DNA of 64,000 nucleotides from Streptomyces sp. P3 (GTDB lineage Bacteria; Actinomycetota; Actinomycetes; Streptomycetales; Streptomycetaceae), in NCBI RefSeq assembly GCF_003032475.1, contig NZ_CP028369.1:1984001-2048000 (forward strand), in the 5' to 3' direction. The notes beneath the pieces are model-generated. The model saw nothing but the letters and a program-made list of their open reading frames with translations, did no database searches and was not told the DNA's origin. The translations under genes and the position numbers were made by a program. Each line of letters opens with the position of its first letter. The first letter of the stretch is position 1. Positions 1 through 64,000 of this stretch are shown here, piece after piece.

Positions 1-1
1 C

Positions 2-568
2 AACGACCTGCTGCGGCCCCGGTACGACGCCGCGGAGGTGGCGGGACACCTGGAGGACATGTTCGCCGCGCTCACGGAGGCCGGGACGCATGTGGTGACA
101 CTGACGTTCCCCGACGTCGGAAAGATCATGCCGCTGGCCCGGCCGGTCAGGTCCCGCGTGCTCGACCTCAACACCCGTATCCGGGCCGCGGCCGCCCGTC
201 ACGGGGTCACGGTCGCCGAAACCGGCCGCCAGGCCGTCACCACCGACCCACGGATGTGGACCGCGGACCGCCTCCACGCCAGCCCCCTCGGTCACGAACG
301 GATCGCCGCGGCCCTCGCCCAGGCCATCCACCTGCCCGGAACGGACGACACCTGGACCCTCCCCCTCCCGCCGCAGAGGGTTCCCTCGCGTCGGCAGGCC
401 GCGGGGGCCGAACTGCGCTGGGCGGCCGCCCACCTCGGCCCCTGGCTCGGACGCCGTCTGCGCGGCCGGTCCTCCGGCGACGGCCGCACCGCCAGACGCC
501 CCCGGCTCCTGCCCGTGAGCCCCACGCCGGGCTCCGCCGCCCAGACCTGTCGACAGGAATCTCCGTAG
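2..568 (+). CDS. SGNH/GDSL hydrolase, C-terminal part
   Basis: The frame is open from the first bases, so the gene starts upstream of the window; 188 residues and the stop are present. It begins with Asn-Asp followed by LLRP, which matches the block III Asn-Asp of SGNH lipases/esterases, and carries DRLHASPLGH near residues 85-94, the block V Asp-x-x-His catalytic pair. The last 60 or so residues are Arg/Pro-rich and probably unstructured. The family hydrolyses ester bonds in lipids or carbohydrates; the substrate cannot be read here. The nucleophile Ser and block II Gly lie outside the window. Confidence 0.8.
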   Translation, partial: NDLLRPRYDAAEVAGHLEDMFAALTEAGTHVVTLTFPDVGKIMPLARPVRSRVLDLNTRIRAAAARHGVTVAETGRQAVTTDPRMWTADRLHASPLGHERIAAALAQAIHLPGTDDTWTLPLPPQRVPSRRQAAGAELRWAAAHLGPWLGRRLRGRSSGDGRTARRPRLLPVSPTPGSAAQTCRQESP

Positions 569-657
569 CGACGGCCTCGCTCCCGGCCGGCGACTCCTTT
601 TCTCCCTTCCCCTGCCTATTCGAGACGGCCCGTTCGGTCGGCGGCCGGACTTCGCGG

Positions 658-1461
658 CTACTGGCGGTGCCGGCGCGTGCCCTGTCGCGGTGGGAGGGTC
701 AGGGTGATCTGGCGGACGAGTTGCTGGAAGCAGGCGAGGGACGCGAGAGCGGGCAGGGAAGCTCCGGCGATACCGGTGAAGGTTCGGTCCGCCTGCGCAA
801 TGCACAGCATCATCGCGACGGAGGAGAAGAGCAGAACGATGAACCACGAGTGGAAGGCTCGGCGCTGATGCAGAGCGGTCCGGAGAATGGAGAGGGAGGC
901 CACCATCCAGGGGCCGTACACGAGGAGAGGCCACGACGGGACCATTCCGGGGTCCGCTCCCGACGTGATGTTCTGCAAAGGCCTGTAAGCGACCATGCCA
1001 CCGAAGACACTGACCATCGCCACGATGACGGCGACGAGTGCGACGATCACGAAGCTGCCGGTCTGCAACCACTTGAGCCGGAGTTTTCGACCTCGGCTCC
1101 TGCGATGACCGGCGGAAGAACTACGGGCAGGCGGCAACTGGGCGGTGATCTGCGCGAGGCTCTCCATCGGGTCGTGGAAGTCATCGCCGGACGCGGGCTC
1201 ACCGCGCGGTGGCGGCACCCTGGTCGTCTGCTCCGCCGTGACGGCCTCCTGCATGAGATAGGCGAGTTCCTCGACCGGATCCCAGCCCGGGTCGGACGCG
1301 GCCGGGGAAACCCCCGCTCGCACGCTGTCGGCAGGTCCACCGTTCCAACCGGAGCCTGCCCCGTAGGAGTAGGCGTCTGAATACCATTCACGCTGCGCGT
1401 ACGAAGGGTCCACGTAGTCGTGATTCACAGGGATGTGCCCGTCGGGCGTCGTCCACGTCAC
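658..1461 (-). CDS. DUF2637 membrane protein
   Basis: A 267-residue protein with an acidic, Tyr-rich N-terminal third, a basic stretch, then hydrophobic segments (around LQTGSFVIVALVAVIVAM, PSWPLLVYGPWMVASLSIL, and a double hydrophobic C-terminal region). The order and the words HQRRAFHSW and LCIAQADRT match the actinobacterial DUF2637 family, related to plasmid-spread (SpdB-like) membrane proteins; no biochemical role is established. The GTG start at 1461 was chosen because it overlaps the stop of the upstream small gene in a GTGA arrangement, which indicates translational coupling. Earlier in-frame starts exist but lie inside the upstream gene. Confidence 0.75.
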   Translation of the reverse strand: MTWTTPDGHIPVNHDYVDPSYAQREWYSDAYSYGAGSGWNGGPADSVRAGVSPAASDPGWDPVEELAYLMQEAVTAEQTTRVPPPRGEPASGDDFHDPMESLAQITAQLPPARSSSAGHRRSRGRKLRLKWLQTGSFVIVALVAVIVAMVSVFGGMVAYRPLQNITSGADPGMVPSWPLLVYGPWMVASLSILRTALHQRRAFHSWFIVLLFSSVAMMLCIAQADRTFTGIAGASLPALASLACFQQLVRQITLTLPPRQGTRRHRQ

Positions 1462-1730
1462 GGCCGGCCGGAGCGTTCCTGGCCGTTCCACCGCAAATCG
1501 AGTTCCTTCTGGATGCCCTCCAGCAGGGCGAGGAACTCGCGGAGCAGCGGCTCGGCAACGTGACGTTCGGCCCACACGCTATCTTCGATCACCGAGCCCC
1601 GCACCGAAGTCGCGGAGTATTTCATACCGGGTGAAAAGATAAATTTCCCCATTGTCCGATCATGGCCCGCAGTCAGATTATCCGGCCTCGTGTTGCGTTG
1701 AGGCAGACTCTGGGACCCTACTTTCGTCAT
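1458..1730 (-). CDS. small hypothetical protein coupled to the DUF2637 gene
   Basis: An open frame of 90 residues, or 64 if it starts at the internal ATG at 1652. Not recognised as a named family. The C-terminal half (WAERHVAEPLLREFLALLEG) looks like an amphipathic helix. Its stop overlaps the GTG of the DUF2637 gene by four bases, the best argument that it is real and co-translated. The base composition is less GC-rich than its neighbours. The start is uncertain: only a weak GCGGA stands before the ATG at 1730. Confidence 0.5.
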   Translation of the reverse strand: MTKVGSQSLPQRNTRPDNLTAGHDRTMGKFIFSPGMKYSATSVRGSVIEDSVWAERHVAEPLLREFLALLEGIQKELDLRWNGQERSGRP

Positions 1731-2072
1731 ATTCCGCTAACGGCGCAGCCCCTCCTCCAGATGCGCGGCAAATGAGTGACCCGGGCGTAAAGGAATTAAT
1801 GGGAACAAGGTCTCGTCATTAATGTCATTCACGCACTTCGCACGTTATGAGCAGAGCGAATTTTCCTCTCAGACCCCCGGCCGGAAATATGATTCACCGC
1901 CCATCACCCTGCAAGAGCGGTGCCATGTCTGTCCGTCGTCCGTCGTCCGTCGTCGGTCGTCAGTGGGCAGTGGGCACGGTCGAGCAAACTCGGACGGCCC
2001 GGTCGGCGGTCCGGTCGGCCCAGCCGTGGATGACATGAACGGCGCAACCGGGGGGAGCATCCCGCCACGCGG
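1731..2072. other. intergenic region, nothing coding seen
   Basis: It separates the end of the esterase gene from the small gene, both on the minus strand, so it should hold the small gene's promoter. It contains a short tandem run of GTCCGTC units at about 1930-1955 and a local AT-rich patch around 1790-1822 (ATTAAT twice). No RNA gene or convincing hairpin was found. Confidence 0.5.
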
Positions 2073-2915
2073 TCAACGCTCGTTGGGCCGCCACAGCCAG
2101 CGCAGCGCGTCGGGCAGCAGGACGCCGCCGTGGTTGGGGCTGTGGCCGCCGTCTCCCAGGACAAGGCGGAAGTCGTAGCCCGCTTCGGCGAGAGCGGCTG
2201 CCACACGCAGGTTTTCGGCGAGCCAGTTCCACTGCGGCTCATTCCAGTGCAGGTCGCGGTGGCCGCCCTGCATGAAGATGCGCAGCGGTTTGCGAGGGGC
2301 GCTGGCGATGAGGTCCGGGTAGGGATTGCCGTCCGGTATCTGCGCGAAGCTGGACAGGTAGCCGATGACGCGGCGGAACCTGTCCGGACGCAACCACGCG
2401 ACGGTAAGGGCGCAGTTGCCGCCGCTGCTCCCGCCACAGATGCCCCATCTTTCGGGCGACCGGGCGATGGCATAGCGCTCCGCGACCTGCGGGATGATCT
2501 CGGTGAGGAGGAAGGTGGCGTACCGGTCGTCGAAGGCGTCGTACTCGTTGTTGCGGTTCTTCGGGTCCTCCTCATCGGGGAAGACGCCAGGATCGACGAA
2601 CACTCCGATGGTGACGGGGAGTTCGCCGCGGTGAACGAGGTTGTCCAGGACGATCGCGCCGCGTACCTCTCCTGCGGGGTCCAGGTACCACCATCCGTCC
2701 TGGAACACCATCAAGGATGCCGGTTCCGCTGGGTCGTACCGTGCGGGCACGTGTACCCAGAACTTCCGGAAGGTTCCCGGGTAGACCTCGCTGTCCCTCC
2801 ACTCGAACTCCACCGTCTCACCGGCGGGCACTCCCGGTTGTGGAACGGAATCAGGTCCGTGGATGTAGCGCACGTCAGACTGGTCGATCGGCAGTGGCTG
2901 GTAGGGCATCTCCAT
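2073..2915 (-). CDS. alpha/beta-hydrolase esterase (PF00756-type)
   Basis: About 280 residues. The N-terminal part reads as the beta-sandwich of enterochelin-esterase-like proteins (TFRKFWVHVPARYDP, then LMVFQDGWWYLDP). The nucleophile elbow GGSSGG is at about residues 161-166, with Ser163 as candidate nucleophile. QGGHRDLHW and GDGGHSPNHGG near the end supply the likely acid and His of the triad. Close homologues hydrolyse acyl or siderophore esters; the substrate is unknown here. No signal peptide is evident. The start is ambiguous between ATG 2915 and ATG 2909. No partner genes are adjacent. Confidence 0.75.
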   Translation of the reverse strand: MEMPYQPLPIDQSDVRYIHGPDSVPQPGVPAGETVEFEWRDSEVYPGTFRKFWVHVPARYDPAEPASLMVFQDGWWYLDPAGEVRGAIVLDNLVHRGELPVTIGVFVDPGVFPDEEDPKNRNNEYDAFDDRYATFLLTEIIPQVAERYAIARSPERWGICGGSSGGNCALTVAWLRPDRFRRVIGYLSSFAQIPDGNPYPDLIASAPRKPLRIFMQGGHRDLHWNEPQWNWLAENLRVAAALAEAGYDFRLVLGDGGHSPNHGGVLLPDALRWLWRPNER

Positions 2916-3132
2916 GGTCACGGGAAGCAACCGTAGGGCGACCACCGCCCTTGGCCGCAAGGGGATTTCGTCCGGACGCTCCACCTTGCGATGTCAGTGC
3001 GAGGTGGGAGGAAGCGCACCGAGTCACCACCCCTTTCACGGGTTCGATCCCCGGCTGCGCTCCGCCGCTCCGGGCGCGCTTCCCGGCTCTGGCTGCGCAC
3101 GCGCTCCCGCCCCCGACGGGTCGAGGGCTGCC

Positions 3133-6100
3133 CTAGTTGGTGCCGATCCGTGCCAGCAGGTCCACGATCCTGCTCTGTACTTCCGGGCTGGTCGACCGCT
3201 CGGCGAGGAAGAGGACCGTCTCCCCCGACGCCAGCCGCGGCAGGTCCGCCTGGTCGACGGCGGCCGTGTACACGACGAGCGGGGTGCGGTTGAGCTGCCC
3301 GTTCGCCCGCAGCCAGTCCAGGATCCCGGCCTGCCGACGATGCACCTGCATCAGGTCCATCACCACCAGGTTCGGCCGCAGCTGCCCGGCGAGCGCGACG
3401 GCGTCCGCGTCGCTCGCCGCACGCGCCACCTGCATTCCGCGCCGCTCCAGCGTCGAGGTCAGCGCGAGGGCGATCTCGGCGTGCTCCTCGATGAGCAGCA
3501 CCCGCGGCGGATGCTGCTCGCTGTCGCGCGGCGCGAGCGCCTTCAGCAGGACGGCGGGGTCGGCGCCGTACGCCGCCTCCCGCGTCGCCTGCCCGAGCCC
3601 GGCCGTGACCAGCACCGGCACCTCGGCGGCGACCGCGGCGGTCCGCAGCGACTGCAGCGCGGTGCGGGTGATCGGCCCGGTCAGCGGGTCCACGAACAGC
3701 GCCGCGGGGAACGCGGCGATCTGCGCGTCGACCTCCTCGCGCGAGTGCACGATGACGGGACGGTAGCCGCGGTCGCTGAGCGCCTGCTGGGTGCTGACGT
3801 CGGGCGCCGGCCACACCAGCAGCCGACGCGGGTTGTCCAGCGGCTCCGGCGGCAACTCGTCGTCCAGCGGCTGCGGTCGCGGCGGATCCGCCACCTCGAC
3901 GGCCCCGCCGGGCCCGTCGAGCGGTTCGGGGCCCTCGGCGGCGTTCTCGTCCGGGGCTCCTATCGCGTACGACCGTCCGGCCCCCTCGGTGCCCGTCCCA
4001 CCGGCCACGAGCCGCGACTGACCCGCGAGGGACGGCTGAGACGGCTGGGGCTGCTGTGCCGGCTGCCCCGACGGGGGGACGGGCGCGGATACCGGCGCGG
4101 GCATGGGCGCCGCGACGGTATGCGAGGCCGGAGCCGCCCCGGCATGCGGCGCCCCGGCCGACTGCGGCAGGCCGGGCTGACCAACGGCGCTCTGCGGAAC
4201 GGCGGGCTGCGGAACGGCGCTCTGCTCGGCCGACGGGTGCGGCCGGGCCGTCTGCTCCGGACGCGTCGCCGGGTCGGGCGGGGTACCCAGCTTGCGACGA
4301 CGTCCGGACCCGCCCGGGGTGTGCGGGGCGGGGGTGGTGGTCGGCTGAGGGGACGCCAGACCGGGCTGGGGGCGCTGTACCGGCTGAGCCTGATGGGCGT
4401 GCTGCACCTGGTGGGCGTGCTGGACCTGCTGCACCTGGGCGGCCTGCCGGGTGAAGGGCACACCCTGCCCCAGCGTCCGCACGCTGATCGCCCGTCCCTG
4501 CGTCGAGTTGGGGTCGATGGGCGGGACCGCGGCAGCCTCGGCGGGCAACGGCTGCGCCGCCCGCGGCTGTCCGACGACGGCTTCGGGCGGGAGCGGCGTG
4601 CCGGTGCTGGGAGTCGACATGACCGGCACGGCCTGGGACGCCGCGGCGGCCGCTGCGGCGGGGAGTGGCAGCCCCTGCCCGGGCGCAGGCTGCGCGACGG
4701 GACCGGCCTGCACACCCTGGGCCTGGGCCGGGACCTGCGGTGGGGTCTGGAGCTGGGCCGGGACGGCTTCCGCGGGCTGACCGACCGCCCGTCGTCGGCG
4801 GCCGGTGGGCGCGCTGGTCGGGTGCGGCTGCGGCGGGGTGTGGTCGTCGGCCTGGTCGTGCGGGACGGCGTCGTGACGTCCGTGGTCGGCGTCGGGGCCC
4901 GCGAAGGGGCCGGAACCCGGCGCGGGCACCTGGACCTGATCGGGAACCGGGGCCTGTGCCGCAACCGGGGCCTGCGCGGCCGTCGGCGCCGGCGCTGGTG
5001 CCTGCCCTGGTGTCTGGACCATGCCCGGAGCCTGCATCACGCCAGGCACCGGGACCGGAACGGGGCCACCGGGCTGCACCTGCGCCTGCCCGTGCCCCTG
5101 TCCCGGCTCTTGTCCCTGGGCCTGGGCCTGCGCCGGCCCGGCCTGGTGCGTCGTACCGGAACCGTCGGCGAGGCCGACGCCGGAAACACCCGAAACGGGA
5201 GAGCCGGAAACGGGAGCAGCAACAGAACCGGAACCGGAGCCCGGCTCCATACCGGGAACGGGGCCGGAAACAGGGCCGGGAACGGGGCCGGGAACGTTGC
5301 CGGCAACATCCGCCGTCCGGTCCGCCTCCGCGGGCGGCAGGGCGAAGACGGTGCGGGGCCCCGCCTCCTGCGCGGCGGCACGCTCGTTCGCGGCGGCCAG
5401 GGCACGCCGACGGCGCCCGGTCGGCTGTCCGTTCTCCGCCTCGGCGTCGCCCTGGGAGCTCGCATCCGTACCGGTACCCGCGTCCGCGCCGGTCGTTTCT
5501 GCGCCCGTGGTCCCGGGGGTCCCGGGGGTTGCGCCGGCCGACGGGCCCGCGAGGGCCGGCAGCGCGGGCGGCAAGGCGTTCTGCGGCTGCTGACCGTCGG
5601 GCGCGTGCAGGGCCCGTCGTCCGTCCGGAGCCGGCACGCCCTGCGGCGGAACGGTACCGCCGAGTCCCGTCCCCGAAGCCGCCGTCCCGGACGCGTGTTC
5701 CGCGGCCATCACGACGGCTCCCTCGCTCACCCCGGAGTCGGCCCCCGCCACGGCGAGCTCGGCGGAGCGCCCGCGCCGCCGTCCGGTGCCGCCGGAGCCC
5801 TCCGGCCCCTCGGCCTCGGCCACCGCCGACGGCAACTCGCCCGGCGTCTCCGCGGCGGGCGCGCCACGCCTGCGCCGGCGTCCGGTCGGAACCGCCGCGT
5901 CGGCGTCGGCGCCGCCCTCCGCCGCGGGCACGTCGCTCTCCAGGAAGGCGTCCACGGAGGACCGCCGGGCCCGCCGCCGTCCGACAACGCCCTGCTCCCC
6001 CGGGACCTCGTGCCGCACGGCGCCGTCGCCCATCGGCAGGGCGGGCAGCGCGGCGGCCGGCGGAGCCGCGACGGCCCCCGCCCCGCCGCCCAACGGCACC

Positions 6101-7746
6101 TCGAGCACATACGCGCTGCCGCTCATGCCCGGCACCTCGTGCGTCTGCAGCACGCCCCCGTGGGCCCGGACGATCCCCCGCACGATCGGCTCGTGCACGG
6201 GGTCGCCGCCGGCGTACGGTCCGCGCACCTCGATGCGCACGACCTCGCCGCGCTGGGCGGCCGCCACCACGACCGTGTTGTCCATGTAACCGCCCGCCGA
6301 GACGGGCGCGTTGCCGGTGGCGTCGACGCCGGCGACGTCCGCGACGAGATGCGCGAGCGCGGTCGCGAGGAGCCGTACGTCGACCTCGGCCTCGATGGGC
6401 GGCGCGTGCACGGCGAACTGGACCCTGCCGGGCCCGATGAGCTCCACCGCGCCGTCGACGCCCGCGGCGACGACCGCGTCGAGCATCACCTTCGTCCGAA
6501 CGACGGTCTGCGCCCCGGTGTCGAGGCGCTGGTATCCGAGCACGTTGTCGATCAGGGTGGTGATCCGCGAATAGCCGGCGGACAGGTGGTGCAGCACCTG
6601 GTTGGCCTCCGGCCAGAGCTGTCCGGCGTCGTCCGCGGCGAGCGCGGCCAGCTCCCGGCGCAGCTCGTCCAGCGGTCCGCGCAGGGAGCCCCCGAGCAGG
6701 GTGAGCAGCTGGTCGTGCCGCCCGGCGAGCGCCTCGTACCGGTCCTTCTCCCGCTCGCCGAGCGCGGCGTAGCGCTCCTCGCCGGCCGCGATCTCCTCCT
6801 CGTGCAGCTCGCGCAGCTCCTCGAGCTCGGCGACGTGCTGCTGGCGCAGTGCGGTGAGGTCGGAGGCGTGCTCCTCGGAGAGCTTCTCCAGCTCCTTGGC
6901 GTGCCGCTGCTCGACGGACTCCTTCTCCTCCGCCAGTGCGTCGTACGGCCGGCGGTCGGTGAAGGTCATGACGGCGCCGACGAGTTGGTCGCCGTCGCGC
7001 ACGGGCGCGGTCGTCAGGTCGACCGAGACCCTGTCACCGCCCTTGGACCACAGCACCTGGCCGCGCACCCGGTGCTTGCGCCCGGAGCGCAGGGTGTCGG
7101 CGAGCGGCGACTCGTCGTACGGGAACGGCGAGCCGTCCCCGCGCGAGTGCAGCACGAGGGTGTGCAGCTCCTTGCCGCCGAGATCACTGGCCCGATATCC
7201 CAGTATCTGGGCGGCCGCCGGGTTGACGAGCACGATCCGCCCGTCGGTGTCGGTGCCGACGACCCCCTCGGCCGCCGCCCTCAGGATCATCTCGGTCTGC
7301 CGCTGCGAGCGCGCCAGCTCGGCCTCGGTGTCGACGGTGCCGGAGAGGTCGCGCACGACGAGCATCAGCAGCTCGTCGGAGGCGGAGGAGTATCCGTAGC
7401 CGTCGTAGGCCTGCTGGCCGTTCTCCAGGTTGGCGCTGGTGACCTCGACCGGGAACTCGGTGCCGTCGGTGCGGCGCGCGACCATCCGGGTCGGCTTGGT
7501 CCGGCCGCGCGGGTCCATGTGGTCGGGGCGCCGCATGGACCCCGGGATGAGCTTGGAGTCGAACTGCGGCAGCAGATCGAGCAGCCCCCGCCCGACCAGA
7601 GCCGTACCCGGCGTCTCGAACGCCTCGAGCGCGATGGTGTTCGCGTTGACGACCGTCCCGTTGGCGTTGACCAGCACCAACGCGTCGGGAAGCGCGTCGA
7701 GTATGGCTGCGAGGCGAGCAGCGCCTCGGGATGGCCTGCTGCTCAC
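3133..7746 (-). CDS. PAS/PAS/histidine-kinase-like/receiver protein with degenerate catalytic residues
   Basis: 1537 residues. Order: PAS (about 10-130), PAS (145-270), coiled coil (270-345), DHp-like helices (346-410), ATPase-like domain (415-555), Pro/Ala/Gln-rich linker (555-1290), receiver-like domain (1307-1408), second receiver-like domain (1414-1537). The DHp box reads GGSLRGPL (352-359), so the phosphoacceptor His of SHELRTPL is absent; the N-box Asn and a DxGxG box are also missing. The last receiver keeps Asp1464 and Thr1494 but lacks the conserved Lys (LAERS). The linker carries six Gly-Arg-Arg-Arg clusters near 589, 622, 655, 777, 982 and 1148. It is probably a cytosolic signalling scaffold rather than an active kinase. 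The start at 7746 gives a compact PAS N-terminus. Confidence 0.8.
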   Translation of the reverse strand: MSSRPSRGAARLAAILDALPDALVLVNANGTVVNANTIALEAFETPGTALVGRGLLDLLPQFDSKLIPGSMRRPDHMDPRGRTKPTRMVARRTDGTEFPVEVTSANLENGQQAYDGYGYSSASDELLMLVVRDLSGTVDTEAELARSQRQTEMILRAAAEGVVGTDTDGRIVLVNPAAAQILGYRASDLGGKELHTLVLHSRGDGSPFPYDESPLADTLRSGRKHRVRGQVLWSKGGDRVSVDLTTAPVRDGDQLVGAVMTFTDRRPYDALAEEKESVEQRHAKELEKLSEEHASDLTALRQQHVAELEELRELHEEEIAAGEERYAALGEREKDRYEALAGRHDQLLTLLGGSLRGPLDELRRELAALAADDAGQLWPEANQVLHHLSAGYSRITTLIDNVLGYQRLDTGAQTVVRTKVMLDAVVAAGVDGAVELIGPGRVQFAVHAPPIEAEVDVRLLATALAHLVADVAGVDATGNAPVSAGGYMDNTVVVAAAQRGEVVRIEVRGPYAGGDPVHEPIVRGIVRAHGGVLQTHEVPGMSGSAYVLEVPLGGGAGAVAAPPAAALPALPMGDGAVRHEVPGEQGVVGRRRARRSSVDAFLESDVPAAEGGADADAAVPTGRRRRRGAPAAETPGELPSAVAEAEGPEGSGGTGRRRGRSAELAVAGADSGVSEGAVVMAAEHASGTAASGTGLGGTVPPQGVPAPDGRRALHAPDGQQPQNALPPALPALAGPSAGATPGTPGTTGAETTGADAGTGTDASSQGDAEAENGQPTGRRRRALAAANERAAAQEAGPRTVFALPPAEADRTADVAGNVPGPVPGPVSGPVPGMEPGSGSGSVAAPVSGSPVSGVSGVGLADGSGTTHQAGPAQAQAQGQEPGQGHGQAQVQPGGPVPVPVPGVMQAPGMVQTPGQAPAPAPTAAQAPVAAQAPVPDQVQVPAPGSGPFAGPDADHGRHDAVPHDQADDHTPPQPHPTSAPTGRRRRAVGQPAEAVPAQLQTPPQVPAQAQGVQAGPVAQPAPGQGLPLPAAAAAAASQAVPVMSTPSTGTPLPPEAVVGQPRAAQPLPAEAAAVPPIDPNSTQGRAISVRTLGQGVPFTRQAAQVQQVQHAHQVQHAHQAQPVQRPQPGLASPQPTTTPAPHTPGGSGRRRKLGTPPDPATRPEQTARPHPSAEQSAVPQPAVPQSAVGQPGLPQSAGAPHAGAAPASHTVAAPMPAPVSAPVPPSGQPAQQPQPSQPSLAGQSRLVAGGTGTEGAGRSYAIGAPDENAAEGPEPLDGPGGAVEVADPPRPQPLDDELPPEPLDNPRRLLVWPAPDVSTQQALSDRGYRPVIVHSREEVDAQIAAFPAALFVDPLTGPITRTALQSLRTAAVAAEVPVLVTAGLGQATREAAYGADPAVLLKALAPRDSEQHPPRVLLIEEHAEIALALTSTLERRGMQVARAASDADAVALAGQLRPNLVVMDLMQVHRRQAGILDWLRANGQLNRTPLVVYTAAVDQADLPRLASGETVLFLAERSTSPEVQSRIVDLLARIGTN

Positions 7747-8059
7747 GAGTCGCTTCCTCCCTGTTACCGCACTCTGCCGACCGCTCGGGCCATATTGCCA
7801 ACCGGTCCGCAGCCTGTCACGCGAGGGAGTCTAAGGGCTGGGGTCCCGCCGGTGACGCCGGATGAGAGCGAGCTCGCACGACGAAGTGACCCAGAACGTA
7901 TGTCCTGGCCCGCCCGGACCGGTCCCCGCGCACGTCGGCCCGCTCCGAGTGGCGTTTCCGGCACCGCCCGACTTCGCGGGACCTCCGCGCGACCTTTACG
8001 GAACCGGTGCTTGCGCCATGCTCGCCGCGCTCGCCCCCGACGGGCGGCTGCCACCCCGG
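7747..8059. other. intergenic region upstream of the PAS/kinase-like gene
   Basis: It lies between the start of the PAS/kinase-like gene and the stop of the protease-inhibitor gene, both leftward. It should hold the former's promoter and the latter's terminator. I see no strong hairpin, palindrome or RNA gene. Confidence 0.4.
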
Positions 8060-8611
8060 TCAGCGAGCGGGGGGCACCGGCGCCGGAGGCGGGCCGGGAA
8101 GGAGCGGCACGAACCGGTCCCACCGCTCGATCCGGCAGCCGTTGCCCCGGTCGAACGTCGCGTCGACGGGACGTCCGGCCCAGCGGCCCGTGACGTGGGC
8201 GGTGGCCGGCCCGCCGTATCGCATCGCGCAGAGCTCGCCGCCCGGCACGGGTGCGAAGGCGTCCCGGCCCCACCTGGTGTTGCGGTCCACGGCCGCGCAG
8301 GCGCCGTCCGGGTCGGGGTGGCTGCCGCGGCCGGGGTGGCAGTACACCTCGAACGTCCCGTCCGTCCGCCCGCCACTGTGCCGGACGGTGACCGTGAGGT
8401 GATCGCCGCTCTTCCGGTCCTCCTCCCGGACCGGCGGCGGCGCGAGCGGCGCACGTCCGCCTGCGGCGGCTGGGACGCCCGCCGTCGTGCCGGCGCTCCC
8501 GGGACGCGCGGCGTACGCGCTGACGGAGCCCGCGGCCGACGAGGCGATCACGGTGACACAGACGGCAAGGGCGGTGACGGCGAGGCGTCGAAGCGGGGTG
8601 ACCTGGACCAT
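8060..8611 (-). CDS. SSI-family subtilisin/trypsin inhibitor
   Basis: 183 residues. An Arg-containing N-terminus followed by a hydrophobic stretch ending SVSAYA is a secretory signal. The mature part has the Streptomyces subtilisin inhibitor layout: LTVTV strand, EVYCHPGRGSHPDPDGAC, LCAMRYGGP (reactive loop, P1 probably Met), GRWAGRPVDATF and NGC, giving four Cys in the right order for two disulfides. SSI proteins are exported dimers that block serine proteases. The spacer between signal and domain is Ala/Pro-rich. It is a single gene with weak ribosome site; the start at 8611 gives a proper signal peptide. Confidence 0.85.
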   Translation of the reverse strand: MVQVTPLRRLAVTALAVCVTVIASSAAGSVSAYAARPGSAGTTAGVPAAAGGRAPLAPPPVREEDRKSGDHLTVTVRHSGGRTDGTFEVYCHPGRGSHPDPDGACAAVDRNTRWGRDAFAPVPGGELCAMRYGGPATAHVTGRWAGRPVDATFDRGNGCRIERWDRFVPLLPGPPPAPVPPAR

Positions 8612-8768
8612 GCCGGGACTAACGCCGCGCCGTCGGCGACGTTGCGCCCGGGGAAGTGCTTTGCCCTGCGGCCCGACTGCCTAGTACCGTGGACGTCGAT
8701 TGGTGACACGACGCTCGACTGTGTCATCATCTGCACGCACCACTCGCACGCACGCGAGCGGTTGTGCT

Positions 8769-8859
8769 GGAGGCGTCGCCTAGTCCGGTCTATGGCGCCG
8801 CACTGCTAATGCGGTTTGGGACTTACATCCCATCGAGGGTTCAAATCCCTCCGCCTCCG
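8769..8859 (+). tRNA. tRNA-Ser(GCT)
   Basis: Acceptor stem GGAGGCG/CGCCTCC, anticodon stem CCGCA/TGCGG with loop CTGCTAA (anticodon GCT at 8805-8807), a long class II variable arm (TGGG...CCCA) and T-arm GAGGGTTCAAATCCCTC. CCA is not encoded. It lies just upstream of the tRNA-Arg gene on the same strand. Confidence 0.95.
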
Positions 8860-8869
8860 CTCGATCACC

Positions 8870-8898
8870 GAAGCCCCGGTCCACGCGATCGGGGCTTC
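8870..8898 (+). terminator. hairpin terminator after tRNA-Ser
   Basis: Perfect 9-bp stem GAAGCCCCG/CGGGGCTTC with an 11-nt loop, 11 nt past the tRNA end. Confidence 0.75.
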
Positions 8899-9063
8899 GT
8901 CGTTCCCGACCGCGCTCACGGGGCCCGTTCAGGCCGTTTCCGCAGGTCACAAGGGGTACGACTAACGGATTTCACATGTCGGCGGCAGTCATGTAATGTT
9001 CTTCCTGTCGCCGCGAGCGGGCCGGAAGGGCCGGGAAGCAAAGACAGAAAAACCGAATAACAA

Positions 9064-9136
9064 GCACTCGTAGCTTAACGGATAGAGCATCTGACTACGG
9101 ATCAGAAGGTTGCAGGTTCGAATCCTGCCGAGTGCA
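9064..9136 (+). tRNA. tRNA-Arg(ACG), attachment site of the 9.1-17.6 kb island
   Basis: Acceptor GCACTCG/CGAGTGC, anticodon stem TCTGA/TCAGA with loop CTACGGA (anticodon ACG), T-arm GCAGGTTCGAATCCTGC. CCA is not encoded. Its 3' part from 9095 onward recurs at 17509, marking it as the integration target of the adjacent island. Confidence 0.95.
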
Positions 9137-9153
9137 CACAGGTCAAAGGCCCC
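9095..9153 (+). repeat. attachment-site copy 1 (att, tRNA side)
   Basis: 59 bp starting in the anticodon loop of tRNA-Arg and running into the terminator. It matches 17509-17567 with two substitutions. It is the tRNA-proximal end of the island. Confidence 0.85.
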
Positions 9154-9172
9154 GGAGAGATCCGGGGCCTTT
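9145..9172 (+). terminator. hairpin terminator after tRNA-Arg
   Basis: AAAGGCCCCGG/CCGGGGCCTTT stem of 11 bp ending in T residues. Because it lies beyond the att crossover it was probably brought by the integrated element. Confidence 0.8.
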
Positions 9173-9305
9173 GTCGTTTCGGGGGCGTACAGCAGCGAAG
9201 TACAGCAACGGGTGGCCCAAGGGAGTCGGCCGGCTCGCGGACAGGGTCCGCGCAATCCGTATGCGACCGGGGGCCGCGCACGTGCGCGGCAGGGGAGGGG
9301 AACTC

Positions 9306-9941
9306 GTGAAGATCAAGACCGGCAGAGTGGTGCTCATGACCATGGTCCTGGCGGCGCTGGTGGGGTGCGGGCGCAGCACAACCGAGGGAACAGGGGACTC
9401 GCCGGCTCGGGCTTCAGGTGCGCCGTCGTCGGCGCAGGACGGTCTCCCACCTGAGGATCTGCAGAGCCGATGGTGGACGTGGGCGATGTCGGAACCCGAA
9501 AGCACCAATCCGGTCGCTGACGAGGATGGGAGCGATTGTGAGCGCAACCAGCCGCAGGACGTGTGGTTTCTGGCAGGTACCTTCGGCACTCAGGCCGAGC
9601 GCACTTGCCACGTCCCCGAACGGGTCCCTGTCGCGTTTCCCCTGGTGAACCTGATGGGTGAGCCGGCGGACTGCGCAATCTTCATGAGCAAGGCCAAGGG
9701 GTCCGCAGTCCTGGACGGCAAGAAGGTCGAATCGGAGACGAACCGCGGAGAGCCGATCTCTGTGCAGGGCGTTGCCTTCAACCCCGTCACAGGCACGGAC
9801 GAGCGCCTCACAACCACAGGGTGCGGCCTCTGGGTCCAGTTGCCCCCGCTGAAGCCCGGAAAGCACACACTGACAATTCGTGGTCAGGCCCAGGACTTCG
9901 CCGTTGATGTGGACTACTCCCTGACCGTGGATGCTGCATAG
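9306..9941 (+). CDS. lipoprotein of unknown function
   Basis: 211 residues starting with GTG after a GGGAGGGGAA ribosome site. The N-terminus MKIKTGRVVLMTMVLAALVGCG has a charged start, a hydrophobic core and a lipobox (LVGC, Cys21), so the protein should be lipidated and face outside. The mature part begins with a Ser/Gly-rich linker, then SRWWTWAMSEPESTNP and a domain with four Cys that may form disulfides. I recall similar actinobacterial lipoproteins without assigned function. It is the first gene inside the tRNA-Arg island, alone on its strand. Confidence 0.65.
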   Translation: MKIKTGRVVLMTMVLAALVGCGRSTTEGTGDSPARASGAPSSAQDGLPPEDLQSRWWTWAMSEPESTNPVADEDGSDCERNQPQDVWFLAGTFGTQAERTCHVPERVPVAFPLVNLMGEPADCAIFMSKAKGSAVLDGKKVESETNRGEPISVQGVAFNPVTGTDERLTTTGCGLWVQLPPLKPGKHTLTIRGQAQDFAVDVDYSLTVDAA

Positions 9942-10006
9942 GCGAACGACGTGCAGGGGAACCCGAGTTCGGGGTCACCTCGAGAGCAGGTCATGGTCAG
10001 GAGTCC

Positions 10007-10338
10007 TCAGCCGGCGCCGCCCATGGCTTCGGACAGCTTGCCCAGTGTTGCCCGCACCTCCTCCTCGCTCGCTTCGGCATAGACCTCCATCGTCACGGCG
10101 ATCTGCGAGTGACGGAGGATGCGCTGAGCAACCTTCGGGGTGCACCTTCAGGGCGACGAGCAGCGAGCTGCACGTGTGCCGGGTGTTCCGGAGCGGGATC
10201 ACGCGAAGGTCGGCGCGGCGGGCCCGCAGGGCGAACACGCGGGTGAGGTTCCCGGCTCGATAGGCGTCCCGTACTTCGTGGTGAAGACCAGGCCGCACGT
10301 CTCCTGCCACGGATCACCGGCAGCCTTCCGGTTTCCCG
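10007..10338 (-). pseudogene. tyrosine integrase, C-terminal remnant with two frameshifts
   Basis: Read on the minus strand in three frames it gives a recognisable integrase end: WQETCGLVFTTKYGTPIEP, then after a shift IPLRNTRHTCSSLLVAL (box II Arg-His-x-x), then after a second shift VAQRILRHSQIAVTMEVYAE (catalytic Tyr) and a natural stop at 10007. The N-terminal two thirds are missing; the remnant abuts the truncated TPR gene near 10338. It lies at the tRNA end of the island, the usual place for the integrase. It cannot be functional as it stands. Confidence 0.8.
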
Positions 10339-10340
10339 CC

Positions 10341-10997
10341 AAGGCCATCGACGACCGCCAGTTCATGGCCAACGTCGTTGCCTGCATGAGCTTGCAGGCG
10401 ACCTACCAGGACAAGCCCGCGGACTCCCTGGCACTCGTGACCGCCGCCCAGGACCAGGCCCGCTCAGCCACCGCCACACCCCCGCGCGTCCTGTCGATGC
10501 TCTCCATGCGGGAGGCATTCGCCCACGCCACCCTCGGCAGCCAGACGTCCACTCACCGGGCAATCACGGAAGCGCACAACCAGTTCGAGCAAATTCAGGC
10601 GCACGACCCTGACCCGTCGTGGGTGGCCTACTTCGACGAGCCGAAGCTCATCGTGGACACCGGCATTGCTCACGGTCGTCTGGGCCAGGCCGCGAAGGCC
10701 GAACCGTTGATCGCGGACGCCTTGCGCCGGGAAGCCCACGCCAATCAGCGCGGCCGCGCGTTCCACGCCTTCTGGCTGGCTCGTACGCAGCTGGATCAAG
10801 GCAAGCTCGACCAGGCGTGCCACACCGCCACCCAAGCCCTGGAGCCCGCATCGGCGGTTGCTTCGGAGCGAGTGTCAGGCCACCTCAGGGAGTTCTACGA
10901 CCAGTTGGCCCCGCACAGGCAGGAGCCCGTAGCCCTGGCCTTCGAGGCACGGCTACGGGAGCTCCTGCCACCGGTCAGCGGATCGCTTCATCCATGA
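10341..10997 (+). pseudogene. TPR-type transcriptional regulator, 5'-truncated
   Basis: About 218 residues of TPR-like helices: DSLALVTAAQDQARSAT, MREAFAHATLG, IAHGRLGQAAKAEPLIADAL, RAFHAFWLARTQLDQGKLD, HLREFYDQLAPHRQEP. This matches the C-terminal half of the common streptomycete HTH-plus-TPR regulators of about 400 residues. The helix-turn-helix part is absent and the sequence upstream is integrase remnant, so the gene is a fusion product of deletion. The stop overlaps the stop of the convergent NUDIX gene by 23 bp. An 81-bp second fragment of the same gene is at 17980. Confidence 0.7.
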
Positions 10998-11508
10998 GCA
11001 CGTACAGCAGACCGACGAGGGATCCGCCGCTGACGATCTCGCGGCGGTCGATCATCCCGCGTATCTCGCTGAGCGGGACCCACTCGATGCGGTCGGACTC
11101 GTTCTTCTCCGTGGGCGGACCCTCGTAAGTCGCCCCGTCCGCACGGAAGACGTGGTGCTGCGAGTCGGTGATCCCGTTGGCCGGCTCGGCGTAGATCAGA
11201 GGCTTGATGGGCCCAGGCCGCCAGCCTGTCTCTTCGAGGACTTCGCGGGCCGCCGCCTCCTCAGGAGTCTCCCCCTGCTCGACCAGGCCCATGGGCAACT
11301 CCCAGGCCCAGGAGTCGGTGATGAAACGGTGCCGCCACATCATCAGCACCTCCTGGCGGTCGTTGACCACGGCAGCCACGGCCAGGTGCCGCAGGCGAAC
11401 GACGTGGTACTCCCACCTGCGTCCGTCAGGCTGTTGGACGTCGACCAGACACAGATTCACCCAAGGGTTGGTGTAGATCTGTCGCTCACCGTGGGTCTTC
11501 CACTCCAT
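10975..11508 (-). CDS. NUDIX hydrolase
   Basis: 177 residues. The Nudix box is complete: GLVEQGETPEEAAAREVLEE followed by TGW, with the REVLEETG metal-binding helix. N-terminal strands WVNLCLVDVQQPDG and AAVVNDRQEVLMMWRHRF are typical of ADP-sugar or nucleotide diphosphatase members. It hydrolyses a nucleoside diphosphate linked to another moiety; the exact substrate is not readable. It is convergent with the TPR regulator remnant, an arrangement I recall in other streptomycetes. ATG at 11508 follows a weak AGG. Confidence 0.85.
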   Translation of the reverse strand: MEWKTHGERQIYTNPWVNLCLVDVQQPDGRRWEYHVVRLRHLAVAAVVNDRQEVLMMWRHRFITDSWAWELPMGLVEQGETPEEAAAREVLEETGWRPGPIKPLIYAEPANGITDSQHHVFRADGATYEGPPTEKNESDRIEWVPLSEIRGMIDRREIVSGGSLVGLLYVLMDEAIR

Positions 11509-11680
11509 ACCTGCGGACCCTCTCGACCGGTCTCCAGGATCTCAGATCGCCCCCCGAGGACGGCGCAGGTTCAGCCTCATTTCGCGTCACACTGACGAGG
11601 TGTAGTGCAAGGCTTGCGCCCGTGGGGAGGAGTCGAGTGCCCAGTGACGAAGTCCCGAAGGTGTCGGCCAAGGACACTCA

Positions 11681-11830
11681 TTGAACCCTCAGTTTGGGAA
11701 GCTCGGGTTCTTTGCCAATAATTGCTGCGCTGACCTGCGGCGCAGTGGTTTCGAAGACTGGGACACCTGCGCTGCCAGTCTCCACTGTTCCCCGTGGTTC
11801 CCCGCACGATCTGGCACGCGTATGTCATGC
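11681..11830 (-). repeat. island repeat copy A with 11-bp-spaced sites
   Basis: Copy A of a roughly 140-bp unit seen four times in the island. Landmarks on the plus strand: CCCTCAG.TTGGGAAGCT, CTGACCTGCGG, CTGTTCCCCGTGGTTCCC, then TCTGGCAC at 11810 with a decayed second word 11 bp on. Landmark spacing equals copy B within 1 bp (119 versus 118 from CCCTC to CACGATC). Confidence 0.7.
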
Positions 11831-11833
11831 GGC

Positions 11834-12148
11834 TCACCGTGGCTTTGGTGGCCTAGGGACATCCTTGTCGATCAGCCCGTTGATGAACTCGACTGCGAAC
11901 CGGTGCGATTCGGGTGATACATCTGCGGGTTCGCTGGCGTACCAGCGGAAGGTGCCCAGCTCTCGTTCGGCCGAGTTCAGCCAGTGGGCCAGACGGTGAA
12001 GCTGCCCTCCGCTCAGCCTGATGGCGGCCTGGTGGACCCACTCCTCATCTGGCCCGGCGTAGGTCTCCAGAGCCATGACGGCCAGCTCGACCTGGCCCGG
12101 CTCAAAGACGAACTGGCAGAGGTCGCGGGCGTCGGGAGAAATCGGCAT
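11834..12148 (-). CDS. hypothetical protein, 104 residues
   Basis: Starts MPISPDARDLCQFVFE and reads as a compact globular protein with predicted helices (VELAVMALETYAGPDEEW, HRLAHWLNSAERELGTF) and FAVEFINGLIDKD near the end. Not recognised. The upstream in-frame ATG at 12262 would add 38 Arg/Pro-rich residues and is less likely. It directly precedes repeat copy A on its own strand and sits within the tRNA-Arg island. Codon bias is weaker than in core genes, consistent with transfer. Confidence 0.55.
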   Translation of the reverse strand: MPISPDARDLCQFVFEPGQVELAVMALETYAGPDEEWVHQAAIRLSGGQLHRLAHWLNSAERELGTFRWYASEPADVSPESHRFAVEFINGLIDKDVPRPPKPR

Positions 12149-12444
12149 ACGCCGAGGATGCGGCGTCCAGGGCTGTAGGACAACGAAGAGTTGTCGCCGG
12201 CCGGCGAAACCCGGACTGTGACACGTGACCTCTTCGTCCCGAACTCTCGGCTGGAGGGTCATGGCGGTCGGGTGGGCTGGTCAGCTAGCCACTGAGGGGC
12301 TTTGGCGGTCAGCTCCGGTTGCGGTGGTTGCAGTACTCCGCTGCTGTACAGACCAGATCCGGAGCGCGGCGTGAAGAGCTTTCGGGCGGGTATGTCCTAG
12401 GCACGCAACGTCTGGGCAGAGCCGACCGGGGGAGAGGCTTCGAG

Positions 12445-13002
12445 ATGGCGCTGGTTGACCAAGTCCCCACGCTGCTTGGAGTGGTGGTAGGCGCTGCCAC
12501 CTCCTACCTGGTCACTGTGACCACTGAGCGCTCTCGCTGGCGTCGTCAGCAAGCGGTCAGGTGGGATGAACGCCGCCTGTCTGCGTACACGGACTACGCC
12601 AGGGCCGTGAAGGAGGTTTGCATGATCAGCCTCCGCCTTGCGGCCGGTCGTGGCCTCACTGACTACCCATCGCCATTGGAACCTACGTCAGCGGTCCTCA
12701 GTGAGGCGGCGGCTGCCGAAGACCGGCGCGGTCACCTCTTGGAGAACCTTCGGCTCTTGACCGACACAGATACGATCACGGCCGCGCGCGTCCTCAACCA
12801 CGCTCTTTGGCAGTTGTCCTGGATGGCACACGGCAAGGTCCCGGCCACGCGAGAAAGCTGGGCGCAGGCATGGCATGAGTATCGCGATGCGCGCGACGAA
12901 TATCATCGCTGCGCACGAAAGAGCCTGGGGATCACCGGGAGCGCGGTTGCCCGTGATCAAACCTGGCCGCCACGGTGGATGGTTGCTGGCCGGCAGGAGT
13001 GA
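12445..13002 (+). CDS. membrane-anchored hypothetical protein
   Basis: 185 residues. ATG at 12445 follows GGGGGAGAGG at good distance, which decides it over ATG 12319. One N-terminal hydrophobic segment (VPTLLGVVVGAATSYLVTV) is followed by RSRWRRQQAVRWDERRLSAYTDYARAVKEV and a mostly helical cytoplasmic part. This is a recurrent streptomycete family (single helix, basic SRWRR.Q..RWDERR motif) without known function. It stands alone on the plus strand inside the island. Confidence 0.65.
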   Translation: MALVDQVPTLLGVVVGAATSYLVTVTTERSRWRRQQAVRWDERRLSAYTDYARAVKEVCMISLRLAAGRGLTDYPSPLEPTSAVLSEAAAAEDRRGHLLENLRLLTDTDTITAARVLNHALWQLSWMAHGKVPATRESWAQAWHEYRDARDEYHRCARKSLGITGSAVARDQTWPPRWMVAGRQE

Positions 13003-13386
13003 GTGGCCAAAGGCTTTGAGGTCTGTCCTCATCCTTATCAGGTCGGTCACAGAGGGGCATCAACGTTGGTGATCCGGCCGTGGTCCTCGGGCGATGGTTC
13101 GCCAGGGTTCGTCGCTGATCGCTGCCGTCCGGGGCTGTTGGTGTCAGGCGGTGGTGTCAGCCTCCAGGGGCGCACTTGACAGGTGCGCCCCTCACCCTCT
13201 CATCTGCGGCACGGTCATCCTCCATACCGATCCGGGGCCCGCCTGGGCCTCAGCCGACGACAGTCAGCCACGACGGCGGGCACGCCGCATGTGCCTCGCT
13301 GCATCCCTACCGACCTCAGTCGGGTTACCCGCGACCTTCCAGGGAAAGACCTCGAGTGCATCTCAGCGAGTCGGAGGGGGCTGCTC
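13003..13386. other. intergenic stretch with one strong hairpin
   Basis: No supported gene. It contains a perfect 10-bp inverted repeat AGGGGCGCAC/GTGCGCCCCT at 13166-13192 with a 7-nt loop, a plausible terminator. Words resembling GCCGTCCGGGG..TTG.TGTCA at about 13120-13160 recur at 14440-14475, suggesting further degenerate duplication in the island. Confidence 0.5.
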
Positions 13387-13635
13387 ATGAGCGATACATC
13401 ACGGGCGCGGCACGACAGGACAGAGCCGGAGCCGCCGCCCGGGCGCGGCTCCGATCGCTTCAGCGATGGTCCCCCTGATCCCCTCGCCTCGCTGCTGGCC
13501 AAGGTCAACAAGGGGGAACACATTTCGACCCCCGGAGACAACGCGGGTGCGGAAGACCGTGACCCTCATGACGAGGAATGGCGGGAACATGATCGCCACG
13601 GCCCCTATGCGCAGGGGCGTCGCCGGAAGAACTAA
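13387..13635 (+). CDS. small hydrophilic hypothetical protein
   Basis: 82 residues, highly charged (MSDTSRARHDRTEPEPPPGRG ... EEWREHDRHGPYAQGRRRKN), with LASLLAKVNKGEHIS in the middle as the only apolar patch. A strong ribosome site (GGAGGGGG) lies 7 nt before the ATG, which is the main support. No family is recognised. It is probably intrinsically disordered. Confidence 0.45.
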   Translation: MSDTSRARHDRTEPEPPPGRGSDRFSDGPPDPLASLLAKVNKGEHISTPGDNAGAEDRDPHDEEWREHDRHGPYAQGRRRKN

Positions 13636-13756
13636 CGCCTAGGGCGGAGTCCCCATCTGCGGCAGCGCGAGCGGGAACTTGGCGTGAGGACTACCCGCGG
13701 GCGGGAGCAAGCTCACGCTGCGTTGGGTAAGTACGAGATTCCGCGGCCGTACTGAG

Positions 13757-13912
13757 CTGTCGAGCCCTCAGCTTGGGAAGCTAAGGGCGCTCGCGAGAGG
13801 TTGCCGAGCCGACCTGTGGCGACGCCGTGTCGGAGCCTGAATCGCCGCCCGCCTGCTCCCCGCTGTTCCCCGTGGTTCCCTGCACGATCTGGCACGGGTC
13901 TGGCACGGCCTC
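13757..13912 (-). repeat. island repeat copy B with 11-bp-spaced sites
   Basis: Best-preserved copy. CCCTCAGCTTGGGAAGCT at 13765, GCTGTTCCCCGTGGTTCCC at 13862, then TCTGGCAC at 13888 and again at 13899, exactly 11 bp apart. The minus-strand gene at 13781-14305 reads through it, giving that protein a tail (VPDPCQIVQGTTGNSG) that probably is not native. Confidence 0.75.
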
Positions 13913-14305
13913 GTCCTCAAGCAGTGTGGCAAGTTCTCGTAGGTCGTTCGTGACCATGACTTGGGCGAGGCGCCCGGCGATGGACACGACCTCTGGCCAG
14001 GCAGATGACTGGAGATGCTCCGCGTCGGTGTCGTTGGGCGCCTCGGCTGCCGCAGCGTTGAGCGCGGCACCGAGTTCTCGCATGAGGACGACCTCTTCGT
14101 CACTTCGGAGGCTGATGCCGAGGTACCGCTCTGGCTCGTCGGCGTCGCAGAAGTCGTCGAAGAGTGTGTGGAAGACGTGGTCCAGGTTTTCGAACGCCGA
14201 CGGGTCGAGCCAGACGTCCCGCTGCCATGGTGGATTGGCCAGGGCCAGCACAACGGGTACGACGTGGACTCGGTGGTTCGCTATGAGTCGGGCGGCTTCG
14301 CTCAC
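13781..14305 (-). CDS. hypothetical protein resembling the SCO4402 family, with repeat-encoded tail
   Basis: 174 residues from a GTG start. The N-terminal 130 residues (ALANPPWQRDVWLD, HVFHTLFDDFCDADEPERYLG, EVVLMRELGAALNA, WPEVVSIAGRLAQVM) resemble a small family I know as SCO4402-like, of unknown role, several members of which look like immunity-type proteins. From about residue 135 on the frame runs through repeat copy B, so the original stop was probably lost. No toxin partner is visible next to it. Family assignment is tentative. Confidence 0.55.
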   Translation of the reverse strand: MSEAARLIANHRVHVVPVVLALANPPWQRDVWLDPSAFENLDHVFHTLFDDFCDADEPERYLGISLRSDEEVVLMRELGAALNAAAAEAPNDTDAEHLQSSAWPEVVSIAGRLAQVMVTNDLRELATLLEDEAVPDPCQIVQGTTGNSGEQAGGDSGSDTASPQVGSATSRERP

Positions 14306-14473
14306 GAATACGAGCGTAGTGAGTACGTGCTGATGAGGCGTCGGTGGTCTCGTAGCACCGCTTTAGGAGTTCGATGTCCTCTCACTCTGGATGGGGCCCA
14401 CCTCAGGCACCGGTGCCAAACGTGGGTGCCGAGTGACGCCGCCGTCCGGGGGCGTTGATGTCAACGTTGGATG

Positions 14474-14674
14474 TCAGCGGAAGAGCTCCGGCACGGGGCA
14501 GGGCTCCAAAGGTTCATCCGGCCGGTCGGCCCAGTTCCACCAGACATGCCGACCAGCGCACCTCCACAACGTCCGACAGGTGCGCCGGCCATCGTCCTCT
14601 CGCGCGCACAGGACGAAGCCGCCAGATTTCATGGGCCGGCTGCACTGGAGACAGGTCGGGGTGTCGTCGGTCAT
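14474..14674 (-). CDS. small zinc-ribbon-like protein
   Basis: 66 residues from the ATG at 14674. Pattern: CLQCSRPM near the start, VLC, CRTLWRC, and CPVPELF at the end, so up to five or six Cys in two clusters, likely a zinc knuckle. Trp-rich centre (RHVWWNWADRPDEPL). I recall very similar short conserved proteins in other streptomycetes, function unknown. The first Cys pair and GRRTCR suggest metal binding only; nucleic-acid binding is a guess. Confidence 0.6.
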   Translation of the reverse strand: MTDDTPTCLQCSRPMKSGGFVLCAREDDGRRTCRTLWRCAGRHVWWNWADRPDEPLEPCPVPELFR

Positions 14675-14884
14675 TCCGCGCACCTTAACGGAGCGACCCC
14701 TTCGTCCCGAAGCAACTTGGGTGGGGGCGCTGCCTTGAGCTGGTGTCCGTCTCACCTGCGCTGATGGTCCGTGGATGTGCGTGGGCGTCCGCTGTTGTTC
14801 GTCGGCGTTGTCACGCAGTCAGACACTCACCCCGTGCACGTCGGGCTACAAGTCCGCGGCTCGTTGGGACTGCAAGTGACTGGC

Positions 14885-15241
14885 CTACACAGCCTTGATC
14901 TGTTCCCCTTGCGCGGCAGTGATGGCGCCAGCTTCCAGCGCCACGGCGACGATATCCGTCGCGACCGCCGCCTTCATGGCGGTAACGGCATCGTTCATGC
15001 GGTCGGAGTTTCGCGGTGCTCCGACATGCCCAGGCTCCAGGTCACCTGGGAGGAAGTTCGCCACCTCGCCGTCGTGGCCCTCGAATGCGGCCTTGTCCAT
15101 CCGCACGTGAACGCGTTTGGTGCCTATGGTGACAACGGTCCCGTGTGACCCATGGTGGTAGAAGGGCCTGTCGCTTGGCACTCTTACCGTGACCTTGTCT
15201 CCGACTTTGAAGCTGCTCAGGGTCCTTCCACTGCCGAGCAC
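14885..15241 (-). CDS. hypothetical protein with SH3/KOW-like N-terminus
   Basis: 118 residues from GTG 15241. FKVGDKVTVRVPSD, HGTVVTIGTKRVHVRMD reads as a small beta-barrel (KOW or SH3-like) as in proteins that clamp RNA or DNA; the second half is a pair of helices (MNDAVTAMKAAVATDIVAVALEAGAITAAQGEQIKAV). No named family. The start is uncertain. Island location and weaker codon bias suggest transfer. Confidence 0.5.
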   Translation of the reverse strand: MLGSGRTLSSFKVGDKVTVRVPSDRPFYHHGSHGTVVTIGTKRVHVRMDKAAFEGHDGEVANFLPGDLEPGHVGAPRNSDRMNDAVTAMKAAVATDIVAVALEAGAITAAQGEQIKAV

Positions 15242-15662
15242 GCGAGCCCCTCTTGGACATGCCGATCAAGAGGCACTTCATAACGCCCCTCTGCCCTATT
15301 TGCACACCTGGCTCTGACGCTGCGTGGACAAGACGGAGGGCAGTCGATGTCGCCGGAACATCGAGGAACGCTCAGCCGGCACCGGCGCGGAGCGGACCTC
15401 GACGATTCAGGCGCCTCGATTCACCTCGACAGGTCCGCCGGATTCCCGGCCATGAACGAGGAACGGAAGCACCGCTTTAGGAGCGCGGTTGGGCGATCAT
15501 GGCTATTACCTGCGGATTCTCTGCCTTGCGCGACTGCTGGGCGGGTGCGCCTTGCGTACCCTGATTCCCCGCTGTTCCCGGCTCGTTCTGGCATGAGAGT
15601 GGCACGGCCCGGAGACCGTGCCACGAATCCTCGATGCGGTATTTCGCTGTACTGCTCAGCGC
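15242..15662. other. gene-poor stretch holding repeat copy C
   Basis: No open frame here has a ribosome site and protein-like composition. It contains island repeat copy C (15478-15610); the remainder looks like decayed sequence. Confidence 0.45.
15478..15610 (-). repeat. island repeat copy C with 11-bp-spaced sites
   Basis: GCGGTTGGGCGATCA at the left edge (shared with copy D), ACCTGCGG, GCTGTTCCC at 15571 and TCTGGCAT at 15587 followed by AGTGGCAC at 15598, again 11 bp apart. A gap of 10 bp between GTTCCC and the paired words distinguishes it from copy B. Confidence 0.6.
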
Positions 15663-15890
15663 CTACGGTTCGAGCCCTCCCCCGGTTCGGCGCCGGTACT
15701 TCCACGCGCGAAGCTCAAGCCAGGCGACCCAGCCTACGGACAATGTGATCGCAGTTGCGATCGCCTGCCTCCAAGTCTCCGGGACCCACTTGTGTGCCGC
15801 GACCGCCATGAGGCCGAACCATGCGCTCATCAGGAGGTACTCCCGAAGACGGGTCCGCAGGCGGGCGTCTGGCCGTGCCAGGTGCACCAT
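15663..15890 (-). CDS. small membrane protein
   Basis: 75 residues. ATG at 15890 is preceded by GAGAGGGGG, which decides it over the upstream start. Two hydrophobic helices (LLMSAWFGLMAVAAHKWV and AIATAITLSVGWVAWLEL) with basic ends (RLRTRLREY, WKYRRRTGG), so probably a hairpin in the membrane. Unknown function. It lies between repeat copies C and D, on the strand that precedes copy C. Confidence 0.5.
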   Translation of the reverse strand: MVHLARPDARLRTRLREYLLMSAWFGLMAVAAHKWVPETWRQAIATAITLSVGWVAWLELRAWKYRRRTGGGLEP

Positions 15891-15933
15891 GAAGATCCCC
15901 CTCTCTAAAACCGGAGGGTACAACGCGGCCAGA

Positions 15934-16100
15934 GGCGCGGTTGGCCAATCACGTAGCCAGTTTGGAAGATCGCGTACGCGGATGCGCGCTGACCTGGCGA
16001 GACGCTGACCTGCGCGCTTCTGGGACGTTCACCGTCGTTCCCCGGTGTTTCCCGCCGGTCGCCGCTGGGTCGGGCACGCAAGGGGCACGTCTTGGTCAAC
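15934..16100 (-). repeat. island repeat copy D with 11-bp-spaced sites
   Basis: GCGGTTGGCCAATCA at the left edge as in copy C, two GCTGACCTG words, GTCGTTCCCCGGTGTTTCCC, then TCGGGCAC at 16070 and AGGGGCAC at 16081, 11 bp apart. Confidence 0.6.
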
Positions 16101-16197
16101 TTCCATGCCACGCAGTCGCTGTGGTTGCCTTTCCGCCACCGGACTTGGTGGCCGCACTGCTGTTCAGGGCGTGTACGTGTCAGACACAATCGTACGC

Positions 16198-16884
16198 ATG
16201 TCGACATCGGACTCACCGTTCCCACTCCGGGCCGCGCAGCCTGCCTCCGCTGACCGTGTCTTCCGATCGCCCGCCGGCATTGCCACAGGAGCAGTGCTCC
16301 TTGTCGTCGTCCTGGGGCTCGGCCTCAGCGCGGTCGTCAGCACCGAGGGTGGTATGCCCTGGAAAGCCCTGGCGGGGATGCTGCTGGTGATTCCGCTGCT
16401 GATCGCCTTGACTCTGCGGCCCGCGATCTTCGCCAACGACCACCGGCTGCGTATCCGCAACCCCTTCCGCACCGTTACGCTGCCCTGGGGCGCCGTCTCC
16501 GGTTTGCGGGCTGGTCACTCCAATGAGGTCTTCGACCAGATCGGCACCAAATACCAGTTGTGGGCCATCCCGGTCTCTGCGCGCGGCCTGAAGCGAGCCA
16601 GCCGCGAGCGGGTCAGGCTGGCCGAGTCCTCGCTGAATCCGGGTGGCCCCATCCTGGACCGCCGCGGGCTCTTCGATGCGGGACCGCCCGACCGGCCGAG
16701 CGCCGAGGCAGAACGTCTGCGGCCGAGGTCCGACAGAACCATGGAGAGCCTGCGTGCGCTCCATGAGGCAGGTGCCATGACCAAGGAGGGCCAGGGTCAA
16801 CCGGAGGTTCGCTGGGCGTACGAGATCCTCGGCCCGGCGGCGGCGGGCCTGATGCTGCTGGTGGTCCTGCTCGCTGTGACCTGA
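16198..16884 (+). CDS. PH-domain membrane protein
   Basis: 228 residues. Two N-terminal hydrophobic segments (IATGAVLLVVVLGLGLSAVV and GMLLVIPLLIALTLRPAIF) are followed by a bacterial PH-like domain: DHRLRIRNPFRTVTLPWGAVSGLRAG, EVFDQIGTKYQLWAIPVS. A third hydrophobic segment ends the protein (AAAGLMLLVVLLAVT). The domain presumably binds something at the inner membrane face; the ligand is unknown. ATG 16198 has no clear ribosome site but CACAAT ends 9 bases upstream, so translation may be leaderless or nearly so. Confidence 0.75.
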   Translation: MSTSDSPFPLRAAQPASADRVFRSPAGIATGAVLLVVVLGLGLSAVVSTEGGMPWKALAGMLLVIPLLIALTLRPAIFANDHRLRIRNPFRTVTLPWGAVSGLRAGHSNEVFDQIGTKYQLWAIPVSARGLKRASRERVRLAESSLNPGGPILDRRGLFDAGPPDRPSAEAERLRPRSDRTMESLRALHEAGAMTKEGQGQPEVRWAYEILGPAAAGLMLLVVLLAVT

Positions 16885-17508
16885 CCCGAGATTCTCGGCG
16901 ACTGTCATGAGCCTCAAGCGATTGCACCGTCCTCAACCCACCACTCACCCCAGCTCCCATCCCGTCTGCCGTCGACCCACACACCGTGGAGCGGGCGCGG
17001 TTCCTGGCGTCCAGGTGGAGCGCGCCACTGTACGAACGACCTGGAGGCCCTGGGCCGCGACTGCTCGGCTCTGCCTGGGTCGATGGCAGGCGGGATGGGA
17101 GCCTCCAGCGCACGCTCTCCACGGGCCGGCACCCGCTGACGGTGCCCCCGCCATCTCGGAGCCTGAGCACCGGAGGCACTGCTGTGACGTGCTGCCGCCC
17201 TGTGGTGATCACCCCATGACCCCCGGACCTACCCGCTGTGGGCGCGCGTCGGCGCAGCGCGGGCGGAGCGGGCCGAAGGCAGGAGCGTCGCCCGCGGCGG
17301 AGCGGAGCGCAGCCGGGGCTTGAACCCGTGAAGAGGGTTGTAACTCAGTTGGCCAGGCAGAACACGTGCGCTTCACGGTTGCTGGCCCGCAGAGTGTCAT
17401 GTTGGCCGCGCCGTTGCAGATTTGACGGTAGCTCTGACGGCAACGACGGCACACGGAGGCGCGTGCTCGCCGCCCCTGGGCGAGCGGCTCACAACGTACT
17501 GCCCGATC
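16885..17508. other. gene-free right end of the tRNA-Arg island
   Basis: No supported gene. It contains the large imperfect palindrome at 16954-17101, a GC-rich segment near 17220-17320, and a stretch at 17329-17375 (GTTGTAACTCAGTTGGCC) faintly like a tRNA 5' end but without a foldable cloverleaf. It ends at the second att copy. Confidence 0.5.
16954..17101. repeat. 148-bp imperfect inverted repeat
   Basis: The left arm from 16954 (CTCCCATCCCGTCTGCC...) pairs with the right arm ending 17101 (...GGCAGGCGGGATGGGAG) with two mismatches over about 26 bp. Pairing resumes inside, with TCCAGGT facing ACCTGGA and GCGCGG facing CCGCGA. The centre is near 17028. As RNA it would form one long hairpin; as DNA it could be a small non-autonomous element. 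Confidence 0.6.
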
Positions 17509-17567
17509 CTACGGATCAGAAGGTTGCCGGTTCGAATCCTGCCGAGTGCACACAGGTCGAAGGCCCC
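17509..17567 (+). repeat. attachment-site copy 2 (att, distal end of island)
   Basis: Copy of tRNA-Arg from the anticodon loop to beyond the 3' end, followed by ACACAGGTC and AAGGCCCC as at the intact gene, with two substitutions in 59 bp. It marks the far end of the island and is not a functional tRNA because the 5' half is absent. Confidence 0.85.
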
Positions 17568-17592
17568 GTCAGTTCAACTGACGTGGCCTTCG
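17558..17592 (+). terminator. hairpin terminator beside att copy 2
   Basis: CGAAGGCC..GTCAGTT/AACTGAC..GGCCTTCG stem, almost perfect. Probably the original terminator of the tRNA-Arg gene before island insertion. Confidence 0.75.
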
Positions 17593-17678
17593 ACATCAAC
17601 TGGTGACATCAACGCCCAGCGTGCTGCCTCTTTGGATCTTCGCCTCCAGGGTCCCGGACGAGCGATACAGTGCGCGCC

Positions 17679-17972
17679 GTGGACATACCCGATTGGTTCG
17701 CCTGGATCTTTCTCGGCCTGGTCGTCTTACAGGTCCTCGGTCTCGTGCCCATCCTCCACGGACTGCGCGGACTCGACTCCGCGGTGCGCTTCAAGGCGCG
17801 TCTCGACCTGCTGGATGCAGTCGGTGGCCTGCTGCTCTTTGGTGGCTCGTTTCTGAGTTTCGTGGTGGCGGGCCCCTGGGTGTGGATCGCGGTCCCCGGT
17901 TGGGTGCTCATGTCCGTTGGCTACGCCATAAAGGGCGTCCACCGGCTGCGCGCCCGTCGGCCCGCTGCCTGA
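17679..17972 (+). CDS. small integral membrane protein
   Basis: 97 residues from GTG 17679: WFAWIFLGLVVLQVLGLVPI, LLDAVGGLLLFGGSFLSFVVAG and WVWIAVPGWVLMSVGYAI form three membrane helices. The protein ends in a basic tail (RLRARRPAA). TACAGT lies 7 bases before the GTG, the spacing expected of a leaderless transcript, which supports this start over the GTG or ATG upstream. No family is recognised. It is the first gene past the island. Confidence 0.6.
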   Translation: MDIPDWFAWIFLGLVVLQVLGLVPILHGLRGLDSAVRFKARLDLLDAVGGLLLFGGSFLSFVVAGPWVWIAVPGWVLMSVGYAIKGVHRLRARRPAA

Positions 17973-17979
17973 TCCGGGC

Positions 17980-18060
17980 GACAGCCTTGCACTCGTGACC
18001 GCCGCCCAGGACCGGGCCCGCTCAGCCATCGACACCACCCCGCGCGTCCTGTCGATGCTC
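17980..18060 (+). pseudogene. fragment of the TPR-type regulator gene
   Basis: 81 bp, close to 90% identical by eye to 10422-10502 and reading DSLALVTAAQDRARSAI and TPRVLSML in one frame. It is cut off at both ends. It shows that another copy of the regulator, or a rearranged piece of the island, once lay outside the present att copy. Confidence 0.7.
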
Positions 18061-18122
18061 GCCGGGTGCACGTGGTCCGACCGGTGGCGGCCTGGTCGAC
18101 GCGGACGTATCCGAGGGTCAGG

Positions 18123-18848
18123 TCACCAGGGCACAACCCCTTTGTCGTCGAACAGTTGGCCGGTAGGGCCGTCGTCCGGCAGGGTCGCCAGCCTGATGGC
18201 GATCGCCGAGCCCTGCTCGGGGGTCTGGGTTCCGCTGAATCCGTTGAGGTCGGTGGCCACGTAACCGGGGCAGGCGTTGTTGATCAGGATGCCGGTGCCG
18301 CTCAGCTCCTTGGCGTACTGGATGGTGACGGCGTTGAGGTAGGTCTTCGTCGGCGCGTAGCCCCCGCTGATCCCCCCGAGGTCGACGCCGGGCGTGGTCT
18401 GCAGTGCCAGGGAGCCGACGTGGCTGGACTGGTTGACGATCCGTGGGTGCTCCGAGCGGCGAAGCAACGGCAGCATCGCGTTGGTGACCCTGATGACGCC
18501 GACGACGTTGGTCTCCAGCAGCAGCCGCACGGTCTCGAGGTCGACGGTCGTGGGTTTCTCCGGCCAGCCGCCGGCGACACCCGCATTGTTGACCAGTACG
18601 TCGAGCCGTCCTGCCCGCTCCTCGATCAGTTGGACCGCGGCGGTGACACTCTCGCCGTCGGTCACGTCCAGGGGTACGCCGAACGCGTCGGCGCCGGCCG
18701 CGCGCAACTTCGCCACGGCGTCCTCCCGGCGTTGCGCGTCCCGTGCGCCGACACCGACACTCCAACCCCGCGCACCCAGCCCGGCCGCGATCTCGTACCC
18801 GATTCCCTTGTTCGCACCGGTGACCAGCGCGATCGTCTTCTCGCTCAT
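18123..18848 (-). CDS. short-chain dehydrogenase/reductase
   Basis: 241 residues. Classical SDR: TGANKGIGYEIA (cofactor glycines), GVPLDVTD, LVNNAGVAG, NQSSHVGSLAL (catalytic Ser), GYAPTKTYLNA (Tyr-x-x-x-Lys) and NNACPGYVATDLNG. The first cofactor strand is followed by GARD, and a basic Arg pair in the next turn suggests NADP(H). It is cytosolic; the substrate is unknown. It is divergent from a LysR regulator across 133 bp with a T-N11-A palindrome, so the regulator probably controls it. ATG at 18848 (MSEKTIALVTG) was chosen as the start closest to the cofactor strand. Confidence 0.9.
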   Translation of the reverse strand: MSEKTIALVTGANKGIGYEIAAGLGARGWSVGVGARDAQRREDAVAKLRAAGADAFGVPLDVTDGESVTAAVQLIEERAGRLDVLVNNAGVAGGWPEKPTTVDLETVRLLLETNVVGVIRVTNAMLPLLRRSEHPRIVNQSSHVGSLALQTTPGVDLGGISGGYAPTKTYLNAVTIQYAKELSGTGILINNACPGYVATDLNGFSGTQTPEQGSAIAIRLATLPDDGPTGQLFDDKGVVPW

Positions 18849-18905
18849 GAGAGCGAGCATGCTCGTGCTGCGGCCGGGGACCAACACCGTCTCGGTAGTG
18901 CAGCG

Positions 18906-18920
18906 ATACCGGGCCGGTAT
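18906..18920. promoter_or_regulatory. LysR-type operator (T-N11-A palindrome)
   Basis: ATACCGGGCCGGTAT is a 15-bp dyad whose outer T and A (18907, 18919) satisfy T-N11-A. It sits midway between the divergent SDR and LysR genes. Confidence 0.65.
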
Positions 18921-18981
18921 TGATCTGCCGCCTGCCACCCGCCATCTGCGGTCTGCCGTCTGCCGTCATTAGCCTGGACTC

Positions 18982-19821
18982 ATGGAACTACGAGAGCTGC
19001 GGTACTTCGTCGCCGTCGCCGAGGAGTTGCACTTCGGCAAGGCTGCCCAGCGTCTCGGGATGGCCCAGCCGCCCCTGTCCCGCGCGATCACCCAGCTCGA
19101 ACGGCGGCTCGGAACCGCACTACTGGAACGCACCAGCCGCAAGGTCACGCTCACCGCGGCCGGAGGTGTGCTGCTGGCCGAAGGACGCACGATCCTCAGC
19201 GCGGTCACCGCAGCTGAGCGGCGTACCCGGCGGGCCTCGACAGCGCACCCCAGCCTTGTCCTCGCCGTGAAGTCCGGCACCGCTGGCGAACTGCTCACGA
19301 AACTGCTCGACGCGTACGCCGCGGAACCCGGCGCAGCCACCGTCGAGCTACTGCTCTGCGAGGCACACCAGCACCAACTGCTGCTGCAGGACGGGCAAGC
19401 CGACGTGGCTCTGCTGCACCTGCCCTTCGACTCAACAGCCGGGCTGGACACCGAAACCCTGTACACCGAGGGACAGGTCGCGATCCTGCCTGCCTCACAC
19501 CCGCTCGCCAGCCGCTCCCAGATCCGGATGGCCGACGTCACCACGCTGCCAGAGCTCCCGATGGCGCGCTGGCCCGGTCCCAGCGGCAGCTACCCAGAGG
19601 GACCGGGCGCAGAAGTACGGAACCTGACACAACTCTTCCAGCTGGTCGCGCTCGGCCGTACCACCGTGGTCATTCCCGAGTCGGCCGGCGCCGACCTGCA
19701 CCGGGGCCTCGCCGCCGTACCGGTCCTGGACGCTCCGCCCGTGACAACTGTGATCGCCTGGCCGCCGCACAGCCGCCTTCGTACGGTTGCTGACCTGATC
19801 CGCGTTGCAACACGTCTTTGA
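18982..19821 (+). CDS. LysR-family transcriptional regulator
   Basis: 279 residues. The N-terminal winged HTH is canonical: MELRELRYFVAVAEELHFGKAAQRLGMAQPPLSR followed by QLERRLGTALLERTSRKVTLTAAG. The rest is a periplasmic-binding-fold effector domain (VLAVKSGTAGELLTKLLDAYAAEPG, ADVALLHLPF, ALGRTTVVIPES). It presumably senses a small molecule and acts at the palindrome in the shared intergenic region on itself and the SDR gene. Downstream is a 300-bp gap before an unrelated MerR gene. Confidence 0.9.
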   Translation: MELRELRYFVAVAEELHFGKAAQRLGMAQPPLSRAITQLERRLGTALLERTSRKVTLTAAGGVLLAEGRTILSAVTAAERRTRRASTAHPSLVLAVKSGTAGELLTKLLDAYAAEPGAATVELLLCEAHQHQLLLQDGQADVALLHLPFDSTAGLDTETLYTEGQVAILPASHPLASRSQIRMADVTTLPELPMARWPGPSGSYPEGPGAEVRNLTQLFQLVALGRTTVVIPESAGADLHRGLAAVPVLDAPPVTTVIAWPPHSRLRTVADLIRVATRL

Positions 19822-20125
19822 ACTCGGATGAAAGGGGCGGCCCTCCAACCGCAGTCCCCGATCAAGCAACTGGCACCTCGAACGCCTCCCCTGTCCGCCG
19901 GCACAACACCGGCGCCGAGTCGACCACCCGCTTCGCACCCGAGTCCCCACCCGGCAGTGGACCGGATCTTCCCGGGCGGCAGGACCCGCCACCGGGGCCG
20001 GACCGTCATGTCCGTTCGCCAACGAGGACTCCGGGTTTCGGGGTTGAAGTTGCCGTTGCGGCAGCTTCTACCGTCGTGACCAGGGCCGGAGAGACCGGCC
20101 CGGCGACACACGTGCGGGAGTGGTG
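19822..20125. other. intergenic region before the MerR-type gene
   Basis: The first 200 bp show nothing recognisable; the last 80 bp hold the MerR-type promoter at 20044-20074 and the leader. Confidence 0.5.
20044..20074 (+). promoter_or_regulatory. MerR-type promoter with 19-bp spacer and dyad
   Basis: TTGAAG (20044-20049) and TACCGT (20069-20074) are separated by exactly 19 bp. A dyad GAAG.TGCCG-TTG-CGGCA.CTTC occupies 20046-20068. Long spacers with an operator between -35 and -10 are the hallmark of MerR-family promoters. The transcript would start near 20081, about 45 nt before the ATG at 20126. Confidence 0.75.
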
Positions 20126-20884
20126 ATGGACCGGCCGATCGCGGAGGTGGCCCGGCTGTCGGGCGTGACCGCCCGGACACTGCGCCACTACGACGAGACC
20201 GGCCTGTTGCCACCGGCCCGGATCGGCACCAACGGTCACCGGTACTACGGGGAACGCCAGCTCCTGCGGCTCCAGCAGATCCTCGTACTGCGGGCGCTGG
20301 GTGTCGGGCTGCCGGAGATCGGCCGGATTCTGTCCCAGCAGGTCGACGAGGTGGACGCCCTGCGAAGCCACCACCGGCGCCTCCTCGCGGAGCGGGACCG
20401 GATCGACGTCCTGGCCGGCACCGTCTCCCGCACGATCGCCGAACTGGAGCAGTCCAGGAAGGACGACCGTCCCATGACCATCAACCGTCCGGAGAACCTC
20501 TTCGAGGGCGTGACGCCCGCCCACTACGAGCACAACATGCGCGACTACCCCGAACTCGCCCACGAGGTCGGACAGCGCGCCACCACGATGAGCCAGGCCG
20601 GCGCCGACGCCGCGCACCGTGAGCGCACGGCGCAGATGATCCGGCTGGCCGAACTCCTGGCCGCGGGCCAACCGGCCGACGCCGCCCCCGTCCAGGCCGA
20701 GATCGATGCCCAGTACCGGGCCCTGGCCGAACTGCGCGCTGTCTCCGCCGAGGACTACCGGGCCCTCGCACGTTCCATCGTCGACAACGAGACCTGGCGC
20801 GCCGCATACGAGGCCATCACGCCCGGGCTCGCTGAATACCAGCGCGACGCCATGGTGGCCAACAGCGCCACCCGGCTGGACTGA
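20126..20884 (+). CDS. MerR-family regulator, TipA-like
   Basis: 252 residues. N-terminal MerR HTH (IAEVARLSGVTARTLRHYDETGLLPPARI then GHRYYGERQLLRLQQI), a long coiled-coil dimer helix, then a C-terminal domain of helices (MTINRPENLFEGVTPAHYEHN, YPELAHEVGQRATTMS) resembling the TipAS drug-binding domain. It probably activates its own promoter on binding a ligand. GGGAG 5 nt before ATG 20126 decides the start over the two preceding GTG codons. No Cys metal ligands are present, so metal sensing is unlikely. Confidence 0.85.
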   Translation: MDRPIAEVARLSGVTARTLRHYDETGLLPPARIGTNGHRYYGERQLLRLQQILVLRALGVGLPEIGRILSQQVDEVDALRSHHRRLLAERDRIDVLAGTVSRTIAELEQSRKDDRPMTINRPENLFEGVTPAHYEHNMRDYPELAHEVGQRATTMSQAGADAAHRERTAQMIRLAELLAAGQPADAAPVQAEIDAQYRALAELRAVSAEDYRALARSIVDNETWRAAYEAITPGLAEYQRDAMVANSATRLD

Positions 20885-21304
20885 ACCACAACGCATCCTC
20901 GGTGCTTTGCTGCTCTGCACCCCCGTGATCAACGCCGTGCAGGTCTTCCCTGGTCGTCGGCTTGCCAAGCCTTCGGCGAGCAAGCGTTCTGCTCCACGGC
21001 TTCGGGTCGAGTCGGCCGCCATGGCCATGGCCCTGCTCGGTGCTTCCCTGACGACATGCGGTGTGCCGATGGGTGGCCAGTGGCCCGCGGTGGGAAACCC
21101 TCGTGATCCAGCTGGGCCGGAGCGCGGACGACGCGCCCGGCGGGAGGTTCGCAGAAGCGGCAGCCCGCCTCCCGGGTGAGCCGGTGGGCGGGCTGTGTCG
21201 GGGTGGGAGCAGTGGCAACGGCGAGAGCCCCGGCCGGGGCCAATTCAAGGGCCGGGGGCTCTCGCCGCTCAGCGAGTTCGGCGAGGTCGGCGAGGTCAGC
21301 GAGG
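20885..21304. other. convergent intergenic region with terminator and 9-bp tandem repeat
   Basis: It lies between the 3' ends of the MerR and acyl-CoA synthetase genes. It contains the hairpin at 21223-21263 and, just before the stop of the latter, tandem GGCGAGGTC-like units (21280-21308). No gene was found. Confidence 0.5.
21223..21263. terminator. bidirectional hairpin terminator
   Basis: GAGAGCCCCGGCC pairs with GGCCGGGGGCTCTC, separated by a 14-nt loop; it serves both convergent genes. Confidence 0.7.
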
Positions 21305-22963
<1,659 letters not shown>

Positions 22964-23024
22964 GGCGTCCTCCCAGGGCGGCGACATTGCCTACGCGGTG
23001 GTAACGGTTGTGCTGATTCTGCGC

Positions 23025-23042
23025 ACATACCGCTCGGTATGT
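23025..23042. promoter_or_regulatory. 18-bp palindromic operator upstream of the acyl-CoA synthetase gene
   Basis: ACATACCG-CT-CGGTATGT, perfect 8-bp arms, TetR-family style. It is in the 119-bp gap between the sigma-factor stop and the synthetase start. Confidence 0.65.
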
Positions 23043-23105
23043 CACTAGGAGGCGGTGATCGATCAGATCACGTTAAAGCCCCGGTCAAAACACTATGTCG
23101 GCCCG

Positions 23106-23654
23106 CTATCGCACAAGCCCCAGTTCAGGGTCCTCGCGCAGCTTGCCGAGCGCCCGCGACACGGCCGACTTCACGGTGCCCACCGAGACGCCGAGCACCT
23201 CGGCCGTCTGAGCCTCACTGAGGTCCTCGTAGTACCTGAGGACCACCATCGCGCGCTGCCGCGCGGGCAGCTTCGTGATCGCCTGCCACATCGCGTCGTG
23301 CAGCGCCTGCTGCTCGGCCGGGTCGTTCCCGCCGGTCACCGGCTCCGGCTCCGGCAGCTCGTCGCACATGAACTCGTCGACCTTGCGTTTGCGCCACTGC
23401 GACGTGCGCGTGTTCACCAGGGCACGACGGACATAGCCGTCGAGCGCCCGTTGGTCCTCGATCCGCTCCCACGCGACGTACGTCTTGGCGAGGGCGGTCT
23501 GCAGCAGATCCTCCGCGTCGTTCGGGTTCGCCGTCAGCGACCTGGCGGTGCGCAGCAGCACCGGCTGACGGGCCCTGACGTACGACGCGAAGGACGGGTA
23601 TGGTGCGGGCCGCGTCCTGCCGTTCGACGCGCTGGTGCAGACGAGTGTGGTCAT
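23106..23654 (-). CDS. ECF-like RNA polymerase sigma factor (SigE-family type)
   Basis: 182 residues. Region 2: FASYVRARQPVLLRTARSLTANPNDAEDLLQTALAKTYVAW; region 4: LPARQRAMVVLRYYEDLSEAQTAEVLGVSVGTVKSAVSRAL. This is the short streptomycete SigE-like type lacking an obvious adjacent anti-sigma gene. ATG 23654 (MTTLVCTSA) is preferred over GTG 23663; GGGAG overlaps the start region so either is possible. How its activity is controlled is not visible. Confidence 0.85.
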   Translation of the reverse strand: MTTLVCTSASNGRTRPAPYPSFASYVRARQPVLLRTARSLTANPNDAEDLLQTALAKTYVAWERIEDQRALDGYVRRALVNTRTSQWRKRKVDEFMCDELPEPEPVTGGNDPAEQQALHDAMWQAITKLPARQRAMVVLRYYEDLSEAQTAEVLGVSVGTVKSAVSRALGKLREDPELGLVR

Positions 23655-24022
23655 GGCTCCCACGCTAGGTTCGCCTGCCGGGCGTGCGGATCGGCCGCAG
23701 GTCCCTAAGACGCGTCCCCCTCAGGTTGTAGGGGTGGCGCCTGCTCCACCCCTACAGGTGGACGAGCCCTCGCCGCCCGTCGGGGATGACCCTGGGCGCC
23801 CGGGCGTCGTCCCCGCCCTCCCAGCCGCGCGTCCCCGGGCCCTTGACCTCCCGGCCGTACGCCCGGGCCATGCGTGGGCCTCCCTGCCGTACGCCCGGGC
23901 CGCCCCCGGACCGCGCGTGGGGCGTGCGCTCCCGGGCCGTCCTCGGGATGTCAGGCTCTCGGGGCCTCAGGCTCCCGGGGTCTCGGGGTCTCGGGGTCTC
24001 GGGCTCCCGGGGTCCCGGGGTC
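23655..24022. other. intergenic region with imperfect TCTCGGGG/TCCCGGGG tandem repeats
   Basis: No gene. From about 23953 to 24022 the sequence is a run of 8-10-bp units (CTCGGGGT, CCCGGGGT, CTCGGGCT) directly after the stop of the lipid-transfer gene. The sigma-factor promoter should lie at 23660-23750; no clear -10/-35 was identified. Confidence 0.5.
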
Positions 24023-25192
24023 TCAGCCGTCCGAGACCAGCACCAGGCCCGAGGTCGGCACGCCGGTGCCCGCCGTCACCAGCGCCCGTGCGGCCCCCGG
24101 CACCTGGTTCACGGACGTGCCCCGCAGCTGCCGTACGGCCTCGGCGATGCCGTTCATCCCGTGCAGGTAGGCCTCGCCGAGCTGGCCGCCGTGGGTGTTC
24201 AGCGGCAGCCGGTCCTCCGCCACGAAGCCCGCGGCCTCGCCCGGCGCGCAGAAGCCGAACTCCTCCAGCTGCATCAGTACGAACGGGGTGAAGTGGTCGT
24301 ACAGAATTCCGACGTCGACGTCGGCCGGCGCCAGCCCGGAGGTCCGCCACAGCTGACGGGCGACCACGGACATCTCCGGCAGGCCCGTCAGGTCGTCGCG
24401 GTAGAAACTGGTCATCTGCTCCTGGGCCCGGCCCGCCCCCTGCGCCGCGGCGGCGATCACGGCGGGCGGGTAAGGCAGGTCGCGGGCCCGCTCCACCGAG
24501 GTGACGACCAGGGCCTGACCGCCGTCGGTCTCCTGGCAGCAGTCCAGCAGCCGCAGGGGTTCGGCGATCCAGCGGGAGGCCGCGTGGTCGGCGAGGGTGA
24601 TCGGCCGACCGTGGAAGTAGGCGGCCGGATTGCGCGCCGCGTGCCGACGGGCCGTGACGGCCACCGGACCGAAGGCCTCCTGCCCGGTCAGCCCGTAGGC
24701 GTACAGGTACCGCTGGGCCGCCATCGCCACCCAGGACGCGGGGGTGAGCAGCCCGAACGGCAGCGACCAGCCGAGCGCCGCTCCTTCCGCCGACGGCTCG
24801 CGGTGCCGCACCCCCGAGCCGAAGCGGCGTCCCGAGCGCTCGTTGAAGGCGCGGTAGCAGACGACGACGTCGGCCACGCCCGCCGCCACCGCCAGCGCCG
24901 CCTGCTGCACGGTCGCGCAGGCCGCCCCGCCGCCGTAGTGGACCCGCGAGAAGAAGGACAGCTCGCCCATCCCGCAGGCCTGCGCCACGGTGATCTCCGG
25001 GCTGGTGTCCATCGTGAACGTCACCATGCCGTCCACGTCGGCCGGCACGAGCCCCGCGTCGTCCAGTGCGGCCCGTACCGCCTCCGTCGCCAGCCGCAGT
25101 TCGCTGCGCCCCGAGTCCTTGGAGAACTCCGTCGCCCCGATCCCGACGACGGCTGCCCGCCCCCCGAGCCGGTCGCGCTCCCGCACGCTCAT
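24023..25192 (-). CDS. thiolase-fold lipid-transfer protein, Ltp2-like aldolase
   Basis: 389 residues. Thiolase fold of the SCP-x/Ltp branch: AVVGIGATEFSK at the start, DVDGMVTFTMD, HYGGGAACATVQQAALAV, ILYDHFTPFVLMQLEEFGFC, LNTHGGQLGEAYLHGMNGIAEAVRQLRG. In the Ltp2 family these proteins cleave the steroid side-chain 17-hydroxy-acyl-CoA by a retro-aldol reaction and need a DUF35 partner. Its start overlaps the stop of the upstream MaoC gene by four bases, and the DUF35-containing gene is next. Order and fold match the mycobacterial chsH2-chsH1-ltp2 trio; the true substrate here is unproven. Confidence 0.8.
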   Translation of the reverse strand: MSVRERDRLGGRAAVVGIGATEFSKDSGRSELRLATEAVRAALDDAGLVPADVDGMVTFTMDTSPEITVAQACGMGELSFFSRVHYGGGAACATVQQAALAVAAGVADVVVCYRAFNERSGRRFGSGVRHREPSAEGAALGWSLPFGLLTPASWVAMAAQRYLYAYGLTGQEAFGPVAVTARRHAARNPAAYFHGRPITLADHAASRWIAEPLRLLDCCQETDGGQALVVTSVERARDLPYPPAVIAAAAQGAGRAQEQMTSFYRDDLTGLPEMSVVARQLWRTSGLAPADVDVGILYDHFTPFVLMQLEEFGFCAPGEAAGFVAEDRLPLNTHGGQLGEAYLHGMNGIAEAVRQLRGTSVNQVPGAARALVTAGTGVPTSGLVLVSDG

Positions 25193-25614
25193 CTGATCCC
25201 CGCCCCCGACTCCGAACCCGACTCCGAACCCGACCCTGGGACGGTGAGTGTGATCGTGCCGGTGACGTGGCGGCCGACGCCGTTGTCCCCGGTGACCCGC
25301 ACCACTGCGGTGTCCCCGTCGACCTCCTCGACCCGGCCCCGCAACACCATCGTGTCGCCCGGGTGGTTGGGCGCCCCCAGCCGGATGGCCACCCTGTGCA
25401 GCACGGTCGTCGGGCCGAACCAGTCGGTGAGGTAGCGGCCGACCAGGCCGTTGGTGGTGAGGATGTTCATGAAGATGTCGGGCGACCCTTTCCGCCGGGC
25501 GAGTTCGGGGTCGTGGTGGACGTCCTGGTAGTCGCGCGAGGCGAGGGCGCCGGCCACGATCAGGGTGCGGGTGACCTCGATCTCCAGCGGCGGCAGCACG
25601 TCACCGGCCTTCAT
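25189..25614 (-). CDS. MaoC-type hydratase, ChsH1-like
   Basis: 141 residues, a single hot-dog fold. ASRDYQDVHHDPELARRKGSPDIFMN holds the Asp-(x4)-His hydratase signature, and TDWFGPTTVLHRVAIRLGAPNHPGDTM is typical of the ChsH1 branch. With the MaoC half of the neighbour it should form a heteromeric enoyl-CoA hydratase. The protein ends in an odd Gly-Ser-Glu repeat tail (GSGSESGSESG). Four-base overlaps on both sides imply tight translational coupling. Confidence 0.8.
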   Translation of the reverse strand: MKAGDVLPPLEIEVTRTLIVAGALASRDYQDVHHDPELARRKGSPDIFMNILTTNGLVGRYLTDWFGPTTVLHRVAIRLGAPNHPGDTMVLRGRVEEVDGDTAVVRVTGDNGVGRHVTGTITLTVPGSGSESGSESGAGIR

Positions 25615-26516
25615 ACGGCTCCCTCCCGCGCGCGGAACACGGGCAGCGTCAACTCGTCGTCGTAGGTGCGGAACTCCAGCTCCACGGGCATGCCGACCCG
25701 CACCTTGTCGTAGGGGACGTCCACCACGTCACTGATGACCCGGACACCCTCGGCGAGCTCGATCAGGCCCACCGCGTAGGGCGGGGAGAACGCCGGGAAG
25801 GGCGGGTGGTGCATCACGACGTACGAGAAGACCGTCCCCGCACCGCCGGCCTCGACGACGTCCCACTCGGGCGCGCCGCACGCGTTGCAGCCGGGCAGCC
25901 ACGGGAAGCGGAGGGTGTCGCAGACGGCGCAGCGCTGGATGAGGAAGCGGCGATCGCGGACGCCCTCCCAGAAACCGGCGTTGTCGCGGTTCACGACGGG
26001 GCGGGGGCGACGCTCGGGGGGTCGCGGATTCCGCGTGGCCGGGGCGTATTTGAGGATGCGGAAGCGGTGGGTGCCGACGAGCGTCCCGGCCACGCGGACG
26101 TCCGTCCGCGTCGTGACGAAGTGCCCGGCGCCCAGCTTGGTGGTCTTGCGCGGCGACACCGACTCGATCACCGTGTCGAAGGCGACCTCGTCGCCCGGCC
26201 GCAGGGGACGCAGGTACTCCTGCTCGCAGTCGGTGGCCACGACCGCGGTGCAGCCCGCGTCGTCGAGCAGGGTGAGCAGCTCGTCGTAGGCCTGCGCGCG
26301 CCCCTGGTGACCGCTCAGGCCACCCATGATCCATGCCTGCAGCATGGCGGGCGGGGCGATCGCGCCGGGGCCGGTGTACGCCGGGTTGCGGTCGCCCATC
26401 GCCTCGCACCAGTGCCGGATCATGGGCGCGTTGACGGGATCCCGGCCGGTGCCGGCGACCGCGGCGGGGCGGCCCTCGTAGGCCTTGAGCCGCCGGTGGA
26501 GATCGTCGTCGTCCAC
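25611..26516 (-). CDS. MaoC-DUF35 fusion, ChsH2-like
   Basis: 301 residues. N-terminal MaoC-like half (HWCEAMGDRNPAYTG, CEQEYLRPLRPGDEVAFDTVIESVSPRKTT); C-terminal zinc-ribbon plus OB fold (QRCAVCDTLRFPWLPGCNACGAPEW, then AGTVFSYVVMHH). Four Cys (CxxC...CxxC) should bind zinc. In the ChsH1-ChsH2 system the DUF35 part docks the Ltp2 aldolase. GTG 26516 has GAAGGAG upstream, which fixes the start. It is the first gene of the three-gene operon; nested dyads lie upstream. Confidence 0.8.
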   Translation of the reverse strand: MDDDDLHRRLKAYEGRPAAVAGTGRDPVNAPMIRHWCEAMGDRNPAYTGPGAIAPPAMLQAWIMGGLSGHQGRAQAYDELLTLLDDAGCTAVVATDCEQEYLRPLRPGDEVAFDTVIESVSPRKTTKLGAGHFVTTRTDVRVAGTLVGTHRFRILKYAPATRNPRPPERRPRPVVNRDNAGFWEGVRDRRFLIQRCAVCDTLRFPWLPGCNACGAPEWDVVEAGGAGTVFSYVVMHHPPFPAFSPPYAVGLIELAEGVRVISDVVDVPYDKVRVGMPVELEFRTYDDELTLPVFRAREGAV

Positions 26517-26565
26517 GACCGCACTCCTTCCAGGACCGGGACGGGCGATGCGTGCGGACTGCCGG

Positions 26566-26610
26566 TGACAGAACGGTTTCTGACTGTCCGTCAGATACGA
26601 ACCGCTGTCA
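26566..26610. promoter_or_regulatory. nested palindromes in the divergent promoter region
   Basis: Core TCTGAC-TGTCC-GTCAGA at 26579-26595, flanked by CGGTT/AACCG and outermost TGACAG (26566) / CTGTCA (26605). It sits between the MaoC-DUF35 operon (minus) and the primase-polymerase gene (plus). TetR-type operators often have this form. Confidence 0.65.
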
Positions 26611-26692
26611 AGCCTCCGACAGGGCCGGCCGGCGCGGCACACCCCGGCACGCACCCCTTCCCTATTTCGAACGCGTGTACGACAATGAAGGC

Positions 26693-27628
26693 ATGGCCAC
26701 TAGCGACCGGTTCCCCCGGCAGGCCACCACGCTGGCCCTCGCCCACGCCCTGTCGGCCGCCGAACGCGGCCTGGCCGTCATCCCCCTGTCCAGGACCAAG
26801 CTCCCGGCCCTGCGCTCCCCCCACCGCGACGAACACCTCGACGAACACCGACATGGCCACCGAGACGTGCGCGTGGACGATCCCGCCGCCCCGCCCTGCC
26901 ACGGCGAATGCGGCCGCCCCGGCCACGGCGTGTACGACGCCACCACCGACCCCGCCCGCATCCGCGCACTCTTCGCCGCCGCGCCCTGGGCCACCGGGTA
27001 CGGCATCGCCTGCGGGCTGCCGCCGCACCATCTCGTCGGCATCGACCTGGACACCAAGTCGGGCACGGACTCCTCGGCGGCCCTGCGCGAACTGGCCATG
27101 CGGCACCTCTTCACGATCCCGCCGACGGTCGTCGTCCTCACTCCGTCCGGTGGACGGCACCTCTGGCTCACCGGCCCGCCGGACGTCGTCGTCCCCAACT
27201 CGGCCGGCCGGCTCGCCCCCGGCATCGACATCCGCGGTGCCGGCGGCTACCTGGTCGGCCCCGGATCCCGCACCGCACACGGTGTCTACGCCGCCGACCC
27301 CGGCAGTGCCCACCTCCCGCCGGCACCCTGCCCGCCCTCCCTGCTGCGCCTGCTGGTCCCACCGCCGCGCTCCGCCCGCCAGGGCAGGCGGCCGCCGGCG
27401 GGCGGCGCGCACGGCCGGGGCCTGATCCAGTTCGTCCTGGCCGCCCACGAGGGGCAGCGCAACACCCGGCTGTTCTGGGCGGCCTGCCGGGCCCACGAGA
27501 ACGGCATCGGCGCGGAACTGACCGAGGACCTGATCACCGCGGCCGTCCACACCGGGCTGACGGCCCGGGAGGCCCGGGGGACGATCGCGTCCGCGGCCCG
27601 GATGACGGCGCACCGCCCGGCCCCGTGA
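26693..27628 (+). CDS. bifunctional primase/polymerase (Prim-Pol, AEP) domain protein
   Basis: 311 residues. All three AEP motifs are visible: LVGIDLDTKSG (DxD, Asp118/Asp120), TPSGGRHLWL (SGGxH) and PGIDIRGAGGYLVGPGS (third acidic residue). The family appears both on mobile elements and as stand-alone chromosomal proteins in streptomycetes; it can prime or extend DNA. A His/Asp-rich insertion with CHGECGRPGHG (61-79) may bind metal. No helicase domain is fused. A GACAAT box 6 bases before ATG suggests a near-leaderless transcript. Confidence 0.8.
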   Translation: MATSDRFPRQATTLALAHALSAAERGLAVIPLSRTKLPALRSPHRDEHLDEHRHGHRDVRVDDPAAPPCHGECGRPGHGVYDATTDPARIRALFAAAPWATGYGIACGLPPHHLVGIDLDTKSGTDSSAALRELAMRHLFTIPPTVVVLTPSGGRHLWLTGPPDVVVPNSAGRLAPGIDIRGAGGYLVGPGSRTAHGVYAADPGSAHLPPAPCPPSLLRLLVPPPRSARQGRRPPAGGAHGRGLIQFVLAAHEGQRNTRLFWAACRAHENGIGAELTEDLITAAVHTGLTAREARGTIASAARMTAHRPAP

Positions 27629-27973
27629 ACCCTCCGGCGCGCCGGCCCGCATCGACCTGTACCTCCGACTGAATGAGCCGATGCTCGGCTTCGCCGCGCG
27701 GCAGTCGCTCCTGAGTCGTCCGGCTGGCCTCTCCGGTGAGGACGACGAGAGTGGACAGGCCCGCTGGTACAGCGCCGCCGTGGTGTCGGCCCCCATGCTC
27801 CGTGACTGCCGAGACCGGCAGTCACGGAGCGTGAGGGGTCTTACATGCCCGCCTCGCCGGAAGCTCAGGGGCCGTCATCACTCGCCCCCTTGCAGCTGCC
27901 GCCGGAAGCCGTTCCGCCGACCGCGCTGTAATCTCGACGCCCCGGATCACCCGCATCGAAAAGCGAGTCTGCC
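27629..27973. other. intergenic region with a perfect 14-bp hairpin
   Basis: It contains GCTCCGTGACTGCC/GGCAGTCACGGAGC at 27797-27830 with a 6-nt loop, probably the terminator of the primase-polymerase gene although 170 bp away. No gene is seen. Confidence 0.55.
27797..27830 (+). terminator. hairpin, likely terminator
   Basis: Perfect 14-bp stem, 6-nt loop, no T-tract. Confidence 0.6.
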
Positions 27974-28264
27974 GTGTCCGTACGTGAGACCTTCACCGAC
28001 CTGTTCAAGCGCACGACGAAGACTGCCGAGGGCGCGTCATTCGCAGTGGAACAGCTCTGCCAGTGCTCGCCGGCATGGCCTGGTCTGGAGACGACAGCGA
28101 ACGGCTACATGCTCCCCGCCAAGGTGTCCAGCCACTACAGCGTTCTCACCAACCCCGAAGCAGGACCGTTTGTCGCACGCTGCACCGGCTGTCACGCCCG
28201 GTACCCCCGCCCGTGGGTGATCCCGCCGGACGCCCCCATGCCGTTCGACTGGGCCCAGGAGTGA
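27974..28264 (+). CDS. small Cys-containing hypothetical protein
   Basis: 96 residues from GTG 27974. MSVRETFTDLFKRTTKTAEGASF starts with an amphipathic helix; EQLCQCSPAW and VARCTGCHARYP give four Cys in CxC and CxxC pairs that could bind zinc. Not recognised. It ends 23 bp before a triple 11-bp-spaced repeat next to tRNA-Ser(TGA), so it may be cargo of a former integrated element. Confidence 0.55.
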   Translation: MSVRETFTDLFKRTTKTAEGASFAVEQLCQCSPAWPGLETTANGYMLPAKVSSHYSVLTNPEAGPFVARCTGCHARYPRPWVIPPDAPMPFDWAQE

Positions 28265-28287
28265 CAAGCGACGCGCGCCCCGGATCC

Positions 28288-28316
28288 TGGCCCACAGATG
28301 GCCCATAGACGGCCCA
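28288..28316 (+). repeat. three 11-bp-spaced GGCCCA words (arm-like sites)
   Basis: TGGCCCA at 28288, TGGCCCA at 28299, CGGCCCA at 28310: exact 11-bp period, 118 bp from the 3' end of tRNA-Ser(TGA). Confidence 0.65.
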
Positions 28317-28371
28317 TACGCACTGGTCAGAGCTGGGATACCGGCGAATCAGGATGAGACAGGGTGAACGC

Positions 28372-28407
28372 GGAGGGGGTGCCGCTCCGGAGAGTGGCAC
28401 CCCTTCC
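28372..28407. terminator. hairpin on the 3' side of tRNA-Ser(TGA)
   Basis: GGGGTGCC/GGCACCCC stem with flanking GGA/TCC and a 12-nt loop. On the minus strand it follows the tRNA; on the plus strand it has TTCC after the stem. A decayed version is at 30296-30326. Confidence 0.6.
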
Positions 28408-28433
28408 GCCCTGCAAGTCTCTGACCTGCGCTG

Positions 28434-28520
28434 CGGTGGGTGTGGGATTTGAACCCACGGTGACATCGCTGCCACGACGGTTTTCAAGACCGTTCCCTTA
28501 GGCCGCTCGGGCAACCCACC
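28434..28520 (-). tRNA. tRNA-Ser(TGA)
   Basis: Minus strand. Acceptor GGTGGGT/ACCCACC, anticodon arm with loop CTTGAAA (anticodon TGA), long variable arm, T-arm GTGGGTTCAAATCCCAC. CCA is not encoded. A decayed copy lies 1.9 kb away at about 30361-30437. Confidence 0.95.
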
Positions 28521-28586
28521 TGCGCCCCGGCCCACCTGGGGCGGAGCGGGTACAGACTACCGGGCGCGGGCTGCTCGCGGGGCCCG

Positions 28587-28605
28587 TGGTCCACACGGGG
28601 TCCAC
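28587..28605 (+). repeat. 11-bp-spaced GTCCAC pair
   Basis: TGGTCCAC at 28587 and GGGTCCAC at 28598. The same arrangement is at 30504 in the second repeat copy, where it is partly decayed. Confidence 0.55.
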
Positions 28606-28671
28606 TGGCTCTGTTTCGGTCACCAGCGCCCTCCCGCGATCAGCGGCTGCCAGGCCTCACGCCAGTCCGCG

Positions 28672-29031
28672 GAAAGCACCGTCCGCGAGCACATCAAGGA
28701 GTTCGGCACTGCCGAGGACGGCCGGCTCTTTCGCGCGCCCCAGGGCGGCCACCTCCTGTCCAAGGAGTACGGAGAGGCGTGGAAGATCGCCCGGCTCGCG
28801 GTACTGACGCAGTCCGAGGCAGCCTCGCCGCTGGCTGACGTCCCATACTCCATGCGCCACGCGGGCGTCTCGCTCTGGCTTGAGTCCGGCGTCTCTCCGG
28901 CCGAGGTCGCACGCCGGGCGGGCCACAGCATCGCAGTCCTGTTCCGCTTCTACGCCAAGGCAACTCACCGCAACCAACAGCGCTCGAACGACCAGATCGA
29001 ACGGGCTTTGAAGGCTGCTGAACGAGAATAG
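28672..29031 (+). pseudogene. tyrosine integrase, C-terminal remnant
   Basis: An intact frame of about 119 codons without a usable start: VREHIKEFGTAEDGRLFRAP, then VPYSMRHAGVSLWLESGV (box II Arg-His), EVARRAGHSIAVLFRFYAK (catalytic Tyr) and a stop at 29029. The N-terminal domains and box I Arg are gone. It belongs to a different integrase lineage from the remnant at 10007. It lies between the two copies of the tRNA-Ser duplication and points away from the tRNA gene. Confidence 0.8.
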
Positions 29032-29410
29032 AGAGAGCCGTCCGTTCGCCCAACAGGTGCCATCTTCACCCCCCTGACGGGGAGGGGATGGCACCTTCTT
29101 GCGATCGCCTACGCCCTGTGTTCCGCACGATCTGGAGCCCTTGGAGCAAGGGCCTGGCGGCCCGGCTGACACTCCGCCAGCACCCCGCACAGGTGATCGG
29201 CAACCCTCGATGCCCCCGGCGTCCGGAGGGGAGTAACAACCCCGGTTCAGTGAAGTCGAGTTGGTCATGTCACGGGACCGTTACGGCGTCGTCTTGGATC
29301 AAGGAGCGAGGCATCCGCTCGGCCCCTGGGCCCCTCATAATGATCAAGCACGTGCCGAGGGACGCCCGCACCTCAGCCCCAACCAGTAGATCACGCAGGG
29401 GAACTGACAC
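29032..29410. other. intergenic region after the integrase remnant
   Basis: The terminator at 29055-29096 is followed by about 300 bp in which I see nothing except the promoter region expected for the lipoprotein gene at 29411. Confidence 0.45.
29055..29096 (+). terminator. hairpin terminator of the integrase remnant
   Basis: AGGTGCCATC/GATGGCACCT outer stem with CCCC/GGGG inside, followed by TCTT. Confidence 0.7.
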
Positions 29411-30046
29411 ATGATCCGCAACTGCCGCAAGGCCTTCCTTGTCTCCGTCGCGCTCCTGGGCGGCACCCTGCTGATGACGGCGTGCAACCAGAGCGACGCC
29501 GACAGCTCCTCCGGCAAGGCCGACGCGTCTGTGGCGGCGAGCAAGTCTGGTGCGACAGGCGTCAGCGGTGCCTCCGCGTCCCCCTCCGGTTCCGGGAACA
29601 CGTCCGGCGGCAGCACGTCTGGTTCCGGGAAGACGTCCGGTGGCAGCACGTCCGGCGGCAAGACGTCCGGTTCCGGGAACACGTCCGGCGGCAGCACGTC
29701 TGGTTCCGGGAGCACATCCGATTCCGGCGAGACCGTCGTGGAAGGCCTCAACAAGGGCAAGGGCGTCAGCGGCACCTGGTACGGCATCGTGCGGTACGTG
29801 GCACCCGGCAAGTACCTGGTCGACGGTCCTGCAGCCAAGGGCTCCGGCGGTGAGCAGCAGGCGTTCTTCCTCGCCGAGGACACCGTGATCCTGGGCGGGG
29901 GCCAGATCTGCGGCACCGCCGGCTCGAAGGTGGACGCCCCCTGCGAGGAGGCCGACCTGGAGAAGGCCGCCAAGAAGGGCGTGGAGGCCGAGGTCGTGGT
30001 CAAGAACGGCACAGCCACTCAGATCACCGACGGTGCGCTCCTCTGA
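29411..30046 (+). CDS. lipoprotein with Ser/Gly/Thr repeat linker
   Basis: 211 residues. MIRNCRKAFLVSVALLGGTLLMTAC is a lipoprotein signal (Cys25). Residues about 56-105 form a low-complexity linker of GSGNTSGGSTSGSGKTSGG-type units, encoded by short DNA repeats. The C-terminal domain (GTWYGIVRYVAPGKYLVDG, FFLAEDTVILGGGQICG) is beta-rich, with two Cys in the window CG...PCEEA. The role is unknown; the design is a membrane-anchored domain on a flexible stalk. AGGGGAAC precedes the ATG. It lies inside the tRNA-Ser duplication. Confidence 0.65.
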   Translation: MIRNCRKAFLVSVALLGGTLLMTACNQSDADSSSGKADASVAASKSGATGVSGASASPSGSGNTSGGSTSGSGKTSGGSTSGGKTSGSGNTSGGSTSGSGSTSDSGETVVEGLNKGKGVSGTWYGIVRYVAPGKYLVDGPAAKGSGGEQQAFFLAEDTVILGGGQICGTAGSKVDAPCEEADLEKAAKKGVEAEVVVKNGTATQITDGALL

Positions 30047-30067
30047 TCCGATAGCTCGCAACGAGCA

Positions 30068-30108
30068 GAGGCGGTCTGCCGGAAGCCACACTTCCGGCAG
30101 ACCGCCTC
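30068..30108 (+). terminator. strong hairpin terminator of the lipoprotein gene
   Basis: Perfect 18-bp stem GAGGCGGTCTGCCGGAAG and its complement, 5-nt loop, 21 nt after the stop. Confidence 0.85.
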
Positions 30109-30221
30109 ACTCATTGCCGTGTCTTGGCACTTCCGGCCTCACACGGTTCTGGGCAACGGTCCATGCTCCAGACCGCAAGGGGTGCTGACCAGTGGGTACA
30201 AGGTTCGCTTGTGCCGGACTC

Positions 30222-30240
30222 CGGTCCACGTCTGGTCCAC
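30222..30240 (+). repeat. 11-bp-spaced GGTCCAC pair
   Basis: CGGTCCAC at 30222 and TGGTCCAC at 30233, about 120 bp from the decayed tRNA copy, the same placement as 28288 relative to the intact tRNA. Confidence 0.6.
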
Positions 30241-30264
30241 AGCACTGAGTCACACCGTGACAGA

Positions 30265-30527
30265 GGTTGATCAAAGTGAGACAGCTCGCCCGCAGAAGGG
30301 GCGCCCCTCATCGAGAAGCACCCCTTCTGACCAGCACGTCTATGACCTGCGGAGTGGTCGACACCCGGGCCCATCGGAACGCTGTCACGCTCTCGCGTTT
30401 TTCAAGACCGTTCCCTTAGGCCGCTCGGCAACCCACCTGCGCCCCTGCCCACCTGGGGCGGAGCGGGTACAGCGTACCGGCACCGAGTGTTGCGCGGGGG
30501 CCGTGGTCCACGCGGAGTCCGCTGTCC
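30265..30527. repeat. direct repeat copy 2, with decayed tRNA-Ser
   Basis: It matches 28349-28612. The tRNA 5' half and upstream flank are well kept (30398-30471); the T-arm and 3' acceptor strand are unrecognisable, so this copy is a pseudo-tRNA. Confidence 0.7.
30361..30437 (-). pseudogene. tRNA-Ser pseudogene
   Basis: Minus strand. 5' acceptor strand GGTGGGTT, D-arm and anticodon loop CTTGAAA are retained, with one base deleted in the D-arm; the 3' half has diverged and cannot pair. Confidence 0.65.
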
Positions 30528-30902
30528 CCTTCCTCCGCTCGAAGCCCTGCAACCTTCCGCTCCGTAGGGTCGGGCGCCGCGCCATGAGAAGTGCCTGCGG
30601 CCACGCACTCCAGTCGCCGAGGTCAGCGATCACGCGCGCGTGCGTCGGGGATGGCGTCAGCTCCGACCGGATGCCCGGCCACACCGACGGTTGGGACGCA
30701 GTGTGTGACGACTCGGGAGAGGATCTGCGCGAGAGCGCCCGTCCATGCGGTGGCGAGAGTGAGAACCGCCGCAAAGGTAATGGCCTGGCGCTTCAGCCAA
30801 CCACCGCGCGAGCATCGCTGGCACGCTCGCCGCCATCACGCCGAAGCCGGTCAAGGACAAGCGTGGTGCTCCCGCTCCGAAAGTCCTCCGCATCGCGGCT
30901 AC

Positions 30903-30940
30903 GAGGCGTCACCCCACCTGCTGAGGAGAGGTGACGCCTC
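30903..30940. terminator. hairpin GAGGCGTCACC/GGTGACGCCTC
   Basis: 11-bp perfect stem, 16-nt loop; possibly the terminator of the gene whose remains lie to its left. Confidence 0.55.
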
Positions 30941-31100
30941 CGCCTTTCACCCAGGTGCTCCGGCTCGGCTGCCACTCGAAACCGGCAAACCGGGAACCTG
31001 CGCATCCGTCTCTCCATCCCCATAGTCAACGTGTCCCGAAAGCCGCACCGATCCGACCAACGGGCGGCCGGGATTCATCACAGGGGGAAGGACCCGACTC

Positions 31101-31979
31101 TTGCGCAACAAGCTCGGCCGTACGATCACCGGCGCAGCAGTGCTCGCCCTCACCGCCGCCGGCGCAGTCACCGGAACGGCGCACGCCTCCACAGACGTCC
31201 CCGACGCCACCGGAGCCATAACAGAAACAGCGGACGCCTCCATAAGCGCTGCCGACGACGCCTCCACAGACGTTGGCGACAACACCTCCGCAGCGGTTGC
31301 CGATTCCGTGTGGATCTCAAGAGGGTGGCCCGCCCCTTCAACCGATCCGCACCTTCCTGACGCAAACGGCAACATCCCCGCCGATCAGGGGGAGGAGCCG
31401 CAGCCGCTCATCGACGAAGGCATCTATCGCCCTGACGCCGACCCGGCGTCCACGTCGCCAGATTCGGCAGATTCGGCAGCCGCAGCCGCAGCCGCAGCCG
31501 CAGCGATCAGCGGCAACGGAACGGCCAACTGGGCGTACAACAACCTGGACACTCGGTGGGAGTACAGGACGGACTGCGCGAACTTCGTCTCGAAGGCTCT
31601 GTACCACGGGGGCGGGATGAAGATGCGCCCCGGCGGCCGCAAGGCGGACAACGCTTGGTGGCAGGGTAGGTACGGGTTCGGCAAGAGCTGGAGTTGGACG
31701 AGCGCGGACTACCTCCGGCGGCACGTGACCAAGTGGCGGAACGGCGCGATCCAACCGCACGAGTACAACGCCAAGGTGGGGGATCTCGTCTTCTTCAAGT
31801 GGAAGAAGGAGAGGATTTACAACCACGTGGCGATCGTCTCGTCCATGGTGCAGGGGCACGCGGGGATCGTGCAGCACGGCCTGAAGAATCAGACCACCCT
31901 CCACGAGGTAATCACTCGGTACAGTCACACCTCGAACCCGATCGAGAAGGTCACGATCGTCAGGCCCAAGACCCGCTAG
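31101..31979 (+). CDS. secreted amidase-domain protein (Amidase_6 type)
   Basis: 292 residues starting with TTG; GGGGAAGGA 8 nt upstream supports it. The signal peptide ends at TAHA (about residue 29). Then comes an Ala/Asp/Ser-rich linker with a run of nine Ala near 126-134, and the domain: NWAYNNLDTRWEYRTDCANFVSKALYHGG (Cys158) and YNHVAIVSS (His241), the Cys-His pair of NlpC/P60-like putative amidases that cut peptide or amide bonds in the cell wall. The next gene, 16 bp on, encodes a lipoprotein and is probably co-transcribed. Confidence 0.75.
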   Translation: MRNKLGRTITGAAVLALTAAGAVTGTAHASTDVPDATGAITETADASISAADDASTDVGDNTSAAVADSVWISRGWPAPSTDPHLPDANGNIPADQGEEPQPLIDEGIYRPDADPASTSPDSADSAAAAAAAAAAISGNGTANWAYNNLDTRWEYRTDCANFVSKALYHGGGMKMRPGGRKADNAWWQGRYGFGKSWSWTSADYLRRHVTKWRNGAIQPHEYNAKVGDLVFFKWKKERIYNHVAIVSSMVQGHAGIVQHGLKNQTTLHEVITRYSHTSNPIEKVTIVRPKTR

Positions 31980-31995
31980 CAACAAGGAACATGAG

Positions 31996-32556
31996 ATGCC
32001 CAGGTTGAAGCAGAGCCATGCAGCGGCCGGATGGCTGGCAGCAGCAGTGCTGCTGACGTCTGGATGTGCTGTCCTCGACAGCAGCTCTGCCGACGCCAGA
32101 GGGCCGGGCGCGTCCTACGAGCAGGCGTACGCCGACCACGAGCCATTGCATGTGGTCGGCTACCCCTCCACCGGCTCGTTGCTGGTGATGCAAGAGCTCG
32201 TGTGGGACATCGCCGACGGCAGGACGGCTGAGCTCCGCAAGCTGGCGACGGGCGACAGCAGCGATGCGGTAGCCCAAAAGACCGCCGAGAACTGGATCAA
32301 GGGCTTCGGAGCCGGCGCCCGCGGCAAAGTGACAGGCGATTTCTATGACGACGGTTCAGAACGCCAGGTCGTGGTCCTGTACTTCCATGGCACCCACCAG
32401 GTCAAAGAGTTCACCGTTCGGCTCGACGGCGATGCGGGCAAGGAGGACTGGCGGGTTCTGATGAAGTCGACCGATTTCAAGGACGCCACCCAAGCTCCCA
32501 GCTGGGCGCCGAAGGAGCCGGGAGGAACCGGCTCCACCATGAAGAACAACAACTGA
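31996..32556 (+). CDS. lipoprotein of unknown function
   Basis: 186 residues. The signal with lipobox LTSGC predicts a lipidated exported protein. The rest (EQAYADHEPLHVVGYPSTG, ENWIKGFGAGARGKVTGDFYDDGSERQVVVLYFHG, EDWRVLMKSTDF) resembles small NTF2-like or lumenal proteins but no family is certain. ATG 31996 follows AAGGA; ATG 31991 is too close to it. It forms a two-gene unit with the amidase-domain gene, ended by a terminator 18 bp downstream. Confidence 0.65.
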   Translation: MPRLKQSHAAAGWLAAAVLLTSGCAVLDSSSADARGPGASYEQAYADHEPLHVVGYPSTGSLLVMQELVWDIADGRTAELRKLATGDSSDAVAQKTAENWIKGFGAGARGKVTGDFYDDGSERQVVVLYFHGTHQVKEFTVRLDGDAGKEDWRVLMKSTDFKDATQAPSWAPKEPGGTGSTMKNNN

Positions 32557-32573
32557 TCGCGTGGGCACCCGAG

Positions 32574-32612
32574 GCCCCCGCAATCCGGAACGAGCCGGAG
32601 GGCGGGGGCTTT
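32574..32612 (+). terminator. hairpin terminator of the amidase-lipoprotein unit
   Basis: GCCCCCGC/GCGGGGGC with inner CCGG/CCGG, followed by TTT. Confidence 0.75.
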
Positions 32613-32704
32613 CCCCCTCCCATTTCACGACGCCCCGCGCCCTCTGGCCCGCAACAGCGCAAACCCTCTGACCAGGCGCTGACGTGCTGTTTGTCTCGCA
32701 ACGC

Positions 32705-32723
32705 TGGTCCACGCCTGGTCCAC
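32705..32723 (+). repeat. 11-bp-spaced TGGTCCAC pair
   Basis: Two identical 8-bp words at 32705 and 32716, the cleanest pair of the second family. Confidence 0.65.
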
Positions 32724-32884
32724 ACGCAGACACGTGGGGCGGTGGGTCGGGAGGCCCCGCGCGACGACGAGAACCGACGGCCGTGAGATCCGTCGGCCAT
32801 GCCGCCCCGCGTGGGAGGAGCGGGCCCGGCTCACCGCCTGTGGCCGGGTGTCACGCGCGCGTACGCCCCTGGCGGGCCGGACGG

Positions 32885-34585
32885 TCAGTTGTCTCCCTTG
32901 CGGGAACCGAGGGTCAGGTCGACGGTGTGGGACTTGCCGTCCCGCTCGTAGGTGATCGTGACCTTGTCGCCGGGCTGGTGGGTCCAGATCTCGCCGATGA
33001 GGGTCGGCCCGCTGTCGATCACCATGTCGTCGAGCTTGGTGATGACGTCGCCGGGCTTCAGGCCGGCCTTGGCCGCCGGACCGCCCGACTCGACCGCGGA
33101 CGCACCGCCCGCCGCCGTGGGGCTGATCTTCGCGCCGCCGGAGGAGTCCTGGAGGGAGACCGACGCCCCGATCTTCGCGTAGACGGGCTCGCCCGTCTTG
33201 ATCAGCTGCTGGGCGACGTACCTGGCCTGGTTGATCGGGATGGCGAAGCCGAGGCCGATCGAGCCGGACTGCGTGGTGCCGCCCAGACCGCCGCCGCCGG
33301 TGGACTGGATCGCGGAGTTGATGCCGATGACGTTGCCCGAGGCGTCCAGCAGCGGGCCGCCGGAGTTGCCGGGGTTGATGGAGGCGTCCGTCTGCAGGGC
33401 GCTCATGTAGGAGGCCGAGCTGCCGGTGCTGTCGCTGGAGGCCACCGGGCGGTTCTTCGCGCTGATGATGCCCGTGGTGACCGTGTTGGACAGGCCGAAG
33501 GGCGCGCCGATCGCGATGGTCGAGTCGCCGACCGCCACCTTGTCGGAGTCGCCGAGAGTGAGCGGCTTCAGGTTGGAGGGGGCGTTCTTGAGCTTGATGA
33601 CGGCGACGTCATAGCCCTGGGCGTGCCCCACGACCTCGGCGTTGTACTTCTTTCCGTCCGGGAAGGTGGCCGTCACCTTGCCGCCGTCGACCGCTTCGGC
33701 GACCACGTGGTTGTTGGTGACGATATGGCCCTGGGTGTCGAACACGAAGCCGGTGCCGGTACCGCCCTCGCCGCTGCTGGACTCGGCCTGGATGGTCACC
33801 GTGCTGGGCAGCGCCTTGGCGGCGACGCCGGCGACGGTGCCCGGGTCGCGCTTGACCTCGCCGCCGTTGGTGGAGGAGGAGACGGTGGTCGAGCCCGTGT
33901 CGTCGCCGTTCTTGGCGAGCGTGTAGCCGAGGCCGCCGCCCAGGCCGCCCGCGACCAGCGCGGCGACCAGGATCGCTGCGACGAGCCCGCCACGGCCCCG
34001 GCCGGACTTCGGGGCGGGCTGCTGATAGGACGCGCCCCAGACGGCCCCACCGGCGCCTTCTGCACCACCGGCCCCGCCGTCGCCGTACGCGTGCGTGCCC
34101 GCCCCGCCGTCGCCGTACGCGTGCGTGCCCGCCCCGCCGTCGCCGTACGCGTGCGTGCCCGCCCCGCCGTCGCCGTACGCGTGCGTGCCCGCATCGGCGT
34201 ACGCCGGCGTGACCGGGGCCTGGCCCGGCCAGTCGCCTCCGGGGGTGGCCTGAGAGCCGTGTGGGGCGCCGGCGGGCGGTGCCGGGGCCATGGCCGTGGC
34301 CGTGTGCGACGCCGAGGGGGCCGGCGGCGGCCAGTCGCCGTCCGTCGGCACCGGGGCGCCCTGCGGCGCGGTGGGCGGCGGCCATCCGGCGTCGGGAGCA
34401 CCCGCCGCGTGGGCGGGCGCTTCCGGCGCCGGTACGTGCGTCGCCGGGAGCTCCGTGGTGGGCGCGCCCGCGTCCGGCGCGGACTGCTGCGCGGAGGCCG
34501 AGGGAGAATCCACCGGCACGGGGGGTGCGGACGGGGCCGGGGGTACCTGGGTGCCCTCGTTCTTGCCCTCGTTCTCGGTGTTCAC
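32885..34585 (-). CDS. HtrA/DegP-like membrane-anchored serine protease with PDZ domain
   Basis: 566 residues, GTG start after AGGAGAAG. A Pro/Ala-rich cytoplasmic N-terminus (1-195) holds four perfect AGTHAYGDGG repeats (132-171). One membrane helix (200-222) follows. The trypsin-like domain has NNHVVAEA (His293), GYDVAVIKL (Asp326) and NPGNSGGPLL (Ser408). A PDZ domain (PAAKAGLKPGDVITKLDD) ends the protein. The catalytic part is extracellular and should act on misfolded or regulatory envelope proteins. It is divergent from the GDPD gene. The N-terminal 200 residues are much longer than in E. coli DegS. Confidence 0.92.
   Translation of the reverse strand: MNTENEGKNEGTQVPPAPSAPPVPVDSPSASAQQSAPDAGAPTTELPATHVPAPEAPAHAAGAPDAGWPPPTAPQGAPVPTDGDWPPPAPSASHTATAMAPAPPAGAPHGSQATPGGDWPGQAPVTPAYADAGTHAYGDGGAGTHAYGDGGAGTHAYGDGGAGTHAYGDGGAGGAEGAGGAVWGASYQQPAPKSGRGRGGLVAAILVAALVAGGLGGGLGYTLAKNGDDTGSTTVSSSTNGGEVKRDPGTVAGVAAKALPSTVTIQAESSSGEGGTGTGFVFDTQGHIVTNNHVVAEAVDGGKVTATFPDGKKYNAEVVGHAQGYDVAVIKLKNAPSNLKPLTLGDSDKVAVGDSTIAIGAPFGLSNTVTTGIISAKNRPVASSDSTGSSASYMSALQTDASINPGNSGGPLLDASGNVIGINSAIQSTGGGGLGGTTQSGSIGLGFAIPINQARYVAQQLIKTGEPVYAKIGASVSLQDSSGGAKISPTAAGGASAVESGGPAAKAGLKPGDVITKLDDMVIDSGPTLIGEIWTHQPGDKVTITYERDGKSHTVDLTLGSRKGDN
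34073..34192 (-). repeat. four tandem 30-bp repeats inside the HtrA-like gene
   Basis: Four consecutive 30-bp units, identical by eye, encoding ten residues each (AGTHAYGDGG or a rotation). Confidence 0.9.
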
Positions 34586-34729
34586 AGCTCTTCTCCTCGA
34601 TCCACGGCTGTTGTCGTCGGTCGTACTCAGGTCACGCTCGTCGCGTGCTGAAGCAGTACAGGTGTTCCTGTGTACGTCTCAGCTTTTCCCACGGGCCGTC
34701 AGAGCACCATAAGCGGTGGCTGTGGGTCC

Positions 34730-34756
34730 TTGACCATTCTTTATAAGGGCTATTAC
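34730..34756 (+). promoter_or_regulatory. possible promoter in the AT-rich gap before the GDPD gene
   Basis: TTGACC (34730) and TATTAC (34751) with a 15-bp spacer, in the only AT-rich patch of the divergent region. Spacing is short, so the call is weak. Confidence 0.3.
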
Positions 34757-34830
34757 GCACAATAAGCGCGCATCTTCGAAAGATCTCAGAGGGTTCTCAG
34801 ACGACCGCGCGCCGGTGGCACGATGACGCG

Positions 34831-35667
34831 GTGACTCACGCACGGCAGCACCACATTCAAGTCGTCGCTCACCGAGGCGCTTCCGAGGAGGCCCCCGAGC
34901 ACACCCTGGCCGCGTACAAGAAGGCGATCGAGGACGGTGCGGACGCCCTCGAGTGCGACGTACGGCTGACCGCGGACGGCCATCTCGTCTGCGTGCACGA
35001 CCGTCGCGTCAACCGTACGTCCAACGGCCGCGGCGCGGTCTCCGCCCTGGAGCTCGCCGACCTCGCGGCGCTGGACTTCGGCTCCTGGAAGACGAAGGAG
35101 GCCCGCGACGCCTGGCAGGCCCGCGAGGAGGACCCGGACTGGGAGGTCCGGCCCGAGGACCGCGAGGAGACCTCCGTCCTGACCCTGGAGCGACTGCTGG
35201 AGCTCGTCTCCGACGCGGGACGCAGGGTGGAACTGGCCATCGAGACCAAGCATCCGACGCGGTGGGCCGGACAGGTGGAGGAGCGGCTGCTGGCACTGCT
35301 GAAGAAGTTCGACCTGGACGCGCCGGCCTCGGGGGCCGAGTCCCCGGTGCGGATCATGAGCTTCTCGGCCCGCTCGCTGCACCGGGTGCGCGCCGCCGCT
35401 CCCACGTTGCCGACCGTGTACCTGATGCAGTTCGTCTCGCCTCGGCTGCGCGACGGCCGGCTGCCCGCGGGCGTCGGGATCGCCGGCCCGTCCATGCGGA
35501 TCGTGCGCAGCCATCCCGCCTACGTCCAGCGGCTGAAACGAGCCGGGCACCAGGTGCACGTGTGGACGGTGAACGAGCCCGGCGACGTCGATCTCTGCGT
35601 CGAACTGGGCGTCGACGCCATCATCACCAACCGCCCGCGCGCGGTGCTCGGACGACTCGGCCGCTGA
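34831..35667 (+). CDS. glycerophosphodiester phosphodiesterase
   Basis: 278 residues from GTG 34831. AHRGASEEAPEHTLAAYKKAIEDGADALECDVRLTADGHLVCVHD contains the metal-binding and catalytic His-Arg, Glu-x-Asp and second His of the GDPD TIM barrel; the end (VHVWTVNEPGDVDLCVELGVDAIITNRP) is also typical. It hydrolyses glycerophosphodiesters to glycerol-3-phosphate and an alcohol. No signal peptide, so it is cytosolic. Residues about 90-115 form an acidic insertion (EARDAWQAREEDPDW). Confidence 0.92.
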   Translation: MTHARQHHIQVVAHRGASEEAPEHTLAAYKKAIEDGADALECDVRLTADGHLVCVHDRRVNRTSNGRGAVSALELADLAALDFGSWKTKEARDAWQAREEDPDWEVRPEDREETSVLTLERLLELVSDAGRRVELAIETKHPTRWAGQVEERLLALLKKFDLDAPASGAESPVRIMSFSARSLHRVRAAAPTLPTVYLMQFVSPRLRDGRLPAGVGIAGPSMRIVRSHPAYVQRLKRAGHQVHVWTVNEPGDVDLCVELGVDAIITNRPRAVLGRLGR

Positions 35668-36199
35668 CCCCGGAGACCGCGGGCCCACGCCTCGTGAGCC
35701 CGCACCCTCTCAACACCTCCCCTGTGCAGCCCGCACCCTCTCAACCCCTCCCCTGTGCAGCCCGCACCCCCTCAACCCCTCCCTCTGCAGCCCGTGCCGT
35801 GCCCTCTCGAACCGCGCCTTCCTCAGGCCGCGCCTCCTCAACCCGCGTCCGCTTCGGCCGCGCCTCCGTCCGCCCGTGCCTCCTTCGGCCCGCGCCTGTT
35901 CCGCACGCGGGCGCCAGCCCCAAGCCCGAGGGGAGCCGGAGTCCGTTCGGAGAAAGTCACAGAAGTCCCACAAGCCCCATCCACACCTCTTGACCACACC
36001 GCCCACCTGAAGCATTCTCCGTTCCAGCCATACCGTCCAAATTCAGCCACGCACTGAACAGGCGCTCACAGGGAGTGCTCCGGCGCGTTCGCTGCGTGTT
36101 CGGCCGTGCCGAATGCGTCGCCGGACCTGCATTGGCCGGTTTCCGGTACAGGCCAATGGGGCATCCACTCCGTGGCGTGGGGCGAAGGAGGTCTCGGGG
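35668..36199. other. gene-free region with 31-bp tandem repeats
   Basis: Three tandem 31-bp units at 35699-35790 are followed by a Cys/Pro-codon-like GC-rich stretch and an ordinary promoter-length region before the SpoIIAB-like gene. Frames here lack ribosome sites and protein-like composition. Confidence 0.5.
35699..35790. repeat. three 31-bp tandem repeats
   Basis: Unit begins CCCGCACCCTCTCAAC and ends CTGTGCAG; the third unit is 30 bp with three changes. Confidence 0.8.
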
Positions 36200-36751
36200 G
36201 TGGCGTTGGTGGTGGCACAGGAGGTGCCCGCGTCGTCGAGCATGGCCGTATCCCATGGCCCTGCGGGCGTGGGCAACGCGAGGCACCGCATGCGCGATCA
36301 GTTGCGCAGAGGCGGAGTGTCGGAATCGGTCATCGACGACGCTGTACTGATCCTTTCCGAACTCCTGAGCAATGCCTGCAAGCACGGCAGACCACTGGGC
36401 GACGATCTGGCCGGGGACGGCGACGTCCGGGCTGCGTGGCGGGTCGACCCCAGTGGCCGGCTGGTGGTCGAGGTGACCGACGGCGGCGGCCCGACCCGGC
36501 CGGCCCCGGCCACCCCGTCCGTCACCGCCCACGGCGGCCGCGGGCTCAACATCATCACGGCGCTGTCCGACGACTGGGGCGTTCGGGACGACGCCCGCGG
36601 CGAGGTGACGGTGTGGGCCGTCGTCCACGCCGACGTGTACGACCCGGACGCCGGCTGTCGGCGCGACGACTTCGCGAGCCGGGTCGCGGCACCGTCGGTG
36701 GCCGCGATCCCAGGCCTCGACTTCGCGGACGCCTTCGACGACCTGGACTAG
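36200..36751 (+). CDS. SpoIIAB/RsbW-like ATP-binding regulator
   Basis: 183 residues. GTG 36200 lies 8 nt after GAAGGAGG, which decides the start. HATPase_c_2 signature: LILSELLSNACKHG (N-box), VEVTDGGGPTRP (G1) and AHGGRGLNIITALSDDWG (G2). Such proteins phosphorylate anti-anti-sigma factors or bind sigma factors; no partner gene is adjacent. The C-terminal 30 residues (VYDPDAGCRRDDFASRV) extend beyond the domain. Confidence 0.85.
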   Translation: MALVVAQEVPASSSMAVSHGPAGVGNARHRMRDQLRRGGVSESVIDDAVLILSELLSNACKHGRPLGDDLAGDGDVRAAWRVDPSGRLVVEVTDGGGPTRPAPATPSVTAHGGRGLNIITALSDDWGVRDDARGEVTVWAVVHADVYDPDAGCRRDDFASRVAAPSVAAIPGLDFADAFDDLD

Positions 36752-36782
36752 GGCAGGACCAGGGGGACACAGAACCGGAACG

Positions 36783-36875
36783 CGCAGAACCGGGACCGAG
36801 GGGCCGGGGGACACGCAGAACCGGGACCGAGGGGCCGGGGGACGCGCAGTGCCGGGACGGGCAGAGCCGGGACGG
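36783..36875. repeat. 31-bp tandem repeats
   Basis: CGCAG-initiated units at 36783, 36814 and 36845, exact 31-bp period. The first two are nearly identical, the third diverged. Confidence 0.7.
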
Positions 36876-36930
36876 AGGGGCCGGCACGTGGGGTCGGATG
36901 CCGCGCGGGGCGTCGCGCACGACTGCCGCG

Positions 36931-36939
36931 TTGTCCACA
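36931..36939 (+). promoter_or_regulatory. DnaA box
   Basis: TTGTCCACA, consensus for Streptomyces, single, upstream of the DUF5926 gene. Confidence 0.5.
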
Positions 36940-37012
36940 GGTTCCCGTGACGGAGCGTACGAACGGCTAGGCTCCCGCCGTACCAGACGAGCCGTAACCG
37001 GGAGACACCCAG

Positions 37013-37978
37013 ATGGCCAAGAAGCGACCCCAGACGACCGCCAAGCGGCCGCAGCCCACCGACGCGGACATCCCGGTCGTCGGCGCGCGGGAGCCCTGCC
37101 CGTGCGGCAGCGGCCGCCGCTACAAGGCCTGCCACGGCCGGGCCGCCGCGCATGCGGTGACCGAGCTGGTGCAGCGCCCCTTCGAGGGCCTGCCGGGCGA
37201 GTGCGACTGGGTGGCGCTGCGCGAACTGGTGCCGGCCGCCACGGTGGAGCTGACGCTGAAGGGCGGTCTGCCCGAGGGCGTCCCGTCCGTCACGCTCGCC
37301 ACCGTCCTGCCGATGGCCTGGCCCGCCCTGCGCCGCGACGACGGCTCGGTGCTGCTCGGCCTGCAGAACGACACGCCGTCGGGCGACCTCAGCCGTGACC
37401 TGGCGGACACCCTGCAGCGGGCACTGGAGTCGGACCCCGGCACTCCGGTGCAGGCACGCCGCGCCCCGGCGGACGGTTCGCGGATGCAGGATCTGCTCGA
37501 CCCCGAAGGCGCGTTCGAGCCAGTTGTGCACAGTGGCTTCGAGTTCTGGGTCCCGGACCCGGAGAACGCCGCGCCGGAGGTGGCCGCCTCCCTGGAGCGC
37601 GCCAACGCTGCGGCGATCCCGACCGTGAAGCTGACCGGCGTCGACGCCGCGTACTGGTGCGAGACCCCGGACAAGAACCACCTGCGCTGGGTCATGCCGC
37701 ACCCGGAGGAGCAGCTTCTGGACGCCCTTGCGCGGCTGCACGCGGCGGGCCGCTCCGGCCTCGGCGAGGGCACGCGTCTGGTGGGCTCGTTCCGGGCACA
37801 CGGCGTGACGGTGCCGGTCTGGGACCTGCCGAGCGCGGTCACCGCGGACGACGTGGAGAAGCCTGCCGCCGAGTTCGCCGAGCGCCTCGCCGAGGCGCTG
37901 GCCTCGGACGCGCCGCTCACCGCCGACGAGCGTCGCGCGCGTGGTGGCCTGACCAACCGACAGGTGACGCTCAGCTGA
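37013..37978 (+). CDS. DUF5926 protein with SEC-C zinc motif
   Basis: 321 residues. [18 protein letters not shown] near residues 27-44 is the SEC-C metal motif (CxCx8CH); the remaining 270 residues are the actinobacterial DUF5926 region ([37 protein letters not shown]). Function unknown; SEC-C motifs often contact ribosomes or SecB. Start ATG 37013 with GGGAGA upstream and a TAGGCT box 45 bp before. Confidence 0.8.
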
Positions 37979-38127
37979 CGCAGAGGTCCGGGAGACGGCC
38001 GCGCCGACCGGCCGGTCGGCGGCCCGGACGCCGGCGGCCGGCGTGAGCCCGCTCACAACTGCCCCCAGAACAAGGGGAGTCGACGCCTCGAGCGCCGATT
38101 CGACGATGTCCGGAAAGCCGACGAAAA

Positions 38128-38214
38128 CAAGAGATCGAATTTGCGTAGCGGCGATCTCTTGTTACCGTTCGAGTAGCCCGGTTGCTGGTGCATCCCCCGT
38201 CGCCAGCAACCGGG
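38128..38214 (+). ncRNA. tandem hairpins: possible attenuator or small RNA
   Basis: Hairpin 1 CAAGAGATCG/CGATCTCTTG (38128-38161); hairpin 2 CCCGGTTGCTGG/CCAGCAACCGGG (38177-38214) followed by TTCTTCTGTTT, an intrinsic terminator. The 14-nt spacer and the low-GC first hairpin are unlike ordinary intergenic DNA here. It may end the DUF5926 transcript or a short RNA. Confidence 0.5.
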
Positions 38215-38255
38215 TTCTTCTGTTTCCGGCCTCACTCACGCGCCTACACCGCACG

Positions 38256-38996
38256 TCAACTGCCCGTGTCCGAGGGGAAGTTACTGCCGGAGCGCAGCAG
38301 CAGCGGGCCGTCGGCGATCGCTTCGGCGAACTCCGTGACCGCCGTGTACGCGGCCGACCCGCCGCGGCTCGGCTCGTGGGGCGTCTCACAGGACTCCGGC
38401 TCGTCGTCTGCGGCCACCGTGCACCTCGTCTGCACGGTGCGGCCCGCGGGGCCCATGAGGCTCAGGAAGGCGTCCAGAGCGCGCCCCGTGGCGTTGCGGT
38501 AGTAGGTGCGCGCCCAGGTGTCCTCACCCTGGGAGAGCACACAGGTCTGCGCCTCGACTCCGTCGGGGGAGGTCACCTCGGGGCCGCACCGGGCGGCGGT
38601 GGTCAGGCCTAGCCCCAGCAGCGGCGACCCGGAGGGCTCGCCGGGAGGCGCCTTGGGGTCCGCACCGCCGGCACCGCGCCCGGCAGCACCTGCGGTCCCG
38701 GCGATCGCCCGCCGCTCGACCCCATCAGCCCCTTCGACCCCATCAGCCCCTTCGGCCGCACGCGGCTCGCCCGCTACGGCGACAGCGCCCGTGCGCCGGG
38801 CCGCCGAGCCGTCGGCCCACTCGGCGCCGTCGGCCCATTCGCCGGCCGCGTCTGAGGAGCGCCGGCCGGCCGTGTGCACGTCGGCCCGGTCGGACGCGCG
38901 TCCGTCCTCGTCGGCCGGCCCCGCGGACGCCATGGCCAGGGGCAGGGCGATCGCACAGGTCACGACGCCCCCGAGGGCGAGCAGACGAAGGTTCAT
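38256..38996 (-). CDS. secreted protein of unknown function
   Basis: 246 residues from ATG 38996. MNLRLLALGGVVTCAIALPLAMASAG is a signal peptide. Residues 27-130 are low-complexity Ala/Gly/Asp; the C-terminal domain (CGPEVTSPDGVEAQTCVLSQGEDTWARTYYRNATG, QTRCTVAADDEPESCETP, AYTAVTEFAEAI) has four Cys that probably make two disulfides. I recall conserved streptomycete proteins like this, none characterised. A terminator-like hairpin lies downstream at 38177-38214. Confidence 0.65.
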   Translation of the reverse strand: MNLRLLALGGVVTCAIALPLAMASAGPADEDGRASDRADVHTAGRRSSDAAGEWADGAEWADGSAARRTGAVAVAGEPRAAEGADGVEGADGVERRAIAGTAGAAGRGAGGADPKAPPGEPSGSPLLGLGLTTAARCGPEVTSPDGVEAQTCVLSQGEDTWARTYYRNATGRALDAFLSLMGPAGRTVQTRCTVAADDEPESCETPHEPSRGGSAAYTAVTEFAEAIADGPLLLRSGSNFPSDTGS

Positions 38997-39052
38997 GTAG
39001 CGGAAGATAGAGGGCGGACGCGGGCGTCCCGACCGGCGCGCACCCGACACCC

Positions 39053-39718
39053 CTACAACTCGGGGGCGTTCACACCCGTACGAGTGAGGGCGTCCACCAC
39101 GGCGTCCACCACGGCCTCGACGTCGGGCACCCAGGGCGAGGCCGAGCCGGGCAGGGGAGCCCGCTCCCACCGGATGTCCCCGCCCCCCGTCACCGACGGG
39201 GGCAGGGCGAGGTACCCGCCCTCGCCGTGGAAGCGCAGGGAGCCCGGCACGAAGTCCTTGGCGTAGAGCAGCTCACCCAGCTGCTCCATCGAGTAGGGCC
39301 TGACGAGGACGGACCAGCGCGTGGGCGAGGCGACGACCGGCCCGAGGCGCATGCCCTGCTCGTCGAGCGCCACGAGCGCCCGCGACGCCGCGAGGGCGGG
39401 GAGGCTGACCGCGCAGGGGGCCGTGCCCCCGGTGGCCAGGATGATCGGTGCGGCCGGCCGGTTGCCCCACCACCAGCGGACCATGCGCGCGTCGCAGGTG
39501 GCGGCGAGAAGGCCGGGGTCGAAGGGGTGAGCACCGGGGACCGTGCACTCCGGGTCGGGGCAGGTGCAGCGGGAGGTGCTCCGCTGGTCGGCCGCCGCTC
39601 CCGGGAGGACGGGCCACTGCCAGTCCGTCGCGAACGTCAGTGCCGAGTCGATCAACTCGTGTCCCGCGTCGCCTGACTGGGACAGGAGCCTGCGTCGCTT
39701 TCCGAGGATCTCGCGCAT
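39053..39718 (-). CDS. primase/polymerase-like protein with degenerate active site
   Basis: 221 residues. The overall plan matches the Prim-Pol domain (ELIDSALTFATDWQWPVLPG, CTCPDPECTVPGAHPFDPGLLAATCDARMVRWWW, GEGGYLALPPS). But the DxD strand reads CAVSLPA, SGGxH is replaced by TRWSVLVRP, and the third acidic motif reads SLRFHGEGG. It is thus probably catalytically inactive, with a retained Cys cluster. ATG 39718 follows AAAGGAA. Divergent from the SpoIIE-like gene. Confidence 0.65.
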   Translation of the reverse strand: MREILGKRRRLLSQSGDAGHELIDSALTFATDWQWPVLPGAAADQRSTSRCTCPDPECTVPGAHPFDPGLLAATCDARMVRWWWGNRPAAPIILATGGTAPCAVSLPALAASRALVALDEQGMRLGPVVASPTRWSVLVRPYSMEQLGELLYAKDFVPGSLRFHGEGGYLALPPSVTGGGDIRWERAPLPGSASPWVPDVEAVVDAVVDALTRTGVNAPEL

Positions 39719-40189
39719 GAGCGCTCGTTCCTTTCCGTTGCACCGCTGGCAACACCGTGGGCCACATCACACCATGTGTCGATCACTTCACTGTGCGTAC
39801 CTTTTGGCGCATCACACCCCTGTACCGGACAAGGGGAACCCCTCAGGGTCGAGCGGTGGCTGCTCGCGCGGCCACTCGATCCGACTCGCGTCCATCTGAT
39901 GCCGGGCGTGGCGTGGGGTGGCGAAGTCTGGCGTTTAACGTCGCACGTATTTCTCTCCGCCTCCGCCACGGGAGGATGGGGCACGGTCGTCGATGACTAT
40001 GACGCCCGGTGCGGTCACCAGGTTCCGGAGGCTCCTCACGAGCTCCCGACGACCCCTGGCCCTTACCGAGTACGTACCCATCACGACCGCTGTGACGCTC
40101 CGTTGAGCAAGGCCAGTCGACCGCAATCAACCGTTACCCGAGGCAGTTTTAAGCCAATCTTGCAATTTCGCAAGGGAGCCGGAAGAACC
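39719..40189. other. long divergent intergenic region
   Basis: It separates the primase-like gene and the SpoIIE-like gene. It is less GC-rich than coding DNA, with AACCGTTACCCG near 40130 and CTTGCAATTTCGCAAG at 40159, a small dyad next to the ribosome site. No gene is supported. Confidence 0.5.
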
Positions 40190-41797
40190 GTGCGCGATTC
40201 TCCCAAAGACCCCGCGGACACCAGCGAGCCCGGCAGGACAATGCTGGACATCCCCTCACGAGTGCGTGTACATGTGGAGACACCGCTAGCGGCGCAGAAT
40301 GACATGGGGGTTTGCGATGCTTTTGAGCAATACGCTCCGGTCCGAGAGCCGGATGCCATGAACGCCCCTCACCCTCCGAAAGTGGCCGGAATCGATCCAA
40401 CGGTTCCGTCGCCCGCACACACTGTCCCGCCCGCGCCTGCCGTGCCGGGCGGCTCCGCCGCCCCCGCGGCCGCCTCCGTCCCCCCGGATCCGTCGTCCGG
40501 CGCTCCCGGCATGCCGGGAGCGGGAGCCCTGCTGACGGACCGGCTGGCCGGCTGGGTCTCGGACCTCACCACACTGCACGAACTCACCGAACGCCTGGCC
40601 CGCACGGCCGTGCTGCAGGACGCCCTCCAGGAGCTGCTGCACGCCGGAGCCGCCCTCGTGGGCGCCCGCCGCGGTCTCGTCGTCCTCGAACCGGCCGACC
40701 GGCTGGGCCCCGACACCACCATCGGACTGGGCCTCGGCCGCGCCGACCTCGGCCACATCGAGACCGTCCCCCGCAGCGCCCTGTCCTACGGCCGCATCCT
40801 CGACGGGCTGCCCGGCGGCGACGGCGAGATCACCGAGCCCGACCTGCTGTCCGGGGACGGCCTGGACCCCCGTCATCGCGAGGTGGCCGCCCGCCTCGGC
40901 TACGCCGCCAGCTACGCGCTGCCACTGGAGACGGACGGCGCGTCCGGCCGGCTGGGCGCGGCCGTGTGGCTCTACGACGAGCCCGCCGAGCCGGGCGAAC
41001 GCCGGCGCCACCTGATCGGCCTGTACGTCCGGTACGCCGCCGAGCACCTGGCGCGGCTGGTGGAGCTCGAGCGCACACGCGCGTGCATGAAGACCATGTC
41101 CGAGGAGCTGCTGCCGTCCCGGCTGCCGCGGGTGCCCGGCGTCCAGCTCGCCGCCCGGCACCGAACCGGCCCGCGCGGGGGCGGCGACTGGTACGACGCG
41201 CTGCCGCTTCCGGACGCCGCACTGGGTCTGGCCGTCGGTTCCGTCACCGGGTCCGGGCCGAGCGCCGTCGCCGCGATGGGCCGGCTGCGCGCCTCCCTGC
41301 GGGCGTACGCGGTGATGGAGGGCGAGGACCCCGTCGCCGTCCTGTCCGACCTGGAGCTGCTGCTGCGGCTGACCGAGCCCGCGCGGTCCGCCACCGCGCT
41401 GTTCGCGTACTGCGAACCCGCGCTGCGCAAGATCACCCTGGCCGGCGCGGGGCACTGCCCGCCGCTGCTGGTCGGGGAGCGGCGCACGGAGTTCGTGGAG
41501 ACCTCCGTCTCGGCGCCGTTGGGCATGCTGGCCTGCTGGGAGGCGCCGAGCGTCGAACTGGAGGCCGAACCGGGCGAGACGGTGCTGCTCTACACCGACG
41601 GACTGCTGCACCGCGCCGGCGACCTGGCCGACCGCGCCTTCGCCCGGCTGCACGCGGCGGCCGCCGGGGTGCCCAAGCCGCTGCGCCGGGACCCCGGGGC
41701 GGTCGCCGACCACGTACTGCGCACGATGCTGCCGGACGGCCTGTACGACCAGGACAGCGACGAGGACGTGGTGCTGCTGGCGGCCCGTTTCGAGTAG
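40190..41797 (+). CDS. SpoIIE-type PP2C phosphatase with GAF domain
   Basis: 535 residues from GTG 40190 (GGAAG upstream). A long Pro/Ala-rich N-terminus precedes a GAF-like domain (LHELTERLARTAVLQDALQELLHAGAALVGARRGLVVL). The PP2C_SIM domain has GGGDWYDALPLPD, VTGSGPSAVAAMGRLRASLRAYA, LAGAGHCPPLLV and LLYTDGLLH with metal-binding Asp residues. It dephosphorylates an anti-anti-sigma protein, the counterpart of SpoIIAB-like kinases such as those at 36200 and 45919. ATGs further downstream would remove only disordered sequence. Confidence 0.88.
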   Translation: MRDSPKDPADTSEPGRTMLDIPSRVRVHVETPLAAQNDMGVCDAFEQYAPVREPDAMNAPHPPKVAGIDPTVPSPAHTVPPAPAVPGGSAAPAAASVPPDPSSGAPGMPGAGALLTDRLAGWVSDLTTLHELTERLARTAVLQDALQELLHAGAALVGARRGLVVLEPADRLGPDTTIGLGLGRADLGHIETVPRSALSYGRILDGLPGGDGEITEPDLLSGDGLDPRHREVAARLGYAASYALPLETDGASGRLGAAVWLYDEPAEPGERRRHLIGLYVRYAAEHLARLVELERTRACMKTMSEELLPSRLPRVPGVQLAARHRTGPRGGGDWYDALPLPDAALGLAVGSVTGSGPSAVAAMGRLRASLRAYAVMEGEDPVAVLSDLELLLRLTEPARSATALFAYCEPALRKITLAGAGHCPPLLVGERRTEFVETSVSAPLGMLACWEAPSVELEAEPGETVLLYTDGLLHRAGDLADRAFARLHAAAAGVPKPLRRDPGAVADHVLRTMLPDGLYDQDSDEDVVLLAARFE

Positions 41798-41896
41798 GGC
41801 GGCGACGACAGCGGGTAAGAGGTCATTCGGGCCTGGGCCCCCTTCCGTACGACCGTACGATGGAGGGGGTCCAGTGCCGTATCTAGGAGGATGACC

Positions 41897-43384
41897 ATGG
41901 CCGACGAGCCCACCCCGGCTACGCCGGATGACGCTGCCACCGCAGCGGGACCGGAGACCGAGTCCGAGGAGCCCGTCAAGCAGCGCAAGAACGGCCTGTA
42001 CCCGGGCGTCTCCGACGAGCTGGCCGAGAACATGAAGTCCGGCTGGGCGGACACGGAGCTGCGCGACCTGGAGCCGATCGCCCAGGCCGGCGAGACCGCC
42101 GCCCGCCGCGCCGCACTCTCCGCGCGTTTCCCGGGCGAGCGACTGGTGATCCCGGCGGGCAACCTGAAGACCCGCTCCAACGACACCGAGTACGCCTTCC
42201 GCGCCTCCGTCGAGTACGCGTACCTCACCGGCAACCAGACCGAGGACGGCGTCCTGGTGCTGGAGCCGGTCGACGACGGTCACACGGCCACGATCTACCT
42301 GCTGCCGCGGTCCGACCGCGAGAACGGCGAGTTCTGGCTGTCCGGCCACGGCGAGCTGTGGGTCGGCCGCCGGCACTCGCTCACCGAGGCCGAGAAGCTG
42401 TACGGCATCCCGGCCGCCGACGTGCGCGAGCTGGCCGACCGGCTGCGCGAGGCCACCGGTCCGGTGCGCGTCGTGCGCGGTCACGACGCGGGCGTCGAGG
42501 CGGCCCTGACCGACAAGGTCACCGCCGAACGCGACGAGGAGCTGCGTGTCTTCCTCTCCGAGGCCCGGCTGGTCAAGGACGACTTCGAGATCGGTGAGCT
42601 GCAGAAGGCCGTCGACTCCACGGTCCGCGGCTTCGAGGACGTCGTGAAGGTCCTGGACAGGGCCGAGGCCACGAGCGAGCGCTACATCGAGGGCACGTTC
42701 TTCCTCCGCGCGCGGGTGGAGGGCAACGACGTCGGTTACGGCACGATCGCCGCGGCCGGCCCGCACGCCTGCACCCTGCACTGGGTGCGCAACGACGGAC
42801 CGGTCCGCTCGGGCGACCTGCTGCTCCTCGACGCGGGCGTCGAGACGCACACCTACTACACCGCCGACGTCACGCGCACGCTGCCCGTCGACGGCCGCTT
42901 CACCGAGATCCAGAGGAAGATCTACGACGCGGTGTACGAGGCCCAGGAGGCCGGCATCGAGGCCGTCCGGCCGGGCGCCAAGTACCGCGACTTCCACGAC
43001 GCCGCGCAGCGCGTGCTCACCGCGAGGCTCGTCGAGTGGGGCCTGGTCGAGGGCCCGGTGGAGCGCGTCCTCGAGCTCGGTCTCCAGCGCCGCTGGACGC
43101 TGCACGGCACCGGTCACATGCTCGGCATGGACGTCCACGACTGCGCGGCCGCGCGCGTGGAGTCGTACGTCGACGGCACGCTGGAGCCCGGCATGGTGCT
43201 CACCGTCGAGCCCGGGCTGTACTTCCAGGCCGACGACCTGACGGTGCCGGAGGAGTACCGGGGGATCGGCGTCCGCATCGAGGACGACATCCTCGTCACC
43301 CAGGACGGCAACCGGAACCTGTCGGACGGCCTGCCGCGCCGCTCCGGCGAGGTCGAGGCCTGGATGGCTTCGCTCAAGGGCTGA
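41897..43384 (+). CDS. pepP: Xaa-Pro aminopeptidase (aminopeptidase P)
   Basis: 495 residues. AGGAGG ends directly before ATG 41891 but 6 nt before ATG 41897, so the latter is the start. M24B fold: N-terminal AMP_N domain, then metal ligands in LLLLDAGVETHTYYTADVTRT, HGTGHMLGMDVHD, VLTVEPGLYF and GVRIEDDILVT (Asp, Asp, His, Glu, Glu). It removes N-terminal residues preceding proline and needs Mn(II). Upstream is a CCCCCTTCCGTACG...CGTACGATGGAGGGGG near-palindrome (41838-41869) that may regulate it. Confidence 0.92.
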   Translation: MADEPTPATPDDAATAAGPETESEEPVKQRKNGLYPGVSDELAENMKSGWADTELRDLEPIAQAGETAARRAALSARFPGERLVIPAGNLKTRSNDTEYAFRASVEYAYLTGNQTEDGVLVLEPVDDGHTATIYLLPRSDRENGEFWLSGHGELWVGRRHSLTEAEKLYGIPAADVRELADRLREATGPVRVVRGHDAGVEAALTDKVTAERDEELRVFLSEARLVKDDFEIGELQKAVDSTVRGFEDVVKVLDRAEATSERYIEGTFFLRARVEGNDVGYGTIAAAGPHACTLHWVRNDGPVRSGDLLLLDAGVETHTYYTADVTRTLPVDGRFTEIQRKIYDAVYEAQEAGIEAVRPGAKYRDFHDAAQRVLTARLVEWGLVEGPVERVLELGLQRRWTLHGTGHMLGMDVHDCAAARVESYVDGTLEPGMVLTVEPGLYFQADDLTVPEEYRGIGVRIEDDILVTQDGNRNLSDGLPRRSGEVEAWMASLKG

Positions 43385-43526
43385 CGGTTCGAACGACGGC
43401 CGGGTAGGGGTCCGGGTACCGGTGAGTGCCCGGCCCTTCCCGTGTCCGGGCGACCGCACCGCCGGGGGGCATGTCCAGGGGGGACTTGGTTAACGATTTC
43501 TGGTCCGGGGTCGGCGTCGATCTGCA

Positions 43527-43868
43527 TCTCGAGCGGCCGCGGAGATGGGGCAGTCCGCGGGTTCCTGGCAGCTCTCCTTCGACCTGGCCCCGGCCGACCG
43601 CGTCGGCGAGTACCAGGGCCTGTTCGGCACCGGCGTCACCGTGGCCCGCACCCTCGGCCCGCTGGTGCTGACCTGGCTGCTGGTCGAGTGGGGCACGCCG
43701 GGCTGGCTGCTGCTGGGCGCGGCGATGGTGGCGGCGTCCTACGCCATGGGCCCGGCGGCGCGAAGGGCGGCGGCGCAACGGTGCGCGGAGGAGGACGGGG
43801 CGCCGGCGCCGGCCGAGGGGGCGCGGGCGGCGGCGACCGCCCCCGCGACGGCCCCGGCGACGGGGTGA
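43527..43868 (+). pseudogene. MFS transporter, C-terminal remnant
   Basis: About 107 residues with a typical last pair of MFS helices: SFDLAPADRVGEYQGLFGTGVTVARTLGPLVLTWLLVEWGTPGWLLLG, then a low-complexity Ala/Pro tail. The preceding ten helices are absent; upstream frame quality collapses before 43527. ATG 43545 lacks a good ribosome site. Confidence 0.7.
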
Positions 43869-43939
43869 CGGGAGTGACGGCGTGACGGCGTGACGAGGCG
43901 ACAGGGGTGGCGGGGTGGCCGGACCGCGCCGTGACCGCT

Positions 43940-44785
43940 TCACGCGGCTCCGGTCGCCGCGGCGGGCGGGAGGGAGTCGACGAACAGGGCGCCCGACAGG
44001 AGGCCCGCGCTGCCGCGGGGGCTCCACGCGCGCGCGTGGAGGTCGGTGTCGAAGGCGACCAGGGCCTTCGCGCCCGCTTCCGCCGACGTCCCGCCGGCGT
44101 CGAGAACCGCCCGGGCGCCCGACTGGACGTGCCGCAGGCCCAAGGGGCCCGCTGTGTGCAGGAGTTCGGTGTCCTGGAGCGTCGACATCACGGTGAGCAG
44201 GGCGTCGAGCCGCGCCTCTGCCTCGCCGGCGCCGGCCGTGCGCGCCCGCGCCAGCGCCAGCGCCAGCGCGTCCAACGCCCGGCGCACATGCGGGAATCCG
44301 GCGCGGGCCTCACCGCGGGCACCGGCCGCGCCGTACTTCGCCGAGACCGTCGCACCCCGCGAGGGCCGCCGCGGGGCCGCCCGGTCCGGGTGCGCGGCGA
44401 TCCTCTTGGCGGTCGCGGTGACCTCGACGCCCCGCGCCCGGGGGTCGAGGGCGGCCGCCGCCACCAGCAGGCCGAGCGCCCACAGGGCCCCCCGGTGCCC
44501 ACCGCCGGCCAGGCCCACCGAGTGCTCGGTGCACCGTCCGATCGCGCCCAACTCCGCGCGGAGCCGGGGCGTCGGCTCGCCGGTGCGGCGGGCGGCCGCG
44601 GCCATCGCCGCGAGTCCGGGTGCGAGCGCCTTGGCCGACCAGGTCAGCCCACGGTGGTCCCTGCGGGTGACCCGGGCCGCCAGGTCGCGGGGATCGGGCA
44701 GGCCGGGTTTGGGGGCCAGTGCCAGCTGGCCCGTCAGCGCGGCCACCGCCGCCTGCGCGAGCGCCTCGTCCTCACGGCTGTGCAT
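43940..44785 (-). CDS. triphosphoribosyl-dephospho-CoA synthase (CitG/MdcB-like)
   Basis: 281 residues. CitG family words: LAPKPGLPDPRD, TWSAKALAPGLAAMAAAA, HRGALWALGLLVAAA, VSAKYGAAGARGEARAGFP, DTELLHTAGPLGLRHVQSGARAVLDAGG. The family makes the prosthetic-group precursor of citrate or malonate lyase/decarboxylase from dephospho-CoA and ATP; no lyase genes are nearby, so the partner is elsewhere. It starts 8 bp after the dioxygenase stop on the same strand, probably co-transcribed. Several positions usual in CitG (Asp in GAHxDM) are changed, so activity is uncertain. Confidence 0.7.
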   Translation of the reverse strand: MHSREDEALAQAAVAALTGQLALAPKPGLPDPRDLAARVTRRDHRGLTWSAKALAPGLAAMAAAARRTGEPTPRLRAELGAIGRCTEHSVGLAGGGHRGALWALGLLVAAAALDPRARGVEVTATAKRIAAHPDRAAPRRPSRGATVSAKYGAAGARGEARAGFPHVRRALDALALALARARTAGAGEAEARLDALLTVMSTLQDTELLHTAGPLGLRHVQSGARAVLDAGGTSAEAGAKALVAFDTDLHARAWSPRGSAGLLSGALFVDSLPPAAATGAA

Positions 44786-44793
44786 GCTCCGCC

Positions 44794-45735
44794 TCAGGTG
44801 GACGCGGACGCCGTCGGGGCGCCGCTCGGCGGGGTTCCGGTGGGGGCGCCGCTCGGGGGCGTGCCGCCGCCTCCGCCGCCACCGCCCGCGCCGGTGCTCT
44901 CGGCGTCGGGGTCCACGCCCAGGGTGAGGGTCCCCTTGTAGCCCTTGGACGGGTCGGCCTTGTGGACGGCCTTCAGGGTCAGCAACCCGCTGGACGCGCC
45001 GCCGCCGTCGTAGACCATGTCGTCGGCGAGCACGGTGTAGCTGCCGGTGTGCCGGGCGTACGGCTCCAGGGCGAAGATCTCCTCGGCGACGTCGTCGGGG
45101 AAGAACAGCTGGCCGGTGTGGTTGACCTTGCCGCCCTCGTAGGTGCCGTCCTCCTTCTGGCCACCGGTGTGCACCTTGAGGTGGATGTGGCAGGTGCGGG
45201 GCGTGTACCAGCCGGGGAAGACCGTCTCGAACTTGACGACCCCGTTGGCGTTGGCGATCTGATAGCCGCGCAGATAGGTGGCGTCGTTCGCGGTGGAGCC
45301 GTCCTCGCTCTCGGCCGGCGCGGAACCGCCGGGGTTGGCGGTGGTGTAGCCGGAGTAATAGCCCCAGGCGTCGCAGTGCCAGATCTCGACGGCCGCGCCG
45401 GCGACCGGGGTGCAGCCGTCGGTGGCGTCGACGACGGTGAGCCGCAGGGTCAGCGGCACTCCGCTCTTGCCCTCGGTGATGTCCTTGCGCACCAAGGCGC
45501 CGTCCAGGTAATACGGCCCCTGCGTGACGCTCGTCATCAGGGTCATGCAGGCGCCGCCCGTCGAACCGGCGGAGGCCGACGCGCTCGCCCCGGCAGTCGT
45601 GGCGGCAGTCGTGCCGGTGTCGGCGAAGGCGGCCTGGTAGCCGGCGGCGGCGAGTCCGCCGGCCGCGACCGTGCCGCCGGTGACCGCGAGGGCGCGCCGC
45701 CGGGTGATGGAGGTGTCCTTGCGAAGTCCTGTCAT
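44794..45735 (-). CDS. Tat-exported intradiol ring-cleavage dioxygenase-like protein
   Basis: 313 residues. TRRRALAVTGGTVAAGGLAAAG is a twin-arginine signal. The beta-sandwich dioxygenase domain has TQGPYYLDGALVRKDI, EIWHCDAWGYYSGY (Tyr ligand), GWYTPRTCHIHLKVH (Tyr177, His183, His185) for non-haem Fe(III). Secreted members oxidise catechols or lignin-derived rings. The last 30 residues are Gly/Pro repeats. It is unlinked to an aromatic pathway; the neighbour is the CitG-like gene 8 bp downstream. ATG 45735 was chosen because it directly begins the Tat signal. Confidence 0.85.
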   Translation of the reverse strand: MTGLRKDTSITRRRALAVTGGTVAAGGLAAAGYQAAFADTGTTAATTAGASASASAGSTGGACMTLMTSVTQGPYYLDGALVRKDITEGKSGVPLTLRLTVVDATDGCTPVAGAAVEIWHCDAWGYYSGYTTANPGGSAPAESEDGSTANDATYLRGYQIANANGVVKFETVFPGWYTPRTCHIHLKVHTGGQKEDGTYEGGKVNHTGQLFFPDDVAEEIFALEPYARHTGSYTVLADDMVYDGGGASSGLLTLKAVHKADPSKGYKGTLTLGVDPDAESTGAGGGGGGGGTPPSGAPTGTPPSGAPTASAST

Positions 45736-45918
45736 GGACAGGAAGGTAGGAACGCCGCCCGTCAGTGGGCTGAATGCCCGCTGGGAGGCACCTGTGAGTG
45801 CCGAGAGACCCGAAGCGCCCGTCCGCCGGGTGCGTCTGACGGCCCGAAGCGCGGGCGTCGGCCACGCACACAGGGGCTGTCGGCTCACGACTCCGCCGGC
45901 TCACGCCGCGCTGTCGGC

Positions 45919-46374
45919 TCACACGGCCATCAGCGGGGCGTCCTTGCGCCACTTCAGGATCTTGTCGAAGCTCACGACCGCCCCGCCGAGCCCCGGCTTG
46001 TTGCCGATGTGGACGTGGTCGGCGAGCTCCTGGATGAGGAACAGGCCCCGGCCCTGTTCGGCGTCGGCGTTCGTGCGCACCGGCGCGGGAGCGGGGCGCT
46101 CACCGGCGAACCCCGGGCCCGAGTCGGCGACCTCGATGCGGCACGTCTCGCCGTCGAGGTAGGCCGTCACGCGGTATGCCTCGGAAGAACCGCCGATCGC
46201 GGTGGCCCCGCCGTGCTCGACGGCGTTGGCGCAGGCCTCGCTCAGGGCGACGGAGAGGTCGTAGCTGACGTCGGGATCGACGCCCGCCGTCTCCATCGTG
46301 CCGAGCAGCAGGCGGCGGGCGAGCGGCACGCTCGCGGCTTCGCGCCGCAGATGGAGTGACCACCAGATGCTCAT
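45919..46374 (-). CDS. SpoIIAB/RsbW-like ATP-binding regulator
   Basis: 151 residues. ATG 46374 with AGGAGG 8 nt upstream. SLALSEACANAVEHGG (N-box), VADSGPGFAGERP (G1) and EQGRGLFLIQELADHV (G2) are intact, so ATP binding is likely. Probably an anti-sigma kinase; no antagonist gene is adjacent. The upstream gap holds ATACCGATACGTAT near 46404, which may be part of its promoter. Confidence 0.85.
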   Translation of the reverse strand: MSIWWSLHLRREAASVPLARRLLLGTMETAGVDPDVSYDLSVALSEACANAVEHGGATAIGGSSEAYRVTAYLDGETCRIEVADSGPGFAGERPAPAPVRTNADAEQGRGLFLIQELADHVHIGNKPGLGGAVVSFDKILKWRKDAPLMAV

Positions 46375-46615
46375 GCTCCAGCCTCCTGGCTGCGGCTCGA
46401 CATACCGATACGTATTGCCGCCCGCAGCCGTATGTAAGCGTGATTTCCGTGTGATGCCGCCTATATGGGGGATGCCCGCAGGCGGGAAATCGGTGTATGT
46501 GGGACTCGGCAGCACCAGTCACACCGCTCATCACAGAAGATGATCTTCCGCACCGTGCGGAGCGTGTGGACCTGCCGTAGGGCGGCGGTGCGGCCAGTGC
46601 GATGATGAGCCCGCC

Positions 46616-47506
46616 ATGACTGCCCCCTCCAGCGAGCGCTCCGGTCGCGATCTCCGGCTGCTGCGGGCCGCGGTGTTCGCCGCGGTCTGCGTCACGCTGG
46701 CCGCGGTCGGGCACACGACGGCCTCCTGTGCCGCCGTTCCGCTGTGGACCCTGGGCGCGGGCTTCCTGGCCGTGCTCGCGGTGGCGGCGCCGCTCGCGGG
46801 ACGCGCACGCTCGCTGCCGGGCATCGCCGCGCTTCTCGCGGTCGGACAGACCGCGCTGCACACCCTGTTCGGGATCGGGCAGCACGCCGCCTCCGTCTCC
46901 GCCGCTGCGTCGACGTCCGTTTCGCATTCGGTTTCCTCCGCTTCCGGCTCCGCCGCGCTGTCCGCGTCCGACGCCTCGCTCGTCGAACGGGCGGCCCGGC
47001 TGGTGTGCGGGGCCACGGCGGCGCCGATCAGTCCGGCCCAGGCCCAGAAGATGCTCGTCGACGCGCGGCTCTACTCCCCCGGCGACGTCACGGGCGGCAC
47101 CGGTATGAGCGGCATGGGTGGGATGGGCTCGATGCGGCATCCCGCGGACGCCCTCGTCACCGCCGGCTCGGCGATGTCGCTGCTGCCGTCCCTGCCCATG
47201 CTGCTCGGCCACGTCCTCGCGGCCGTCGCCGCCGGGTGGCTGTTGCGGCGCGGCGACACGGCTCTGCTGCGACTGCTCGCCCTGTCCGCTCACGGAGTCG
47301 CCGAGGGGGCGCTCGTGCGGTCCCTGCGCGGAGCGCTCGCGCTGGTGCGCGCCCTGCTCGCTGGGCTGCCCACCGGGCCGGGCACGGGAGTGCGCCTCCC
47401 GCGCACCGCACTCCTCACACCGGACCCACCCGGGACCACCGCGCTCCAGCACTCGGTGATCAGACGAGGTCCGCCGGGCGGGTCCGTACTCGTCCTCACT
47501 GCCTGA
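46616..47506 (+). CDS. integral membrane protein of the copper cluster
   Basis: 296 residues. Membrane helices at about 17-33, 45-60, 64-86 and 185-205; a Ser-rich loop and GMSGMGGMGSMRH (about 163-175), a Met/His segment suited to Cu(I) binding. The C-terminal 60 residues are Arg/Pro-rich and cytoplasmic. It is the first of six codirectional genes with copper or haem functions. No family name is certain. Confidence 0.7.
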   Translation: MTAPSSERSGRDLRLLRAAVFAAVCVTLAAVGHTTASCAAVPLWTLGAGFLAVLAVAAPLAGRARSLPGIAALLAVGQTALHTLFGIGQHAASVSAAASTSVSHSVSSASGSAALSASDASLVERAARLVCGATAAPISPAQAQKMLVDARLYSPGDVTGGTGMSGMGGMGSMRHPADALVTAGSAMSLLPSLPMLLGHVLAAVAAGWLLRRGDTALLRLLALSAHGVAEGALVRSLRGALALVRALLAGLPTGPGTGVRLPRTALLTPDPPGTTALQHSVIRRGPPGGSVLVLTA

Positions 47507-47625
47507 CGCGACACGACCAGCACTCCGCACCCGGGGGCGGCCGCCGTCGCGCGGGCATCCGCGCGTGCGCACCCGCGTGCCCGCGCCTCACCCTCGAACT
47601 CACTCAGAGTGGAGTGCTCGCTGTC

Positions 47626-48396
47626 ATGAAGGCCTCACGTATCGCTTCCCGTACCGCCTGCCGGATCGCCGCCGCAGGCGCTGCCGCCGGGTGCGCCGTG
47701 CTCGTCCTGTCCTCGCCCGCCCTCGCGCACGTCAGCGTCGCCGCCGAGGGCGCCGCGGCGAAGGGCGGCTACGCGGTCGTCGACTTCAAGGTCCCCAACG
47801 AGCGGGACAACGCCTCGACCACCAAGCTCGAGGTCGCCTTCCCGACCGACCACCCGCTGGCCTCTGCGATGCCGGAGCCGATCAACGGCTGGACCATCCA
47901 GGTCACCAAGGCCAAGCTCGCCAAGCCCATCGAGCTGCACGGCAAGCAGATCTCCGAGGCGGTCTCCAAGATCACCTGGACCGCCACCGGCGACGGCGTC
48001 AAGCCTGGCTTCTTCCAGAAGTTCCCGGTCTCCGTGGGCGCGCTGCCCGAGGACACCGACGAACTGGTCTTCAAGGCGATCCAGACGTACTCCAACAAGG
48101 AGGTCGTGCGCTGGATCGAAGTCCAGGGGGACGGCGCGGAGGAGCCGGAGAACCCGGCCCCGGTGCTCGCCCTGAGCGCCGCGTCCGAGAACGGCCACCA
48201 CGGCTCGACCGCCTCGGACGCCGCTGAGGAGTCCGACGACGCCAAGGCCGCCGCCAAGACGACCGAGGCCGCCTCCGACGCGGACGCCAGCGACACCACG
48301 GCCCGCGTCCTCGGCGTGGTCGGCATCGTCGTCGGCGTCGCCGGTGTGGCGTACGGCGTGCTCGCCGGCCGCCGCCGGACCACGACCGAGGCCTGA
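47626..48396 (+). CDS. YcnI-family copper-binding protein
   Basis: 256 residues. The signal peptide is cut after PALA, making His35 the mature N-terminus; YcnI-type (DUF1775) proteins use this terminal His to hold copper. DFKVPNERDNASTTKLEVAFPTDHP, INGWTIQVTKAKL and ISWTAT-like strands match the family. A Ser/Asp/Ala linker and a C-terminal membrane helix with basic end (GIVVGVAGVAYGVLAGRRR) anchor it. It stands between the membrane protein and SCO1 genes. Confidence 0.88.
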   Translation: MKASRIASRTACRIAAAGAAAGCAVLVLSSPALAHVSVAAEGAAAKGGYAVVDFKVPNERDNASTTKLEVAFPTDHPLASAMPEPINGWTIQVTKAKLAKPIELHGKQISEAVSKITWTATGDGVKPGFFQKFPVSVGALPEDTDELVFKAIQTYSNKEVVRWIEVQGDGAEEPENPAPVLALSAASENGHHGSTASDAAEESDDAKAAAKTTEAASDADASDTTARVLGVVGIVVGVAGVAYGVLAGRRRTTTEA

Positions 48397-48532
48397 GCCC
48401 CCGGTCGGCGCGGGCGGCCGCCACCGCCCGCGCCGGCTCCTCGACGGCGCGCGACCGGGGTGCACGGCCCGTCCGGAGTTCTCGCCGTACACCCGACGCC
48501 CGCCCGATTTCATACATCTGGGACATTTTTCT

Positions 48533-49180
48533 ATGCGTAAGAAGACATTCGCCGTGGCCGCGCTGTTCGCCGCCGCCACCCTCACCCTCTCCGCCTGCGC
48601 CAGCGACGACGGCGCGAGCCCCGTGGCCGTGGTCTCCGAGGAGGGCAAGCAGCAGGCCGCTACCGTGCTCGACCAGCCCTTCGCCAAGCCCGCCCTGGTC
48701 CTCACCGACACCCGGGGCGCCGCGTACGACCTCCGCAAGGAGACGGACGGCCACCCGACGCTGGTCTACTTCGGCTACACAAACTGCCCGGACGTCTGCC
48801 CGCTGACGATGAGCAACATCGCCGTCGCCAAGAAGCAGCTGCCCAAGGCGGAGCAGGACGAGCTGCGCGTCGTGTTCGTCACCACGGACCCGGACCGCGA
48901 CACCCCGGCCGCGCTCGGCGCCTGGCTCAAGGGCATCGACCCCCAGGTCGTCGGCCTCACCGGGAAGTTCGCGACGATCCAGGCCGCCGCCCGCTCGCTC
49001 GGCATCTCCGTCGAGGCGCCGCACAAGGACAAGAACGGCAAGATCGTCTCCACCCACGGCACCCAGGTCGTCGCCTTCTCCCCGAAGACGAACGGCGGAT
49101 ACGTGCTGTACGGCGAGGACGCCAAGGTCGACGACTACATCAAGGACCTGCCCGAGATCATCAAGGGTGAGAACCCGTGA
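48533..49180 (+). CDS. SCO1/SenC/PrrC-type copper chaperone
   Basis: 215 residues, lipoprotein signal LSAC (Cys22). Thioredoxin fold with YTNCPDVCP (Cys85, Cys89) and HGTQ (His175), the Cu ligands of SCO1, plus VVFVTTDPDRDTP. It delivers copper to the CuA site of cytochrome oxidase. The stop overlaps the next start (GTGA). Confidence 0.92.
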   Translation: MRKKTFAVAALFAAATLTLSACASDDGASPVAVVSEEGKQQAATVLDQPFAKPALVLTDTRGAAYDLRKETDGHPTLVYFGYTNCPDVCPLTMSNIAVAKKQLPKAEQDELRVVFVTTDPDRDTPAALGAWLKGIDPQVVGLTGKFATIQAAARSLGISVEAPHKDKNGKIVSTHGTQVVAFSPKTNGGYVLYGEDAKVDDYIKDLPEIIKGENP

Positions 49181-49707
49181 GTCCGGCGCCGCCGGATCGG
49201 CAGAGGTCCGGCCGGGTGGGGGAGGGCCGGATCAGGTCCGGCAGGGCGGGGCGGACGCGGTTGCTCGCCGCGTCCTGCGCGGTCGTCACCGGAACGCTGT
49301 TGTCGGCGGGGTGCGCGTCGGACGCGGACGGCCGGGCGGAACTCTCCGTCCGTGCCGCCTACATTCCGCAGCCGGTCTCCGCCACCATGGCCGCCGGTTT
49401 CCTGACCGTCGTCAACAAGGGCGACGCGCAGGACGAGCTGACGTCCGTCACCAGTACCGCGGCGGGCAGCGTCACCCTCCATGAGACCGTCGGGTCGTCG
49501 ATGCGGGAGGTCGCCTCCCTCGACATCCCCGCCCACGGTCAACTCGTGTTCAAGAGCGGCGGAAACCACCTGATGTTCGAGAAGCTGAAGAGCAGGCCGG
49601 TACAGGGCGCGACGGTGACCGTCGAACTCCACTTCACCTCGTCCGACCCGCTCGAGGTCGAGATCCCGGTGAAGTCCGCCACGTACGACCCGACCACCGG
49701 CCACTGA
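49177..49707 (+). CDS. PCuAC-type copper chaperone
   Basis: 176 residues from GTG 49177, which overlaps the SCO1 stop by four bases. Lipobox LSAGC. Copper ligands His102, Met109, His131 and Met133 follow the DUF461 pattern, with M-x21-H-x-M spacing exact. It hands Cu(I) to SCO1 or to cytochrome oxidase in the periplasm-equivalent space. Confidence 0.9.
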   Translation: MSPAPPDRQRSGRVGEGRIRSGRAGRTRLLAASCAVVTGTLLSAGCASDADGRAELSVRAAYIPQPVSATMAAGFLTVVNKGDAQDELTSVTSTAAGSVTLHETVGSSMREVASLDIPAHGQLVFKSGGNHLMFEKLKSRPVQGATVTVELHFTSSDPLEVEIPVKSATYDPTTGH

Positions 49708-49720
49708 GGGAGGGACCACC

Positions 49721-51808
49721 TTGACGCAGACCATCGCCCCGCGCGTCCGGATGCTCGTGCTGCTGTTCCTGGCGATCGCCGGCGCGCTCCTCGCCGGCGC
49801 CGGACCCGCCTCCGCGCACGCCGCGCTGACCGGCAGCGACCCCGCGCAGGGGGTGGTGGTCGACAAGGCTCCCACGCAGGTGACGCTGACCTTCTCCGAG
49901 ACCGTCTCGATGAACGACGACTCCCTGCGCGTCCTCGACCCCAAGGGCGCCCGGGTCGACGACGGCAAGCCCTCCGAGGTCAGCGGCACCACCTACGCCG
50001 TCCAACTGCACTCGGGGCTGCCCGACGGCACATACACCGTGACCTACCAGGTGGTCTCCGCCGACAGCCATCCCGTCGCCGGCGCCTACACCTTCTCGAT
50101 CGGCTCCCCCTCCGAGACCAGCGTCTCGGTGTCCGGCCAGGAGGCCGGCGGGGGAATCGTCGGCCGGCTGTACGGCTTCGGCCGCTACGTGTCGTACGCC
50201 GGGTTCCTCGTGATGGTCGGCGGGGCCGCCTTCGTGCTGGCCTGCTGGCAGCGCGGCACCGGCGTGCGGTCCCTGCAGCGACTCGTCGTCTCCGGCTGGC
50301 TCGCGATGACCGCGGCCACCCTGTTCCTGCTGCTCCTGCGCGGCTCCTACAGCCGCTCGGGCACACTCGGCGACGTCTTCGACCTCGACCTCCTGGGCGA
50401 GGCCCTGCAGACCAAGACCGGTGCCGCCCTGGTCTCCCGGCTGCTGTTGCTCGCCGCGGCCGCCCTGTTCATCGCCGTGCTCTTCGGCGCCTACGACAAG
50501 CGGGAGGACGAGGAGAAGCGGGACCTGACCTTCGGGCTCGCCATCGGCGGAACCGTCGTGGCAGCCGGACTCGCGGCGAGCTGGGCCATGGCCGAGCACG
50601 CCTCGACCGGACTGCAACCGGGCATCGCGATGCCGGTCGACGTGCTGCATCTGCTCGCGGTCGCGACCTGGCTCGGCGGGCTCGCCGCACTGCTCGTCGC
50701 GCTGTACCGGGCACCCGCCGACCGCCCCGTCGACGCCGCCGCCGTCCGGCGCTTCTCCCGGGTCGCCTTCGGCAGCGTCCTCGTCGTTGTCGCCACCGGC
50801 GTCTACCAGTCCTGGCGTCAGCTCGGCTCCTGGTCCGCGTTCACCGACACCCGCTACGGCCGGCTGCTGCTCGTCAAGATCGGGCTCGTGGCGCTGCTGG
50901 TCGGCATCGCCTGGATCTCCCGTCGGTGGACGGCTCGGCTGGCGGTCCCGACGGCCGCCGAGGCGGCGGTTCACACGTCGGCCGCCGGGGAGTCCGCGTC
51001 CGGGGAGTCCGCGCGAGGGAAAGAGCCTGTCCCGGCGGCGGCGACCGGAGGAAGCGGCGGTGCGGCCGGGGCGGCCTCGGTCGACCCCACCGGGAGCGTC
51101 GAGAACCCCAAGCCCGTCAAGGGCTCCACGGACTCCCAGGGCTCCCAGGGTTCCCAGGGCAAGAAGAACGGTTCAGGGGACGCCTTGGAGCAGCGTGTCC
51201 CGGGTGACTCCGCAGGCGGCGAGCGGGCCGCGCAGCTCGCCCGTCAGCGGGCAGCCGTGGACGCGGCACGACAGAAGCGGCTGCGTACCGCGGACGGCGA
51301 GCGGTTCGGCCTGCGCCGCTCGGTGCTCGCCGAGACCGGGGTCGCCGTCGTCCTGCTGGCCGTCACCACCGTCCTGACGTCCACCGAGCCGGGCCGTACG
51401 GAGCAGGACGCCGCCAGGGCCGCCCGGTCCTCCTCGTCCTCGGCTTCCGCGGCGGACTCCGCCTCGGGCGCCCTGACCCTGGACATGCCGTTCGACACGG
51501 GCGGCGCCGACGGCAAGGGCGTGGTGAGTGTGGACCTCGATCCCGCACGCGCCGGCGCCAACGAGATGCATGTGTACGTGACGCGGCCCAACGGCCGCGC
51601 CTTCGACGTGCCCGAGGTCAAGGTCGCCTTCACCCTCGAGGCCAAGAGCATCGGGCCGCTGCCCGTCGCCCCCGACCACATCACCACCGGCCACTGGTCG
51701 GCGAACGCCGTGCAGATCCCCCTGGCGGGCGAATGGAAGATCGCCGTGACCGTGCGGACCTCCGACATCGACCAGGTGACCGTCTCCAAGAACGCGCAGA
51801 TCGGCTGA
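49721..51808 (+). CDS. CopC-CopD fusion copper protein
   Basis: 695 residues from TTG 49721 (GAGGGAGGG upstream). Signal peptide cut after PASA leaves His33 as the mature N-terminus, the CopC histidine. The CopC domain ends near SDSHPVAGAYTF. CopD helices span about 150-415. Residues 415-530 are low-complexity, then another helix (VLAETGVAVVLLAVTTVL) and a C-terminal beta domain (NEMHVYVTRPNGRAF, GHWSANAVQIPLAGEW). It probably imports or exports copper. The Dyp gene follows after 7 bp. Confidence 0.92.
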   Translation: MTQTIAPRVRMLVLLFLAIAGALLAGAGPASAHAALTGSDPAQGVVVDKAPTQVTLTFSETVSMNDDSLRVLDPKGARVDDGKPSEVSGTTYAVQLHSGLPDGTYTVTYQVVSADSHPVAGAYTFSIGSPSETSVSVSGQEAGGGIVGRLYGFGRYVSYAGFLVMVGGAAFVLACWQRGTGVRSLQRLVVSGWLAMTAATLFLLLLRGSYSRSGTLGDVFDLDLLGEALQTKTGAALVSRLLLLAAAALFIAVLFGAYDKREDEEKRDLTFGLAIGGTVVAAGLAASWAMAEHASTGLQPGIAMPVDVLHLLAVATWLGGLAALLVALYRAPADRPVDAAAVRRFSRVAFGSVLVVVATGVYQSWRQLGSWSAFTDTRYGRLLLVKIGLVALLVGIAWISRRWTARLAVPTAAEAAVHTSAAGESASGESARGKEPVPAAATGGSGGAAGAASVDPTGSVENPKPVKGSTDSQGSQGSQGKKNGSGDALEQRVPGDSAGGERAAQLARQRAAVDAARQKRLRTADGERFGLRRSVLAETGVAVVLLAVTTVLTSTEPGRTEQDAARAARSSSSSASAADSASGALTLDMPFDTGGADGKGVVSVDLDPARAGANEMHVYVTRPNGRAFDVPEVKVAFTLEAKSIGPLPVAPDHITTGHWSANAVQIPLAGEWKIAVTVRTSDIDQVTVSKNAQIG

Positions 51809-51815
51809 CCCTCAC

Positions 51816-53171
51816 ATGCCCGACCAGTCCCTCCCCGAGGCACCCACCCCCGTGACCCGTTCCACCCGGGCCAGCGCGCCGGAAACACCGGCCCCCGCCG
51901 CCGGCCCGGACGGCGAGAGCACCCAGCGGCCCGCCTCGTCGGAGTCCCCCGCCAGGGACCTGACCCGACGCCGACTGCTCGGCGCGGCCGGCGCCTCCGG
52001 ACTCGTCCTCGGCGCGGCGGGCGCGGCGGCGGGATACGCGGCGGCGCCCGCCCAGGCGACGCCGTTGTCGTCGGTCGGAGCAGGGCAGGCGATGTTCCAC
52101 GTGAAACATCAGCCCGGCATCACTCAGGGCCTCCAGGCCCGCGGCCACCTCGTCGCCTTCGACCTGGTGGTCGGCGCCGGGCGCAAGGAGGCGGCCGCAC
52201 TCCTGCGCCGCTGGTCGGAGACGGCCCGGCGACTGATGGCGGGCGAGGCGGCCGCACACGACGACACGGATGTGGCCCGGGACGCCGGACCGTCCTCGCT
52301 GACGGTCACCTTCGGTTTCGGCAACAGTTTCTTCACCCGCACCGGACTGGAGAAACAGCGCCCGGCCGCTCTGGACCCGCTTCCCGCCTTCTCCTCCGAC
52401 CACCTCGACGCGACCCGCAGCAACGGCGACCTCTGGGTGCAGATCGGCGCGGACGACGCGCTGGTCGCCTTCCACGCCCTCCGGGCGATCCAGAAGGACG
52501 CGGGGAGCGCGGCGAAGGTCCGCTGGCAGATGAACGGCTTCAACCGGACGCCGGGCGCCACCGCCCATCCCATGACGGCCCGCAACCTGATGGGACAGAT
52601 GGACGGGACCCGCAACCCCAAACCGGCCGAGTCCGACTTCGACCAGCGCGTCTTCGTCCCGGCGGCCGGCCGGAAGGACCCGGCGTGGATGGCGAACGGC
52701 TCCTACGCCGTGGTCCGCCGGATCCGGATGCTCCTCGACGACTGGGAGAAGGCGTCGCTGAAGGCGCAGGAGCAGGTCATCGGGCGCCGGAAGGCTGATG
52801 GAGCGGCGTTGTCGGGGGGCGCCGAGACGACCGAGATGGATCTGGAGAAGACGGACGCGAACGGCGATCTGGTCGTCCCGATCAACGCGCACGCCCGCAT
52901 CACCCGACCCGACCAGAACGGTGGCGCGGCGATGCTGCGGCGACCCTTCTCCTATCACGACGGCATCGACCCGGACGGCACTCCGGACGCGGGCCTGCTG
53001 TTCGTCTGCTGGCAGGCGGACCCGCTGCGCGGCTTCGTCACCGTGCAGCGCAAACTCGACCGCGGGGACGCCCTGTCGCGGTACATCCGCCATGAGTCGA
53101 GCGGACTGTTCGCGGTGCCGGGCGGGGCGGCCAAGGGCGAGTACGTGGGGCAGCGGCTGCTGGAGGCGTGA
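51816..53171 (+). CDS. Dyp-type peroxidase, Tat-exported (EfeB-like)
   Basis: 451 residues. A 50-residue Pro/Ala N-terminus precedes the Tat motif TRRRLLGAAGASG (50-62). Haem peroxidase fold with GQMDG (260-264; distal Asp263) and RYIRHESSGLFAVPGG. Tat export with haem loaded in the cytoplasm is standard. In the copper cluster it may guard against copper-driven oxidation or handle deferrochelation; which is not known. The gene contains a parS-like palindrome (52093-52108) in the codons for MFHVKHQ. Confidence 0.92.
   Translation: MPDQSLPEAPTPVTRSTRASAPETPAPAAGPDGESTQRPASSESPARDLTRRRLLGAAGASGLVLGAAGAAAGYAAAPAQATPLSSVGAGQAMFHVKHQPGITQGLQARGHLVAFDLVVGAGRKEAAALLRRWSETARRLMAGEAAAHDDTDVARDAGPSSLTVTFGFGNSFFTRTGLEKQRPAALDPLPAFSSDHLDATRSNGDLWVQIGADDALVAFHALRAIQKDAGSAAKVRWQMNGFNRTPGATAHPMTARNLMGQMDGTRNPKPAESDFDQRVFVPAAGRKDPAWMANGSYAVVRRIRMLLDDWEKASLKAQEQVIGRRKADGAALSGGAETTEMDLEKTDANGDLVVPINAHARITRPDQNGGAAMLRRPFSYHDGIDPDGTPDAGLLFVCWQADPLRGFVTVQRKLDRGDALSRYIRHESSGLFAVPGGAAKGEYVGQRLLEA
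52093..52108. promoter_or_regulatory. parS-like ParB-binding site inside the Dyp gene
   Basis: TGTTCCACGTGAAACA, one mismatch from the consensus TGTTTCACGTGAAACA. It sits in coding sequence, as parS sites often do. Confidence 0.75.
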
Positions 53172-53213
53172 ACCGGAAGGTCCGGAACCCGGCTCGACGA
53201 GAGGGACCGCCGA

Positions 53214-53237
53214 CCGCGACCCTGACGGCGGTCGCGG
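53214..53237 (+). terminator. hairpin after the Dyp gene
   Basis: CCGCGACC/GGTCGCGG, 8 nt loop, 43 bp past the stop. Confidence 0.5.
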
Positions 53238-53334
53238 CGGCGCGAGGTTACGCCTCCGCGTGCGGATTCATTCCTGCGAGGGGGAGTGGTGAGACGCATG
53301 CGCCCCGGTACGCAAGGGCCATTAGGGTGAGGTC

Positions 53335-54267
53335 ATGCCAGCGAGCTATGCCTACCTCGGCCCCGAGGGCACCTTCACGGAGGTCGCCCTGCGCACGCTT
53401 CCGGAGGCGGCCACCCGCCAGCTGATCCCTTACGTGTCGGTGCAGTCCGCGCTCGACGCGGTGCGCGCCGGCGAGGCCGAGGCCGCGTTCGTGCCCATCG
53501 AGAACTCCGTCGAGGGCGGCATCACCACCACGCTGGACGCGCTGGTCGCGGGCACACCTCTGATGATCTACCGCGAGGTGCTTCTGTCGATCACCTTCGC
53601 GCTGCTCGCCCGGCCCGGCACGGACCTGTCGGACATCAAGACGGTCTCCGCCCACCCGGCGGCACAGCCGCAGGTGCGCAACTGGCTGAAGGCGAATCTG
53701 CCGGACGCTGTGTGGGAGTCGGCCGCCTCGAACGCGGACGCCGCCCGGCTGGTCCAGGAGGGCCGTTACGACGCCGCTTTCGCCGGCGAGTTCGCGGCCG
53801 CCCGGTACGGGCTCACCGCGCTGGAGACGGGCATCCACGACGCGGAGAACGCGCAGACCCGGTTCGTGCTGGTGGGCCGGCCCGCCCGGCCTGCCGCGCC
53901 GACCGGTGCGGACAAGACGTCCGTGGTGCTGTGGCAGCGGGACGACCACCCCGGCGGTCTGCGAGACCTGCTGGGCGAGTTCGCCACCCGGGGCGTCAAC
54001 CTCATGCTGCTGCAGTCCCGGCCGACGGGCGCCGGCATCGGCAACTACTGCTTCTGCATCGACGCCGAGGGGCACATCACCGACCGCCGGATGGCCGAGG
54101 CGCTCATGGGGCTGAAGCGGATCTGCCGCGAGGTGCGCTTCCTGGGCTCGTACCCGCGTGCGGAGATGAGCGCGGCGGACGTCCCGGCACCACTGCCGGG
54201 CACCTCGGACGGGGAGTTCATGGCGGCCTCGGACTGGGTGGCGCGCTGCCAGGACGGCCGTTTCTAG
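53335..54267 (+). CDS. pheA: prephenate dehydratase
   Basis: 310 residues. PDT domain: YLGPEGTFTEVAL, VPIENSVEGGITTTLD, and TRFVLVGRP (Thr of TRF catalytic). The ACT domain (GGLRDLLGEFATRGVNLMLLQSRPTG) carries the phenylalanine allosteric site, so activity should be feedback inhibited. It converts prephenate to phenylpyruvate in phenylalanine synthesis. It is a monofunctional type without chorismate mutase. serS is next after a 538-bp spacer rich in DnaA boxes. Confidence 0.95.
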   Translation: MPASYAYLGPEGTFTEVALRTLPEAATRQLIPYVSVQSALDAVRAGEAEAAFVPIENSVEGGITTTLDALVAGTPLMIYREVLLSITFALLARPGTDLSDIKTVSAHPAAQPQVRNWLKANLPDAVWESAASNADAARLVQEGRYDAAFAGEFAAARYGLTALETGIHDAENAQTRFVLVGRPARPAAPTGADKTSVVLWQRDDHPGGLRDLLGEFATRGVNLMLLQSRPTGAGIGNYCFCIDAEGHITDRRMAEALMGLKRICREVRFLGSYPRAEMSAADVPAPLPGTSDGEFMAASDWVARCQDGRF

Positions 54268-54290
54268 CCAGTCCTACCTGCATATCTTCG

Positions 54291-54602
54291 TTGTCCACAG
54301 AAGTTATCCACAGGCTCGCTTCTCGACCTGGGGACAAGTCGACAACGAAGTGCCACTCAGTCGACAAATCGGCCTGTGCCACCTCAAGGTGAGTCGCAAC
54401 CCGCACGTCACCCTTCGTCCACCTGTTTCCTTCGATCAATCCTTCGGGGTGACCCAATTCCACCCGAAAGTGGCTGCGAGCGGCGTTCGGGCAAGGAATT
54501 CGACCCGGGACGGACAGGCTTCGGAATGATCCATTCTGGTGTCCACAGACCTTTCGCACACCCTGTGGATAACTCACACGAGGTGCGAACCCCTGTGGAC
54601 AA
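54291..54602. other. cluster of DnaA boxes
   Basis: TTGTCCACA 54291-54299, TTATCCACA 54304-54312, GTGTCCACA 54539-54547 (one mismatch), TGTGGATAA 54564-54572 and TGTGGACAA 54594-54602; the last two are on the minus strand. Confidence 0.75.
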
Positions 54603-54691
54603 CCCGGCCGCCAAATCCCGCGCACCGCAAGGAAATCGGGTCAATGAGACGCCCGTCACACAATCCGTCCCAGGGAGTGAGACGCGATTTA

Positions 54692-54719
54692 TTGACACGC
54701 TGGGCAATTCACCCATAAC
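54692..54719 (+). promoter_or_regulatory. likely serS promoter
   Basis: TTGACA (54692-54697) and CATAAC (54714-54719), 16-bp spacer, 86 bp before the serS start. Confidence 0.5.
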
Positions 54720-54805
54720 GCAACGTAAGTAGCGATTCGGAAGACCGGACGACGGCTCGGAATGGGAGTCGTGAGCGCCGACCCCGCACGGGTAGCCTTG
54801 GCCGC

Positions 54806-56083
54806 GTGATTGACCTTCGCCTGCTCCGTGAGGACCCCGACCGTGCGCGCGCCTCCCAGCGTGCCCGTGGAGAGGACGTCGCGCTCGTCGACTCCCTCCT
54901 CTCCGCCGACGAGCGGCGCAGGTCGTCCGGCGTCCGCTTCGACGAGCTGCGCAACGAGCAGAAGTCGCTCGGCAAGCTCATCCCCAAGGCCTCCGCGGAC
55001 GAGAAGGCCGAGCTGCTGAAGAAGGCGAGCCAGCTCGCCGCCGACGTCAAGGCAGCCGACGCCGAGCGCGACGCCGCCGACGCCGAGACCCAGGAGCTCC
55101 TGCAGCGACTCGGCAACCTCGTGCACCCCGACGTGCCCGTGGGCGGCGAGGAGGACTTCGTCACCCTCGAGACGCACGGAACGATCCGCGACTTCGGCGC
55201 CGAGGGCTTCGAGCCCAAGGACCACCTGGAGCTCGGCCAGATCCTCGGCGCGATCGACGTCGAGCGCGGCGCCAAGGTCTCCGGCTCCCGCTTCTACTTC
55301 CTGACCGGCGTCGGCGCCCTGCTGGAGCTGGCCCTGGTGAACGCGGCGATCGCGCAGGCCACGGCGGCCGGCTTCACGCCGATGCTCACCCCCGCGCTGG
55401 TGCGCCCGCAGTCGATGGCCGGCACCGGCTTCCTCGGCCAGGCCGCCCAGGACGTCTACCACCTCGACAAGGACGACCTCTACCTGGTCGGCACCTCCGA
55501 GGTCCCGCTCGCCGCGTACCACATGGACGAGATCATCGACGCGGACCGGCTGCCGCTGCGGTACGCGGGCTTCTCGCCCTGCTTCCGCCGCGAGGCAGGC
55601 TCGCACGGCAAGGACACCAAGGGCATCTTCCGCGTCCACCAGTTCGACAAGGTCGAGATGTTCTCGTACGTCACGCCCGAGGACTCCCAGGCCGAGCACC
55701 AGCGGCTGCTCGCGTGGGAGAAGCAGTGGCTGTCCGCGCTGGAGCTGCCGTTCCGCGTCATCGACGTCGCCTCCGGCGACCTCGGCTCCTCGGCCGCCCG
55801 CAAGTTCGACTGCGAGGCCTGGATCCCGACCCAGGGCAAGTACCGCGAGCTGACCTCGACGTCGGACTGCACCGAGTTCCAGTCCCGCCGCCTGTCGATC
55901 CGCGTCCGCGAGGGCAAGCAGGTCCGCCCGCTGGCCACGCTGAACGGCACGCTGTGCGCCGTCCCGCGCACGATCGTCGCCGTCCTGGAGAACCACCAGC
56001 AGGCCGACGGCTCGGTGTACGTGCCCGAGGTACTGCGTCCGTACCTCGGCGGCCGGGAGGTCCTTGAGCCGGTCGCCAAGTGA
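54806..56083 (+). CDS. serS: seryl-tRNA synthetase
   Basis: 425 residues, GTG start. N-terminal long antiparallel coiled coil ([16 protein letters not shown]...[29 protein letters not shown]) that grips the variable arm of tRNA-Ser. Class II core: motif 2 [25 protein letters not shown], motif 3 [20 protein letters not shown]. It overlaps the downstream HAD gene by four bases. Three tRNA-Ser genes are in the window. Confidence 0.97.
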
Positions 56084-56898
56084 GCACCGAGCCTGCCGCC
56101 GGACGGTTCCCCCACCGTCTGATCGCGACCGACCTCGACGGGACGCTCCTGCGCTCCGACGACACGGTCTCGCAGCGCACCCGTGACGCCCTCGCCGCGG
56201 CCACCGCGGCGGGGGCCGTGCACATCGTCGTGACCGGCCGCGCGGTCCCGTGGACCCGGCACATCCTCGACGACCTCGGCTACGACGGCCTCGCGGTCTG
56301 CGGACAGGGCGCCCAGGTGTACCACGCGGGCGAGCACCGTCTGCTGACGTCGGTGACCCTGGACCGGCAGCTGGCCGGTGTGGCGCTCGCCAAGATCGAG
56401 GCGGAGGTCGGCCCGCTGCACCTGGCGGCCAGCCGGGGCGGTCTGGACGGGGAAGTGCTGGTGGGGCCGGGTTACGCGCTCCGGGGCGCCCTGCAGTCGA
56501 CCCCGCTGACGGACGCGTCCGACCTGTGGTCGGCGCCCCTGAACAAGATCTTCATTCAGCATCCCGAGCTCTCGGACGACGCGTTGGCCGAGGCGGCCCG
56601 CAGAGCCGCGGGAGGTTTCGTCACCGTCGCCGTGGCCGGTGCGGGCATCGTGGAACTGCTCCCTCTGGGCCTCTCCAAGGCCACGGGCCTCTCGCTGGCC
56701 GCCCGCCGCCTGGGTCTCAAGGCCGCGGACACGATCGCCTTCGGCGACATGCCCAACGACGTCCCGATGTTCGCCTGGTCCGCTCACGGCGTGGCCATGG
56801 CCAACGCTCACGAGGAACTGAAGGCGGTGGCGGACGAGATCACCGCCTCCAACGACGCCGACGGCATCGCCGCCACCCTGGAAGCCCTCCTTCCCTGA
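56080..56898 (+). CDS. HAD-superfamily phosphatase (Cof type)
   Basis: 272 residues, GTG overlapping the serS stop. [13 protein letters not shown] (nucleophile Asp motif I), IVVTGRA (II), [28 protein letters not shown] (IV). Cof-type HADs dephosphorylate sugar or cofactor phosphates in the cytosol. Coupling to serS suggests nothing about function by itself. Confidence 0.92.
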
Positions 56899-56954
56899 CC
56901 CGAAGCGCCCGGGTAGGGGCGTGCGATCAGCGGCACGGAAGGGACGCTGAGAGA

Positions 56955-57040
56955 GGGGCGCGGGGAACCGCGCAAAGATCGCCGCGGGCGATCAGGGGCG
57001 CGGGGAACCGTGCGACCAGCCCCCACCGGCCCGCACACGG
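56955..57040. repeat. two copies of a GC-rich intergenic repeat
   Basis: GGGGCGCGGGGAACCG at 56955 and 56995; the second continues TGCGACCAGCCCCCAC. I recall this word as common between genes in many streptomycetes. Confidence 0.7.
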
Positions 57041-57137
57041 ACCAGATACCCGAAGCCCGCCGCCCCTGCCCGCTGCTTTCGGCGCGCCTCAACGGCGCCT
57101 GCGTCGAACCTCGCCCAGTCCCAGTGACAAACGTCTC

Positions 57138-57223
<86 letters not shown>

Positions 57224-57532
57224 GGGTGGGCGGCCCACGCGAGAGCGACATCGCGTGCTCGAAGCGGCCGCCCCGGGCAGCTCCCGTAAGCGGTGCGGTT
57301 CGTCGGAGGGGTAACTACTCCGGAACCCGCCGCCGGCTGCCCTGAAGGGAGCTCGACGCACTGCCGTGCATGGACATCGTCGAACTCCTCTCCCGGTCGG
57401 GTGACGCCGGATCTCCTCCGGCCGTCCGCGCTCTGCGCCTTGCGCGTACGACCACTCTGCCCGAGGGGCCGACCCGGACGCCACCGAATAAAACAACCGT
57501 GCGAAAAGTGGTCCCGGCCGGGCGGGCCCGCC
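57224..57532. other. intergenic region upstream of tRNA-Ser
   Basis: It should contain the tRNA promoter (leftward) and the end of the small gene at 57533. No distinct motif was identified. Confidence 0.4.
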
Positions 57533-57778
57533 CTACCGCCGGCGCCACCTGCGCCGTCGCGCCTTGCTGAAGAACCATCCGGCGGGCGGCTCGTCCGACC
57601 GCCAGGGCTGGGGCTCCGGCTCCTCGGCCCGCCACCGTGCGGCGAGCATCCGGGCCCGGGCGGACGGCTCCGAGGTCCCGGCGCCCCGTACGAAGTCCTC
57701 GTCCAGGACGAGGTCGTCCCAGGCCTCGCCCTCCCGGGACCGTCCACGGCCGTCGTCAGCCGCTGTGCCGTCCGCCAT
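57533..57778 (-). CDS. small conserved hypothetical protein
   Basis: 81 residues. ATG 57778 with AGGAGG upstream decides the start over ATG 57835, which lies in short tandem repeats. WDDLVLDEDFVRGAGTSEPSARARMLAARWRAEEPEPQPW followed by PPAGWFFSKARRRRWRRR is a pattern I know from other streptomycetes near ABC transporter genes; no function is assigned. The end is very basic. Confidence 0.65.
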   Translation of the reverse strand: MADGTAADDGRGRSREGEAWDDLVLDEDFVRGAGTSEPSARARMLAARWRAEEPEPQPWRSDEPPAGWFFSKARRRRWRRR

Positions 57779-57961
57779 CCCGTCCTCCTGGCCGTGTCCT
57801 GCCGTGTCCTGCTGTGTCATGTCGGGCCGTGTCATGTCGGACCGGGTCGTGTCGGACCGGGTCGTGCGGGGCCGTGCCGAGCGGGGTCCGTCGGCACGGT
57901 GTGCGCAGACGCCGGTGAAGCCGCCGTCAAGAACGACCGGGGCACTCCCGGCGGGGGCCGC

Positions 57962-58681
57962 TCACTCCTCCCCCGCGAGCGTCAGCGTCCGCAGCTTCCG
58001 GCCGGCGTACCAGGTGGCCAGCACGGTCACGGCGACCAGCAGCACCGTGGCCGTGGTAAGTCCGACGTCCGAGGTGACCAGGTCCCCGCCGGCCACCTTG
58101 TGGGCGACGGCCAGCGACCACTGCTGGACGCTGAGCGTGCGGGCTCCCGCGACCAGGGAGCCGAACAGGGCCTCCCAGACGAGGGCGTAGACCAGGCCGA
58201 AGACCACCGCGTGCCGGGACACCGTGCCGAGCAGCAGGAACAGGGCGGCGTAGGCGATGGAGGAGACCAGCGCGGCCACCGTGTAGGCCACGGCGATCTG
58301 CTGGCCGTTGCCGTTGAGGATGAAGCCGGCGATCAGCGTCGGCAGGGCCGAGAAGACCATCGTGACCGCGATCGCCACGATCAGCTTGGTGAAGATGATC
58401 GTGGGCCGCTTCAGCGGCTTGGACAGCAGATAGACCACGGAACCGTCGTCGATCTCCGGGCCGATCGCGCCCGTGCCCGCGATGACGCCGATGATCGGGA
58501 CCATCGTGGCGAGCGCGAGCCCGCCGAGCAGGTCCGACGCCGTCTGGTCGTCGGCTCCGGCCAGGCCGCGCACGACCACGGAGATCGCGATGAGCAGCAG
58601 GGGCAGGGCGCCCAGGATGAGGGCCCGGCGTCGGCCGAGCAGGGCCCGGTATGTGAGCCGGGCGACTGTGGGGTCGTACAT
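57962..58681 (-). CDS. ABC-2-like permease (pair 1)
   Basis: 239 residues from ATG 58681 with AGGAGG 8 nt before it; the in-frame TTG at 58687 lies between. Six hydrophobic segments, e.g. LLLIAISVVVRG, GGLALATMVPIIGVIAGTGAIG, YTVAALVSSIAYAALFLLLG. It is the last gene of a four-gene operon and pairs with the ATPase at 58694. Substrate unknown. Confidence 0.85.
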   Translation of the reverse strand: MYDPTVARLTYRALLGRRRALILGALPLLLIAISVVVRGLAGADDQTASDLLGGLALATMVPIIGVIAGTGAIGPEIDDGSVVYLLSKPLKRPTIIFTKLIVAIAVTMVFSALPTLIAGFILNGNGQQIAVAYTVAALVSSIAYAALFLLLGTVSRHAVVFGLVYALVWEALFGSLVAGARTLSVQQWSLAVAHKVAGGDLVTSDVGLTTATVLLVAVTVLATWYAGRKLRTLTLAGEE

Positions 58682-58693
58682 CTCCAAGGCCTC

Positions 58694-59605
58694 CTACGCC
58701 GCGACCAGGTACGAGAACACGGACTCGAGGGACTCGTCGGACGGCGAGACCGTGAGCAGCCGGATGCCGTGGTCCCTGGCGACCTTGGGCAGCAGCGTGG
58801 TGAAGCGGCCGAAGTCGACGGCCTGGACGCGCAACGCGCCCTCCGCCAGGTCGACCTCGATGCCGGAGGTCGACGGGTCGGCGATCAGCGCGGCCGCGAG
58901 GGCGCGGTCGTCGCTGGAGCGCACCAGGTAGCGGTGCGGCCGGTCGGTCATCAGGCGGCGGATCTTGCGGAAGTCGCCGCTGGCCGCGTGCCGGCCCGCG
59001 ACGACCACCTCGATGTGCCAGGCGAGTTGCTCGACCTCTTCGAGGATGTGCGACGAGAACAGCACGGTGCGGCCTTCGTCGCCCATGCGCCGCAGCAGGT
59101 CCATCAGCTGCATGCGCTGGCGCGGGTCCATGCCGTTGAACGGCTCGTCGAGGAGCAGCAGCGACGGGTCGTGGACGAGGGCGCTCGCCATCTTCACGCG
59201 CTGGCGCATGCCCTTGGAGTACGTGGCGATCTTGCGGTCCTGCGCGTACTCCATCTCGACCGTGGCCAGCGCCTTCTGGGCGGCCTTGGCCCCCAGGCCG
59301 TGCAGCTCGGCGTTGGCGACCACGAACTCGCGGCCGGTGAGGAAGTCGTACATCGCCTCGCGCTCGGGGACGACGCCGATGTGCCGGTAGATGTCCTCGT
59401 TGCGCCAGACGGTCTGTCCGTCGAGGGTGACCGTGCCGGTGGAGGGCGCCAGGAAGCCGCCCATCATGTTGATGAGGGTGGACTTGCCGGCGCCGTTGGG
59501 GCCGAGCAGGCCGGTGACACCGGGACCGATGGTCATGGTGACGTCGTTGACGGCGACCACGTTGCCGAACCAGCGGGAGACGTGGTCGATGCTGAGCGTG
59601 GTCAC
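58694..59605 (-). CDS. ABC transporter ATPase (pair 1)
   Basis: 303 residues from GTG 59605. Walker A GPNGAGKST, signature YSKGMRQRVKMASAL, Walker B LLLLDEPFNGMDP, switch His region SSHILEE. It powers the permease at 57962. The GTG overlaps the stop of the preceding permease by three bases in a GTGA arrangement. Confidence 0.93.
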   Translation of the reverse strand: MTTLSIDHVSRWFGNVVAVNDVTMTIGPGVTGLLGPNGAGKSTLINMMGGFLAPSTGTVTLDGQTVWRNEDIYRHIGVVPEREAMYDFLTGREFVVANAELHGLGAKAAQKALATVEMEYAQDRKIATYSKGMRQRVKMASALVHDPSLLLLDEPFNGMDPRQRMQLMDLLRRMGDEGRTVLFSSHILEEVEQLAWHIEVVVAGRHAASGDFRKIRRLMTDRPHRYLVRSSDDRALAAALIADPSTSGIEVDLAEGALRVQAVDFGRFTTLLPKVARDHGIRLLTVSPSDESLESVFSYLVAA

Positions 59606-60510
59606 AGGCCCACCTTCCGGTAGCGGCGGATCAGGAGGCCGTAGCTCGCGGCGATCAGGCCGAGGAGGACGAGGACGTAGACCACGCCCTCCCCGTCGGA
59701 GGGGCCGACCCCGCCCGGGAAGGCGGAGGTGGCGCCGAGGAACGCCGACTGCACGCCGTCGATCAGCGTGACCGGCGAGAAGAGGCCGATCCAGGCGATG
59801 GAGCCGGTGCTGTTCTGGGCCTCGGCGATGGCCTGGAGTGTGGAGACGGCACCGTAGGAGATGGTCAGGACGGCGATGACGGCGGCGATGCCGAAGCCGC
59901 GCCGCGGGGTCGCCGAGGCGATGACCAGGCCGATGCCGGCGAAGAGCAGGGAGAGCAGAGCCACGGAGACGATTCCCTGACCGAATCCCTCGGTCTGGTC
60001 GGCGAAGTCGAGTTTGGCCAGCAGCGCGCCGATGTAGAGCACGAGCAGCGGGGCCGCGGTGAGGACGAACAGCGCGGAGGCCAGCGCGGCGAACTTGGCG
60101 CGCACGTAGTCCGCGGTCTCGATGGGCCGCGAGAAGTACAGCGGCACGGTCTTGAAGCGCAGGTCGCGCGAGACGGACTGGGGCGCCTGCGAGGCGACGT
60201 ACAGGCTGATGACGGCCTGCATGATGATCGCGTACCGGGTGTAGTCGACCGGCAGTTCCTTGGCCTTCGTGGCGACGGCCACGGCGACCATGATGGCCGC
60301 GGGCACGCAGATCACCACGAACAGCAGCATCGGCAGCACCTTGGACTTCACCGAGCGGCCGAGGCCGTAGGCGCCGCGCAGGGACTGCGAGTACAGGGAG
60401 CGGCGGGCGTAGGCGCGGCCGAGGCGGGGGCCGTCGTAGCTGCGGTAGCCGATGTTGTGGATACGGGTCTGGTCGCCCGAGGGGGCGGTGACCGGGTGCT
60501 CAGTTGCCAT
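59602..60510 (-). CDS. ABC-2-like permease (pair 2)
   Basis: 302 residues. An N-terminal cytoplasmic part (RIHNIGYRSYDGPRLGRAYARRSLYSQSLRGAYGL) is followed by six hydrophobic segments (VLPMLLFVVICVPAAIMVAVAVA, IVSVALLSLLFAGIGLVIASATPRRGFG). It overlaps the upstream ATPase stop by 11 bp. The N-terminal motif is characteristic of this ABC-2 subgroup. Confidence 0.85.
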   Translation of the reverse strand: MATEHPVTAPSGDQTRIHNIGYRSYDGPRLGRAYARRSLYSQSLRGAYGLGRSVKSKVLPMLLFVVICVPAAIMVAVAVATKAKELPVDYTRYAIIMQAVISLYVASQAPQSVSRDLRFKTVPLYFSRPIETADYVRAKFAALASALFVLTAAPLLVLYIGALLAKLDFADQTEGFGQGIVSVALLSLLFAGIGLVIASATPRRGFGIAAVIAVLTISYGAVSTLQAIAEAQNSTGSIAWIGLFSPVTLIDGVQSAFLGATSAFPGGVGPSDGEGVVYVLVLLGLIAASYGLLIRRYRKVGL

Positions 60511-61489
60511 GGCCGACGGCCTCCTTCCGCTGCTGGTCGCTGCCGGTGTCGCTGTCCTTGAAGACCTCGGAGATGTGGTGCCGCCGCTGTTCCATGCGCA
60601 CCAGGCCGAGTCCGAGGTCGGCGACCGTGTCGCGGACGACGTCGTAGGTCTCCTCGCCCTGCGCGGTCAGCAGCAGGATGTGGCCGGCGCCCGGCAGGCC
60701 GCTGCCGGCCTCCGCGACCTCCACTCCGCGCGCGTGGAGCGCTTCGCGGATCGCGCGGGTGCCGTCCGGGTGGTCGTCGGTGTCGGTGACCTCGATGGCG
60801 AGGGTGGTGGTGGTCTGGGTGAAGTCGGTGGTGGAGCTGGAGCGCAGGAGTTTGCCGCCGTCGACGACGACGACGTGGTCGCAGGTGCGCTCGAGTTCGC
60901 CCAGCAGGTGGGAGGTGACGAGGACCGAGATGCCGAAGTCGGTGTGGATGCGGCGGATCAGGCCCAGCATCTCGTCGCGGCCGACCGGGTCGAGGCCGTT
61001 GGTCGGCTCGTCGAGGAAGACCAGCTGCGGGTCGTGGACGAGGGCCTGCGCCAGTTTCACGCGCTGCTTCATGCCGGTCGAGTAGCCGCCGATGGGACGG
61101 TAGCGCTCCTCGTACAGACCGACGTGGCGCAGGGTGTCCGCGGTGCGTTCGCGCGCGGCGGCGGGCGGCAGGCCGGACATGCGCGCCATGTGCACGACGA
61201 ACTCGGTGGCCGAGACGTCGGGCGGCAGGCAGTCGTGCTCCGGCATGTAGCCGACCCGCTCGCGGATGTCGGCGCCCTTGGTCGCGACGTCGAGGCCGAG
61301 CACCTCGGCGCGGCCCTCCGTGGCGGGCGACAGACCCAGCAGGATCTTGATCAGTGTGGACTTGCCGGCCCCGTTGGCTCCGACGAGCCCGGTCACACCG
61401 GGCCCGACGTCCACGGAGAGCCGGTCAAGAGCGGTCACCCGGGGGAACCGCTTGCTCAGGCTTTCGGTCGCGATCACAGTCACGTCCAC
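60500..61489 (-). CDS. ABC transporter ATPase (pair 2)
   Basis: 329 residues if GTG 61489 is the start; two further GTGs at 61483 and 61477 are possible, none with a clear ribosome site. Walker A GANGAGKSTL, signature GYSTGMKQRVKLAQAL, Walker B LVFLDEPTNGLDP. First gene of the operon. The C-terminal 90 residues (LAIEVTDTDDHPDGT, GAGHILLLTAQG) form an extra regulatory-like domain. Confidence 0.9.
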   Translation of the reverse strand: MDVTVIATESLSKRFPRVTALDRLSVDVGPGVTGLVGANGAGKSTLIKILLGLSPATEGRAEVLGLDVATKGADIRERVGYMPEHDCLPPDVSATEFVVHMARMSGLPPAAARERTADTLRHVGLYEERYRPIGGYSTGMKQRVKLAQALVHDPQLVFLDEPTNGLDPVGRDEMLGLIRRIHTDFGISVLVTSHLLGELERTCDHVVVVDGGKLLRSSSTTDFTQTTTTLAIEVTDTDDHPDGTRAIREALHARGVEVAEAGSGLPGAGHILLLTAQGEETYDVVRDTVADLGLGLVRMEQRRHHISEVFKDSDTGSDQQRKEAVGHGN

Positions 61490-61718
61490 AAAATTAGTGA
61501 CGCAGGCCACGAATTTCGTCAGACTTCAGAGCCGTCTTCGCCTCAGACCTCAGATGTACGGGCCCGTAGGGGATCCCCTGCCTGAGAGCTATGGAGCGGG
61601 TTCGGAGCGGCTCACGCCCGCCCTGTTGACGGCTTCTCTAACAAGTGCCAGATTCAGCGTCGTCGGGATACGGACGCGTACAGCGGTCGGCGCCGGCCGG
61701 GGCGGAGGAGAAGTGACG

Positions 61719-63596
61719 ATGCTGGAGGGCGCGCGCGAGCGCCGGGTGCGAACCGGCGGGATCGAGCTGTGCGTCGTCGAACTGGGCGATCCGCGGCTGC
61801 CGACGGTGGTGCTGGTGCACGGCTACCCGGACAGCAAGGAGGTGTGGTCCGAGGTCGCGTCCCGGCTGGCAGGCCGCTTCCATGTGGTGCTGTACGACGT
61901 CCGGGGCCACGGCCGTTCCGAGGCGCCGAAACCGCTGCGGGGCGGGTTCACCCTGGAGAAGCTGACCGACGACTTCCTGGCGGTCGCGGACGCGGTGAGC
62001 CCGGACGAGCCGGTGCACCTGGTGGGGCACGACTGGGGCTCGGTGCAGGCCTGGGAGTTCGTCACCGTCCGGCGCACCGAGGGCCGTATCGCGTCCTTCA
62101 CCTCCCTGTCCGGGCCGTCCCTCGACCACTTCGGCCACTGGATCGCCGCGCGCGTGAACAGGCCGACCCCGCGCCGGGTCGGCCAACTCCTCGGCCAGGG
62201 AGCCAAGTCCTGGTACGTGTACCTGCTGCACACCCCCGCCCTGCCCGAACTCGCCTGGCGGGGGCCGCTCGGCAAGCGCTGGCCGGGCATCCTGCGACGG
62301 ATGGAAAAGGTTCCCGCCGACGCCTATCCGACGCCGTCACTGCCGTCGGACGCGGCCAACGGCGCCTGGCTGTACCGGGACAACGTCAGGATCCGGCTGC
62401 GCCGTCCGCGCGCCGACGCGCACGCGCACGTGCCCGTTCAGCTCATCACGCCTCTCGGCGACCGGTTCCTGTCGGAGCGGCTGTACGACGAACTGGAGCA
62501 CTGGGTACCGCGGTTGACGCGGCGCACCCTTCCGGCCGGGCACTGGATCCCGCGCACCCGTCCCGACCGACTCGCGTCCTGGATCGACGACTTCGTGACG
62601 TCGGTCGACACCGAGCGGAAGAGAAGCGGTACGGAAGGCGGATCCGGGACCGGGCACGACGAGGGCAGCGGGGTCGGCGCTGCGGTCGGGACGGTCGAGA
62701 GGCTCGAGGTGGTCGGGAGGCGCCGGAAGAACGGCGGCACACCGGACGGCGGGCGTGCCGCCGAGCGGTATGCCGAGCGATTCGCCGGGCAGTTGGTGCT
62801 CGTCACCGGCGCGGGCAGCGGCATCGGACGGGCCACGGCGCTCGCGTTCGCCGAAGCGGGCGCACGCGTCATCGCCGTCGACCGGGATGCGGACAGCGCG
62901 GCCCGCACCGCCGAGCTGTCCCGCCGGGCCGGCTCACCGGACGCCTGGGCGGAGGCAGTCGACGTCTCCGACGAGCAGGCGATGGAGAAGCTCGCCTCGA
63001 AGGTGCACACCGACCACGGGGTGCTGGACGTGCTGGTGAACAACGCCGGCATCGGTCTGTCGGGCTCCTTCTTCGACACGACGTCCGACGACTGGCGCCG
63101 GGTGCTGGACGTCAACCTGTGGGGCGTCATTCATGGTTGCCGTCTTCTCGGCCGGCCGATGGCCGAACGCGGGCAGGGCGGCCACATCGTCAACATCGCG
63201 TCGGCGGCGGCTTTCCAGCCCTCCAGGGCGCTGCCGGCCTACAGCACCTCCAAGGCCGCGGTGCTGATGCTGAGCGAGTGCCTGCGCGCCGAACTGGCGG
63301 GCCGGGACATCGGGGTGACGGCGATCTGCCCCGGTCTGGTGAACACCGCCATCACCTCCACGGCGACCTTCGTGGGAGTCGACGCGGCGGAGGAACGACG
63401 TCGGCAGAAGCGTGCCGCGCGCCTGTACGGGATGCGCAACTACCCGCCGGAGAAGGTCGCGAAGGCGATCCTGCGCGCGGTCGTGGACGACGAGGCGATG
63501 GTCACGGTCACTCCGGAGGCGAAGACCGCGAACGCGCTGTCCCGCTTCTTCCCCAGGGCGTTGAGGGCGCTGGCGCGGATGGGTGCGCCACTGTGA
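61719..63596 (+). CDS. epoxide-hydrolase-like / short-chain dehydrogenase fusion
   Basis: 625 residues. ATG 61719 follows GGAGGAG at 8 nt. Domain 1 (1-295) is an alpha/beta hydrolase with HGYPDS oxyanion, GHDWGS (Asp105 in the nucleophile place, as in epoxide hydrolases and dehalogenases) and GHW His275. A low-complexity linker (296-350) follows. Domain 2 (355-625) is an SDR: LVTGAGSGIGRATALAF, LVNNAGIG, ASAAAF, AYSTSKA (Tyr508, Lys512). Such fusions occur in actinobacteria; substrate unknown, but consecutive ring opening or hydrolysis and oxidation is plausible. Confidence 0.88.
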   Translation: MLEGARERRVRTGGIELCVVELGDPRLPTVVLVHGYPDSKEVWSEVASRLAGRFHVVLYDVRGHGRSEAPKPLRGGFTLEKLTDDFLAVADAVSPDEPVHLVGHDWGSVQAWEFVTVRRTEGRIASFTSLSGPSLDHFGHWIAARVNRPTPRRVGQLLGQGAKSWYVYLLHTPALPELAWRGPLGKRWPGILRRMEKVPADAYPTPSLPSDAANGAWLYRDNVRIRLRRPRADAHAHVPVQLITPLGDRFLSERLYDELEHWVPRLTRRTLPAGHWIPRTRPDRLASWIDDFVTSVDTERKRSGTEGGSGTGHDEGSGVGAAVGTVERLEVVGRRRKNGGTPDGGRAAERYAERFAGQLVLVTGAGSGIGRATALAFAEAGARVIAVDRDADSAARTAELSRRAGSPDAWAEAVDVSDEQAMEKLASKVHTDHGVLDVLVNNAGIGLSGSFFDTTSDDWRRVLDVNLWGVIHGCRLLGRPMAERGQGGHIVNIASAAAFQPSRALPAYSTSKAAVLMLSECLRAELAGRDIGVTAICPGLVNTAITSTATFVGVDAAEERRRQKRAARLYGMRNYPPEKVAKAILRAVVDDEAMVTVTPEAKTANALSRFFPRALRALARMGAPL

Positions 63597-63705
63597 CGTG
63601 CCCGCACGTCCGAACAGGCCGCGCCCACGGGAGCGATGCCCGGCGCTTCCCCAAGTGAAAGGGATTCGCCGGGTGGTTGGGGAAGTCCGGTGAGGAGGAG
63701 GCCGG

Positions 63706-63759
63706 TTGTCCACAGAACCGCCAAATAGCCTGTGGATAACCACAGTTGCTTGTGGATCA
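63706..63759. other. three DnaA boxes upstream of the 2'-phosphotransferase gene
   Basis: TTGTCCACA 63706-63714, TGTGGATAA 63731-63739, TGTGGATCA 63751-63759 (one mismatch). Confidence 0.6.
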
Positions 63760-63815
63760 AACCTCGCCGTCAAAACAGAATGCGTGATGCGCGTCTCCCC
63801 CGTCATGCTGACCGG

Positions 63816-64000
63816 ATGAACGAAAAGGACGGACCCGACAACGACAGGGACGACAGACGCACCGTGAAGGTGTCGAAGTACCTCTCGAAGCACCTGCGCC
63901 ACCAGCCCGAGCGCATCGGTCTCACTCTCGACGAGGCCGGCTGGGTCGAGATCGACGAGCTCATCTCGGCGTGCGCCGCCCACGGCTTCCGCTTCACCCG
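63816..64000 (+). CDS. RNA 2'-phosphotransferase (Tpt1/KptA), 5' part
   Basis: 61 residues to the window edge. VKVSKYLSKHLRHQPERIGLTLDEAGWVEIDELI is the conserved N-terminal lobe with the Lys/Arg/His that bind the 2'-phosphate. The family transfers a 2'-phosphate from RNA to NAD+; the bacterial role is unclear. ATG 63816 gives MNEKDGPDNDRDDRRT, a charged leader. Confidence 0.85.
   Translation, partial: MNEKDGPDNDRDDRRTVKVSKYLSKHLRHQPERIGLTLDEAGWVEIDELISACAAHGFRFT

Follow-up and report, generated by a model that had tools for sequence, protein, structure and literature searches.

Tandem words beside tRNA genes in a Streptomyces window as probable arm-type sites of tyrosine integrases

The short tandem words found near tRNA genes in the window (the whole 64-kb stretch of Streptomyces DNA analysed here) are very probably, with a probability of roughly nine in ten, arm-type sites of tyrosine integrases, located on both arms of attP and left by several decayed elements. 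This reading, which the first-pass annotation had proposed in outline, is supported by pairs of words flanking the core on both sides, P and P′, at set distances in the tRNA-Ser(TGA) and tRNA-Gly(CCC) types, and by the many pairs of related elements that adjoin tyrosine integrase genes, an extra N-terminal domain being predicted for the Ser-type enzymes. Each attP would harbor a core in the tRNA anticodon arm, flanked on each side by a single tandem pair. Such a pair would accommodate two integrase N-terminal (arm-binding) domains next to each other, the remainder of the integrase would act at the core, and bridging between arm and core would build the recombination complex. Protein binding, bridging, docking on one DNA face and the role of the N-terminal domain as reader are all steps that we infer from the arrangement of words, cores and genes.

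Word pairs and element ends in the window

Spacing (d) refers to the start-to-start distance of repeated words, a gap of 3 between two 8-bp words corresponding to d = 11. Nine loci had been annotated as carrying 8-bp words repeated at exactly 11 bp; words or their decayed forms are present at all nine coordinates, but only two of the pairs (13888/13899 and 32705/32716) are exact in the register given. Another exact spacing-11 pair is found at 28300/28311, in a register shifted relative to that annotation. The pairs at 28587, 30222 and 28288/28299 (TGGCCCAC/TGGCCCAT) differ by a single mismatch, those at 30504 (TGGTCCAC/GAGTCCGC), 15587 and 16070 are decayed further, and the second word at 11810, noted earlier as decayed, is indeed missing from the sequence. 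TGGTCCAC occurs five times in the window, every copy on the + strand and within these pairs. Exact period-11 8-mers were not in excess over the 64 kb (5 at d = 11, compared to 2 at d = 10, 4 at d = 13 and 8 at d = 16), and the count at d = 11 with one mismatch allowed (47 places) is only slightly above the 25–42 places scored at other spacings between 8 and 29 that are not multiples of three. Since no clear period-11 excess is seen, window statistics alone would not prove the repeats special. They are compatible with chance or compositional repeats, whereby the many spacings and words available would yield some one-turn repeats near tRNAs, and this origin could hold for either of the decayed copies (15587 and 16070) when each is considered by itself.

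Table 1. Features of the tRNA-Arg(ACG), tRNA-Gly(CCC)-type and tRNA-Ser(TGA) element ends in the window.
Position	Strand	Feature	Evidence or remark
9064..9137	+	tRNA-Arg(ACG), attachment gene of another element	tRNA prediction (ARAGORN); part 9095-9154 duplicated at 17509-17568, 96.7%
9187..9207	-	Arm pair TGCTGTAC/TGCTGTAC, period 13	Identical 21-mer in L277
10019..10366	-	Integrase C-terminal remnant, nearest class R integrases	tblastn 35-38% to L228/L277
11689..11828	+	Core of tRNA-Gly(CCC) type at 11689-11703 (1 mismatch); P′ arm at 11810 with TCTGGCAC, second word lost	
13768..13906	+	tRNA-Gly(CCC)-type core 13768-13782 (exact) and P′-arm pair 13888/13899	73% duplicate of 11683-11827
15564..15605	+	Probable P′ arm in decayed form, TCTGGCAT/AGTGGCAC preceded by TTCCCCG words; no recognisable core	
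16037..16088	+	Probable P′ arm in decayed form, TCGGGCAC/AGGGGCAC preceded by TTCCCCG words; no recognisable core	
17423..17451	-	TGCCGTC/TACCGTCA words, far side of second tRNA-Arg att copy	
17509..17568	+	Second tRNA-Arg att copy	Duplication
17592..17612	-	Arm pair TTGATGTC/TTGATGTC, period 13	
28288..28317	+	P-arm words TGGCCCA x3 (third CGGCCCA), 11-bp period, C-type tRNA-Ser(TGA) element	Sequence; core at +191
28433..28520	-	tRNA-Ser(TGA), attachment gene, core 1	ARAGORN; core 15-mer with 0 mismatches
28587..28605	+	P′-arm pair TGGTCCAC/GGGTCCAC, 108 bp from core	Sequence; same form at ~-108 in L058, L072, L092
28687..29028	+	Integrase C-terminal remnant, element A (T-type)	tblastn 89-91% to L056/L058
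29411..30046	+	Lipoprotein-like ORF (cargo), between integrase remnant and P arm	Open frame; lipoprotein label from sequence only
30222..30240	+	P-arm pair CGGTCCAC/TGGTCCAC, element A, core at +175	Sequence, core distance
30397..30480	-	Core 2, decayed tRNA-Ser copy with 5′ half and upstream region retained	76% duplication 28355-28607/30277-30524
30504..30522	+	P′-arm pair, element B, second word decayed	Sequence
30772..30897	+	Integrase fragment, element B, from N-terminal third of the protein	tblastn 83% to L056
31101..31979	+	Cargo gene with CHAP / Amidase_6 domain	Pfam
32705..32723	+	P-arm pair TGGTCCAC/TGGTCCAC, element B	Sequence

The layout of the tRNA-Ser region is best explained by two tRNA-Ser(TGA) elements in tandem (A and B) and an additional, third type of arm next to this tRNA [Table 1]. 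What had been read as a TGGCCCA triple at 28288/28299/28310 does consist of three words at 11 bp, but the third is CGGCCCA and, compared to the consensus of 25 C-type P-arm copies, the locus amounts to an arm of two words plus one additional 11-bp unit. A search for a core beyond the P-arm pair of element B found none; the gene flanking tRNA-Ser in five of six tested relatives picks up again at ~32868-32900, past this arm.

The four TCTGGCAC loci had been assigned to a tRNA-Arg island. Because the core recognisable at two of them (11689 and 13768) is the anticodon arm of tRNA-Gly(CCC), the four loci are not tRNA-Arg integrase sites, and their grouping with the tRNA-Arg(ACG) element is ruled out by the core sequence; the tRNA-Arg att copies have period-13 words. 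The TCTGGCAC loci are P′ arms (left ends) of tRNA-Gly(CCC) elements, two of them clear and two probable. These ends lie 74-79 kb from the only tRNA-Gly(CCC) match of the genome, in an orientation opposite to that expected. The period-13 tRNA-Arg arm pairs (9187-9207 and 17592-17612) were absent from the first-pass annotation.

Word pairs at attachment cores of related elements

Ser-type pairs were followed in 79 loci sampled solely by the resemblance of their integrase to the remnant in the window, and not by word. On both strands of these loci, TGG[TC]CCA pairs at d = 11 numbered 61 in 66,800 bases near att cores versus 3 in 2,846,580 bases elsewhere, that is, 0.913 per kb near the tRNA-Ser(TGA) core and 0.00105 per kb far from it. 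An equal density away from tRNA genes and integrases, which the first-pass annotation had named as evidence against its own reading, was thus not what we found, the pairs being concentrated ~870-fold at attachment cores. When pairs with up to two mismatches and cores with up to three mismatches in 15 were counted in the window and the 79 loci, a tRNA-Ser core was located within 400 bp of 93 of the 103 Ser-type pairs and was missing within that distance from the other 10; 64 pairs clustered at +172 to +179 (P), and 13 and 9, respectively, at -83 to -85 and -107 to -109 (P′). A blind scan of 61 genomes for TGGTCCAC pairs, on the other hand, yielded gap 3 in only 5 of 48, a result in keeping with chance. 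The word is therefore informative only beside att sites. Among the four gap-3 genomes other than that of the window, one (L042/L048) had the pair by tRNA-Ser(TGA), and the loci examined in the other three had no tRNA beside it.

The variable letter of the Ser-type word was next compared with the resident integrase. Of 39 tabulated loci with an intact integrase, 35 had a P arm (36 arms in total), each reading TT or CC at the variable letter. All 18 T-type integrases had a TT arm and 16 of 17 C-type integrases a CC arm, L112 being a C-type integrase with a TT arm. P′ letters were at odds with the resident integrase in T-type L064 (CC) and C-type L099 and L102 (TT), and the best P′ arm of L067 was mixed; such discordant arms may come from neighbouring or older elements. 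One Ser class has the 5′ half of the tRNA, together with the upstream region, on the element side.

As to the Gly type, the gap was exactly 3 in 76 of the 143 TCTGGCAC...TCTGGCAC pairs with gaps of 0-30 found in 150 genomes of the genus, followed by gap 1 with 19 pairs. Enrichment at attachment sites extended to this type: among 43 exact pairs examined in 40 loci, 27 had the anticodon core of tRNA-Gly(CCC) at a fixed position (+111 or +113 in 11; -120 to -127 in 16), and 16, some of which adjoin other tRNAs, had no such core at the expected place. Nine of the 11 P pairs were located within the 3′-terminal part of an integrase frame, one was ~107 bp past such a frame, and one had no recognised integrase.

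Some of these positions might suggest regulatory operators, for instance for autoregulation of int or the tRNA, placed at element ends by coincidence, since the -108 class of P′ pairs is upstream of the tRNA 5′ end and some Gly P pairs overlap with the 3′ end of int. Yet the latter pairs are at the end of int rather than at its promoter, and the conserved quantity is the distance to the core, making this explanation highly implausible. Excisionase (recombination directionality factor) sites, to which cooperative tandem binding would occur so as to bend one arm, deserve somewhat more weight but are still unlikely: such sites would be expected to be tandem and confined to one arm, whereas the pairs described here place the same word on both arms, and the word varies with integrase class. 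Period-10 tandem motifs of the TTCCCCG type, present in 11 of the 16 P′ arms and none of the 11 P arms of the Gly type, and of the CAGGGTGA type, present in Ser P arms, may be excisionase sites. Also in favor of this possibility, BldC, a winged-helix protein likened to the directionality factor RdfS, is reported to form filaments in which each molecule spans one DNA turn (PMC11963761).

Spacing classes and integrase lineage

In each of the 84 integrase-tRNA systems (83 loci), the integrase gene is directed toward the 3′ end of the tRNA; 73 of these systems had not been chosen by word and were used for the spacing count. Sixty further regions had been taken from the best matches listed, roughly in listing order, passing over some of those located on short contigs or within recombinase clusters. 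Exact tandem 8-mers were found at d = 11 in 20 of the 73 systems, at d = 12 in 8 and at d = 13 in 9, compared to an expectation of ~0.34 systems for each of these spacings and to four systems at most in 200 shuffles. Together with the set core distances and the ~870-fold enrichment in loci not selected by word, the shuffles exclude chance for the families, and leave chance or compositional repeats a very improbable source of the words as a whole.

The constant 11-bp spacing claimed earlier holds for the Ser and Gly families but not for the tRNA-Arg(ACG) sites (13 bp) or for other families (12 bp), and a universal 11-bp spacing is ruled out by the 12- and 13-bp systems among the 73. Class R integrases were associated with both 12- and 13-bp spacing (4 and 14 rows, respectively), and L203 and L218 have a word in common at different spacings. 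The same procedure recovered, next to tRNA-Pro in L271 and L279, GTCACGCAG-like words with a spacing of 12 bp; the integrases of these two loci are putative pSAM2 relatives.

Comparison of words, targets and integrase sequences suggests that the arm word follows integrase lineage rather than tRNA target. The word correlated with N-terminal identity (partial r 0.27) and not with target (-0.03), in a test weakened by five Ser rows whose period-10 repeat (four of them CAGGGTGA-like) is not the arm word. The lineage feature tracked by the word is probably the N-terminal domain. Because the N-terminal and catalytic domains vary together in identity across the full set (partial correlations 0.11 and 0.07, the same five period-10 Ser rows included), this domain assignment rests on a few contrasts. 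The integrases of L263 (Val) and L143 (Gly), which are 68% identical in the N-terminal domain and 43% in the catalytic domain, both carry CTGGCACG, whereas those of L245 and L271 (both Pro-CGG), 63% identical in the catalytic and 37% in the N-terminal domain, have unrelated words. No Pfam arm-binding domain was detected in 10 integrases, two of which (L099 and L017) were also below the Phage_integrase cut-off. The N-terminus of a Ser-type integrase is predicted to comprise three strands plus one helix, with block pLDDT values of 80-92, in a single AlphaFold2 model (mean pLDDT 74.3, pTM 0.48, 24 rows) of which the N-terminal fold alone was used; the whole model resembles tyrosine recombinases, lambda Int among them, with low TM scores (0.25-0.33 by query). 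Arm word and spacing (11, 12 or 13 bp) might then constitute a modular code read by the N-terminal domain and inherited independently of the tRNA target, the target being switched with the arm code kept, or target and catalytic domain being kept with arm domain and words swapped. Such a code would be readable from sequence alone and would type decayed elements devoid of an integrase; we consider the odds of this proposal to be even.

Relation to known systems and significance

The mechanism is of a known kind. In pSAM2 and pACPL, two actinomycete integrative and conjugative elements, repeats flank the att identity segment at a tRNA gene as they do in the window, and the pSAM2 integrase is reported to bind att-flanking repeats and to need them for efficient recombination (PMC3364876). 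The published repeat, GTCACCCAGTTAGT(T/C)AC(C/T)CAG, is read here as two words 12 bp apart, whereas the window has other words at a spacing of 11 or 13; the GTCACGCAG-like words of L271 and L279 resemble these integrase-bound repeats (PMC3364876). A GTCACSCAGTTAGNCAC-like word with 12-bp spacing, as in the pSAM2 type, was not among the words and spacings of the window. Lambda Int and the AB-domain integrases of the Tn916/Tn1549 group recognise arm sites apart from the core through an N-terminal domain to which the putative reader in the window may be likened (PMC8138268), and IntS of ICEMlSymR7A has five arm motifs in attP (PMC11963761). Words, site number and layout differ from these systems, the window having one pair per arm with its words in one orientation relative to the core. 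Tandem integrative elements of Frankia and Streptomyces are likewise stacked at one tRNA (PMC3218068), but those of the window are decayed and recognised mainly by their arm words.

The literature searched, from which subscription journals were mostly missing, yielded no description of spacing classes for the arms of Streptomyces integrases, a silence that does not prove that none exists; with the arm words themselves as query, none of the best matches concerned integrases. To our knowledge, few actinobacterial elements have experimentally mapped arm sites. Sequence-based attP maps with a core and both arms may now be proposed for the tRNA-Ser(TGA) and tRNA-Gly(CCC) families, and a simple search for a tandem word with a period of 11, 12 or 13 bp, in the interval from the integrase stop codon to the tRNA, nominates candidate arm sites in many other elements. 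Such sites could serve to design a minimal attP for integration vectors, to name the kind of integrase behind a scar after gene loss, and to ask whether the arm-recognition module evolves separately from the one that governs target choice.

Tandem words at tRNA-Ser(TGA) cores

Judging from sequence comparison, the short tandem words beside the tRNA genes of the window very probably represent arm-type sites for integrases, of a kind already known; for these families and spacings, no match was found in the searchable literature. The first-pass annotation had described nine loci with 8-bp words, and these words were located where it had placed them. Exact 8-bp pairs at 11 bp were confirmed at 13888/13899 and 32705/32716, but most other loci carry one to few mismatches, and 11810 is a single word only. 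Spacing 11 was not clearly enriched across the whole window (five exact places for 8-mers; 47 places with one mismatch allowed vs 25-42 at other spacings of 8-29, multiples of three excluded), and the case therefore has to rest on relatives.

The frame ending at 29031 contains the C-terminal part of an integrase. A search with the integrase remnant protein alone yielded 91 relatives, the best 80 of 91 being kept (79 loci). In the window and these loci, 103 pairs of TGG[TC]CCAC words at 11 bp (up to two mismatches) were found, 93 of which lay at most 400 bp from the tRNA-Ser(TGA) anticodon 15-mer, or core (up to three mismatches). Relative to the core, 64 of these 93 pairs lay at +172 to +179 (P arm of attP), 23 on the opposite side (P' arm; 13 at -83 to -85, one at -103 and nine at -107 to -109) and six at other distances, including that at window 28288 (+191). 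When the density of pairs away from attachment sites was compared across the 79 loci, it amounted to 0.00105 per kb as opposed to 0.913 per kb near cores, where spacing 11 accounted for 61 of 67 Ser-type word pairs at spacings 7-30. This density comparison was the check that the first-pass annotation had itself named as able to refute its proposal, and the proposed function, with its predicted binding by integrases, survives. Most P-arm copies also carry a TGATC/TGGTC half-word 25 bp past the first arm word.

Integrases with 67% identity or more to the remnant were associated with TGGTCCAC (T-type), and those at most 65% identical with TGGCCCAC (C-type), this cut having been set after the fact. 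A P arm was visible in 35 of 39 tabulated loci with an intact integrase, and the variable letter was identical in both words of all 36 arms from these 35 loci, as would be expected if both words were read by one protein. All 18 T-type integrases had a TT P arm, to which L083 (L-numbers designate loci from related genomes) adds a CC arm at a different core; a CC P arm was seen for 16 of 17 C-type integrases, the exception being L112. Agreement with the integrase was poorer for the P' arm, visible in seven loci of the same 39-locus table: its letters matched in L083, L100 and L104, mismatched in L064, L099 and L102, and were mixed in L067. T-type tRNA-Ser elements often hold 0.6-3 kb of extra DNA between integrase stop and P arm (L055, L057, L060, L063, L065, window 29031-30222), with just ~0.12-0.15 kb in L056, L077 and L078; in most C-type elements, ~140 bp separate integrase stop and tRNA.

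Spacing and arm words across integrase-tRNA systems

From 175 integrase frames, 84 (83 loci) with a tRNA at most 1 kb downstream were taken; without exception, their integrase reads in the direction of the tRNA 3' end. Leaving out 11 systems chosen by word gave 73, 33 of them tRNA-Ser(TGA). The 11-bp spacing, initially thought constant, is not: exact tandem 8-mers occurred at 11 bp in 20/73 systems (eight targets), but also at 12 bp in 8/73 (four targets) and at 13 bp in 9/73 (three targets), against an expectation of ~0.34 systems for each and a maximum of 4 in 200 shuffles. Spacing 16 was found in 16/73 systems, mostly as a CTCTGACCTGC motif beside tRNA-Ser, spacing 10 in six (CAGGGTGA), and spacings 15, 21 and 18 in five, four and three, respectively; all remaining spacings from 6 to 30 were seen in at most one system each. 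By integrase N-terminal class, spacing was 11 in 9/9 rows of class G, 13 in 14 rows and 12 in four of class R, and 11 in 19, 10 in eight (mostly the CAGGGTGA motif) and 13 in one of class S. At tRNA-Pro, L271 and L279 carry GTCACGCAG-like words 12 bp apart that are close to the pSAM2 and pACPL repeats, reported as integrase-bound (PMC3364876), and serve as a positive control by resemblance.

In 39 systems after dereplication, word similarity showed a partial correlation of 0.27 with N-terminal identity given target, and of -0.03 with target given N-terminal identity; N-terminal and catalytic domains were not separable (0.11 and 0.07). Pairs with different targets had a mean best 8-mer match of 6.6 and a common spacing in 65% when N-terminal identity was at least 0.5 (37 pairs), vs 5.3 and 21% below 0.3 (504 pairs); for the same target and identity below 0.4 (10 pairs), the values were 5.4 and 40%. 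Single contrasts set the two domains apart: Val-TAC L263 and Gly-CCC L143 share a word, being 68% identical in the N-terminal and 43% in the catalytic domain, and Pro-CGG L245 and L271 have different words, with 37% N-terminal (over 38 residues) and 63% catalytic identity. L263 and L233 share the Val-TAC target and differ in class, word and spacing; L203 and L218 share a word at spacing 13 vs 12. The predicted Ser-type integrase structure has an N-terminal three-stranded sheet plus helix (block pLDDT 80-92), which we take to be the usual shape of an arm-binding domain, and the model in its entirety has matches among tyrosine recombinases, lambda Int being one of them, at low TM-scores.

tRNA-Gly(CCC) and tRNA-Arg(ACG) sites

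Pairs of TCTGGCAC with gaps of 0-30 numbered 143 in 150 genomes, 76 having gap 3; 40 regions with gap-3 pairs, plus 20 whose pairs had other gaps, were chosen from the pair list, largely on contig size. The 40 regions held 43 exact pairs, and the tRNA-Gly(CCC) anticodon 15-mer lay at +111 or +113 in 11 (0-1 mismatch), at -120 to -127 in 16 (0-3 mismatches) and at neither place in 16. In a random control, such a core (up to three mismatches) turned up in 35 of 2000 170-base stretches. None of the 20 other-gap regions had tRNA-Gly(CCC); an integrase was present in two of them, at a distance of ~1 and 2.6 kb to the pair. Nine of the 11 P pairs lie within the end of an integrase frame and that of L151 ~107 bp past one; no integrase was seen in L149. 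Where a pair lies inside the integrase gene, its two words are in different reading frames, 11 not being divisible by three; this speaks for selection at the level of the DNA. When up to three mismatches to the probe were allowed, TTCCCCG-type words preceded 11/16 P' pairs vs 0/11 P pairs.

The Gly-type loci of the window had been grouped with tRNA-Arg, wrongly: a tRNA-Gly core lies at -121 from 11810 (one mismatch) and at -120 from 13888 (exact), and the tRNA-Arg copies have period-13 words. At 15587 and 16070, the TTCCCCG layout is preserved but no clear core is seen, and all four loci are read as putative P' arms at the left ends of tRNA-Gly(CCC) elements. TTCCCCG-type words of 10-bp period directly precede the Gly-type words (11787-11809, 13855-13887, 15564-15586, 16037-16069) and are candidate excisionase sites. 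An exact P pair adjoins the genome's own tRNA-Gly(CCC) (G000:C1 1921370, +), where the integrase frame lacks the N-terminal part present in L143. L277, a tRNA-Ala system, has exactly the 21-mer of 9187-9207 as its arm, and its integrase shares ~38% identity with the remnant at 10019-10366. Of the two copies of a 79-bp direct repeat (10427-10505, 17985-18063; 91% identical), one lies within the tRNA-Arg island and the other outside it.

Features of the tRNA-Arg(ACG) island and the tRNA-Ser(TGA) locus
Feature	Position	Remark
tRNA-Arg(ACG) att copies	9095-9154 and 17509-17568	
Period-13 tandem word pair	9187-9207	TGCTGTAC
Integrase remnant	10019-10366	nearest to class R proteins
Period-13 tandem word pair	17592-17612	TTGATGTC
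C-type P arm	28288	one 11-bp unit more than consensus of 25 C-type copies
tRNA-Ser(TGA)	28433-28520	
P' arm	28587	
Integrase C-terminal remnant	28687-29028	
Lipoprotein-like ORF	between integrase remnant and P 30222	
P arm	30222	
Decayed tRNA copy	from 30397	
P' arm	30504	
Integrase fragment	30772-30897	
CHAP/amidase gene	between integrase fragment 30772-30897 and P 32705	
P arm	32705	

The tRNA-Ser(TGA) locus and possible island rearrangement

Past the last P arm, the old neighbor gene of the tRNA resumes at ~32868-32900 (73-85% identity); it sits just past the tRNA-Ser 5' end in L056, L060, L065, L076 and L091, five of the six relatives tested (not in L107). Given this and the order of parts, two decayed elements, A and B, separate tRNA-Ser from its old neighbor. 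Several C-type elements carry repeats between P arm and tRNA-Ser, CAGGGTGAGA with a 10-bp period (28344-28366 and Ser-type relatives) and CTCTGACCTGC with a 16-bp period.

In P' arms of the -84 class, tRNA identity stops right after the anticodon-loop CAAGA in 10/13 (exceptions L073, L101 and L104), which points to a crossover at this place. The -108 class comprises nine copies, that of the window among them; here, identity runs on through the tRNA 5' half and upstream region, and ARAGORN found a full tRNA in 7/9; the 5' half and promoter of the window's working tRNA-Ser may, we infer, be element-derived. A full tRNA-Ser gene with upstream region adjoins the P' arm in L058, L059, L061, L072, L092, L116 and the window (28433-28605), L058 having two full tRNA-Ser(TGA) copies.

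tRNA-Ser(TGA) and tRNA-Arg(ACG) lie on the same strand, 16-38 kb apart, in 8/8 comparison genomes, with tRNA-Gly(CCC) ~315-490 kb ahead of tRNA-Ser on that strand in 6/8. In the window genome, tRNA-Ser (28433, -) is inverted relative to tRNA-Arg (9064, +) and just 72 kb separate tRNA-Gly from tRNA-Arg. This suggests inversions that have their endpoints inside these islands, and the tRNA-Gly left ends, misplaced and inverted as they are, fit such inversions.
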